In this document: piece after piece, positions 1 to 64,000 of the stretch
Layout: every line of letters begins with the position of its first letter
How positions within the stretch are numbered: position 1 is the stretch's first letter
Assembly: GCF_018320785.1 (NCBI RefSeq)
Contig: NC_054886.1
Location: forward strand, 29,151,732 to 29,215,731
Direction of reading: 5' to 3'
Source of the DNA: Cheilinus undulatus
Taxonomy: Eukaryota > Chordata > Actinopteri > Labriformes > Labridae
DNA length: 64,000 bases
Program-made: the position numbers and the translations under genes
The notes under the pieces: generated by a model
Seen by the model: only the letters and a program-made list of their open reading frames with translations
Told to the model about the DNA's origin: nothing
Databases searched by the model: none

Positions 1-159
1 CTCCAAAACACCACAAGAAGGCTCGACATATGGTTCTGCCTTCCCAGAACCCCAACCCCCAATTCTTGTTCTCCCATCATTCTACCCATCATTCCTGCAT
101 TCCGAACTTCCTTGTGCCGTTATATACCTTCACTCACAGATGTATATCTGCCTCTACAG

Positions 160-5152
<4,993 letters not shown>

Positions 5153-5799
5153 TAGGAGGAGGGAAACATCAGGAGGTGATGAAAACACCTTCAACAAGAC
5201 AAGAAAGGTGGCGTTGATTTATAAGGAAATCCATAAAAAAAGAACATATGACTGACTGAAAATGAGCCCCTCTCCTGCTTCACTGATGTACCAGAAATCA
5301 GTTTTTGATCCGCTTTAGGAATGAATGGCTTGTTTATTATACAAAAAGAAGAGCTGGAGGGAGAAAATGAAAGAAGAGAAGGGCTGCAGAGTGAACGCTC
5401 TTCTCTAGATTATCACTGACAATGGTGCTATTGTTTATGTTCTATGTTTATTTTGTGTCTGTTTTCTCGTTACGGTTTTTGGCGAGAATCATTCTCGGCT
5501 ACCTCGGAGAGTGCCACCCCCTTTGGAAAGCACTGCACCGCTTACACACCAGAGCTGGACGTCTGCTTCAGATAAGTCAGTTCAGAAAGTAAAGTTATTT
5601 GGAAAGGCTGAATAAATACATAAACTATATGTAGCTCATATGACTTTACCCAGCCATCTATGCATTGAAGCCCTAAAAAAGCCCATTTGTTCCTTTGGAG
5701 ACCTGGAGACAAAGGAGTCCATATTTTTGTGAGTTTAGAGCTGGAAAGGGTTATTACAAGCAAAATAATCAGCTAATGTCCAAGCTATATAGCCCATTC

Positions 5800-6770
5800 T
5801 TTTATGTTTACAGTGGGTAAAGGGACGAAAAAAAGGAACTTTCAGAATTCCTTATAATGGTAGTAAAATGAATGCTAATTTTGACTAGCTAAAAGTCCTT
5901 AATAAAACTACAATAAACAAAGAAAACGCTCAAGTTTAGCAGTGAGTTACAAAACCCTTAGTCAGTAGCTAACGCTAGCATGAGTAGGGTTAGCAAGGCC
6001 TATGCAAAATTCCTTTAAACAATGATTTTAAACAGAATACTAAGTTTGGCTAGCTTAAAAGCTATTCATAAAAATTGCAAGTACAGAAAGAAAATGCTAA
6101 GTTACAGTTTGTTTCATGGACTGAGTAACCAACTCTTTTTCATTAGCTCACACTAGCACATCAGTAGGGTTAGCAAGGCCCATTCAAAATACCAGGAACA
6201 ATATTTCAAAGAATGCTAATTTTGGCTAGATAAAAAACATTGATTAAACTCTGAAAGAAAGAAAACCCTCAGACTAAGCATCTGCTTTTGAGGTCATTTA
6301 GAAAACTCTTTGTCATTAGCCAATGCTAGTATCAGTAGGGTTTGCATGCGAGGCCTGTTTTGACGTCCTTGTAAGAAAGATATTAAACTGAATGCAAGTT
6401 ATGACTAGCTTAAAGCTACTTGTTAACCTGAAAGTAAAGAAAGAAAATGTCAAGGTCATTAGTTGTTTTCTAGACTGAGTATCCAACACTTTTAATTAGC
6501 TAACACTAGCATAAGTGTTAACAAAAGCAGCGTTAGCAAAAGCCTCTTTGAGTGAATATAATGCTACTTTCAGCTAGCTAAAAAGTCATAAATAAAGGGG
6601 AGTAAATAAAGAAAATGCTTAAGTTTAGAAGTATGTTTTTTGGAGTGCGTTACAATGGATTCTGGCTGGTGCTAGCCCAGGAAGGATTTCACAAAGCCCA
6701 TTCTTATTTTACAGTAGCAGTGATATAAAAGAAAATGCCAGACAAAAAAAAACCCTAGAATAATGAACAG
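5800..6770. repeat. Degenerate ~175-bp tandem repeat
   Basis: About five to six diverged units, each carrying a GCTAGC-rich block followed by AGTAGGGTTAGCAAGGCC or a decayed form, then a few bases on AAAGAAAAYGCT. The anchor motif recurs near 5980, 6160, 6335, 6515 and 6670, spacing roughly 165-180 bp. The first and last units share AGCCCATTCTT (5791 and 6696). Divergence between units is high, so the array is old. Confidence 0.6.
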
Positions 6771-8392
6771 TTGACTTCCAAGTGTATTGTAGTGAAAACT
6801 AAAACAGAGACATGCTTTACCAGTTAGCCATGGTGGCTACTTGCCAGTCTAAACTATGACATTTTGTTAACTGAGAAGGCTATAACCTAGAAATTGGGAC
6901 ATATTCAGCTAATTTTTACTTATAGAAAATCAATCTAAAGCACTTTGGATTTGTGTCACTTGTCAGACCAGGAGGCTAAGTCACCTTTTTTATGGTCTGT
7001 GATTTTAATCCAAAGTCTTGATGGTGGAGAATGACGTCTCCTTTTTGTGGCTGGCCTATCTGAAGTAGATTTCTATCAGAGCTGGTTCAAAAACACAATT
7101 TTTGTGAAACAGCCGCCAAAAAATCTGCTTTTTTTGTATTTTCAGCTTACTACAACCACTTAAACTGTAACAATGACTATACTTGTTTAGGCTTTGTACA
7201 TGTTAAATCACCAGTGCAGTCATTACCATGCATGTTTCATATGATCTCTGTAAATTATGGTGCTACAATACCCTGACAGTTGACTTGAAAGGCAATATTT
7301 ACAGTAAGTTCTGCATAAAATGCATGCATAAGAATGGCTGAGCAATAAATCTCCTCATAAACATTACAGTCAAACTTTTGCAGCATCAAACTGTATTATT
7401 ACACAACCTGACTGAGGCCACTCATTCATATAGATATTGCACTGATGTAACCTCAGATTGGTTCTATCAATAAATAGTAATAATTAATGTCAAATTAAAG
7501 GGTAAACCCATTCACAGTTCCACCTCTGCTGACTTAATTTGTATGTAGTGACCAAAATAGTGTCTTATTTTTTCAAAATCACAATAAAAAAACTCGCTTT
7601 CATTCAGTTTTAAACCAAGCACACTCTCTCTGTTAGGTTGTTAATTTTTGCTGTATATAGATAGCGCTTACGGGATTTCCCAGCAGCGTATGCTAGAGAA
7701 AAAGTCTGCCATTTGTTTTATTTTCTTTTTTTCTGACTATGTGTCTTTTCTCTGTCGCTGGATATAAAAGGAGGAAGAGTTTGCTCATTCTACATCAGAA
7801 CTGATCACTTTTTACATAGCTGGTTTTAAATGGAGTTAATTGGTTGAACTTTAACCTCCTTTTTGATAATCCTTGTGCAGTGAAAGCTACTGGGTGACTT
7901 GTAACCACTAAGACCACTTTGTTGAGCACATAGCTCTGTTTCTCTGCTGGTAGCCCTGATTTTGTGTCTCATTTTACTTATTTTGTTTTTTATTTTATTT
8001 CCCCTTCTTTCTTTGTCTTCCTTTGTCTTTTTGTAATCTAGATTGTAATTATTTTACTTAAGTCACGATACTATCCCCTGGTTTTATTTACTGCAATGGG
8101 AGGGAATGGGAAGATAATGATGTGTACATTAAATATTATTGGGTACAATGCCTTTAGGACAATGTTTTTATATGGAAAATATATTCTATTGCTGATGGTT
8201 TTACAGATAGAATAACAGGATGAATGTCCATTTGGTCTTATCGCATATTTCATGCAGTGACAAGAGCCTGGAGTTGAGTTTTTGACATAAAAGAAATTCA
8301 GTTTTCCTCAAAGAGGATCCATAACAAAAGAAAGAAAGATGTCATAAGATGTTGGATACTGTTACATGTATTTTTATGCTCACACACTTTGA

Positions 8393-8398
8393 AATAAA
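8393..8398 (+). terminator. Candidate polyadenylation signal (col4a6)
   Basis: Canonical AATAAA followed within 25 bp by a GT-rich stretch. It is the last strong plus-strand signal before the transposon copy at about 8490. Assignment to col4a6 is inference from position only. Confidence 0.35.
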
Positions 8399-8489
8399 GT
8401 CTCTAAACTAAGCAAGTGTCTAATTCAGATTCTTTACACTGACATTGTTGGTGTTAACTGAGAATAATGAAAGTGTTTAGCTTCTAAGC

Positions 8490-9090
8490 ATGATTGCTTT
8501 CTTATTTTTTGGCATATTTGTCTCACTTGAATGTTTCAGATCATTCAATCATTTAAATATTAGACAAAGATAACCTGAGAAAATACAAAATGTAGGTTTT
8601 AATTGATAATCTTATCTATCAAGGAAATCAAGTCTTTAGATGTTGTTCTGGGTTCTTTTGTGACCTGGACTAGTCATGGATGCGCTCTTGGAGTCATTTT
8701 GGTGGGGTGGTCCCTCCTGGGAAGGTTCACCACTGTCCCAAGTTTTCCCCATTTGTGGGTAATGACCCTCACTGTGGTTCACTGGAGTCCCAGAGCCTTA
8801 GAAATGGCTTTGTCACTCTTTCCACACTGATAGATGTCAATGAAGTTGTTTTTCATCCTTTCTTGAATTTCTTTAGATGGTGGCACGAAGTGTTGCTTTT
8901 TGGGATCGTGTAGCCTACTTCACTTTGTCAGGCAGGCTCTATTCGAGGGATTTCTGTATTCAACAATGAATGAAGTCTTCATTTAAAAAAACTGCATTTT
9001 ATCACAATCTTTTTTGATGATCTGAAACAGTTGGGTGTGATATGTATGAAATAAAAGAAAACAGGAAGGGGGAAAACACTTTTCCCCCAG
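8490..9090. mobile_element. Non-autonomous DNA transposon copy, Tc1/mariner-like
   Basis: The ends are imperfect inverted repeats: GAATGTTTCAGATCATTC near 8530 on the left and its complement form GATGATCTGAAACAGTTGGG near 9016 on the right. The interior (from TTCTGGGTTCTTTTGTGACC) is closely similar to 28850-29130, so the two are copies of one family. No open transposase is left. The superfamily is inferred from resemblance to fish Tc1-like repeats. Confidence 0.6.
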
Positions 9091-9103
9091 ATAAACGTTA
9101 AAG

Positions 9104-10073
9104 CAGTGATACTCAACGCGTGGCTCTGGAGCCACATGTGGCTCTTTTGTGATGATTTGCGGCTCTTTTATGTCTTACTTTGAGATAGATTCCCATTTTT
9201 GCCACTTCTTTTTGCCACTTTTATCATACTTTTTGCAATTTTTGGCCCCTTTTAATTTTTTCCCTTTCTTGCCACTTTTCGCCCATTTAAACTGCATTTT
9301 GCAATTAAATGCCACCTATTTCCCATTTTGCCACTCTTTGATACGTTTTGCCCATTTTCCCACATTTTTTCTGATTTTCACTCTTTTCTTGCCATGGTTC
9401 TTGTCATTTTTAACCCATTTTTGCCACCTGTAGCTCTTTTTTTTTTTTTACCTCATCTCAACCATTTTGGCAACTTTCTGCCCATTTTTGACACTTTCAC
9501 TCTGCTTTTTTGCATTATTTTGCCCCTTTTTGACTATTCTTGCAACTTCTCGCCCATTTAAGCTGCCTTTTGCTGTTCAATTCCACTTATTTCTCAATTT
9601 TTCACCTTTCTTTCTGATTTTGGCCCATTTGAGTCACTTTTTACTTATTTTTTGTCTCGTTTTTGCCACTTTTGGACCATTTTTGCTACCTGAAACTCAT
9701 TTTTTGACACTTCTCACCCATTTTTGGCAACTTTCTGCCCATTTTTGCCACTTTTCCTTCAGTGTTTTTCCACTTTTTGCCGATTTTCCCACCTTTTCTA
9801 CTGATTTTTGCCCATTTTTCCCACCTTTTTTCAAATTTTTGCAACTTTGACAAATTTTTTGCCACCTTGAACTTATTTTTTGGTCACTTCTCACCCATTT
9901 TTGCCATATTCTCCCCCTTTTTCACCACTTTTTTTCCAGTATTTTCTGCTTTTTGACCACTTTTGCAACCTTTAACTAAGTTTAAACTGCCACTTTTCAC
10001 CACTCAGATTGTGGCTCCTGCAAATGTATTTTTTAACAATTTGGCTCTGGTTGAGCAGGGTTGAGTATCACTA
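9104..10073. mobile_element. hAT-like non-autonomous element with internal TTTTGCCAC array (copy 1)
   Basis: Left end CAGTGATACTCAACG and right end GTTGAGTATCACTA are inverted repeats typical of fish hAT elements; both ends also carry a GGCTCTGG / CCAGAGCC block. The middle (about 9190-9990) is a degenerate tandem array of TTTTTGCCACTTTTCACCCA-type units, all pyrimidine-rich on the plus strand. No clear 8-bp target duplication survives at this copy. It ends a few bases before the likely first exon of ankrd46. Phe-rich open frames inside are by-products of the T-rich array. Confidence 0.75.
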
Positions 10074-10079
10074 ACAAAC

Positions 10080-10244
10080 TCAAAGGAAGTCGTTTGAATT
10101 GTCAGTAGATGGCGACAGATTCCTAAATATTACAACAGCCAACCGACGAAGAAGACGCATCAAAACAACAACACTGCTAGCACCCTTAGCTCAGAAGGAA
10201 AGCGACTGTTACTGTTTTTCTTCTGATTTTGGACCCTTAAACAG
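10080..10244 (+). other. ankrd46: Probable non-coding first exon of ankrd46
   Basis: Moderately GC-richer block (TAGATGGCGACAG, then CGACGAAGAAGACGC) ending in a strong donor, ACAG/GTGAGC at 10244/10245, with no ATG-led frame of note. The coding part starts in the exon at 13629. The transcription start cannot be placed exactly; a YY1-like ATGGCGAC lies at about 10109. Alternatively it is the first exon of an unrelated transcript. Confidence 0.5.
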
Positions 10245-10749
10245 GTGAGCAGTATAACAAGCAACCAACCAAGCATCTAAAATGTGATTATGTATCATGT
10301 GCATGTGTCTACGTCGGTCAATTTATGTATTAAATTTAATAGGTTTTGTGAAACGCTAGCTTGAGGGCTAACTATGCTCCGCTAGCCTGTTAGCTTAAGC
10401 AGCATCAGCATCACTTCCAAACGTTTTCAGTCTTGATTATTTGAAGAAATCGATGCGTGCAAAACTGAATAAAAATTCTTCATAAAGGCCATTTATTGAG
10501 TTGTAGTTAAACGTGAGTGTCTTGTGTTCACTGTAAAGTGGTAATGGGTCCATGTAACGGTGTAGCTAAACGTATCTAGCTGACAGACACGCTAAACTCC
10601 TATTTTCCAATCTAAAACAGTTATTTATGCAACACTAATGTGGTCAAACAGTGATTTATTAAGGCTGTTTTATAACTAGGTGAAGGAATTAATGATCTTC
10701 TAGCTTGATTTTGCACTACTTTTAGGCCCAGAGGTTGCAATAAACATTG

Positions 10750-10990
10750 GCTGTGTCCGAAACCACACACTCATTCCCTACTCCCTACTCCCTATATCCT
10801 CTATAGTGGACTTTATAGTGGACTCAACTGCAAAACACAAAAATGATTTCGGACACTACTCCGGCCGCGGGCAGTGACGTCATCGCCGTCTCACAATTAA
10901 AACGTTTAGCAACAACGGCTCGTACATTTCCATGACAACGGCTGAGGATCGAAATTTACGGTAGAATTCCACTGAAAACTGACACTGAAC
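10750..10990. repeat. Interspersed repeat fragment in ankrd46 intron 1
   Basis: GGCTGTGTCCGAAACC followed by repeated CCCTACTCCCTA and TATAGTGGAC resembles a common fish short transposon end whose body contains a TATAGTG series. It carries a perfect CRE-like TGACGTCA at 10875. I cannot place the right end. Confidence 0.4.
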
Positions 10991-11605
10991 GAAACGTATT
11001 TTCATAAAAAATAAATGTGCTAGTAGGTAAAAACGTTTGCGTCTTGAATGGCAAAATTATATACATTTTTGTGTGTATTATCACTTATTTTTGCATAAAG
11101 ATGAAGGCCTCATGTCTTGTAATTCGTGTCTTGTAAAATCATAGGGGGAAATAGTTACTCCGTTTTGAATCCTTAACATGTTTTTGGTATTCAAAGCTCT
11201 TTTGGTATCACAACAGCTAAAGTAAAAATCCTAAGATCTCAAAATTACACAATTTCCTGCTTTTGCTATCAATAAAGGCAGGGCAATACCTGGAAGATTT
11301 CTGAATTGCAAAAATATGTTGTTGTTTTTCACTGGCAGCTTTCAGAAAGATTAGAAATATGTCTTAAACACTTTTTGATACCACTTATCATTAAAGTAAT
11401 AATAGGGACTGTATCTCATGGCACCATATAGTATTGAAGTATTTGCTTTTTTTGTTAGGAACATGAAGTGTCTCTTGTGCAAAGAGTTTTGGGTTGGGCA
11501 GATCTGAGAGAGGAGCCATGAAGTAGACAGTCAAGTAGCTTTATGTTTGGGACTTCATTCAAACTATTCAGTGTTTACAATGCTTCTTGAGTGTGTTCCC
11601 TAGCC

Positions 11606-12250
11606 CAGTGGTTTTCAAACTTTTTTCACCCAAGGCACACCCAAGGTTAAGCCAAAATCCATATTTATATCACTACAAAATAGACTAATTTATCAGTCAA
11701 GGTGGCCCATAAGGGGGGATAAAGGGGAGAGGTTTCTGGGGCCCAGCCAACTGGGGGTGGCTAAAGGTGGCTGAAACGTGGCAAAAATTGTTTAAAAGTG
11801 ATGGGAAAAAAACATGGCAAATTGTGCAACAAGTGGCAAGACAAAGTCAAAAATGGGTAAGAAATGGCATAAGGGGCCAAAAAATGGGTTTAAAGTGGCA
11901 AAAACATGTTGAAAGTGTCAAAAAGGTGGTAAAATGGGTTTAAAGTGTCCGTAAAGGGTTCAAATGTTATAAAAAGGTGGTAAAAAAGGGTTTAAAGTGA
12001 TGAAAAAATTGGCAAAACATGTCCAATTGAAAGCAAAAGTAGGCAAAAACTGACAGAAAGGTAGCAAAAATCGGTTAAATGTAGTAAAAAGTTCAAATAA
12101 AGTTGCCAAAATGGGTCAAAAGTATTTGAAAAAGTTGCAAAATTTCAAAAAGCAGCAAAAATCTTTTAACTTGTCATAATAAGTGGCAAAATGGGTAAAA
12201 AAATGGTTGACTTGGTTAAAAGTAGGATGAAATAATAATTTCAACACCAG
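11606..12250. mobile_element. Truncated hAT-like element with AAAAGTGGCAAAAATGGG array
   Basis: Begins with CAGTGGTTTTCAAAC, a hAT-type end, then AAGGCACACCCAAGG. From about 11760 the interior is a degenerate tandem array of AAAAGTGGCAAAAATGGG units, the complement strand of the array in the elements at 9104, 14379 and 48682. The right end is missing. The reverse complement of the same end (TTTGAAAACCACTG) is found at 52768-52781. Confidence 0.65.
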
Positions 12251-12422
12251 TTCCAACTCAGTAATAGCTTGCCAAATGAGGTAACTATTAGCTAGGATGC
12301 TAGCACCAATGCTACTGATCCAACACATACACTGATTTTATATCTGCCAATACCAATATGATGGCAATGATTTTGTGCCTCCCTGTACAATATGTCTGCT
12401 GAAACCATGGCTGGTTAAAATT

Positions 12423-12896
12423 AAGGCTGGGCAATTAATCAGAAATTAGTTGAAATCACAATATGGCCTGCTGCAATTTTCACATAAGGTGCAATATTTC
12501 TTTAACTTGAAATTTCTGTCAAATACCAGTTTAAACTTTTTGCAGCAGCAGAGTAGTTATGCATTACAGATCATGCAATCACCCATAGGCAATTTTTTTA
12601 GAATAGTCTACAAAAATCCCACTTTTCTGTATGTTTTTCTTATTAAATATGAGAATGACATGAAAATTATAACTCCCTTCAATACTTCAATTCTTATCAA
12701 ATTTGCAATACGAGTCAAATCATTTTTTAAAAATTGATCAGCTCTCGTGTTATCTAACATTGTGTTTGTTATAATATGGATTGATTTATTGACTGTGTCT
12801 GTTGGGGGGAAAAAAACATAATGTAAGGAACTTAAGAAATCACATTACAATTGCAATACACAACTAAATCACAACTAGATTATTTTCCCAAATTAT
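12423..12896. mobile_element. hAT-like non-autonomous element (GGCTGGGCAATTAATC family)
   Basis: Left end TAAGGCTGGGCAATTAATC, right end TTATTCAGTCCTA; between them the text AATATGGCC..GCAATTTTCA matches the family seen at 55860-56742. Flanks GTTAAAAT (left) and ATTAAAAT (right) agree at seven of eight positions, as expected for an old hAT target duplication. Boundaries are good to a few bases. Confidence 0.6.
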
Positions 12897-12899
12897 TCA

Positions 12900-13540
12900 G
12901 TCCTAATTAAAATACAATAGTGAATGAGAACAAAGAGCTTCAGGTCAGGCGTAAGAGCATGTGCCCCAACGTGGTTGCCCTGGGGGCCTGGTCTGACCCA
13001 CAGGGCCCCCAGTATGCTGTGAGCTGGATCAGGTTTGAGAAGGTGTGCCAGGTGCCCATGAACACCTGATGCGCTCATTGACAGGTCTTAGCACTGATAT
13101 CAAGGCAGCCACTCAGCTCACAAACACCAGTGTGATGTCCATTGGCATGCTGGAGCGGTTATAGGTGTATCCACCCATACTAGTCTTGCCAGAGCCGGGG
13201 GGCCTCACATCAGAAAGGCTGCAACGACCATCCCAAGCCAAGCAAGCCCCCTCAACATCACAGGATGCAAGAGTCATCATGAAGAAAAGTTCCAGGCGCC
13301 AACTCAGCCTCAGATAAACAGTTGACAACACCTTAGCACCGCCATCAACGTTCAACCTACCTGATCAGTGTTTGCTGTGCTGGGATTTCCTCTTTGTCTG
13401 GCAACAAAGGTCCCTGGGACTTTGTCCCGCCACCTTCATGTTACACGCAGCTGGTCCAACAGGTCTTTTATGTGGACACAGACAGACATTAGGTGGAGAA
13501 GAAACTATATGTAACAGAAGTCAAAGGTTCTGATAACACT
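12900..13540. other. Unclassified sequence in ankrd46 intron 1
   Basis: GC-richer than its surroundings, with short open frames on the minus strand (12893-13078, 13113-13355). It looks like a decayed repeat body, but I could not recognise a family or a conserved motif. Confidence 0.3.
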
Positions 13541-13660
13541 TTTTCAATTTAACAACCACAAAGAAAAACTTAATGCCAATAATTTACATTAAATGTATTA
13601 ACAGACATATGCCCTGTCTTCATTGCAGGTACGCTGGAATTTTCTGATACCCACTCGGAC

Positions 13661-16600
13661 ATGTCCTATGTCTTCATTAACGACTCATCGCAGACCAACG
13701 TGCCTCTGCTGCAGGCCTGCATAGATGGAGACCTGCCGTTTGCCAAGAGGCTCCTGGAGACCGGATGTGACCCCAACATACGGGACAACAGGGGCCGCAC
13801 TGGTCTGCATCTAGCCGCTGCTAGAGGGAATGTGGATATATGTCGCCTGTTGCACAAGTTCGGGGCCGATCTGCTAGCGACGGATTATCAAGGAAACACG
13901 GCGCTGCATCTGTGTGGTCATGTGGATACTATACAGTTCCTGGTGTCCAATGGACTCAAGATTGATATCTGGTAATTATAAGCTTCAAGTCATGCTTCTA
14001 GAAATACATTTATCTCGCCTTTCCATACTCAGCCTCATATTTCACTATTTTTTATTTTTATCCATTTGTAAAGTTGTTATCTTTCATGTATTTTCTGAGT
14101 GTTTGGAATGGTTTCCTTCATATGTTTTCTTTGCACTGTACATGAGTGTTTCGTTTGTATATGTATTAGGAAGATGGTTTTTACACTGGAAAATCTATCT
14201 AATATAATATTTATTTGTCTATTTCAGCGGTTTTCAAAGTGTGAGCTGGGCCTCCTCTGGGGGGCGCCACAGAACTTCAGGAGAGGCACGGAACCATAAA
14301 CCAGACAAAAAAATAGTGATTTGCTTTGCTAACTTCTGCTGTGCATAGAGCAAAATGATTAGAATAGTTACTTTAAGGCAGTGATATTCAACGTGTGATT
14401 ATTAGTGGCTCTTTGATGTCTTCATTTTAGATGTTATTCCCCAGAAAACGTTAAAAAGGGAAAAATTTTTGCCCCTTTATACAATTTTTTGACACTTTTC
14501 ATTCATTTAAGCATCCTTTTGTCATTAAATACCACTTTTTTCCTACGTTTTGCCCATTTTTGCCACTTTTTTCCAATTTTTGCCCTTTTTCACCATTTTT
14601 TTTATTTTTGCCATTTTTCACCAATTGAAGCATCCTTTTGTCATTAAATACCACTTTTTTCCACGTTTTGCCGAATTTTGCCACTTCTTTTTGCCACTTT
14701 TTTCAATTTTTGCAATTTTTTAACCTTTTTTTGCCACATTTTGTCCATTTAAGCATCCTTTTGTCACTAAATACCAGGGGTTTTTTTTACTTTTTGCCCA
14801 TTTTTGCCACTTCTTTCCAATTTTTGCCCTTTGTCACTGTTTCCTTTGCCATTTTTTGCCCATTTAAGCATCCTTTTGTCATTAAATACCACTTTTTTCC
14901 TACTTTTCCTACTTTTTGCCCATTTTTGCCACTTCTTTTTGCCACTTTTTTCAATTTTTGCAATTTTTTAACCTTTTTTTGCCACATTTTGTCCATTTAA
15001 GCATCCTTTTGTCACTAAATACCAGGGTTTTTTTTTTTACTTTTTGCCCATTTTTGCCACTTCTTTCCAATTTTTGCCCTTTTTCACTGTTTCCTTTGCT
15101 ATTTTTTGCCCATTTAAGCATCCTTTTGTCATTAAATACCACTTTTTTCCTACTTTTTGCCCATTTTTGCCACTCTTGACTGCTTATTTTTTTTCCACCT
15201 GTTACTCATTTTTTGTCACTTCTCACCCATCTTTTTTTCACTTTTTATCCCCATTTTTTCCCTTTTTTCCCCATTTTTTTGCTGCTTCTTGACCATTTTG
15301 CCATCTTTAACTTATTTTTATTGCTACTTTAGGCTGTTTTTGCCACTTTTCACCACTTAGATTGTGGCTCTTGTAAAGGTATTTTTTTCAACGGTTTGGC
15401 TCTTTGGTTGAGTAACACTGCTTTAAGGATAATCAGAGCAGAATAATCAGTTAGTATTGGCAATAAATTCATTACTGAAACCAAATAACTGATTACCTGT
15501 TAAAGATGTTTAAGAACATTTGCAAACCAAAATATCAAAGATATAAAAATGTTAAAAATATTTAAAATTAGACATAAATGTTTGAAAATATGGTTAAGTT
15601 CTTTTTAAATCTAAATCTGTGGGTGGGGGTCCACCGAATGAATAATTTTCTCTTAGAGGAGGCTCACTCTCACACACTTTGAAAACCCCTGGTCTATTTG
15701 ATAGACTGCATTTTGTAGTGGTGCCGTAAGTGTGTTGCATTAGTTGCCTGCCATAAGAGGTGCAATGCTATGTTGCTTTGTCATCGTCAAGTGCATTGTC
15801 ACATATTTCAACATACTCAGCCTTTAAATGAGCACCTATTGTCAGCAGCTTTTTAAATGGGACCTGTCTTTTGTGTCTTCAATTTCATTTTAAATGTTGT
15901 TCTTTCCTCTTAAGTAGTTACAACCCCTGATATTTCCTCTGTCATTCCGTAATCCTGACAGCTCTGTGTGTTTGTGTTGTCTCATGTTACAGTAACCACA
16001 ATGGATCGACCCCGCTGGTACTGGCAAAGAGACGCGGCGTCAACAAGGACGCCATTCGTCTGCTGGAAGGACTGGAGGAGCAGGAAGTGAAAGGCTTCAA
16101 CAGAGGAGCGCACTCCAAGCTGGAGACCATGCAGATGGCCGACAGTGAGAGGTGAGAATGCGTAGCACTTAAAAAGACTGCAGCAAGGAGATGAAAGTGT
16201 TGATAATGGTGATTTATGATGGACTAGTGAGCTTAATTTGAGGATAAATTCTATCAATCCAGACTTTTCAAGTCTAGCCACAAATTCTCTGTTGGATTGA
16301 GGACTGGGTTTGGACGGGTCACTCCAGAACATTCATCTTGTTATCTTTAAACCGTTTCTGTGTAGCTTTCGCTGTATGCTTCGCCTCATTGTCTTGCTGG
16401 AAAATAAGGTCGTTTTCACACCTGATAGTCCGGGGGACTCGGTCTGTTTTGGAACGGAAATTGCAACATTGTTGCACTGTCCTATGGTGTGGTTCACACT
16501 GGTTTTAGTCAAAGGGACCAAACCCTCTGAACACCTACAACCTCTGCCCGTTAGGGGCGCTGTCGTCACAAACAAACGGTGACCAAGAAGAGAAGAAGGC

Positions 16601-18115
16601 GTAGAAGAAGACAAAATCGGAAATCCATCTCCTTCCGCCGGTCTTTTATTCCACATAAACAATGAAAAAACACTGAATTATGCCATCTTGCGGTTTCTGC
16701 TTTTGCATTGGGGCATTACAAGCAGCCAGCGAGGTGGTGAGCTGTCCAGCATGTCGTTCTTTAAATGATACAAATAAATCCGCACCGACTACGACGTGTT
16801 GCTATGGCTACACAGATGCCAAGCAAGGCACCGCCATGTTTTTAAGTGTATTAAATCACTTGTAAATCCGCATGTCATTACACTTTATGCCACTTACTGC
16901 CTTTGGTTCACAAGTTGGTCCGCTTTGCTTTCACACCTCAAACGAGCCACACCAGGGTTTGTTTGGAGGCAGACCGAGACCCCCTGTTTTCAAGCAGACC
17001 AGAATCCGCTTGTTTGGTCCGCACAAGAGTTCGTGTGAGCTTTCAAACCACTCCAAACGGACCGGACTATCCAGGAAAAAGGACCAGAGTTTGTTTAAAG
17101 CTGACCAAACAGCTCTCTTGTGAATGCGCCCTAAATCTTTGTCCTTTACAAGCCTTTAAGGGCTGGCTGCTGAGAAGCATCCCCACAGCATGATGCTGCC
17201 ACCACTCACAGTGGGGATGGTGTGTTCGTGGTCATCAGACCAAAGAACTTCCTTCCACTTGATCATGGGGTCTCCCACATGCCTTTTGGTGAACTCTAGT
17301 CCAGATTTAATCTGCGTTTTCTTCAACAGTGGCTTTCTCTTTGCCACACTAAAGCTTTGACTGGTGAAGAACCCGGCCACCAGTTATTGTCTGCAGTCTC
17401 TCCCAGCTTGTAACTCCTTCAGAGTGGTCATAGGTGTTTTGGTGGCCTCTCTCACTAGTCTCCTTCTTGCACGCTCACTCAGTTTGACAGGACTGGCTCA
17501 TCTAGGTAGATTTGAGCCTTGGAAATGTTTCTGACTTACACTTTTCGGTAACCGTTTCTCTGAGTTGCTTGGAGTGTTCTTGTGTCTTCATGGTGCAATG
17601 GTAGCCAGGAATACTGATTAACCAGTGAGTGGACGTTCCAGACACAGGTGTCTTTAAACAAATATAAAATTTAAGATTATTTTCAACTGTATTATATGTG
17701 TTACAGGTCACATTGTAGGTGGAAAATAGTCTTTGCCTGGGGCCTCCCAATTGCTAGAACAGCCCCTGTGATTGTTGTATGGAAACATTTTCAGAGCTCA
17801 TCTACAGAAGCAGAATTATGGGATTTTTAATCAATCACAGTAACTCTTAAAAGAAGGGAAGAAGTTGACCGTTTTCTTTTTTTTTTTGTCTGTCTCAGTG
17901 CGATGGAGAGCCACTCCTTACTCAACCCAAACCTCCAGAGCAGCGAGGGCGTCCTGTCCAGCTTCAGGACCACCTGGCAGGAGTTCGTGGAGGACCTTGG
18001 CTTCTGGAGGGTCCTTCTCCTGTTGGTGGTCATCGCCCTGCTGTCTCTGGGCATCGCGTACTACGTCAGCGGGGTCCTGCCTTTCTCCACCAGCCAGCTG
18101 GAGCTCGTGCACTGA
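13661..18115 (+). CDS. ankrd46: Ankyrin repeat domain-containing protein 46
   Basis: Complete 228-residue coding sequence in three coding exons: 13661-13971, 15993-16151, 17899-18115 (stop TGA). The exon containing the start opens at 13629. Junction codons read DIC and DSESAMES. The N-terminus MSYVFINDSSQTNVPLLQAC matches mammalian ANKRD46 almost exactly. Three to four ankyrin repeats span about residues 12-120 (GRTGLHLAAARGNVDICRLL, GNTALHLCGHVDT, GSTPLVLAKRRG). A single hydrophobic span near residues 193-217 (VLLLLVVIALLSLGIAYYVS) anchors the protein close to the C-terminus, leaving the tail ending LELVH. Length matches the family. The cellular role is poorly known; it is thought to be a small scaffold at membranes. 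Introns of about 2.0 and 1.7 kb are largely transposon. Confidence 0.96.
14225..15691. mobile_element. hAT-like element (outer), intact 8-bp target duplications
   Basis: Left end CAGCGGTTTTCAAAGTGTG, right end CACACTTTGAAAACCCCTG: inverted repeats of hAT type. It is flanked by perfect 8-bp direct repeats GTCTATTT at 14217-14224 and 15692-15699. It lies in ankrd46 intron 2 and is itself split by a second hAT-like element (14379-15420). Without that insert it is about 420 bp, a non-autonomous element. Confidence 0.88.
14379..15420. mobile_element. hAT-like element (inner) with TTTTGCCAC array (copy 2), nested
   Basis: Left end CAGTGATATTCAACG, right end GAGTAACACTG, flanked by perfect 8-bp duplications CTTTAAGG (14371-14378 and 15421-15428). 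The body is a tandem array on two scales: short TTTTTGCCACTTTT units, and a larger unit marked by ATTTAAGCATCCTTTTGTCA repeated near 14506, 14626, 14750, 14865, 14996 and 15115 (steps about 115-130 bp). No coding capacity. It is inserted in the element 14225-15691. Confidence 0.88.
16200..17720 (-). mobile_element. Tc1-like transposon remnant, interrupted
   Basis: Minus-strand transposase text is readable: LEFTKRHVGDPMIKWKEVLW then GGSIMLWGCFSAASP (17156-17320), the part around the second catalytic Asp of Tc1 transposases. The sequence around 17560-17650 is the reverse complement of 34925-35015, so it belongs to the same family as 34830-35645. It is split by the Harbinger-like insert 16408-17131. 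The outer ends are approximate and the element is dead. Confidence 0.75.
16408..17131. mobile_element. Non-autonomous PIF/Harbinger-like element inside a Tc1-like element
   Basis: 724 bp. Left end GGTCGTTTTCACACC and the reverse complement of the right end GGGCGCATTCACAAG are related inverted repeats; the insert is bracketed by TAA at 16405-16407 and 17132-17134, the 3-bp TWA target preferred by Harbinger elements. Removing it restores continuous Tc1-like text (CTTGCTGGAAAATAAATCTT). No transposase is recognisable inside. Confidence 0.75.
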
Positions 18116-18950
18116 GGGAGAGTGGCGAGGATAAAGCAAGCATTAACAAGTGAACTTCTGCTTTCAGCTGTTCATACAGACATCAACATTTTTGCCCAGT
18201 TCTTGTTCTTTTCTTTGTCATCCAGACAGGAAAATGTGTCGTTGGTGAAAATGTAAAAGGAGAACAAAAGTCAGTTTCTAAATTAGATAAAACATTTTAA
18301 AAGGCATTAATCTTCTGTAACATATCCCATTAAGAATGATAAACACATAAAGCTGCTCTAATGTCAGTGGGAGAATATAACGCTAATGTTTTGTTAAATG
18401 CCTCCTTTATTTTCTGTTACATGCTGTGTATTGCCAATGTTTTGTATCTTTAAATTTCTTTTAAGTCTTGTTATTTATCAGACATGTTCTGTATTAATTT
18501 TCCTGCGTATTGTTATATTATGTTGAACAAAAATCTGCTTTTCTTGTGTAATGAATCTCTTATTCCGACTGGAAACAGAGTTGTCATGTTGGCTGAAAGT
18601 TGGCTCTCACTTTGTATCGTCTGTTTGGAAAAGCACCTCGACTGTGTGCCTTTTTTAGAGAGAAACACACAGCAGCTCATCAAGACATTCCCGCCAGAAG
18701 CATGAAGCTTTACTGCGTAGAAATCTACCCTGTAGTTGTAAGCATCGCATACTGTCGGCACAGTGAACTGTAGGATTACGGCGGCAGATTATAACTCTTT
18801 TTGTTGTTTATTTTATCTTTATGTCCTTGTAAACCATTAAGTTTGTATTTGTTGTAGGTTTTCCACTGTTGATTTTCTCTGTACATTAACACATTTGAAG
18901 TAAATCTTAATTTAATGTGGAAAATGAATAAAATTGTGTGTATCTATGAG
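18116..18950 (+). other. ankrd46: 3' UTR of ankrd46
   Basis: AT-rich sequence after the stop codon, without repeats I recognise, running to the polyadenylation signal AATAAA at 18927-18932 that is followed by TTGTGTGT. The length is plausible for this gene. Confidence 0.6.
18927..18932 (+). terminator. Polyadenylation signal of ankrd46
   Basis: AATAAA with a GT-rich element (TTGTGTGTATC) immediately downstream; the best-placed signal after the ankrd46 stop. Confidence 0.6.
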
Positions 18951-19389
18951 TCAGATTAACACGAGGACTACCTTTTATTGTCAGATTTTCCTTGTTCTCA
19001 TATTTTAAATAACTATCAGAGTAAAATGCTTTTCTGGTAATCCACTTAAGTTCATTAGATGCCTCTCTGACATTCATAGTTGTGTTTTTTTCCACTTCTG
19101 CTTAAACACAAGTTAGTCAAACCACAAGGTGGAAGAGGAGGATGGGCCTTAATACAGGGACTAATAGATTGGCATCAGCTTTGTTCCTACATTTCCTCTT
19201 AGCTGAGCAGTGATGTATTATTTCTGTACATTTTTCCAGCTCTTTAGAGCTGTCATTCTTTGGACTTGAAAACAATCCTTCCCATGAATGAAGCTGACAG
19301 TGTACAAACATTATAACAGCCTTTGGCGCCATAGCGACCTCAGCCATTAAGTATATCCTCCTGAGACCTGAGCTTTAGTTTTGGAAGCA

Positions 19390-20170
19390 TTTAAGTTTCT
19401 CCCATTTATTTGGGATAAGTAGGATAGATGGTCTTCGAGCAGGAATTTCTTGGAAATTTTTTCTTTCCAAAATCCACTCAAATTCCCCCAAAATTCAAGG
19501 AAATTGCCAAAAATTTTGCTTGAAATTCTCAAACATATTTACAAAGGTAACCCATAAAAAGTACCCTTAAGTTTCTCTGAAAAGTCCCCAAATGTTTCAG
19601 TGAAACTTTATCATAAGGTCTTTTTTTAACAGTGAAAATGTAAAAAAAAAAAAAAAGGAATTCCTAAAAAAAAAAAAAAAAAATTTGAAAGTAAATACCT
19701 GAAAAATTCCACAGAAAACCCGTAAAAATTTATAAAATCTTTCTCCAGATATTCATGAAAAAGACAAAACATCTAAACATTCAAACAAATCCTTTAAAAT
19801 GTCCATGGGAATTGTTCAGCATTCTAAGGAACACTCCTCACCTCCAAATTCCCATTCAAATTCCTAAAAAAAATTCAAATTAATTTCCGTGATTTCTATA
19901 AAATAGGCCTGAAAATTTCCAAACAAATTTTCCCATATTCCCATGAATACGCCAAAATAAAAATTCAGTGCAGATTTCCCCAAAATTTTCAAAATCATCG
20001 CTCAAAAATGTTAAGACATTGATATTGAATTTCCGTGAGAATACTTGAAAATTTCCAAGCAAATACCTTGAAATATCCAAATGGCATACTGTCCAAAATT
20101 TTAAGCAAATTCCTTAAACTTTAGTTTACATTTTGGACAAATACCTCAAAAAATCGAAAGCAGAAATTAT
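19390..20170. repeat. Degenerate AT-rich minisatellite (AAATTYCC units)
   Basis: Loose tandem repeats of TTCCAAAAATTTCC / CAAATTCCC type, roughly 20-35 bp apart, with two poly-A runs near 19640-19680. It is the complement-strand counterpart of the body of the hAT element at 55860-56742 (AAATTTTTGGGAATTTGATT). Recognisable hAT ends are not seen here. Confidence 0.6.
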
Positions 20171-20594
20171 TAGTTTGTGAAGAAAGTTAAAGTGTTATGT
20201 CCCCACATGTGCACGCAGGGCCTTGGGAGGATATCCTGTTTGCCGTTGGCTGAGCCGGTTTATTTGACTCGACTCTTTCTGAAGCGACTTCTAGCGTTAA
20301 ACTATTCCGCCACACTTGCATTTTCCACATTGGATTGGTTCTTTTTCATTTCTGTATGAAACAGTTTGACATAACTGATCGTTTTATAACTCTTTCACAA
20401 ATTTTCAGTGGAAAAACGGTTCTTACGATCCGAATTCACTGTTAACAATGGATCTGGGCCTTTACGACCGACTCGTCCGTCAACACCGCACGACGTCCGC
20501 AGCCTGAACGTCCTACGTCGCAGTCACAAGACGTCTTGAAGTTCAGACTGGTCTGGACTTCGCTCTGCATGCGTGTTATTCTGCGGTCTGTTTC

Positions 20595-20601
20595 TATAAA
20601 G
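20595..20601 (+). promoter_or_regulatory. TATA-like box upstream of the first Ig-receptor gene
   Basis: TATAAAG lies 57 bp before the ATG at 20652, giving a 5' UTR of about 25-30 bases. The preceding 150 bp are rich in CpG and ACGTC motifs (CTACGTCG, AGACGTCT). Confidence 0.4.
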
Positions 20602-20651
20602 CTAACCGTTCATTTAAACGCATTTTCTCCGTCCTTTCATGCTGGTTTTAA

Positions 20652-23600
20652 ATGTCCGCTGCCATGCAGTGCAGGATTCTCCTGCTAACCGCCGCTCTGA
20701 TGTCATCTTCTCCCGGTGAGTTCTCCACCCATGAGCCGCCAGAGTGGGTTTGCACTCATGCCTCCATGCTGACTCATTCACTCCTCGTTCAGTTCAGCTG
20801 TGACTCTCAAGAAGCTTCCACATTTTCTTCATCATTACAGAGTGAAATATTTCATAACTATTTTTTGTTTTAGTGTTGATTATTTCTGGTTTACAGCTCA
20901 TGAAAATCATAAGTATAAGAATGTCATAGAACAGAAGTTTTTAATAAAAGGATTAATAATACACAAATGTTAACCTGTTGGAAAAATATGCTCATAACTT
21001 CACCAGCCACTTTATTAGGTACACTTTGCTAATAACAGATAGGACGCCCTTTTGTCTTCAGAACTGCCCTAATTCTAAGTGGCATAGTTTCAAGAAGGTG
21101 TTGGAGCATTCCTCAGAGATTCTGATCCATATTGACATGGTTGCATCATGCAGTTGATGCAGATTTGCTGGCTGCACATCCATGATGCGAATCTCCCGTC
21201 CCAGCGGAGCTCTATTAGAGCTAGATCTGGTGACTGTGGAGGCCATCGGAGTGCAGTGAACTCATTTTCATGTTCAGTAAACTGGTTTGAGATGATTTGA
21301 GCCTTGTGACATGGTGCATTATCGTGCTAGAAATAAGCATCAGAAGATGGGTACACTGTGATCATAAAGGAATGGACATGCTCAGAAGCAATACTCAAGT
21401 AGGCTACGGCCTTTAAAGGGGCCCAAAGTGTGCCAAGAAACACACAATTACACCACTATCGTCAGCATAAAACGTTGTTACGAGGCAGGATGGATCTGTG
21501 GGTTCAGGTTTTTTACGCCAAATTCTGACTCTACCATCTGAATGTCGGAGATCAAGCAACGTTTGTCCAAGCTGCAGGAGTGGCATCAGTGTAGTCCTCT
21601 GAAAAAAACATCTGGATATTGGAAACTGTGGTTAACAGTATGTATCGGACACATTAAGACAATGGCACCTGTGGAACTTCACATGCACAAGATTGCACTT
21701 TTTTACATGAACTTTAGAAATAAAAAAATCACTGTGCATTGTCATTGCTGCTGCAATGCAGCACCTTCATATCCTCCTTCAGAAATGTCTAAATTTGAAT
21801 ACATTACACACTTTGCTTGTCCTGTGCAAATGCATCGCACCAAACACTGACATCAGGGGGTAACTGACAAATTAACAGAGGCCCCTTGGTAAAACAGCCT
21901 TGCAAGGCAGATGGATTCGCCCATATCCGCGTTTCTCACTGGCGAATCCATCTTGCAAAGCTCCCATCTGAACTGTTTGGGCCTGGTTAGAAAGTGACAG
22001 GACCAATCAGCGTCAGGGGGCAGTACTTTCAGGCGTGAATTTCTAAATAAAAGCATAGCTTGAAGCATCCATTTAGATCGATGTTTTGACTTTCCATCGA
22101 TCCGATCTGATCGATATACAAAGATGAATCGTTACCCCTTTACTAAATGCTGTGTCATGATTCCTTATGATGTAGTTGTACATTGCAGATATTTTCCTCC
22201 CCCCACTCTGTCAACCCTAATCATATCTACAGTTAATCACCTTTGAATTTAATGGGCAAAATGACTGTTATCTCATTAAATAAATATCCACTAAAAAACA
22301 TATCTGACATCTAAAATACAACATCTTTACTCTATTTTCAGTTTTCTATCTGTCTTACTGAAGGACTTTTTAGCTGTTGGCTATTTTCTTATCTTATTTT
22401 ATTGATAAAACTTTTACCCAACTTGGGCAAAAAAATAATAAATGTGTAGAAAATATGCTATGTAGCGTTCATGGTGTAATGTTGGATCTTACTTAAAAGT
22501 TTAAGCACATTTAGTCCTGGATTTTCTTTCAGCTGGATTGACTAACATTTGTTTGGCCTGAATGCTGAGGAGAAATTGAAACCATACTCCGAGTTGTGAC
22601 CTGATACATGATACTTCTCTAACAGTGTTACTTTGCTGGGATGCACAGGCTCCTTTGGGAGTCACATGCAGTGTTTTGATTGATTACAGAGAGCTGGATT
22701 AAACCTTTCAGATTTTAATGGCCGCTTCGAGATGGAAAGATAACAGGTAAATTGTAATTTCCTTAGGTACCAGAAGTTGTCAAAGCCCAGCTGTAATATG
22801 AGCATTTTTCTTTCCATTCTTTGATTATAGCTATCCCTGTTATACAACCTGGCTCAGGTTTAACACTCTGTGAAACATGAGCTTTCTTCTAAACTTAAAC
22901 AAAAAGTAAGGCAATTTGTGTTTGGTACATTATTTCTGTGTTGTAACAATGCTTCTTGGTAATGAATCTTATACCATTGGAAAGCCTGTTTATTACCCTT
23001 TTAAATGATGCCACATTTGTAAGGATAATGCATTTGTGGGATGAGCAGCAGAGCTGAGTATGTAGGTTGCACCCATGAAAAATGTGCCAAATCTTCTCTG
23101 CCAATGCCAAACAGCTTTTTTTGCTGTTGCTATTGACTCTTGTTTTGAGCTTCTGGTACAGGTGCTGCCAATCAGGTCACTGATAGGTAGCATCGTTACA
23201 GCAAAGAAATAATGTACCAAACACAAATTGCCTTACTTTTGTTTTAAGTTTATATCGAGATCAATGTTTCTAAACTAGTCCTAGGACCTATCACTACATC
23301 TTTAAAGAGAAGTTGCACCCCAACTTTTGTAACAATCAAGGGTGTTTCAATGGATTTACCAGGTAAACCCAGTGAAGAAACTGAATCGACGAATCATGCT
23401 GACTCTGATAAAGACGCAGTGCGCGTCGAAACGTTATTCCTCTGCACCTGATTAAACGTCATCAAGGGATTCGTGTTCCCCAGTTTCTTCACTGGGTTTA
23501 CCTGGTTTATTCATTGAAACACCCTCGATTGTTGCTGGTCCTTTCTGTGAGCACCGACCTCCACCAGTGGAGGGGCTGAAGTGCAAGAGACTCTCACCAA

Positions 23601-26600
23601 CTTTCGTAAGTTCTGGGTTTGCAGGCTACTTGCAATGGGGGTAAACATTGGGGTAGCATGGGCAATAGAACATGCATCAAATGCCAAAGTACAAATATTG
23701 TCAATCACAGGCAAGCAGCAGAAAATATGAATAAAGTACGGCAGTTTCCAGTTGCAGTTGACGCCGCCTTCTGTAGCCGTCTTTGACAAAACATCCAGCA
23801 TTCCCAATAAAGATGCCTTGTCTTGTCCACTCTGGTATGGTGACTGGCATTACAAAGAATGGGCTGATACGACTTAGAAAAATGATAGTACTTTTAATAC
23901 TACAACAGAGACAATTCAGTCAGTCCTGGTCTTTGCTTTGGATCTGGTTACAACTACAAAACAATAAAACTCTCCCGCTTCTCTTGTCATTTCTATGATC
24001 AGCCTTTGGGACCACCGAATTGAGGAAAATATGGGCCTTAACTGGAGAAACGGTCATCCTACCCTGCCGTACCGATACACAGAAAGGCCTTCCAACAGTA
24101 GAGTGGTCCAAAGAGGGTCTGGACCCTGATATCATCTTCCTTTACCGGGACGGCTTTGAGGTCCACGCAGAGAAGAACCCAGCGTTCTGGTACAGGACCA
24201 GCCTCATCATGAGAAATCTGAAATATGGAGACATCTCGGTGAGGATTACCGATGTCAAGCTGTCTGATGCGGGGAAATACACTTGCAAGACCATCCACAT
24301 GAAAGACCAGAAGAACACTATAGTGGAACTTGTTGTTGGTATGTCCAGTAATCCTTGAATTTATACAATAATGTTTCTAGCTATCTGTTTTTGCTTAAAT
24401 AAAGAAAAGATTTAGTGTGTCATGGTTGCCCAGTCCACCTTCCACTAAACTTTTCCATACACAGGATGCACAATCATTTACCTTCTCCACTGTTTGATAT
24501 CCATGGATGTGCTAAAATCTAGAATTGTGTTTTGAGTGTTTTGTTACCATGCAGAAATTTTAGGCATGTTTCGGCCAAACATTGAGGCTGAAATAAGGCA
24601 CAGAAATGGTGAGTAAGCCACCTCAGGACACCATTGGGCGGTACGGAGGATTGACACAACCCAGGTTCTGCTCTGGATGTCCTTGCATATTACCGGGGGG
24701 ATGGGGGAATAATCTGTTGAAGGTCCACGCTTGAGTCCGACCGATATGGGATTTTTGGGGCTGATGCCGATACCGATATTGGGGGCTAAAGAAAAACCGA
24801 TAACCAATACATCGGCCGATCCGATATATTGGCTGATAACTGATATTTTGGCCGATATATGAAAGAAGAGCATTGATATACACAAGATATATACTGTACA
24901 TGAACACAAATGTGGACATTTGAATAACCAGTTGCATTTATCTTTGTTTATTTCACAAAGATGCAACTTGGACGACATTAAAATGCTGTATAATAGTCTT
25001 ATACTGTGGCTGTGGACAATATTAGACAGGAAAATGATAACTGGAGAGCCATATTTACATCGTTGTGGCAAATATGCACATAGAATATGTTTACAATGTG
25101 TTTCTTGATAACTCTGAGGAAGGCCACAAGCTTAAATGCACCTGTTTTATAAAGTTGTTCTCTAAAGATCTACTATTAGTGAAACTTTCTGTCTCCACAC
25201 TGGTAGAATATGTCATAGGAAAGATAAACACTGTTTGAATGCTTTTCTGGTTTGTGCTTTTCAAAGTAAAAGACTGTTTTAGCATTTCTATAGAGAAACT
25301 CTGTTCACTTGTACAGAATGCTTTTATTTTGAAAAGTTCCCGACACACTTCCTCTATACACTAAATCAAGTAGCTTTTAGCGATGTTTACTAAGGTAAAA
25401 CTTAAGAAGAAGGACAGGGCTTTGAGAGCATGGAGATGCAGCTGACATGCAAAACTCACGCCCTGTGTGAAAGCCGCACCGGCAGGAACCGGAGCTGACA
25501 CGCGCGGCACATGCGAGCAGCAAAACACGATCCCAATCTGAAACAAGCGTAAGTCCTCTGCTCTGCTGCAGTCGAACTGCGCAAGGACGAGCCTGCCTGT
25601 GAGTGATTAGGGACGGGGAAAGGCCCACGGCAGCAGCACTGCTCAGTGAGAAGGACTACAAGGATACGTGTTTTTACGTCAAAGTCTCCAAAACTCTCCA
25701 GTAACACCAGAAAAAGTTAGATTTGTCGCTAGTTGCTTTTTTGAAAAAGTGTCGCCAGAGGGGTCTGAAAACTTGCTAAATATAGCGACGAAGTCGCTGA
25801 GTTGGCAATACTGAGTGAAGGAGAGCTGCTGCTGCACTCTGCATCTGAGAGGGAGGGGACAGGCACTCGGGCTGAGTTCAGCATGGAGACACAACACAGA
25901 GCGATAGGAGACAATCACCACGGAGCAAAAAAGTTAATATATCGGATACATTTTGGCCGATCTTGATTAATCTGTGAAATGCTATAATCGGCCTGATTAA
26001 TTGGCCTGCCGATAAATCGGTCGGGCTCTAGTCCACACCTTCAGGGCAGAGTAAGAAGTGGATTTGGCAAGTAAGCATGTCCAGGAGTGCCATCTAGGAA
26101 TGTAGTAAGGTTGCCACAAGCCCCTGGTCATGCTTTGGATGTCCCAAGATTCCCAAAAACCACTGGTACCTGCCAGTCTCAAGGCATACCACCAGGGGTG
26201 AAAAGGTCCAGGCAAAAGAGATGCCATTGAGCTTGACCTTGGATTCCCAGCGACACATGTCGACATGTCCTACATACCTAGAACTTTTGCACATGACTGT
26301 AACGATGAGTGCCACAGCAATCGAGTCTTCAAAAAGAATGTACTTGGTCAATTATGCACCCGTTTGAGAATATAGCCAAGGACTTCATCAGAGCAAGTAA
26401 ATAAACATTTGAAACCAATTTTATTTGATGTCAAGCGTACAGAACAGTAGTTTACAAAGATCTTTTCAAATGTCCAGAGATTTTAATGTTTAATGTAGTT
26501 ACTTTTTTGTGCCTCATATGGAAATGTACGCATCTTTTGATTGTTTCTGATGTTGTAGGAAGGCTAAAGCTAAAGGCTAAAAACCTAGACCCCCAGGTAC

Positions 26601-29600
26601 TGTGGATAGAAACATGTCTAATTTACTTCTTTTTTTTAGGTGCCATCGCTGAGCCTAGACTCTCAGTAATCCCGCCTTTGAATGGTGTTGGATTGACTCT
26701 GCAGTGTGAGTCCGGTTGCTGGTCGTCGAAGCCTGAGGTAACATTTCTTGATGACGTTGGAAGAGAATTCAGTGCTGATGAGCCACAGTTTGAGCTGGAT
26801 TACGAGGGATGTTTCAACGTCACAAGGAGAGTGGCTTTGCAGAACCCTACCAACAGGTTAATGTTTATTTTTATACTCTCATTTATCAAAAATCCCATGA
26901 ATAAAACACAATAGCTTTTTAAATTTGTTAATCAGCCAAGAGGAACAGCTTCAGTGCTCCTGTTGTTGTGCGGTCTGCAGAGACGCTGAGCCATTATGCA
27001 GTTATTTGGGGGAAAACATCCCTTCCCATGCAAATAGTCCAGTGCTCAAAAATGCCCATGGCATCAGGTGTTTATATCACAGAGCTCTCTTCTCTCTCTG
27101 TTAAAAACCATTCAATTTATGGACCAGTGCCACTTCTTTACTGGCCAAACATAATTGAGAAGAGCTGGGAAAGGGTACCAGCTATGTTAACAGCTATGGC
27201 ACTACAGACACTGATGTCATGTGTCTTTTTGAGATTAAAGTTTTATGATCTACAGCTAAATTTAAGGAAACTTGAATTTTTATTTAAGATGGCAAAACTG
27301 AATTGTCTCTCCTTCACAGAGTCACCTGCAGAGTTTCCCAGCCTGAGATGAACCAGATGAAAACTACCGAGATTTTCATACCAGGTATATGAGTACTAAT
27401 TCATTTTATGCTTTAACTCTACCAGTTACTCTGATAAACACACAGTTGGGCAATAGTGAAGGCTACACTCACTGTTGGCACCAGACAGGCTGATCTGGGT
27501 ATTTCCATCAACCATGGAATCAGCTTTCTTCCCCATTTCATGCTCGGTCTGAGCCTGAGCACACAGTCTTGACCACACCTAAATTCCTTAATTCACTGGT
27601 TGCTGCCATGTGATTGGCTGATTAGATATTTGGCTGTGTTATCACAGCTGATGTTACAAGACCCATCCTGTTTAACATCCTGTTTCACTGCTGGAAACAT
27701 TGGAGGTAGTGTAACACCACAGTTACACAACATGAAGCATACAAGTAGTCATTTATTTATTAATACAGTCATTGTAGTGAAAATTCTACATTCTAAATGT
27801 GCTGTATTTGTCTTTTTTGCCTTCGTTATCATTTCAGATGAATGCATGAAAACCTGCAGTATAGACATCATCACAACAGCAGCACTATCAGTACTTCTGT
27901 GTGGACTGTGTGGACTAAGTATATTCTTCTTATGCAAGAAATTACGAGGCTCTGGTAGGTTCCTGACTTTTGTTTCTGTTGAGATTACATGGATGCTTGA
28001 TTCGTTTTTTCTCTGCTGTTAATTTCCATGATAGCTCCTTTTGCAAGGATTTTAGAAAAAGACTTTGGTAGTACAGGTTTGTGAAAAAGTAATTGCCTCC
28101 TTCACCTAATAACTCTCTGTGCCTTGTGCCTTGGTAGCAACATCTGTAGGCAAGTGTTTGGGCATGTCTGGGTATGTGTATCTCATCACTGAGGAGGAAT
28201 TTTGGCCCACTCTTCTTTGCAGAATTGTTTAAATTCATGGATGGTTTTAGAGTATGAGTGGCTTCTCTAAGGTAATCTTAATCAGATTTCAGTCCAGATG
28301 TTGACTAGGCCAATCAAAAACCTTTATGGTGTTCTTTTTTTTTAACCATTCAGAGGTGGACTAGCTGGTGTGTTTGGGATCACTGTCCTGCTGCATAATT
28401 AAAGTGTGCTTTAGCTTCAGATCACAAACTGATGGTCGAACATTCTCCTTCAGGATTTTCTGGTAGAGAACAGAATTCTTCTGTCATTCCATTAATTACA
28501 CCAAAGCAGCCCCAGACCATCTCACTCCCACCACCATGTTTGACTGTTGGTGTGATGATCTTTTCATGAAAAGCTGTTAGTTTTATTTATCAACATAATG
28601 GGATGTACACCTTCCAGAGTTCAACTTTTGTCTCATTAGTCCACTGAATATTTTCCCAAACGTCTCAGGGATCATCAAGATGTAATTTTTTTGTCAAATG
28701 TGAGATGAGCCTTTGTGTTCTTTTTGGTCAGCAGTAGTTTTTACCTGTGGACTTTCCCATAGATGCCACTTTTCCCAGTGTCTTTCTTATTATGGAATCA
28801 TGAACACCAACCTTGACTGAGTCAATTGAGGCCTGCAGGTCTTACGATGTTCTGGGTTCTTTTGTGACCTCCTGGATGAGTCGTCAATGCGCTCTTGGAG
28901 TCATTTTAGTCGGCTGGCCACTCCCGGGAAGGTTCACCACTGTTTCAAGTTTTCCCCATTTGTGGATAAGGGTTCTCAGTATGGCTCGAAATGGCTTTAT
29001 AGAAGTCAATGACTTTTGTTTCTCATTTGTTCTTGAATTTATTTAGATGGCGCCATGATCTGTTGCTTTTGTAAATCTTTTGGCCCACTTCATTTTGTCA
29101 GACAGGTTCTATTTAAGGGATTTTTTTTTTATTCAACAGGTCTGGCAGTAGTCAGGAAGGGATGTGGCTCGTGAAATTGATCTCAGCTTTCTAAATTTAC
29201 TCTTTGTCTCATATTAAAATTTGTTTGATGATCTGCAAACATTTAAGTGTGACAAATGTGCAAAAAAAGATCAGGAAGGGGGCAAATACTTCTTCACAGG
29301 TCTGTTTATCAAATTAAAGGAGCTAAGATTTAGCATTAAAATTACTCGTTATCTAAGTGATATAACTCATGAGGAAAACTCTCCTATAAGACAATATGAT
29401 TTGTCCACTAGAGTGTGCTGTTTATTTGTCTCAGGTTTTTAAATGTGTTCAACAGGACAGACCTAATTATGCTCCCAAAGAGGAGTTCATGTGGAGGGAT
29501 TTGTGGACTCTTTGTGCATATTTTGTTGATTATGGACACTTTTACAGGCATTATCATATGTATTCCCAAGCAACTTAAATATTCTTGTATTTAATCACAA

Positions 29601-30417
29601 TATACAGATTATAAAGAGCAGTGTGCTAGTTTCTTTCACACTGCAAGAGTGTGTTAGTAATAGCTGTAAATTCATCCCATATGGCAAAACAATCACTCCT
29701 TTGAAAATGAAAAATAGAGAAGGTTTTTGATAAAACATGGCTAAGGGAGACCATTTTAAGCCCAACTATGGAAATATATCCACTGAAAGGGTAAACATAT
29801 TAAAAGAAATGTTTAAGGATCTTGTTATTAGCAGTTTCTCTTTTGCTCAGTTTCTGTTCATTTTGAGAATGTATAGTAACAAAACTGCTGTCTTGGTGCT
29901 AACAGAACTATTTTTTCTTTACACAGCAGGTAAACAAGAACCAGACAGGAATGCAGGTAACCGTCGAGAATCAAGCCAAGAGTGTGACAGCGACTCCGAG
30001 GCTGAGCATCAGACAAACTGTGAGGACTTGAGGAGAACCCTTCATGCCAAAGACGAGATCATCCAACAACTAACCAATGAGCTAAATCAACTGAAGTTGA
30101 TGCAGATTCCTGCTAACAATCCTGACTCCTTAAACGTACCACAGGACAGTCAAAGCTCCAGCGCCTCGACTCACAGCTGTCCTGCTTATTTTACTGATGA
30201 TGTTGCAGAGTTGCCTGACTCCTATTCGGTGTCTTCCTCAGGTGAAACAAATACTGCTGGTCCGAAGCACATGTCTGAGTCTTGGCCTCCTTCAGACAGT
30301 GCCAGGCCCCTTCGTAGATACACGTATTCAGGCTTTCCTAGAAACAGTATTCGTCTTAAAATGGTACCTGAGGAGTTGGAGCAGTTACTCACGTCCAAAA
30401 AGCTTGATCAGGTGTAG
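20652..30417 (+). CDS. Butyrophilin/B7-like Ig receptor, V + C-like domains, TM, coiled-coil tail
   Basis: Six exons give 428 residues: 20652-20715, 24003-24338, 26640-26856, 27320-27384, 27838-27954, 29930-30417. Junctions are GT-AG with phase 1 around the V exon, as usual for Ig domains. Exon 1 is a signal peptide ([18 protein letters not shown]; the second ATG at 20664 could also start). The V domain has VILPC, VEWSK, LYRDG and DAGKYTCK. The C-like domain is split over two exons ([10 protein letters not shown] ... [10 protein letters not shown]). The membrane span is [18 protein letters not shown]. The tail has a predicted coiled coil ([18 protein letters not shown]) and a Ser-rich region; no B30.2 domain and no clear ITIM. 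Membership of the butyrophilin/B7/MOG group is by motif; ligand and function are unknown. Introns carry many transposons. Confidence 0.8.
21001..21605. mobile_element. Tc1-like transposon fragment (TTTATTAGGTACAC family)
   Basis: The end CCAGCCACTTTATTAGGTAC and the body TGCACATCCATGATGCGAAT, GTCTGGTGACTGTGGAGGCC-like text are those of a very common fish Tc1-type element. The part after CATCTGAATGTCGG is patchy, with only short matches to about 21605. Transposase frame is broken. It sits in intron 1 of the Ig-receptor gene. Confidence 0.75.
21830..22130. repeat. Short interspersed repeat with internal hairpin
   Basis: Contains the inverted pair GGCAGATGGATTCGCC (21906-21921) and GGCGAATCCATCTTGC (21941-21956), a stem of about 14-16 bp around a loop of about 20 bases, followed by repeated ATCGAT motifs near 22078-22120. 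It resembles small fish DNA-transposon derivatives; the exact ends were not found. Confidence 0.45.
22889..23252. mobile_element. MITE with ~60-bp terminal inverted repeats
   Basis: The left arm, from AAACTTAAACAAAAAGTAAG through AATTTGTGTTTGGTACATTA to about 22955, reappears inverted at 23195-23252 with only scattered mismatches. A TA flanks each end, so a Tc1/mariner-type origin is possible. The interior has no coding sequence. Confidence 0.75.
23329..23536. mobile_element. Short MITE with terminal inverted repeats
   Basis: AACAATCAAGGGTGTTTCAA at the left and its inverted partner TTGAAACACCCTCGATTGTT at the right; further in, ACCAGGTAAACCCAGTGAAG pairs with CTTCACTGGGTTTACCTGG. The loop carries GACGCAGTGCGCGTCGAAAC. 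About 205 bp, non-coding, in intron 1 of the Ig-receptor gene. Confidence 0.75.
24545..26360. repeat. Unclassified repeat split by a hAT-like element
   Basis: The segments 24545-24730 and 26031-26360 flank the hAT-like insert at 24731-26030 and probably formed one sequence. They are less AT-rich than the intron around them and look like an old repeat body, with short minus-strand frames but no family I recognise. Confidence 0.35.
24731..26030. mobile_element. hAT-like non-autonomous element (AGCCCGACCGAT ends)
   Basis: 1300 bp. Left end TTGAGTCCGACCGATATGG, reverse complement of the right end TAGAGCCCGACCGATTTATC. Flanks GTCCACGC (24723-24730) and GTCCACAC (26031-26038) form an 8-bp duplication with one mismatch. 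Both ends are rich in further CCGATA/TATCGG motifs, so the subterminal regions are repetitive. Short minus-strand frames inside show no transposase I recognise. It lies between the V and C-like exons of the Ig-receptor gene. Confidence 0.8.
27470..27665. mobile_element. Tc1-like transposon fragment
   Basis: GCTTTCTTCCCCATTTCATGCTCGG-like text (27528-27547) and GCCATGTGATTGGCTGATTA (27605-27624) belong to the end of the same Tc1 family whose other end is seen at 21001-21605. The terminal repeat itself is missing. Confidence 0.65.
28073..29306. mobile_element. Tc1/mariner-like non-autonomous element, nearly full length
   Basis: Left end ACAGGTTTGTGAAAAAGTAA and the reverse complement of the right end ACAGACCTGTGAAGAAGTAT are inverted repeats. 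The interior carries Tc1-like phrases (CACTGTCCTGCTGCATAATT, CCACCACCATGTTTGACTGT) but no open transposase. It is a longer copy of the family at 8490-9090 and occupies most of the intron before the tail exon of the first Ig gene. Confidence 0.7.
29927..29930 (+). promoter_or_regulatory. Tandem NAGNAG splice acceptor of the cytoplasmic exon
   Basis: The acceptor reads ACACAGCAG/GTAAAC. Splicing after the first CAG (exon from 29927) or the second (exon from 29930) keeps the frame and differs by a single residue at the start of the cytoplasmic tail. The exon start GTAAAC also resembles a donor, as does CAGGTAAC at 29955. Confidence 0.5.
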
Positions 30418-32100
30418 TGATGCAGGATTTTAGTGGTACTGGTCAGTGCAAGTTCAGTGAGCTTTTTGTCAACCTCAAAGTTCAATCAAGCACTTTTGAC
30501 AGTGCCATGATCTATACAGAGGCATGTGTTATAGACATAGAGATATAGATTTATAGAGAGTTACAGAAATTGATAGTTGAATGAATTAGCTTTATAAATT
30601 AACTGTTCAAATATTCAGAAATCACTGCCCATCCCTAGGGTTTTATCTCCTGCCAATGCTAATGATGGTTTGCTAGCTATGACCTGACAGCAGGCTTAAC
30701 TCTGATATGGGCTAATGCTAATTGCTAAATGCTAATATTTTAAAATGCTTGGGTTATCAAAGGGTTAAAAGAGTCTTGATTTTGACTTTTTATTACCCCA
30801 GCGTTCAAACAAGTAGCTTTAATATTAGGTACCTCTTTGTGACTTAAATGCACCACTTTAGTTTTATCTTTCTTCAAAGTTAACCATAGTTTGCTAGCTT
30901 ATGAGCTAAAGGAAGGCTAATGGGCCGTATATAGGCTAGTGCTAACAGTCTGGAATGTGTAGATGGATGTGCAGAGTGGCGTACCTCTTTAATATTATTA
31001 CCAGCTGCACTTCTGCTTTAAGCTTTGATTTTCCAAGTGTCTGAGCTCGACTGAATAGATGGATCACATCCTTTATTAGGTCGTCTTTCAGTCAGAAGCT
31101 AAATTGCTTCCTCGCTGCCTCTGTGGTGAATGGGTAAAGGTGACCTGTGGTGTAAAAGCGCTTCGAGTAGTCTGATGACTAGAAAAGCGCCATACAAGCT
31201 CAAGTCATTTACCATTTACAGCATTCATCCAGAAGATATTGTCTGTTTATACAAGTCTGAATGTTGTTGAGGAATCGTATTGATCTGTTTAAAAGCTAAT
31301 ATTTTTGTATTTATTTCCAGTTTAATGCTAAGTCAGACTTCCTATACCAGCCAACTTAAGCGTCACAGTTAACCTTCTAGGTGTTTCTTTTTTAAGTGTT
31401 TTGCTATTGACAAAAGCGCATACTCAATTGACTTCTTATCACTTGTTTCACATCATGTTACTGTAGTTTTTAATTTTTGAGTTTATTTCATGCTTGCTAA
31501 AAGGCCTGAGGGAGATATGGATTTTCTAAAGGGATTTGATTTAGTTTTATAAGTGGTTTTAATGCCTGTTTTTTTAAGTGTAGATAACTGCATTAATTTT
31601 ATTTTTGTTTAGACACTTTAGAAACCCTTTTAAATCTAAAAACAAGCTCATAAATAATAAGCTACTTCCTACAAAGGAATTCCTCTTTTGTCTTTGCACA
31701 GTGCATAACGCAACTGTTGTGCTTCCCCTAGAGTAAATATAAAACTCCCCTAATAAGAATGTCAATGAATAAAATAGTTTTGCACTTAGGTTTGCACTTG
31801 TGATAGAACAGATATTTTTGAATATTTGTCAGTGTGTTTGTCAGTGCTTTTAGTCTGGATGTACGGGTCTTTTTAAGGTCTTATTCTTTCCAGCAATACT
31901 CTGACAGTTTTGGTCTGCCAAAGAGATTGATGGAAAAATGCCGTCTTCAAAGTGGAATGGTATATTCAGTGTTTTTGCCGAACCTCTGAGGATAACTCGG
32001 CTCCTTCAGTTAAGGATGAAATTATTATCCCCTATAAAGATGTGTTGTTGAAAAAAAGCATGAAATTTTCAACACAGCTTTTCATAGATTTTTCAAAGAT
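30418..32100 (+). other. 3' UTR / flank of the first Ig-receptor gene
   Basis: Non-coding. It contains two diverged ~230-bp tandem units (TGGTTTGCTAGC near 30666 and TAGTTTGCTAGC near 30887) and a fish interspersed repeat at about 31120-31220. A polyadenylation signal AATAAA at 31768-31773 could end the transcript. Confidence 0.4.
31120..31222 (+). repeat. Short interspersed repeat (AGCGCTTCGAGTAGTC type)
   Basis: The text GTGTAAAAGCGCTTCGAGTA, GACTAGAAAAGCGCCATACA and CATTTACCATTTAC is a very widespread fish repeat tail. The two GCGCTT/AAGCGC parts are complementary and could pair. Confidence 0.55.
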
Positions 32101-32699
32101 TTATTTTGGATGCTTACATTATTTTACTTTGCACACGGGTGCAAAATTATTTCACAAAAACTAGCAGGGTAATACATTATTAGCCCCACTGACGCTGGTA
32201 GTCAGTTGAGTCTCCTTTTTGCTGGATAACAGCCTGCCGTAGTTGTTGTAGTTTCTAACAAGTCTCGGACACGTCTCCTGAGTAATCTCTGCCCTTCTTC
32301 TGTGGCCAATCTCTTAAACTTCTTCAGATTTGATGGCCTTCTGGCATGGACCTTGGTCTTCAGTTCACAACAAAGATTTTCAGTGGGATTCATGTATGGG
32401 CTTTATGCTGGCCAGTCAGTAACCTTCACTCTGGTCTTCTGGAGGTTGTTTCTTCTCTTATGTTTTGGGTCGTTGTCATGTTGGTGGACAAGGCAACAAC
32501 CCAGACCCAGTTTTGTTGCTGATTGTTTCAGAATCTTCCCATATCCTTCTTTCTTCATGATTCCTTCCGCCTTACATCAAGAAAAAGATGAAAAAGAAGA
32601 CCTCAGTCTCAACTACAACTCCTGGCTAGCTTTGAAGCTCACAACTGCCAATAACTGCCACAGAACACTGCCTGGTCAACAGCAGACTACTGAATGCTA

Positions 32700-33390
32700 C
32701 CTGTTTACGTAGCATGGTGGCGGCGAGTACTGATGCAGCAGCCTGGGGCTCCATCACTAGCAACAAAACAAAGTCCTACACTCATACCAGAACTGACATT
32801 CTGTGTGTAAGAGGCTGCTTCTTTGACTACTGCAAAGGAAGCGTGCCCATGGAGTTTACATCCTTACTGGCGGAGATTACCCGTAGAACGGGGCGCTCGG
32901 AGACTGAAAGGAGGAGGATGGGGAGGCAGCACGACTCCTACAGCCAGGTGGAGACGGTGTTGTTGCGAGAAGGCGGGAGCAGGGCAAACGAGCTGGGCTG
33001 CAGGCGAGGCTAAGAGCAACCCCCCACATATCTGCCGTACCAAGCACCAGTAAGACTAGAGAGGGTATTTGGCTCTCCCCTCCCTCCCCTTAAAGACATC
33101 TACCAGAGTCGTCTCAACAAGTGGGCCTCCAGGATTCTGATGGACCCCTCGCACCCTGGACACTGTTCAGCATCACCCACACAAACCTGCCATACCAAGC
33201 ATCTTTCTTGTGGGTGCCCACCCCCTCACCAGCGGGATGGATGACGTGGGGCTGTGGATTTCTAACCACCGCTTGGATGACTGTGTTTGCTGCTACAGAG
33301 GAAACTGCCAAATGGAATTTCATTGTATTTGTACTATGCAATGACAAGACACTATCATTAATCTATCATTTACCAGATTCCTGGTTCCAG
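32700..33390 (+). mobile_element. LINE fragment (L2/CR1-type), internally deleted
   Basis: 33085-33180 reads like the end of a fish L2-type reverse transcriptase ORF (PPLKDIYQSRLNKWASRILM, DPSHPGH). 32880-33030 resembles the start of its endonuclease-bearing ORF (Arg-rich stretch then PHICRTKHQ-like text). The tail GGAATTTCATTGTATTTGTA ... CAATGACAAGACA is a typical LINE 3' end. Most of the coding region is missing, so this is a deletion mosaic. Exact family uncertain. Confidence 0.55.
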
Positions 33391-33427
33391 TCGGTTTCTT
33401 GAGTTTAATAATTATTTGAAATGGCAT

Positions 33428-33625
33428 TCAGATGAACCCGGCATTCACCATCTCTTCCGCAAGTTTTGCATATAACTCGCTCGCTCTTGTTTTACTCTCC
33501 AGCTTCACCTGGAATTCTGTCGATGCCTGGATCGCAACCCAACATTTTGTCTCCTCAGCAGACCACTTTTTCTCTATTTTCTGCTCGTCTTGAGCTTTGA
33601 GTATTACAAAGTCAAAGAACATCAT
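33428..33625 (-). pseudogene. Myb/SANT-like DNA-binding domain remnant, transposon-derived
   Basis: Minus strand reads EKKWSAEETKCWVAIQASTE then FQVKLESKTRASELYAKLAE. The Trp-x-x-Glu-Glu-Thr...Trp pattern and AKLAEEMVNAGF resemble the Myb/SANT-like domain found in Harbinger-type and other transposon proteins. The frame is closed by a stop right after NAGFI, although similarity seems to continue as FQIIIKLKK. It lies within the inverted ends of 32108-33760. Confidence 0.5.
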
Positions 33626-33760
33626 TGCACAACAGTGGTTTGTGGTCTGGCTCCACCAAATGCTCAGTTCTAAAGGGGGGTAATAATTCAGCCCCTGGTA
33701 GTTTTTGGTTTTTGTGAAATAATTTTGTTTCCCTGTAAAATAATGTAAGCATCAAAAATC

Positions 33761-34740
33761 CTTGCTCTGTTTAACAGCACTAAGGACTTTTTAAAAAATT
33801 AATAATTTCATCCTTACCTGTACAAATGTTTTCTAACAAAGTAATGTCACTCTTTTTTTAAAGAGTCTAAAACAAGGGTTCCTGGAAGACATGGCAAGTT
33901 TGGTTCAAAACCTACCTTAGATGTTAAACAGGGAAGACATCTGGGGACTTTTATGGTTTTTCAGTGACCGCTTGTGCCTTATGAATGGTGCGTAATGGTC
34001 CTACACCAGCCTTTCCTTTAAGAGAAGGTGGACCAAAGTGGCAGCTCAAGGTTGAACAACCCTGGTTTTACTTTGATAAGTCTCTTTGCAAAAGCCTGAC
34101 GAGCACATTTCACCTTCCAGTTGACTTGTTTTTGCTCAGAGGAGCTGGTACAACACAGCTGTTTACACTTTTTGAATGATCAGAGGTTCTGCTGTGAGTT
34201 TTGAAACCTCCACTCCTCTATAGCAGAGTTTTTTTCCAAACCAGTTTTCCACCCCACTTCAAAACACCAGTCAAACACAGCCAGCTGAAATCGACCTTCT
34301 TCTCATCCTTTTTAGAACAATACAGAGGTTGGAATGTGGTTAGATCAACCTCTTATCTGATGTTGACTTTCTTTAAAATACATGTGAGGCAGCTGTTACA
34401 CTCCTGAATGTCTTTTCACCTTTACAGTTTTTACTGTTCTTTTAAATTGATTTACTTTTGTAGAAAAAAGACTGCACTTTCTATCTCTGTTGTATTTTTA
34501 TGACCTTTATTTTTGCATGTTGCACTGTACATTGCATTTTTTTCACAGACTTTATTGTAGCACTTTATATCATCATTTCCAGTGGTCACGCTATCTCATT
34601 TTTGTATTTTTTTTAAATTTTGCTTTGTATAATTCTGTACAAAACAAAGAGCACTACTATGTCTGTCTTTACACACCTTTAAAAAACTGTGATGAATAAA
34701 CAGCCCCCTCTGGTGGAAAAATCATGACATTCTTTTATTT
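33761..34740 (+). other. Intergenic or distal 3' UTR sequence
   Basis: AT-rich, with UTR-like composition from 34400 and an AATAAA at 34695-34700. No gene or transposon recognised. It could be the far 3' end of the first Ig-receptor transcript. Confidence 0.3.
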
Positions 34741-34829
34741 GAGCGTGACTTTTCAGAGTTATTTCACTTAGATAATACTGAGGAAGACTTCAGTGTAATG
34801 CTAAATCTGAGATCTTTTTATTCTTGATA

Positions 34830-35645
34830 CAGTGCCTAAAATTATTCAATGTCAAAGTGAAAACATATTTCTATAAAGCAATGTCAGTTAAACAAAAATA
34901 TGTAGTGTGAAATATTCACCCCCCTGGAAGGTCCAGCCACTGGTTAATCAGTATTCTGGCTACCATTGCACCATGAAGACAGAAGAACACTCCAAGTAAC
35001 TCGGAGAAAAAGTTATTGAAGAGTGGAAGTCAGGATGAACCTAAAAAATCCAAGGCACTGAACATCCCCCAGAGTTCAGTTAAATCCATCATCGAGAAAT
35101 GAAAGGAATATGTCAAAAGAGTAAACCTGCCTAGATCAGACCGTCCTCACAAACTGAATGGCAGTCCAGGAAGGAGACTCGTGAGAGAGACCACCAAGAC
35201 TCCTATGACTGCTCTGAAGTTCCAAGCTTCAGCGGCTGAGATGGTAGACTCTGCAGACAACAGCTGTTGGCCGGGTTTTTCACCAGTCAAAGCTTTATGG
35301 GAGAGAGGCAAAGAGAAAGACACTGTTAAAGAAAAGTCAGAATACATCTGGACTAGAGTTCACCAAAAGGCATGTGGGAGACTCCATGGTCAAGTGGGAG
35401 AAAGTTCTTTGGTCTGACCCATCCACACAGACTCAGTGCTGTTATTGCACCCAAAGGTGCATCTACTGAATACTGACTTGAATGGAATGAACATTTATGC
35501 AGTCACTTATTTCGCATTACATAATATTTTTGAGTTTATATTTTATAAATATGTTAAAAAGTCAAATTTTATTGGCCATGATTGATGTATAAAAATCAGT
35601 AAAAGGGTGATACATCCAAAGGGCTGAATACTTTTATAGGCTCTG
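34830..35645 (+). mobile_element. Tc1-like transposon, internally deleted, TA target duplications
   Basis: 816 bp. Left end CAGTGCCTAAAATTATTCA and the reverse complement of the right end CAGAGCCTATAAAAGTATTC are inverted repeats with TA outside each (34828-34829, 35646-35647). The interior keeps parts of the transposase on the plus strand (around 35340-35420, FTKRHVGD-like and VLWSD-like text with changes). About half the length of a complete element. Same family as 16200-17720, opposite orientation. Confidence 0.8.
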
Positions 35646-36419
35646 TAAGTATAAAATTAACCTTGTTTTGTAGCACCATTAATGAAAAATAGGTCAGTTC
35701 TTTAACATAAATTTTATAAGAATTAGATTGTATTTCTTTCACTTGGCAAAAAGTTCTCTAAGGTGTGTATTAAAAAGGGTGGTGATTGAAATCTAATCTG
35801 TCAAGTCCCCAAAAAGCCGAAGTTATCGGTCACAAGATAATATATTCCTTTATAAGTCCCACAAGGGGAAATTCCAAAAAAAAAAGAATCTGAAAAAGAA
35901 ATCTTAAACCAAAAGTATTTCCTGGCATGGCTTTGATACAGGTGTTTTCCTTCTGGCTTAACTTGTCTCACGTGGCAAAGCAAGAGCCCAAACAGGCCGA
36001 GTCAGGCTGCTGAAACTCTGGGCTATTTTAAGCTAACTTTAGTGTGTTCATTTCTAAATTTAGAAGATAGGAAACATGCTGAAGAACACTAAGAAGTTTG
36101 ATCTTTTAAGTATCTGTTAGAGGATTTGATTTTCTCTTATTGGCTTAAAGTCTGGAGAGAATTCTGACAGCAGTTTCACCAAGTCACTGCACTAGCCATG
36201 AAGCTAATGCTAGCTTACATTAGCATAAAACTGGTCTGATTAAAGCAGACTGAACTAGTTTCTGTTTCTGTTTCTGTAGGAATTCAGTAAAGGTATCATG
36301 GTTTAAAATAACTGATAGTTTAGATTCATGGAAGCAGAGTTTTTTCCTTTCCTCCATGCAGTCTTAGTGGTGAGCTAAGCTAGCTGCTGTTAGCTGTAGC
36401 TTTATAGTTAGCTAAAATA

Positions 36420-37060
36420 TATGAGAGTAAGGTTATTATGAGAATAGTACTAGTGGTTAATTAATATTACGCCAAAATTATAAGATCAAAATTTAAAATT
36501 ATGAGTTATAGAGAGGAATGATGAGATAATAGGTCATGATCATGATATAAAAAGTACTTATAATGGGTAAAACGTTGAAACTGTGAAATCCGTGAAGTCA
36601 TAATAAGATTAGTCTGAATAAAGAAGTAAAATCTGACAAGGGAAAAGATGTGTAAAGTAACTGAAAAGTTACTGACTTGTTTAAATTGATCTTTTTATCA
36701 CATAGATTTACTATATCTCACAGTTTTGACTTTTCAGTCTAATAATCTTGACAATTTACTGTAATCCATAATTTCAACTATTTATTTGGTAATTTAGTCT
36801 TTTTATCTCATGATTATGACTTACTATAGCTCATAAATTTGACTTTCTAATCTCATAATTCTGTAACTGATTTCATAATTTAGATATTTTAAATCTCATA
36901 TTAAGACTTTTCATCACTATTATACCTATGTATAGCTAATAATTCCAACTTTTTATCTCATTATTTCAACTTTTTACCTTAAATTATCAACAGTTCATCT
37001 CACAATTCTGTCTTATTATTTCAGCTCTTTGTCTTAAACATGACCTACTATTTTATATTT
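36420..37060. repeat. Diverged AT-rich flank of the minisatellite
   Basis: Degenerate versions of the ATTTTGACTTTTTATCTCAT unit, increasingly diverged away from the homogeneous core to the right. It reads as the older edge of the same array. Confidence 0.5.
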
Positions 37061-37720
37061 TTGACTTTTTATCTAATAGTTTTGACTTTCTATCTTATAA
37101 TTATGACTTTTTATCTAATAGTTTTGACTTTTATCTTATAATTATGACTTTTTATCTAATAGTTTTGACTTTCTATCTTATAGTTACGACTGTTTATCTA
37201 ATAGTTTTGACTTTTATCTTATAATTATGACTTTTTATCTAATAGTTTTGACTTTTATCTTATAATTATGACTTTTTATCTAATAGTTTTGACTTTCTAT
37301 CTTATAGTTACGACTGTTTATCTAATAGTTTTGACTTTTATCTTATAATTATGACTTTTTATCTAATAGTTTTGACTTTTATCTTATAATTATGACTTTT
37401 TATCTAATAGTTTTGACTTTCTATCTTATAGTTACGACTTTTTATCTAATAGTTTTGACTTTTATCTTATAATTATGACTTTTTATCTAATAGTTTTGAC
37501 TTTTATCTTATAATTATGACTTTTTATCTAATAGTTTAGACTTTTTGTCCCATAATTGTGCCTTTTTATCTTATAATTATAACTTTTTATCTAATAGTTT
37601 TGACTTTTTATCTTATAATTATAACTTTTTATCTAATAGTTTTGACTTTTTGTCCCATAATTATGCCTTTTTATCTTATAATTATGACTTTTTATCAAAT
37701 AGTTTTGACGTTTTATCCCT
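37060..37720. repeat. Minisatellite with ~41-bp unit and 124-bp higher-order unit
   Basis: Basic unit: TTTTATCTAATAGTTTTGAC plus TTTTATCTTATAATTATGAC. A variant with GACTTTCTATCTTATAGTTA starts at 37167, 37291 and 37415, exactly 124 bp apart, and the three monomers between are nearly identical, showing recent amplification of a three-monomer block. The array lies between the two Ig-receptor genes. Confidence 0.85.
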
Positions 37721-38499
37721 AATCTCCTAATTTTTATCTTAAAATTTGGAATCAATAATTCATTTAAAGTCAGAGTAGCTTCACTGAGTCATCATAGTTT
37801 CACGTGTCACATGCAATGATGTGTAATCTCTCCTAACATCCTTAACATTTGACCTCTTTATGATCACATGAGGCAACATATTCTGAATGATGAATATTCA
37901 CAGTTCTGATGTAAACCTCAGAATTCTGACTATTTTTCTCTGGATTCTGACTTTTTCCAAGAATCTGAAAAGAAGTAGTGTCTGTTAATGATTCTCCAGT
38001 GGTTCTATCTTTTGGGTACCATTTGTCACACACCCATAAATGACCAAACCTCTCTTTATGCCTGGGCAGCGCCCTCTCTGATAAGATGAGTTTGCTGTTA
38101 AAGTTCAAGAACCAGTGAGCTTTTGAAGGATGGGAGTCTTTGAAAGGAAAAACCTTAGAATGTCTTTGTTTTTGATTCTGTGTGTAAATTGTATTATTTT
38201 AATGTTTTATTATTCCGAGTATGTCCCTGTATTTTCTGTTTTTAATTGTTCTGAATCGTTTTATGTAAATTTATGATTATGCCAATTTTGCTCCTTTACT
38301 GTTTCCTTATTTCTTTTCATCTCATAACAAATTTTCCTTTTCACTGATGAAGTTCGCATAATCATTGATCTGCCCAAAGGTCTGTTTCTGAACATTAAGT
38401 GATGTAGTCTATTCTTGGTTTAAGACTGTAAAGGGGGAATGGCGTTTAATCAGAATAACGAACGCGATATGTTTCACGTATTTAGGGGATTTTTTCCCC

Positions 38500-38516
38500 T
38501 GACGTCATTACGTCAT
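38500..38516 (+). promoter_or_regulatory. Tandem CRE-like sites upstream of the second Ig-receptor gene
   Basis: A perfect palindromic CRE, TGACGTCA, at 38500-38507 is followed at once by TACGTCA (38509-38515). They lie 45-53 bp before the first in-frame ATG (38553) and about 120-130 bp before the preferred ATG, a position suited to a core promoter. No TATA box is evident. Confidence 0.45.
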
Positions 38517-38630
38517 TGAGACAAGCCTGAGCAAGAGCGTCTTTGTCGTAGAATGGTCTTTGTCTGCTCAGCCGTCGGTCTCTCTGCTCTCTACTCTCTT
38601 CGTTTTAGTCTGTCATTCTTTAAGGACTTA

Positions 38631-41600
38631 ATGGACCTGTCAGAGTTTAGCTTTGTATATTCTCCTTTGATAGTTGTCCTTTTTCTACTTTTCACCGTCG
38701 CACCTGTTCAAGGTAAGTTCACTGCAACATTTTCACACATTTACAAGGTTAATACAAAGTTATCAACGCTAACGGTTTAGCTAAATTTAACTAACAGGCA
38801 TCCTGAATGTTGTTAAAATGTCTCGTTTGCGTCTTTACAGTTGACGCTAAAATAGCCGTTATTTATCGTTAGTAAACTGACGCCATTGCTTGGCAGCTGG
38901 GCTGTAACTATGGCAACCACACCACTTCGTATCAGTTAGGGTCTGTGTTCTCTCTTTAAATAAAGTGAAAGTTTAGTGCTTTAAACACTTAACAGAACAG
39001 CACAATAACGTCCATTCATCCATCCACCGAGCTGTTCTAGGGATAAAACCGTCTTTTTAGTATTTTAGTACTTTTGTGATCCAGACTATGTCTTTAGGCC
39101 AAACAAGCGCATGAATTCTAAACAGATGAACCACCTCTTTCAAAATAAAATACTGCATTCAAATCAGTCTGTAACATTTAGCCTACTGGTTTTCCAACAG
39201 AAAATCTGGTCCTCTTCTATGACCTATTTTGGTAATAAAAGTCCTGCTGTCATCAGCTGAGTTGGCTAAAAAACTGGTTTGAGCCAGATTCATCATCCCA
39301 GACTGTAACCTATGTGCAGTGCCATCACAGATGTGGTTTTAACTGACTTTGTAATTTAACCTTAGCCAAAGCCGTATGATTCATGACCCTCTCATGTAGT
39401 CTTACATTAAAGGAAGATTCCTACATTTAAAATACCTAAAAAATGTTGAATTATATTGTAAATCACCAGTGAAACATTAAAACAGGGAATGTGCCAGATG
39501 AGGTTTTTGTAAATTATTTGATAATCTCTTATGCTTTTTAAATTGGGGGGTTACAATGGAGTTGGCTTATTTGGTGTGTTATAAACTCCCAAAGTGCAAT
39601 ACAAACTTCAATCTGTACTTCTCCCAAAAAAGGGCAATGTTTGTTATTTCTAAGCTGTATAGCGGTACTTTTGAAAGAAAAATTCAATCGCATTTATTGT
39701 TTTTTTTCTCCTCATAGTGGCTTATAAGCAAGTGGCAAAGTTCACCAATTTTCAGATGTATCGTAATACTTAAATGGTCCATCTACAAAAGTTTGCCAAA
39801 CCCAAGCTGTTTTGTAACGCAAATCAAATCAAAGTCTTTATTTCTCCTTCGTTTATGTTTAAATGATGAATCGTTCCTAGGCTGTAATACGAAACTTCAG
39901 ACTCGCCATACAAACAAATTATGATCTTTATTTACCCGTCAGGTGTCTTATATGCAAGTGGCGAAGTTCTTTCTTCAAAACCAAAGTACAAACTGACTCA
40001 CCCCTAAGAATTCTGACTAAACGCCAATCCTAATAATTTCACTTTGTTTTCGACAGCTTTTTTTAATGTTTCTCTCATTCTTAGGTCAGTCTAAGGTGAT
40101 TGGTTCACCTCAGCCAATCAAAGCTTCTCCAGGCATTGACGTCATCCTGCCATGTCATGTGGAGCCCCCGGTTGACGTGGTCAGACTGACGGTGGAGTGG
40201 TCCAAGCTGGACCTCGAGCCTAACCACAATGACCACTACGTCCACCTGTACCGGGACAGGCGTGAGATCCTGGACATGAAGCTCCCGTCGTTCTTACAGA
40301 GGACAGAGCTGTTCACGAACGATCTGAGACAAGGAAACATTTCACTGAAAATAACTAATATAACTCTGGAGGATGAAGGCAGGTACAGGTGCTTCATCCC
40401 AAAGTTGAGGAGCAGGATACGATCTTCAGTTGTTCAGCTTGTTGTTGGTGAGTCACCTACTAAAATCTGAAATGTTTAAGTTTCAAGCTAAGGGTTTGCT
40501 TCTTACACCTTTTTCCTTGTGTTTAATGTTAATAACTAATATACATACCACAGAAGTTCTCCAAATATATGTACATTTTTGCATCCTAATGATGTAAATG
40601 CAGCTGATTCTTTAGTGGCTGCCCCTTTAAATATTTTGTTAACAAAATGTCTTAATCTTTCAGAACCACTCACTGCTCCAACAGAGATGCCGCCACAACT
40701 CACAACTGTCTACACACCTGACTTTCATGGAGAAACAAATATAATTGGTGAGAAAATTCATTAAACTGTGTTAAATCTACAGTTTTATTAGGTCAACACA
40801 TTATGATTTTTCAATCTTGTTTGCCAGTTTTACATCAGATACAATCTCTTCAGCAAATAACTCTTCCTGGGTTTAATTTGTGGCGGTAACAGCAGTTCAT
40901 GTACAACAATAGAAAATAAATAACATATCAGATGTTTAACAGAGTCATTTTACAATTTCATTAAACGTATTTGTTTAAATTGAATTTGATGGCAGCAACA
41001 CATCTAAAAACAGTTGGGACGAGGCAACAACAGGCTGGGAAAGTAAGTGGTACTAATGAAAAACCGCTGGAGAAGCATTTCCAACTAATTCAGTTAATTG
41101 GCAACATATCAGTAACATGACTGGGTATAAAAGGAGCATCTTAGAGGGGCAGAGTCTCTCAGAAGTAAAGATGAGCAGAGGTTCACCAGTCTGTGAGAAA
41201 CTGTGTTGAAAATTTTCAGGAAAATGTTCTTCAACATAAAATTCCAGACTTTGAATGACCAACCATCTACAGTTCATAATAGCATCAAACGATTCAGAGA
41301 ATCTGCATTAAAAACAGGCATTATTCTGCACTGGAAATCACTGCATGGGCTGAAATAGTCCTCTAAGCATGAAACCACTACCATTATGTCCTCATATCAA
41401 GAAGTCTAGAGGCCAAGTTCTTAAGCCCCAGAACGCTTTGTGTTTATCAGCACTACCAAGGAATAAGATCCATGTTGATAGCTTGGTGATTTGCTTATGT
41501 CATCTCTGCTTGTTTGTTCCTTTTAGGTTGTTTATCAAGAAGAAGACTGATCCCAGCTGGGGTTTTCATCATCTTTCTGATGGTCATAGGCACTTTAGTC

Positions 41601-41773
41601 ACAAGATCTGTGATCTGTGGAAAAGCATCAAAAACAAGAGGTCAGTCTGAGTTTCAACAAAGGCAGGAAATGCAGTTTCTCTTTATTAGTGGACGGTAAT
41701 TTTTTGGGGACTTTTTTGACTAATTTATCTTTTTCTCCACCTTCCAGGTCGTAGTTGTCTAGAACCTTGCTGA
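38631..41773 (+). CDS. Butyrophilin/B7-like membrane protein with a single V domain
   Basis: Five exons give 222 residues: 38631-38712, 40085-40447, 40664-40747, 41527-41640, 41748-41773. All junctions are GT-AG and all internal introns are phase 1. The start at 38631 gives a clean signal peptide (SPLIVVLFLLFTVAPVQG); an in-frame ATG at 38553 would add 26 residues. The V domain shows DVILPCHV, VEWSK, HLYRDRRE and DEGRYRCF, close to the neighbouring gene. A Thr/Pro stalk (PLTAPTEMPPQLTTVYTP) leads to a membrane span (IPAGVFIIFLMVIGTLVT) and a tail of about 20 residues with Cys at the end (SCLEPC). Two Asn-x-Ser/Thr sites lie in the V domain (GNIS, TNIT). MOG-like in architecture. Ligand unknown. 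Confidence 0.8.
40980..41370. mobile_element. Tc1/mariner-like transposon fragment
   Basis: TGGCAGCAACACATCTAAAA, ACTGGGTATAAAAGGAGCAT and GTTCACCAGTCTGTGAGAAA match a common fish element that codes for a helix-turn-helix protein; ATCTACAGTTCATAATAGCA lies in that coding part. It breaks off near 41370 inside the intron before the membrane-span exon. Confidence 0.6.
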
Positions 41774-44060
41774 CTGCTAATCAGTGCTGACAGAGATGAC
41801 GGCACTACCCACCATGAAAGTGCCATCACATTTTTGTATTGGTGTGTTAGCTGTTTGCTGAGAACTACGATATAAAGTGTGCACTGAAACAGTCCATAAT
41901 ACACAGAAGGTATGGATTTAATGTACATGGAAACTAAGGGAATATTTCAGTTCTTCCTGCCTCGGCCAACACAAACTTGCCATGACATCCACACATAAAT
42001 GGTTTGTGCTGAACATAGTTCATTGACCAAAACTGCATGTGCCATTAACATGGTCCAGAATCACTTCTGGTCTCTGTTGGGAGAAAGCAATATGTAATAC
42101 TACATTTAAATGGTTGTTTTTGTCTGAATTGTTACAGGAGGTTTTGGTTTTAATGTTAAATGATGACTGAATATTGTGTTAAGACATGCTGCAGTGTAGA
42201 TCACCAGCTAAAACCAAATGCAGGATGGCTGTAACGACACATCTGTGGGAAAATGTATGACTGACATGAATGTATATGGAGAATGATGCTTCAACACAAG
42301 ATATGGTAGTCGTGCAGATTGCAGACCAAAGACAGCAAAGGCCTGATTACCTGATGGTTCTAAAAATTACCTTGACAACTTATCTTGTGGTGTACAGTGT
42401 GTTTAAAAGACGTTTTAAGTTTTACTTTAGTTAGTAGCTTTTTTAGTAGCTTCTTTTTGATGCGAGACACATCTGCACCCTGTTATCCACCAAGGTAGGC
42501 CTTTTTCACATGGAGACAAAAGTGATTTATTTCTGTTTAATTTTGAAGTTTTCTGTACAAAATGGCATCATATAAGAAATGTCTGTGTAACCGTGAAAGA
42601 ATTGAAAAGGACTGAAAACGCGTAGCTCATATGCCAGGCATGTAAGTGGCGCTGTAACACTGGCATGGAAATGCACCAAAAACAGAGAAGATGGTTATGG
42701 AGCAAGCGATTGCTTACCCCAAACTTTCTCCTGGCTGCCCTTGTGGTTGCACTCCCTGGTGGCTGTAATATGTGGCGTTGCCTGTTTTCCATGAGGATTA
42801 TTGCTTACGGTGGTTGTAGGGGAGAAGACTCAAACACAGTCATGCAATCTGCCATTATTATTGTGGATCGCTGGGCTCGCGCATGTGGGTTAAGTGGCCA
42901 TCATTTCAGGAAAGACTAGCTTGGTTGTACACACAGAGTCTGGCGTACACAGATTTGTTTATTCTGGGACCCAGTTTAAAAAAATAGAGTTCTTTGTGGA
43001 TAAAATGATGAAATACTTTTGCGGATACTCCTTAACTCGTCTCCATGTAGACGACCCCTCAGAGTTCCTGCCTGTGACTTCAGGTGCTCTAAGGGACACA
43101 CAGTGCTTATTCTTCATCACTATACATGGCCTTGCTCTGAGGTTGACTCTCTGCTTTGTTCTTGTCAGAACCATACCACACATTTTCAACAGTTCCTGCA
43201 GCTCTGTCATACTGCAAAATATTGAAAACTCCAAAGTTTGACTTATGTTGTGTGTAATAGAGAATTTTTAAAGTGTTAAATTTAACTCTCTGACAGTTTG
43301 ATTGACAATGTTAATGATTCTGTGTCTTTGACTTTATGATAGAGGTGTGACTTTACTTGAATAACCTGGTTTGAGATCTATTTCCTTATTCTTGCCAATA
43401 AGGAAGAACATGTTTTACTGTACGACTCATCAGTAGCTCCTCAGTACTGGAGTAAACTATGAATAATTTATAGACCAATATGTTTACCCAAGAAAACTAA
43501 CTAAAGTAATTGTACTTTTGCCACCTGTTATTTTAGTGATATTTTTGTTGTATTATATTTTTAAAGTGTTATTTTCTACTTTAAACAATGTCTATCTCTG
43601 TGCTTTGAGCAGGGTTCACTAACATTAAATGGTGGAGATGTTCATATTGTTGCATATTTGATGTGATTTTAGTTTGTTTAGTATTAATTCATTATCCATA
43701 AATGTGTTTGTTTGTACCTCAAGTTCTGCACTGTACATGATTATTGCACTTCTTTGTTTTTTTGTGGGTTGAATTATTCATCAGTTTTTTTGTGTATTAG
43801 TTATTTAAGTTTCAAGTCTACCTGATGTGGCTTCATGATGTATTATTTCTATAATATCCTGTTATTTATTAATTTATTTTTCCATGTCCTTATTTACACG
43901 CGAGATATCTGAAATCTTTGTAAAGTCTCTGCACTGAATTTAACTAGATGAAATAGTAAACTGTTTTTGAATAAGATGTGTGTTTGTTAAGTTGAATGGT
44001 GTGTGCTGTTATAAAGTGATTAAATGTTCATATTTAAATGATTACACCGTGCATGCGTCA
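41774..44060 (+). other. 3' UTR / flank of the second Ig-receptor gene
   Basis: Non-coding, AT-rich. It includes the inverted-repeat element at 42495-43060. The last plausible polyadenylation signal is ATTAAA at 44019-44024. The rest holds nothing I recognise. Confidence 0.35.
42495..43060. mobile_element. Non-autonomous DNA transposon (TCACATGGAGAC ends)
   Basis: GGCCTTTTTCACATGGAGAC at the left and, inverted, GGTCGTCTACATGGAGACGA at the right. Interior phrases such as GTAAGTGGCGCTGTAACACT and GTACACACAGAGTCTGGCGT are seen in a widespread fish repeat. Non-coding; superfamily not determined. Confidence 0.5.
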
Positions 44061-45300
44061 TATTTTACACCAGCAGTTAATCTGTGCTGAAGTTCAGCGT
44101 TGACTCCCTCAACAATATAATATCTGACGTTATCTTGTTTCATATTAATCTTTGTGTTTGTGTTTTAGTGTCTCGAGTGAGCAGGACATTCATCTTCAAA
44201 TCACTCATTAGGTCCAGCTCTGACTTTTTCAAAAGTTATTCATGACTTTATTATATTTGTTTGTGTTTTCATCATGAAGTTTCGGTCTGCTTGTTTGTTT
44301 TCATAAGCACAAACAATTATGTAGTAGGGAAGCACCTACTTAAAAACCTGTTTACAAGAGTGAGACTGGTTATTAAACCACTGAAAATACTAAGTGTTTA
44401 CAAGAGTGTATGAGTCATATTACATGTGATTACTATTTGCCTGGAAGAAAGTCCCCTAGGGTTGGAAATAAACAAATGCAGCATGTGCAGTAGTCAGATG
44501 AGTGTCTAATGTCTAATTTTGATCTGGTTTCTATCAGGAAGAATTAGAAAACGTGAGCCTTTATGATGGTAATTTTTTAATCCAACGGTAACAAAGTCTG
44601 GCAGTTAGAAAGTAGTTTTCTCTTTTTTAAAATGGCAAAAACACTCGCATTTTAGAAGTGTTGTTCAAAAGAGAAAGAACTGAATATACATAACACATGC
44701 CAAAATCACCGGATAAGCCCAGTAAACATCTGATTTAAAGATAAAAGGAAAAAGGAAAGCCTGATTTGCTCATACATACAGAAATAGCAAAACAACATTC
44801 ACTTGTGAAGTGCATTTGAGTCAGTGATGTTCCTAAGTAAGTAATCTCAAACTTCAGAGACTTAAATGATCTTAAATGCCTGACAGCGTTGGCTCACTTT
44901 GCCCCATAATTACCATTTTTGTAACATAATGCCTACTTTAGCAGTTTAACTAAATCTTTATTAAAGTGATTACATGGTTTTACACATTTGTAGTTCAGCA
45001 TGTTTATGATGTTTTTAAACCTTGATGGATTTGCTCAATCTTAAAGTAATGGTTGCACACTTAAAGAAGGACTCTTAGTGTGTCTTTTAGCTGTAAATGT
45101 ACACAAACAGAAAAGCAAACTGTTGTGATCACGCTTCTGCACAGCTTCCTACAACCGCTCAGAGCAACAGTGTTTTGATACAGAGCAACAGTGTGTTGAT
45201 ACAGAGCAAGTCACGGCAGAAGGGCTCCCTCAGTAGCATACTTCATCTTGTGGTGAAACAGGTGCTTTCTGCCTGTGGTTTCACATTTGGAGCACAATAA
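44061..45300. other. Intergenic, nothing recognised
   Basis: AT-rich sequence. The only structure seen is a 21-bp unit (AGAGCAACAGTGTTTTGATA + C) present twice and partly a third time at about 45162-45210. Confidence 0.4.
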
Positions 45301-45301
45301 C

Positions 45302-45405
45302 TACTTTTTTTTTTAAGATTTATTTTTGCCTTTATTTAATAGGACAGTGGATAGAGTTGGAAACAGGGAAGAGAGTGGGGAGAAACATGCAGGAAATGGT
45401 GACAT
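45302..45405. repeat. Fish short interspersed repeat (GACAGTGGATAGAGT type)
   Basis: TTTATTTAATAGGACAGTGG, ATAGAGTTGGAAACAGGGAA and GGGGAGAAACATGCAGGAAA form the conserved part of a frequent fish repeat. The tRNA-like end expected in full copies is not present. Confidence 0.55.
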
Positions 45406-45796
45406 ATTCTATGTGCATGAGTAGGAACATTATTATTGCGATAATGCTTTTAAAATTGCTGAGATTTCCTCTGAAAAGGAAGAATGTGGACAGTAAACTA
45501 GCTGGCTTTACTTATGTTCTTGACAAGCAAACATTGCTTGACACTGTTGCATTACTAAATTTCCTTATTTATAACATCTATCGTGGTGATTTTGAAAATT
45601 ACTGACTTGTTTTGTTTTAACATTTCAGACGAAGAAAGAAGAAGCCTGTGTGATACTCCTGAGTAGGAAAACATGTTCAGATGTTTCAAGGACAATGTCT
45701 ATGTTGTAATTTAGCTTTATTAACTTAAATCACGTAGGAAACTCTGTCTTGTGAAGTATAAAATATCCAAATGATCAATCGATCTACTGTATGTAC

Positions 45797-45960
45797 AGTG
45801 CTTAACAAATTTATTAGACCACCACACAAAGTAAGGTTTATGCCACAGCTGCCCTAAATTAACAGCATTGGTAATTACCAAAATCATTTTTATGTTTCTG
45901 CAATACACCAGCCTTCAAAGAGAAGACACAAGATTAAACACAAAGTATGAAGACAAAGTG
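45797..45960. mobile_element. Tc1-like transposon end fragment
   Basis: TACAGTGCTTAACAAATTTA followed by TTAGACCACCAC is the terminal repeat of a fish Tc1-type family, with TA at the outside. Sequence identity fades after about 45830 and the opposite end is not seen. Confidence 0.4.
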
Positions 45961-46006
45961 GCATAGAAACAGGAAAATAGAAGTAAACACTGCTCATGCT
46001 GGAGGT

Positions 46007-46584
46007 GTGGATGATCAAGCACAGGAGTAAAGAGGACTGTTGTAGAGTTGGAAGGTTGTGGGTTTGAGTCTTGGTACATTTTTAAGTCCAGTCCCCAAAA
46101 GCAGAGAGCAGATCCTCTGAGAAACATAAACAGGTGTGTGTCTCAGTGGATTAGTGGAAAAGTCAACTGACTGTGAACCAGGAGGTCACAGGTTCAAATC
46201 TTACCATGGGTTCATCTATTTTAAAAGTCTGAGTCCAAATCTAGACTTCAGGAGACCTGGACAGGAGTTGGCCTTTCAAATCTAACCAATGTCTTTAAGT
46301 TTTCAAGATTTGAGTCCAAGTAAAGAAGGAAAAGCCCCTCTAAGGCTCTGCTGCATGTCTGGCTCTGTAGCCTAAAGAGATAGTAGACTGACTCAGAGTC
46401 TGGAGGTTCCAGGTTCAACTCCCATCTTGGTCTCAGTGAATTTTAAAGCCACATCCTGAACAAAGAGGATAAATGCGCCAGGAGAAGAGGTGGTAGTGTG
46501 AAAGGTATGGCGGCAGTAGCACAGAGGACTGGACTAGACCAGTTCTGCAGGGGATGCTGGGGTTCAAACCCCACTGTGGCCGGT
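46007..46584 (+). repeat. Cluster of four tRNA-like segments
   Basis: Four blocks each show an A-box-like and a B-box-like RNA polymerase III promoter in tRNA spacing: about 46007-46078 (B box GGGTTTGAGTCTTGG), 46133-46207 (TCTCAGTGGATTAGTGG, AGGTTCAAATCTTAC), 46355-46430 (AGGTTCAACTCCCATCTTGG) and 46504-46584 (GTAGCACAGAGG, GGGTTCAAACCCC). They are separated by 125-225 bp of partly similar spacer. None folds into a convincing complete tRNA by eye, so I call them tRNA-derived repeats, not tRNA genes. Confidence 0.55.
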
Positions 46585-46599
46585 ACCTGGATCAAGGCA

Positions 46600-46645
46600 T
46601 GCCTGATGGAGGAGGGGGGACGCGGCGCGGCGCCCCCCTGGGGAG
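46600..46645. repeat. GC-rich hairpin
   Basis: GGGGGGACGCGGCGC and GCGCCCCCC are complementary around a very short loop, an outlier of almost pure G+C in AT-rich surroundings. It follows the fourth tRNA-like block directly. Confidence 0.45.
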
Positions 46646-46791
46646 CCGTCAGAGATGTAAGTAGGGGGTTATGCAACAAAAACGCAGACACAGCAGGAGT
46701 TTTACAGGATGGAGTCTTTATTTGCATGCATGGATGATCACTCATCATCTCCTCCGCTGTATAAACAGGAAATACTTACCCGCCTCCTCCA

Positions 46792-46980
46792 GGGTCAGGG
46801 TACCAAAGGATCATTTATTTTGAAAGGGCATTTGAACGTACGGAAATCAAGAAAATGGACAACTTCACTCGTTTTTCCATTCTGGACACAAATGGAAAAA
46901 TGAGTGAAGTTGTCCGTTTTCTTGATTACCGAACAGTCAAATGCTCTTTCAAAATAAATGATACTTTGGTACCCTGACCC
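46792..46980. mobile_element. 189-bp palindromic element inside the kinesin exon
   Basis: The whole element is one hairpin: arms of about 90 bp (left GGGTCAGGGTACCAAAG..., right ...CTTTGGTACCCTGACCC), around 90% complementary, with a loop near CTGGACACA. It is flanked by TCCA at 46788-46791 and 46981-46984. Removing the element and one TCCA restores the kinesin reading GLEEAG and a strong donor GTAAGTA, which confirms the target duplication. No known superfamily fits confidently. Confidence 0.85.
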
Positions 46981-47392
46981 TCCAGGCCCTTCAGGTCCTC
47001 TCTGGCCTGCTCCCTCTGCTCATTCAGCAGCCTGCAAACAAAAACCACATTAACTAACATTCAGCATAAATAAACGTACGGATGAGTCCTTTACTCACAG
47101 GAGTTTCTGCAGCTTGGCGTCCTTCTCCTGCTCTTCATTCTTCAGTCTGTCGTAGTCTGACATCAGCCTCTCCTGCTCCAGCAGCAGACCCTGGTTCAGA
47201 CTGAGAGGAGACACTCGCTAAGCTCTGATTGGACGCTTTTTAACGGCAGAGTACCTGTCTAGAGAAATGTCAACAAACCACATCAACATATATTCATGTT
47301 GTTCATCTGGTTTCTGGAAATTTCTCCAAACACTTATTTGGCTCCAAAAATGCTACAAGGCAGAACATTTCTGAAATGATGGACCTTTACAT

Positions 47393-48251
47393 CAGTGGGT
47401 CCCAACCTTTTTTCTTTGGGGTCCCTCTACTCTAAACACTCTAAAGCCCCCCAGGACAATCTCTGAGAAATTAAACATCATTTTTAATTGTTTTATTGAC
47501 TAAATCCCAGGATAACAGGCCTGCATAAACCAGTTCTTCATAAATATCTGCATATAAACTTTCCATCATTACAATGGCATTAAGAGCCACCATAAGAATA
47601 CAAAAATGAGAAGGTTCAGTCAATTTTTAAGTAAAATCTCATAAATTTACAATTAAACAAGTCATAAATTTACCAGAAAAAGAAAACTGGACATTTATGT
47701 CAACTAAAAGGTGGAATTTTTTGACATTATAAAATCCAAAAGAGCCGTGGAAAAAGAAAATGACAAGAGAAGAAGCTGTTTTCCTTCCATAAGTCCTACA
47801 GTCGATCGCCTAATCAGGAGATTTTTCTTAGTAGGATTGATCAGTGAGGAAATGATCCAAGAATGATCACATGATCATTATTCCCCAGACTCTGAAGAGA
47901 CATTTCTGTTCACTGTTTCCAGTTTGGATCCTTGTAAATTCACAAATTTAGAATTTTTTTAATTCTGACATTACAAACTTGACATTTTAAAGTGTATCAT
48001 GTAAAAATTTAGGACTTTTGAACTAGAAAATTCTGAGTTCAGGTTCTTGAAAAAATACGACTTTGTCATCTTAAAAATGTACTTTTTAATGTCACCTTTT
48101 TCCAAGAAATGTACAGATCCTCTTTATTTTGTTGGACCTTTTAGAGGGCTCTAATACTTCCTCTTACATCACATTTTCAATCATGACTCTATAAATTAAA
48201 GTTCATTACAGACACCCCCCCCTTGGGGTGCCTGGACTCCAGGTAGGGAAC
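47393..48251. mobile_element. Probable hAT-like non-autonomous element
   Basis: Left end CAGTGGGTCCCAACCTTTTT then TTTGGGGTCCC; right end CCCCCTTGGGGTGCC then AGGTAGGGAAC, an inverted version lacking the last few bases. Flanks CTTTACAT (47385-47392) and CTTCACAT (48252-48259) agree at seven of eight positions. The interior is AT-rich with loose repeats of CATAAATTTAC. Confidence 0.6.
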
Positions 48252-48681
48252 CTTCACATGACAACAGTGTAACAGGTGTGTGTAGACTTTTAGAGCCAGT
48301 GTAAAGCCAGACTACAGTCGTATGCAGCTAAAAGTTCCTGACTCAGTAAAGAGGAGTGGTACGAGGATTTTACATCCTTCCTCATGAGGATCACACACGG
48401 TAGACAGTCGTAATGACGTCACTACTTTGGTTTGAAAAAACAATAATAAACAAACTTTAGGATCATTTAAACCAGCATAAAGTGGTTCAATGAGAACCAA
48501 TCAAATCTGTGGAAATATCCCAGATCTAAAAAACATCAAACATGAATGGATTTGTTGATTTTTCTACATCTTCATTCGTCTCTGTGGACTTGGAGTCAAA
48601 ATTTTAGGCCCCGTTTGGACAGTTTTAGACTAAATTCCAGATCCAGTTCCAGTCTTGTCACAAACAGTTATTAGTCTAAAT

Positions 48682-50286
48682 GAGTAAAACTCAACGTATG
48701 GCTTCACTGGAATGGTTTGTGGCTCTATTATGTCTGCATTTTAAATATTTTTCACCATAAAAACTTAAAAAACATTTGACCTCAGGAATGATCTATATCA
48801 AGTAACATTAATCAGTTTGTCTCCACTCTTATACAGGAGGCTTTAATTGTCAACCTTTATTTTTTCTCTTGGTGTTTTCATTACCCTTATTTCTAATTCT
48901 TCTCCCTTTTTTCCTTTTTTTTGCCACTTTTAATCCATTTTTGCTGCTTTAAGCCCATTTGTGCCACTTCCTCTTGCCAATTTTGTAGTTTTTGCCATCT
49001 TCATCCTGTTTCTTGCTATTTGAAATTCTTTCCCCCTTTTGGCAATTTTTTGGCAACTTTTCACCCAATTTAAGCTGCTTTTTGACATTAAATCACACTT
49101 TTTACATTTTTGTCAGTCTTTGCAGAATTTCCCATTTAGTCACTTTTAACCAATAATTTGCCCCATTTTGCCACCTTTTGACTATTTAACAAATTTTCAC
49201 AATTTTTTACCTATTTCTTTGCCGCTTTTTACAATTTCAGTCACTTTTCATCATTTCTTCTAATGCATTTTTGCTACTGTTCATAGTTTTTGCCATTTAA
49301 TGCCTATTTTTCCCCCTAGTCACCAATTTTTTTTGCTGCTTTTGGCCGTTTTAGTTACTTTTCATTCATTTTAGCATCTTTCTGCCATTTTAGTCCCTTT
49401 TCACTATTTTTACCACATTTTTGCTGCTTTCTGACCATTTTGTCATCTGACTTTTTGCCACTTTTCACCCATTTCTTGCCATTTTATTCCATCTTTGCAC
49501 CTTTTAACCATTTTTTGCTGCTTTTGGTCGTTCTTTTCAGTCCTTTTCATTAAAATTTACCGCATTTTTGCCACTTTTTGCAAATTTTAGTCACTTCTTA
49601 CTTTTTACCACATTTTTGCCACTTCTGACTTTTTTATCATCCATAAATCCTTTTTCATATAATTTCTCACCCATTTTTGCTACTTGTTACCCAGTTTTTG
49701 CCATTTTATTCCAATTTTGCACCTTTTTATCATTTTTTGCTGCTTTTGGTCATTTTAATCACTGTTCATTCATTTTTACCACATTTCTGCATCTTTTTGC
49801 CCATTTTAGTCAATTTTCACTGTTTTATATCACATTTTTTGCCACTTTTTGCACATTTTAGTCACTTGTTACTATTTTTAACCATATTTTTGCTGCATCT
49901 GACGTTTTTATCATCTATAACTCCTTTTATTTCATATCACTTCTCACCCATTTTTGCTACTTGTTACCTAGTTTTTACCATTTAATGCCTATTTTTCACC
50001 TTTTTACCAAATCTGATTCCGCTTTTTGGCCATTTTAGTCACTTTTCACTATTTTTTGCATATTTTTTGCTGCTTTCTGACCATTTTTGTTATCTGTAAC
50101 TCATTTTTTTCCATTTTTGACCCAGTTTTTGTCATTTTATTCCAATTTTGAACCTTTTCACCATTTTTTTCTGCTTTTTGACCATTTATGCCTCTTTATT
50201 CCACTTTTCACCACTTAAAATTTGGCTATTGCAAAGGTATTTTTCAACAATGTGGCTCTTTGGTTGAGCAGTTTTCAGTAACACTG
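48682..50286. mobile_element. hAT-like element with TTTTGCCAC array (copy 3)
   Basis: 1605 bp, flanked by perfect 8-bp duplications GTCTAAAT (48674-48681, 50287-50294). Left end GAGTAAAACTCAACG, right end CAGTAACACTG preceded by GGCTCTTTGGTTGAGCAG, as in copies 1 and 2. The body is a long pyrimidine-rich array (TTTTTGCCACTTTT, CCATTTTAGTCACTTTTCA) with no coding meaning. It sits in the intron between the second and third kinesin-relic exons. Confidence 0.85.
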
Positions 50287-50849
50287 GTCTAAATAGTTTA
50301 CTTATTTTACTGCAGACTTTGATTAAAATATCTCATGCCATGTGTTTCTTATGCATGTGGTCTCTCACGTCTTTGAAAATGTAGTTTGATTTAAAACAGT
50401 CAGACTTACTCTGTGAGCTGGTCCAGCATCCTCTGCTTGTCTTCGATCTGGTCTCTCAGTCGGCTCAGCTGTTTGTGGTGAGCCTCTCTGTGGTTCTCCA
50501 GCTGCTCCTCCAGAGTTTTCTGTGCCACACAGACACAAAAACATTCAGCTATTTCACATTTCTGTAACAGAGATTCTCAGTGACGAGTTTCCTCCTCACC
50601 TTTATGTCCCTGTCCCCATTGTGTCTGTCAATGTCCTCCTTCTCCTTCTCCTCTCCTGACTTCTCGTGTCTTTTCTCTGATGAAAAACAAAGATGAAATT
50701 CTGACTTCATCTGTCCACACAAACATTTATGTGCCAGCCATGTTTGTCTGCTGACACCACCAGGAGGAAGGAAAGGTGTGCATGCATGTGTTTCATTGTC
50801 AGTCACACTGCCATCTACTGGCCTGGCACACATATAAATTTGAAGTGGA

Positions 50850-51620
50850 TCCCTTGGATGTTTTTTTAACTGTAGATTGCACCATAAACCTTGACATTTC
50901 CTGTCACCACTAGTTGGTGCTTTGATCTGTAAAAAATCTGGCTATATGAATGGGTGCAGACCATGACCATCAATATACCTGAGTGATATGAGTCCAGTTG
51001 GACAATACACAGCTGAGTTATAAACTACTTCCTGTTTACCACAGAAATATGCAAATTTTAGGGCTCGCCATGGCCACACCTTTCGACTAATGAGAAAACC
51101 CAGAATAACTTTTCATCTACCATGTCTTACTGCATACCATAAGATACCTTATTATCCCTCTACCACTTTGCTGAAGTACAAGTTGATCGGATGAAATTCC
51201 CCAGACGAGTTTGTTCAGTTATGACCCCTGGAAAAGGCCAAAAACAGCCCCTTTTTTGCATATTGATTCAAAATGGTGGATTTCCTGTTGGAGACAGAGT
51301 GTAGGCCCATGAGGCTTTTTTTGTAGATCTCCCCAAGCTGCACCTGCACATAAAATTTCATAAAACTATGACAAAGTCAAAGGGGGGGGCTTTAACTTTG
51401 AAAACTGTTAGGGGGCGCTACTTTTGCAATTCTGAATGATCGCACAGGAAACCTAAAAAATATCAAAATTTTCGCAAAACCAGATGTACGTGCAAAGTTT
51501 CCCGCGAATTCAGAAATGTTAAGGGGCTAAAAAGTCCATGCAATGATGGCAAATAAATAAGATAATCCTTGCGAATACAATTAGGTCCTCGCACCACTCG
51601 GTGCTCGGGCCCTAATAAAG
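50850..51620. repeat. Fish interspersed repeat ending GGTGCTCGGGCCCTAATAAA
   Basis: Starts near CACCACTAGTTGGTGC and ends at CTCGCACCACTCGGTGCTCG + GGCCCTAATAAAG, a phrase recurring throughout fish genomes. The interior has CATGGCCACACCTTTCGACT and GGGGGCGCTACTTTTG. Non-coding; class not certain. Confidence 0.5.
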
Positions 51621-51656
51621 GGGGCACCTTCTTATGTGCTTTTAAACGTATTATCC

Positions 51657-52345
51657 TCACATAATTACCTCCGCCAAGGAGGTTATGTGATCGGGTGGGT
51701 TTGTTTGTTAGTTTGTTAGCAACATAACTAAAAGTCATGGACGCATTTTGATGAAATTTTCAGGACATGTCAGAAATGGCATAAGGAAGAACTGATTAGA
51801 TTTTGGGAATGATCCGGATCACCATCTGGATCCAGGTAATTTTCAAAGGATTCTTTACAATTGGGAGATAGGGCTAACGGCGGACCACTTTACACCAGGA
51901 GATGGTGGAGATGAGTAACTTCAATCCCAGCAGCATTTGTGGGTGTGTTTCTATTCAAAGTTTTGGAGTTTACAGAGTTTGAAAGACGCACGCCCGATCG
52001 AGGAGATGAGTCAGAGCGTAACAGAGAGAAAGACAGTGAATTGTAGTGAGAATACTCACAATGCTGGGAGGAATAGAGGAATATTTACCCTCTGCCATGA
52101 CTCCCAGTCGTCGGATGACACCATGGGTGAGACTGCCAGTGCATCTGTTGGCACCGGCAGGCAACGCTTCCACCAGGACAGTCCACACGTAGTGAAGCCA
52201 ATGCTTTACCTCACCATGTCTCCAACCCCACTGTGAGGGAGCGATCTGGCTCACCATCTGGATCCAGGAATGTTATTAAAAAATTCTTCATTATTGGAAG
52301 ATAGGGCTGATGGCGGAGGTCTGCGCTCTATGAGTGCTTTTCTAG
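51657..52345. mobile_element. Non-autonomous element (ACCTCCGCCAAGGAGGTTAT type) with duplicated interior
   Basis: Begins TTACCTCCGCCAAGGAGGTT and ends GGCGGAGGTCTGCGCTCTAT + GAGTGCTTTTCTAG, the hallmarks of a repeat common to fish and marine invertebrates. The segment CACCATCTGGATCCAGG ... GATAGGGCT occurs twice (about 51830-51880 and 52250-52310), with 370 bp of unrelated-looking sequence between. Confidence 0.6.
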
Positions 52346-52544
52346 TTTTTATTAACATTTACTTTAAACAGCAAAAAGCTGTTTTAGAGTAAAAGTACTT
52401 ACTACTCTTTCATGAGCTTCTCTCCAACACAGCAAGATAGAAATAATGACTATTTCCAGAATTCATGGATTTATCATAAGAACTATGCACCATTGCCTTG
52501 ACACAGGGGCCAGGTGTCAACTTACTCACTGTCTCGTCTTTCCC

Positions 52545-52781
52545 CACTTCCCCTATCCACCCTATTCCTAGGAGTCTACTGTAGTTTTGCCACTTTTTCT
52601 ATCTCCATGATCCCCAGGTGGCTGGGCCCCAGAAAGCTCCCCCCTTTAGTTCCCCTTACAGGCCACATTGACTGTAACATTATTTAAAAAGTCTATTATG
52701 TATCCATTTAAATATGGTGTGCCTAGAGATTCTGGCTAAACCTTAGGTGTGCCTTGGGCGAAAAAAGTTTGAAAACCACTG
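52545..52781. mobile_element. hAT-like element fragment, reverse of the 11606 family
   Basis: Ends AAAAAAGTTTGAAAACCACTG, the reverse complement of the end at 11606. Within it, GGTGTGCCTTGGGCG, GGTGGCTGGGCCCCAG and GTTTTGCCACTTTTTC mirror the order of motifs at 11640-11790. The other end is missing. Confidence 0.65.
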
Positions 52782-52789
52782 TACTAGAG

Positions 52790-53552
52790 CATGAATGCAA
52801 ATACTGATAAAAGCTAATAAAGGTAGCTTAAATTAGTAGTGTACTTTAACAAAAGCAATTTCTTAATTTTGTCCTCCAGTAGAATGTGGAGAGTAATAGT
52901 ATCTAGTTTGAGTTGTAACAGGTGACGTTTAATAATTATGATCTACATTAGGATTAAATAATCAGGATTTATGTCACGTTAGTATGCTCAATTAGTTTGA
53001 CAGAGGGCACCGGAAGTTGCCCCACATTTAACGCAAAGTATGGCAGTATGGGGCCAGGAATAAGGTGGATAAACAGTGGATAAAATTAGCTTAATATCAG
53101 CAAATCAGTGTATTTTTACCTGTCTTTGTTTGGCGTAAGATGAAAACTTATTCAATAAAGATAAAATTATGTATACCCAGGAGAACAACTTTTCTAACTG
53201 GAACTTGAGCCGGCGGGGGTCTTTATTTATATTTTAATCATCACAAAAATGCTTTAAAAAATGTCTTTTTCTGTATGAAGTATTGTTATGTTCGAAAATC
53301 AACGCTTTATCTCTTAAAACAAAAAAAATGACATCAGTCAACTACCGGAAACTTTCGGCTTGGTCCCTTCTACGTCATTTCCGCTGAAGAAAAAAAAAAA
53401 CAAAACACAGATACTAGCTCATAGCTGTAATGAAACTACACCAAAAAAACTTAGCTTCCGCCGAAATTACCATGTGTAGCTTACATTTCTGGGAGGTGAA
53501 TTAGCTAGTAACGCGACAACTAATGTTGACAAACTAACCAGCTTTTAACAAC
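52790..53552 (+). promoter_or_regulatory. Upstream region and probable promoter of tmem185
   Basis: No TATA box. Within 210 bp of the ATG lie an ETS-like ACCGGAAA (53344-53351) and a CRE-like TACGTCATTTCCGC (53371-53384). These suit a housekeeping-type promoter. A run of A (about 53391-53405) follows. The part left of 53200 shows nothing recognisable. Confidence 0.4.
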
Positions 53553-57963
<4,411 letters not shown>

Positions 57964-58760
57964 AGCTCAGAGCCGCCGGGGCAGAGACTGCTGTACTGAT
58001 GCGTTCAGGCTCTGAAGCCAGATCAGCAGAGGACACTGGGTTTGGTTTTTATCTGCTGTCCCCTCACCCAAAAACTCTGCATCAGCGTGGCTGCCTGAGG
58101 TGAGACATGAGAACCAGAAACGTTGTGGATTATTAACTGATCCAGGATGTTGGCGCTGCTTTCAGCGGCTGTTTTGAGGATTAAATCCTGGAACCAAAAC
58201 AGAGGACTGTGTTGACTTTCACCTGAAGTTTCACTGTGTTCCTTCCTCCCACTTTAACCAATTTGATGAAGTAATTTTAGGGACAGCAGACGCTCTCAGA
58301 TCTGAGACTGAAACTAAACAGAAGAGCTGGATCTGCCTGGACTTCCTCGTCTTTGACTCTGTTAACGTAGATCTCTGAGGTGTGAATGAATGAAGAGGAC
58401 TCCTGCCTTTCTTTGATGGGACCACTGGAGAGATGCTTTAGTTTAAAGTGGGGGATCCGTATTCTTAAAGTTCTCACTCTTGACCACGCAAGAGAAAGCA
58501 AAGAGGCGGGGTTAAAGGAAAGGTTCCAGTTTTTCTCTGGTCTGTTTGGCAGCGCTCAAATGCCCACATGCATTCAAGGAGTTATAGTAGCGTTGATTAT
58601 TCCTGCTTTTTCCCACACCATGAGGTGAGCTCAGTATTAACGTCATTGTTGATTGATCACCTGATTGGGCAAAAAGGCTAAACAGTTTCTTTACCTAAAG
58701 CCTGACAGAGCCTTTTTAAATGTACGTTATTCCTCAGACAAAAAACAGTTGATAATAAAA
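57964..58760 (+). other. tmem185: Proximal 3' UTR of tmem185
   Basis: Non-coding and not repetitive, with mid-range G+C, ending at an AATAAA (58754-58759). A later AATAAA at 60919-60924 could serve a longer form. Confidence 0.5.
58754..58759 (+). terminator. Candidate polyadenylation signal of tmem185
   Basis: AATAAA about 790 bp after the stop. The downstream sequence is A-rich instead of GT-rich, which weakens the call. Confidence 0.35.
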
Positions 58761-58839
58761 GAGGAAAAAAGAAAACCGGAAGTATGACATTAATGTACAG
58801 AAGAAAGATGAGGGTAGATCTGTTCTGGACCGTCAGATT

Positions 58840-59830
58840 TCTGAGATCATTGTCAAAATTCTGAGATTAGCGCCAGAAGACTAAGATTAAAGCCAGAATT
58901 TTGGGATTGAAGTTGGAATACTGAGATTAAAGCCAGAATTCCGAGACAAGAGTCAGAATCCAAGATTAATGTCAGAATTATTGGAATTCTAAGATTAAAG
59001 TCAAATTGTGAGGTTAAACCCTGATTTTGGGATTGAAGTCATAAATCTGAGCTTAAAGTTGGAATTCTTTAGTTAAAGTTTGAATCTCAGAATTCTAAGA
59101 TTAAAATTCTGCTTACTGAGATGGGACTAAGAATGCTGAGATTAAATCCAGAATTTTAAGATTTAAGTCTGATTTCTGAGATTAAGTCAGACTGTTAAAT
59201 TTGAAAACGGGATTCAAAGATTATAGTCAGAATTCCGAGATTAAAATGGAGAATTCTTGGATAAAAGCTGGAATTCTAAGATTGAGGCCAGAATTTTGGA
59301 TTTGAAGACAGAATTCCGAAATTTTAAATTGCAATGTTGAGATCAAATTCTGAATTCTGAGATTAAAGTCAGAATAACAAGATTAAAGTTGGGATTTTGA
59401 AATTAGGGTCTGACTTCTGAGATTAAAATTGCAGTTCTTTAGTTAAAGTTTGAATTCTGGGATTAAAAGTGAGAATTCAAAGATAAAATGGATAATACTA
59501 AGATTAAAGGCAGAACTTTGAGATTAATCTCAGAATTCTAAGATTAAAATTCTTAAAAAAATGCAAAATTCTGAGATTAAGTGCAGAACTTTGAGATTGA
59601 TCTGAGAATTCTGAGATGAGTAGTTATTCTGGGATTAAAACCAGAATTTTGGAATTTAAGACAGAATTCTGAAATTTGAGTTGGAATTTTGAGGTCAAAA
59701 TCAGAATTCTTTGATTAAAGTCTGAATTCTGAAATTTAAGTTGGAATTCTGAGATTACATTTGGAATCCTGAGGTTACATTCAGAATTCTTACATTAGTC
59801 TCAGAAATCGGATTATGAATTTGAAATCTT
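58840..59830. repeat. GA-rich degenerate minisatellite (AGATTAAAGTCAGAATTCTG)
   Basis: About 45 tandem units of 20-24 bp, consensus AGATTAAAGTCAGAATTCTG, with frequent GAATTC (EcoRI) sites and base changes in nearly every unit. Purine-rich on the plus strand throughout. No larger repeat period is obvious. Confidence 0.8.
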
Positions 59831-61524
59831 TTGGTTGAGATCATGATGTCATCAGTCTGTATTAGCGGTCTCTGGTAGTTTTGAAGAATCAGGATAAAGC
59901 ATGAAGACTAACAGAAAGGGTCTGTGCAGAGCAGAGGAGGCAGAACAGTGGCCAAAGATCAGTCTCTCAACAATGTAGCATTTTTTAATCCATGTATAAA
60001 AAACTTCCTTTATCCTTCTGAGTTTTCTATTCAGACCCTACCAAACGCCCACAGCACGATAGAGAAAGACTCACGCCTGTAGCCGATTACACATTTGCAC
60101 TCCTGAAAATTTCTAGAAAAAGGACGTAAGGCTAGAAGTGAAACAGACCAAAAAAAATGTGAACCTTTCCTTTAAAAAGAGACCAGTAGAAGTGGCACTT
60201 TGTTAGTCTGTTGCAGAGGAGTCCTGTCTGACCTGTCCGTTTTTTATATTCCTTTTCTTTCCTTGTAAATAACAGAAGTTTCAAACTTAGGGACCAGAGG
60301 TTAAAACACATTAAAAAGAATAAGAGTATTTACAGAATATCACTCTCTTCTATTTCAGTTGAACACTATATTTAAACAGGATGATGCGTCAGATCACTGA
60401 TGAAGATTCTCATATTATTCAGTCTAAACCTGCCAGTATGAGGACAGTCGCAGTGACAGATGCTGTCAGCTTTCACGCCTCTTCTCATGTAAACATGTCG
60501 GCTGTAGCAGGTTACAACACTTTTATATCCACACCCCGTTTAAGGAAAGTATTACTCCTGAGATTCCCAGTTTGTATGTGTGCACATTGTCCAGTCTCAT
60601 GTATTCAACCAGTAACTGACAAGAAAAACAAGCCTCTTGACTGCTGGAGCGTCCGGCTTGCTGTGTTTTTATTTTCTACATATCGACATCCTTTTTCCAT
60701 TAAATCTGATGGATTTACTCATTACTATCTTTAAATGCTGCGAGTAGATTCACATGAGTTTATTCTGACCACAGATAATGTCAGGTTTTTTTTTCAGATA
60801 TTTATTTTAGAATTAAACAGAGAAATCCTCCTTTAAACATCGTTATGTTACACCATGTACGTTTTTACATTGAACCAGATGATGTTTGAGTTTCTGCACT
60901 GCATTGTGGTCTGTTGAGAATAAATCAACATCTCTGCCCCTCGTATCAAAATCCATTTGTTTTTGTACCACGGCTGAAATAAGACGGATTTAATGAAGCT
61001 GACGCCACAACCTGACCGCCTTGTTTGAATTCTGATTAAACAGGATTAACTGTGCAAAAAGGATGTCACATTTTCTGTTCTTCAGAAATACTTCTGGATT
61101 TGTCATAATCCAACAGCCAGCTACGAAAATGACAACAAACTATATTAAGTTTATGACTTTAAGGGATACCAAGAACAGAGTATTTACAGCCAAGATTAAG
61201 TAATTTTTTAGCTACAGTCATTAGATTAGAATAGTACATTTTAAGGAATAAATCCTACATTTACGCAGTTAAATTTGTAATTAAAAATACAAAATTTGAG
61301 TGAGTTTTAAGTCCTTCATTTATGCAACAACAGCTGACATTTAAAGAGATTACAGCCCTAAATTTAAGCCATAATATTTGGGATTTTACAGGATTAAAAC
61401 TGTGAATTTTTACAAGGATTACATTTTAAACTTATTTATTATAATTATAATTAACTGAAATACATTTCTATTTACTTCAAGAATAAAGTCATGACTTTAC
61501 TGGAGGAAAGTTGTTAATTTAGGA
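59831..61524. other. Intergenic or distal UTR, nothing recognised
   Basis: AT-rich, non-coding. 60000-60930 has UTR-like texture ending in AATAAA (60919-60924). From about 61130 loose AAATTTA/TTAAGT repeats appear. Confidence 0.35.
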
Positions 61525-62391
61525 CATGGGTGTCAAACTTAATCACAGCAGGGGCTGGATTCTGGACTCAGGACTAACCTGAGGGCCTAACAGGGTCACC
61601 TTTTCAACCATAAACTGTCAACCTTCTTTTACCGGTAATGAAATATGAAAAAAACCAAAACGCAGCACTGATGATAAACGGTTTTGTCATTTAAAGTTAA
61701 AAAAATAAGTTTAAAGGCTCAGAATCTGAGAAAAGTAAATTTATTAGTTCAAAAAGGTCAAAACTTGAAATTGAAATTGAAAAATAATGGGGGGTTTTTG
61801 TGGCAAATATATTAGAAAGTCAAAATCATGGGTTTAAAAGGTCAAAATATGAAATAAAATTTGTAATCATGAAAGTAAAAGTGAAAATATGATTCAAAAT
61901 TTTTAATTGTGTCTAAAAGGTCAAACTATGGGATTATGACGTCAAAGCTTGGAGTTGAAAATATGAGGTAAAACACAAAGTAGTATTTGCTTAAAAAGGT
62001 CGAAATATCACTTAAAAATAGAATTATGAATCTTAAAGCTCAAAATATTAATGAGAAGTCAAAATTATGAGTTGAAATGCTCAAATTATGAATTAAAAAG
62101 TCCAAATTCCAAATTTGAGTCCTAATTGTTAGATGTAAAATTAAAAATGTGAAGTTAAAACACAAATTAATTTCTTTTCCCACATTCCTGACTTCTTATC
62201 TAAATATTTTTACTTCTTAATTTCTCAGATTTTGTAACTTAAAGAAGATATCTTAAATCATCAAGGATAAGTTCACATTTTTATACTTGAGGAAACCTGC
62301 AGACCTCTGATTGGCCGGTTTTAACAGAAAACTGAGATCATCTTGTGGGTCGGATTTAACTGTTCCATGGGCCTTGAGTTTGACACCTGTG
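61525..62391. mobile_element. hAT-like element with AAAAGTCAAAATTATGA array
   Basis: 867 bp, flanked by perfect 8-bp duplications ATTTAGGA (61517-61524, 62392-62399). Left end CATGGGTGTCAAACTTAATC, right end CCTTGAGTTTGACACCTGTG: inverted hAT ends, with GGGCTGGATTC / GGGTCGGATTT just inside. The centre (about 61690-62150) is a degenerate array of AAAAGGTCAAAATATGA units. No coding capacity. Confidence 0.87.
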
Positions 62392-62399
62392 ATTTAGGA

Positions 62400-63230
62400 G
62401 AGAAAGTTTTACATTTATGTGACTTAATCTGCTATTTTATGAGACTAAAATAAGGAAGCTGTCGATCAAGAGAATAAAGTCGCAAATTTTCTGCAATTAA
62501 ATTTTTTAAAATAAAGTTTTTATAAAGAATCAGGTCATGATTTTAAGACTCAAGTTGTAAACTAAGGAGGATAAAACCCCTGAAATGGAATTGACTAAAT
62601 TTGTAATTTAAACAAAAAAGTGATTTTACCTTACTTTATCTTTGAAGAATTCTAAATGAAAAAGTCCCAAAAAGTTAAATTTAAGCTTCACGGGAATAAA
62701 ATAAAATCCCCAATCGTTTACGATCATGAAGTCAGGAATTGATGAGAGCAAAATCTTACGCTTTTGTTATAAAATGTGTTACTTTCCAAGAACAAAGGAG
62801 TTCACTTCTTAAAATCAATGTCAGTTAATCTGATTAAATTTGAAAATTTCATGACAAAGTCAGCATTTATGAGACAACGTCCAAAAATTATGCATTTAAA
62901 TTTTCCAATTTATTAGACTAATTTTTACAATTTAAGTCATAGAAATATGAGAACAAAGTGTTTAATTTATAACATTACATGTGTAATTTAACAGAAGTTA
63001 AATTATAATAACGTGATAAATTTATGAGAGTAAAGCCCTAAATTTATGTAATTTTAACAATAAGGTCATGCTTTCATGAGATTAATTGTGTAAATTCAGG
63101 TTAATAAGAAAGTTATAATTTCACAATAAAGTCAAAAACTTGTGGGAATAAAGTCCTAAAATTAAAGCCATGCTTATAGTGTGAGTAAAGTAACAAATTA
63201 TGAGAATAGAGCCCTGAGCTTCTAAATAAA
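62400..63230. repeat. Diffuse AT-rich repeats
   Basis: Loose, irregular repeats of ATTTATGAGAATAAAGTC and relatives with variable spacing. They resemble the interior arrays of the hAT-like elements, but no terminal repeats are visible here. Confidence 0.4.
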
Positions 63231-63509
63231 GTTGTATTTTTAGTCAAAGGTTATAAGACTTGACAGCATGGTAATAATCTTATGCAATGTCTCTGTTGTG
63301 AAGAAAGGACGGCTCACTATGAGTTCCTTTAGAGGCTCAGAAGCAGCTTTATCTTCAGAGTCTTGGTGTGAATCATAAACGGTAAAGAGACTGACGTTTC
63401 CACTGAACTGAGTATGAATGACGGTCAACGGGTACTCAAGCCTGCACAGGCCCTCTATTCTTTGTTTTTTTAAAAGATAAGACTAGCTTTAAAACAACAG
63501 AGTATTTGA

Positions 63510-63800
63510 CAAAATAAACTTTATTAATGCAGCATCAAGAAGCACCTGTGATAATCTTCATACAAAAATCAATATTTAACAGTGATCAGAATATAGCAGC
63601 ATCTTTACGTTTAAATAAACATGTAAACAACATCCTGGAATTAATGAGCACTGGAGGTTTCCACATGATGAAGAGAGTCATCCTCACTCTACCTCCGTTT
63701 GTCAGATTAAAATGTGAATGAGTGAAGCAGTTTTCATGTCAGAGCTCCTTGAGTGCAGTAGAGCTGATAAACAGTTCTGCTCAGAGCTGGGCCGAGATTT
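63510..63800 (-). other. Possible 3'-terminal exon of a minus-strand gene
   Basis: On the minus strand an acceptor-like GTTTTTTCAG (about 63800) opens a block that can encode ISAQL followed by a stop, then about 270 bp of UTR-like sequence ending with AATAAAGTTTATT (about 63510). The coding part would be only a few residues, so the gene cannot be named and the call rests on signals alone. Confidence 0.25.
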
Positions 63801-64000
63801 CTGAAAAAACAAAATCAACAAAATTAAACATTAACTTCCTTCATATCCTGATAATGACAGGATAGGATCAACCTGACGACTTTAAAGGATTACCGTACAT
63901 GGTTTAAAAAGAATTTATGCTTGGTATTGTCCACAAGAGGGCGCCACAGTCTGAAATAAAGTTGCCTAAGTATTTTGTGCGGACCTTAACTAGTACCTGG

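Follow-up and report, generated by a model that had tools for sequence, protein, structure and literature searches.

The window, a stretch of 64,000 nucleotides of Cheilinus undulatus DNA (NC_054886.1, positions 29,151,732 to 29,215,731), holds three dispersed elements of one family, referred to as family A, as the preliminary description had proposed. They are located at 9104-10073 (copy 1, 970 bp), 14379-15420 (copy 2, 1042 bp), and 48682-50286 (copy 3, 1605 bp). All three lie on the + strand, which is T-rich in each of them. Copy 2 is flanked on both sides by the perfect 8-bp TSD CTTTAAGG (14371-14378 and 15421-15428), and copy 3, whose ends are diverged, by the perfect 8-bp TSD GTCTAAAT (48674-48681 and 50287-50294). 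Copy 1 has no clear 8-bp TSD, the closest fit leaving three mismatches. The ends quoted earlier as common to the copies are exact in copy 1 for the 5′ end and in copy 2 for the 3′ end, and inexact in the others. Specifically, copy 1 terminates with GTTGAGTATCACTA at its 3′ end, copy 2 starts with CAGTGATATTCAAC, and copy 3 is bounded by GAGTAAAACTCAAC and TTTCAGTAACACTG. The copies differ in length because their bodies differ, which was also the earlier view and holds across 26 TSD-bearing copies ranging from 340 to 1651 bp.

Family A belongs to the hAT transposons of Buster type; it is non-autonomous and has no transposase gene. Its hAT-like nature, suggested at first sight, is supported by 8-bp TSDs with a central TA, inverted CAG..CTG ends, and many copies. 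The short terminal inverted repeats begin with CAG (CAGTGATACTCAAC and GTTGAGTAACACTG). A first look at the genome gave 1515 candidates for the 5′ end of copy 1 and 867 for the 3′ end, which are not confirmed copies; the sample studied consists of the 40 best of the 1515. An 8-bp TSD with at most two mismatches, together with a CAGTG-like start, was found in 26 of 38 paired copies (11 perfect), the fit permitting shifts of 3–4 bp and favouring TA. No ATG-initiated ORF longer than 112 aa is present in 27 family A copies. With no coding capacity, inverted ends, and many copies, family A can be classed with the MITEs and other non-autonomous elements, while most copies exceed the usual MITE length of a few hundred bp. 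A blind search without TA bias, based on an exact 8-bp TSD, CA..TG, and inverted ends, returned 17 elements in 229 kb versus one in reversed strings. All families pooled, 14 of these 17 have the central TA (nnnTAnnn), which is the TSD consensus given for the Buster group (PMC3517528). None of the 150 PF05699 matches in the genome, taken without flanks, is tied to family A ends, and mobilisation presumably occurs in trans by a hAT transposase.

We then inspected the bodies. The 9-bp TTTTGCCAC satellite of the preliminary description did not hold up; instead, T-tracts recur every 10.3 bp. TRF returned for the most part short, degenerate stretches (units of 9–50 bp), plus an array of ~250-bp units in copy 2. 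In all 25 copies over 600 bp, the strongest T-tract period falls within 9.9–10.7 bp (mean 10.30 bp, sd 0.16), with a power 8- to 42-fold above the mean power of shuffles; the 9.5–11 bp band is at most 5.9-fold over shuffles in 16 background windows. The power exceeds 30 in 84 of 118 family A body windows versus 0 of 780 evaluations in random 60 kb at 20 Mb, a control drawn from chromosome interiors, where family A is rare. The interior of family A consists of a highly degenerate series of T-tracts, each about a helical turn from the next. By our own Fourier measure, which is not the published PATC score, A/T-tract phasing over hundreds of bp is present in family A; C. elegans PATCs are likewise phased at about the helical repeat. 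The bodies are predicted to be strongly curved: the end-to-end to contour ratio over 210 bp is 0.49 versus 0.87 in shuffles, and each of two models gives a z below -2 for all 25 copies. Long-range phase locking is weak, the phase R being 0.61 compared with 0.55 for permuted spacings (p<0.05 in 5 of 25 copies) and 0.31 for uniformly placed tracts. There is no fall in coherence as terminal divergence rises (rho -0.11, n=25), and the majority consensus of nine collinear copies, with an R of 0.58, is no more coherent than its members.

Copy 2 has a higher level of order. The ~120-bp repetition noticed earlier is real, with 94-nt members spaced 115–133 bp apart, and TRF detects clear units of ~117 and 250 bp. 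Two adjacent ~250-bp units on the + strand (14656-15153) differ by 8 substitutions in 248 aligned bases (3.2%). Copy 2 is itself nested inside another hAT element, D (14225-15691), which has the ends CAGCGGTTTTCAAA and TTTGAAAACCCCTG and the TSD GTCTATTT. The same insertion of A in D exists at a second locus, C22:35.446 Mb, and the two composites diverge by 8.5% and 10.0%. Judged by these divergences, the 250-bp pair of copy 2 looks younger than the split between the two loci, and late duplication or conversion may have produced it. Adjacent copies of the 250-bp unit occur at other loci too, at lower identity; therefore, this level of repetition may have arisen early and been homogenised through conversion. 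With the D+A pair, there is a usable case for following how a tandem array alters once it has been inserted.

Phased arrays are not confined to family A. An A/C-type array on the - strand (11606-12230) has an A-tract period of 10.35 bp and is curved by prediction. It lies beside a ~50-bp segment (11707-11757) that family C also has, and the array's outer ends differ from those of family C. Family C, a second hAT family, carries an array related to that of family A, the median A-C array score being 69 versus 37 reversed. The corresponding A-B score is 31 versus 28 reversed, and the unit of the hAT family B is unrelated to that of family A. The family B element at 61525-62391 has the ends CATGGGTGTCAAAC and GTTTGACACCTGTG, the TSD ATTTAGGA, and an A-tract array with a period of 20.2 bp. 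Three of four family B stretches are phased near 20.5 bp, while the one in L012 has neither period nor curvature. The tandem array at 36690-37750 (period 20.75/10.4 bp) resembles family B bodies in sequence, with no family B ends beside it; it bears on the earlier suggestion that such transposons might seed tandem arrays elsewhere in the genome. Among 39 TRF arrays with units of at least 7 bp that lie beyond the mapped spans of family A, 23 have 19–23-bp units, though several of the 39 are one family and the L019 and L026 rows are further A copies. What the bodies of A, B, and C have in common is helical phasing, not a particular sequence. Two further stretches do not count as support: at 58830-59830 the period rises above shuffles but the curvature does not (z -1.5), and at 56100-56480 there is neither.

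The bodies of different copies retain a shared order. In a rotation test, 145 of 300 body pairs scored more than 1.15 times the rotated control and one pair fell below 0.87; the test also splits true alignments and thus shows shared order, not how much of it. Exact sharing of 15-mers is too strict to reveal this collinearity. As about half of the body pairs are collinear, the arrays largely predate dispersal. In 37 collinear pairs, indels of 10 bp (63) exceed those of 9 bp (41) and 11 bp (36), and indels of 20 bp (22) exceed those of 19 bp (18) and 21 bp (8), some being counted repeatedly because the pairs share copies. Phase-breaking indels of 1, 2, and 3 bp (412, 223, and 139) are far commoner, and when 561 indels of 5–60 bp were tested for periodicity, 10.3 bp did not stand out (R 0.23, compared with 0.33 at 12 bp). 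These counts do not show phase-keeping indels to be the rule. We consider it probable (about 0.75) that family A is a hAT family whose phased array was largely formed before dispersal, spread by transposition, and was altered afterwards. On this reading, the array was largely present in the source elements; it then changed by small indels and by gain or loss of ~10- and ~20-bp units, and longer blocks were duplicated or converted, as seen late in one copy, copy 2.

Any function of the phased bodies is something we infer, and the reading towards which we lean slightly gives them none. A slippage-prone minisatellite in the source elements, with a unit that happens to be 10–21 bp, would have become neutral filler, the phasing and curvature being idle by-products. 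The local excess of indels at 10 and 20 bp fits with this, as do the permuted spacings that account for most of the coherence, the absence of a link between coherence and terminal divergence, and the high variability of body length. A chance unit length, however, would need to recur, since a helical period is seen in each of two unrelated lineages, A/C and B, and 19–23-bp units make up more than half of the other TRF arrays, several of which are one family.

It is possible, though rather doubtful, that the shape of the DNA has been selected. By analogy with C. elegans PATCs, which are described as protecting worm transgenes (PMC7725773), a curved body might resist germline silencing; it might also join the element ends or place nucleosomes. 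This would agree with helical periods in the bodies of three hAT families, which this reading calls unrelated, and with chromosomal position: the family A matches with the highest scores are found towards the ends of chromosomes (34/40; 35/39) and closer to them than hAT transposase matches. The position, however, may stem from recombination or retention. Besides, body lengths vary widely, and a scan of periods over total element length (n=27) gave an R of 0.42 at 10.2 bp and of 0.12 at 10.3 bp, which is no clear preference for the helical repeat. Small indels that break the phase are frequent, and the phasing of family B is at two turns, one of its four stretches lacking both period and curvature. 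A wider version, in which unrelated hAT families independently acquired phasing through a selected PATC-like module aiding mobilisation or anti-silencing, so that curved DNA is now sizeable in distal chromosome regions, strikes us as speculative. Equally speculative is the part that host elements bearing phased elements, as D bears copy 2, would play in this distal spread.

Steady growth of the satellite with time in each copy, as the preliminary description had it, is improbable. The late change in copy 2 and internal blocks that are 80–87% alike in other family A copies speak for it. Its proposed check was array length against terminal divergence, and the two turned out to be unrelated (rho 0.06, p 0.76, n=27), on which ground we rejected it; moreover, short copies of 340 and 421 bp bear ordinary TSDs, and the collinearity of about half of the pairs does not support growth as a rule. 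The arrays differ between copies of the sample; one and the same array in every copy would have spoken against an expanding body. An explanation of the phasing as an artefact, whether of base composition or of the testing, is hardly credible: T-tracts are abundant in T-rich DNA and the random control was taken from chromosome interiors poor in family A, but dinucleotide shuffles of the bodies lose the curvature, the period power stands clear of that of shuffles, and the phase R exceeds that of uniformly placed tracts.

What non-autonomous transposon interiors are for is a long-standing question. The interior of family A has a physical property that outlasts sequence decay and recurs in unrelated families; as it is both measurable and recurrent, it is directly testable. 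Transposons with tandem repeats are already known, while we found no report in the literature in which helical phasing is what transposon bodies share. MITEs carrying satellite or microsatellite arrays include Xmix and Xstir of Xenopus laevis, miDNA4 of X. tropicalis, the lepidopteran (GTCY)n MITEs, and the bivalve pearl elements (PMC9659126). Like these, as they are described there, family A is non-autonomous and carries a tandem array that would be dispersed by transposition and then change; as described, they differ in having named repeat units (PMC9659126), whereas the unit of family A is decayed. What has persisted here, and in more than one family, is that T-tracts are spaced at the helical repeat. 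In its nnnTAnnn TSD, CAG ends, and lack of coding sequence, family A resembles the Drosophila Buster-group hAT MITE Mar, for which relic full-length transposase copies are described (PMC3517528); none was found for family A. As in C. elegans PATCs, A/T runs are phased at about the helical repeat, but PATCs are described from germline genes, in their introns and UTRs (PMC7725773, PMC9071541, PMC6468775), whereas here the phased DNA makes up transposon bodies. A review states that PATCs are largely absent outside Caenorhabditis (PMC6468775); family A would place PATC-like DNA in a vertebrate. Family A also resembles ciliate IESs in that helical geometry is visible in transposon-derived DNA; according to the account in PMC9942856, the ~10-bp periodicity there is one of total length, in short IESs (<115 bp). 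In family A, by contrast, the interior sequence itself is periodic, in elements of 0.3–1.65 kb.

In the window (contig C22, 29151732-29215731), the three hAT-like elements of the preliminary description are present at 9104-10073, 14379-15420 and 48682-50286 (copies 1 to 3), and the shared ends quoted for them are approximately right. Copies 2 and 3 are each flanked by a perfect 8-bp target site duplication (TSD), CTTTAAGG and GTCTAAAT, respectively; the flanks of copy 1 have no such 8-bp repeat. With the 97-bp 5' terminus of copy 1 as query, the 1.17-Gb genome (46 contigs) gave 1515 first-look candidates, and the best 40 were scored. Thirty-nine other loci drawn from these 40 were fetched and, together with the window, make up our sample of family A. 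It contains 43 5' ends, 38 of which are paired with a 3' end. Twenty-six of the 38 paired copies, 340 to 1651 bp long, have a CAGTG-like start and an 8-bp TSD with at most two mismatches (perfect in 11), in a fit that permits small shifts and favours a central TA. A blind search of 229 kb, which requires an exact 8-bp repeat, CA..TG and inverted ends and has no bias to TA, returned 17 elements versus one in reversed strings, and 14 of the 17 TSDs have a central TA. An excerpt on the Buster group of hAT transposons gives 8-base TSDs of the form nnnTAnnn as its mark (PMC3517528). The longest ATG ORF in 27 family A copies is only 112 aa; hence, these copies are non-autonomous. As counted on best-scoring matches rather than all copies, 34 of the best 40 5'-end matches (of 1515) and 35 of 39 placed 3'-end matches are in the outer 40% of their contig, versus 77 of the 147 hAT transposase matches that could be placed (Mann-Whitney p 0.005 and 4e-8 for 5' and 3' ends, respectively). 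The copy at 742-2112 of locus L013 has in its body two copies (90.6% over 138 bp) of a non-T-rich stretch, which is probably another repeat.

The bodies of family A are phased with the DNA helix. T-tracts recur most strongly at 9.9-10.7 bp (mean 10.30, sd 0.16) in every one of the 25 copies longer than 600 bp, with a peak 8- to 42-fold above the mean shuffle power. Among 16 background windows within the 64-kb stretch, some overlapping elements, power in the 9.5-11 bp band never exceeds 5.9-fold. Spacings between successive tracts cluster at 10, 20-21, 29-31, and 41-43 bp. A wedge model predicts strong curvature: the end-to-end/contour ratio over 210 bp is 0.49 versus 0.87 for shuffles, with z < -2 in 25 of 25 copies. 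A second model using AA/TT steps only predicts 0.50 versus 0.90, likewise in 25 of 25. Permuting the spacings lowers the phase coherence R only from 0.61 to 0.55, and five of the 25 copies exceed their own permutations at p<0.05. Hence, local spacing accounts for most of the coherence.

Power above 30 was found in 84 of 118 windows of family A bodies, and in none of 780 evaluations (maximum 22.1) of 60 kb sampled at the 20-Mb position of 20 contigs, a control of contig interiors unlike the distal position of family A. In a small sample of 20 kb at 5 Mb on eight contigs, three of eight loci have phased arrays, namely an element of family B (L071, maximum power 28.9), an element of family C (L072, 50.7), and a 1.5-kb A/C-type array without a family assignment (L073, 62.3). 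The fetched flanks also hold strongly phased stretches beyond the mapped A spans. Of those examined, the ones in L019 and L026 are additional A copies, L034 contains an A-type fragment, and L035 and L043 belong to family C.

Families B and C are further hAT families with arrays. Family C has the ends CAGGGGTTCTCAACC or near variants, and its array is related to that of A, with a median alignment score of 69 (42-140) versus 37 (maximum 71) for reversed sequence over 125 pairs, L073 included. All four C stretches, one of which (window 11740-12230) is linked to C solely through a ~50-bp segment, have a period of 10.2-10.45 bp and predicted curvature of z <= -7.0. Family B has ends similar to CAGGGGTGTCAAAC and a unit unrelated to A (median 31 versus 28 reversed, 100 pairs). 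Three of four B stretches, among them one placed in B from one end only (L062), have a 20.2-20.55-bp peak above all 40 shuffles and predicted curvature of z <= -3.0. The B stretch of L012 has neither a two-turn period nor predicted curvature relative to shuffles, and a one-turn peak above shuffles occurs in only one of the four. The B element of L012 (159-1617) contains a family A insertion at 928-1562, and the two flanking B pieces overlap by roughly the 8-bp TSD. The window array at 36690-37750 is B-like in sequence (median 108 versus 30 reversed, four pairs) and periodic at 20.75 and 10.4 bp, with higher-order units of 83 and 124 bp above the 20.75-bp unit and predicted curvature (z -7.0); no B ends were found in the adjoining sequence. 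TRF arrays with a unit of at least 7 bp number 39 beyond the mapped A spans. In 23 of them the unit is 19-23 bp long, and these 23 are non-independent because many are one family or unmapped A copies. A degenerate 20-bp array (~AGAATTCTGAGATTAAAGTC) at 58830-59830 bears no likeness to family B; its 10.0-bp period exceeds shuffles and its predicted curvature is not convincing. The motifs AAAACTAAACT and GACTAAAACTA recur with an 11-bp period at 54957-55400, and 55440-55850 resembles an exon, presumably of a TMEM185-like membrane protein.

The body had been described as a growing satellite, but copy length does not track the divergence of the termini (Spearman 0.06, p 0.76, n=27). Judged by body order, the array was largely in existence before dispersal, since 145 of 300 body pairs align more than 1.15 times better than the mean of five rotated controls and one of 300 falls below 0.87; rotation also breaks true alignments, so this demonstrates a common order without gauging how far it goes. 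The body of copy 3 is collinear with the copy at L040 (396 versus 284) and not with copy 1 (200 versus 207), and copies 1 and 3 are both phased despite their unshared order. In 37 collinear pairs, indels are in local excess at 10 bp (63; neighbours 41 and 36) and at 20 bp (22; neighbours 18 and 8), but those of 1, 2, and 3 bp are much more frequent (412, 223, and 139). When the 561 indels of 5-60 bp were tested for periodicity, 10.3 bp did not stand out (R 0.23; 0.33 at 12). Hence, unit-sized change is one process among others.

Array change after insertion is supported by one case, copy 2, which is nested in the hAT element D (14225-15691). With its 250-bp unit as query (best 40 of 2670 candidates scored), the two units in the window share 96% identity, and the closest match elsewhere is C22:35446287 on the same contig (87%). 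Adjacent units of this type also occur at several other loci with lower identity; hence, repetition at the 250-bp level is not new. At C22:35.446 Mb, A is inserted in D as in the window, with an identical TSD (CTTTAAGG) and a homologous D flank, and homology between the two loci stops at the D 3' end or at most about 20 bp past it. Because these features are shared and the homology ends there, D probably moved together with the A copy inside it. Divergence between the loci is 8.5% in D (23/270) and 10.0% in the 3' portion of A (21/210), compared with 3.2% (8/248) between the two units of copy 2, which indicates that these units grew alike after the loci split, via duplication or conversion. 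The sister locus is uninformative on ancestral length because its 5' part is missing.

In the mechanism that we infer, a hAT transposase acting in trans (no partner was found) would recognise the ends and move a gene-less interior. The interior would be an old, decaying array, copied along with the element and altered by slippage, by small indels, and through duplication or conversion of blocks. We lean to a neutral origin of the helical-turn spacing, as a by-product, which is favoured by the modest long-range coherence, the variable body length, and the common small indels. The recurrence of helical spacing in unrelated bodies instead favours selection, by which it would be kept for DNA shape.

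Helically phased transposon bodies in vertebrates are not reported in the titles and abstract openings of the open-licence literature matches listed. This comparison covers open-licence papers, so the families may already have entries in repeat catalogues. Tandem arrays inside DNA transposons are well documented, as an excerpt indicates (PMC9659126). PATCs, the signature of which is largely absent outside Caenorhabditis according to part of a review (PMC6468775), are described in a further excerpt as shielding transgenes against germline silencing in C. elegans (PMC7725773).
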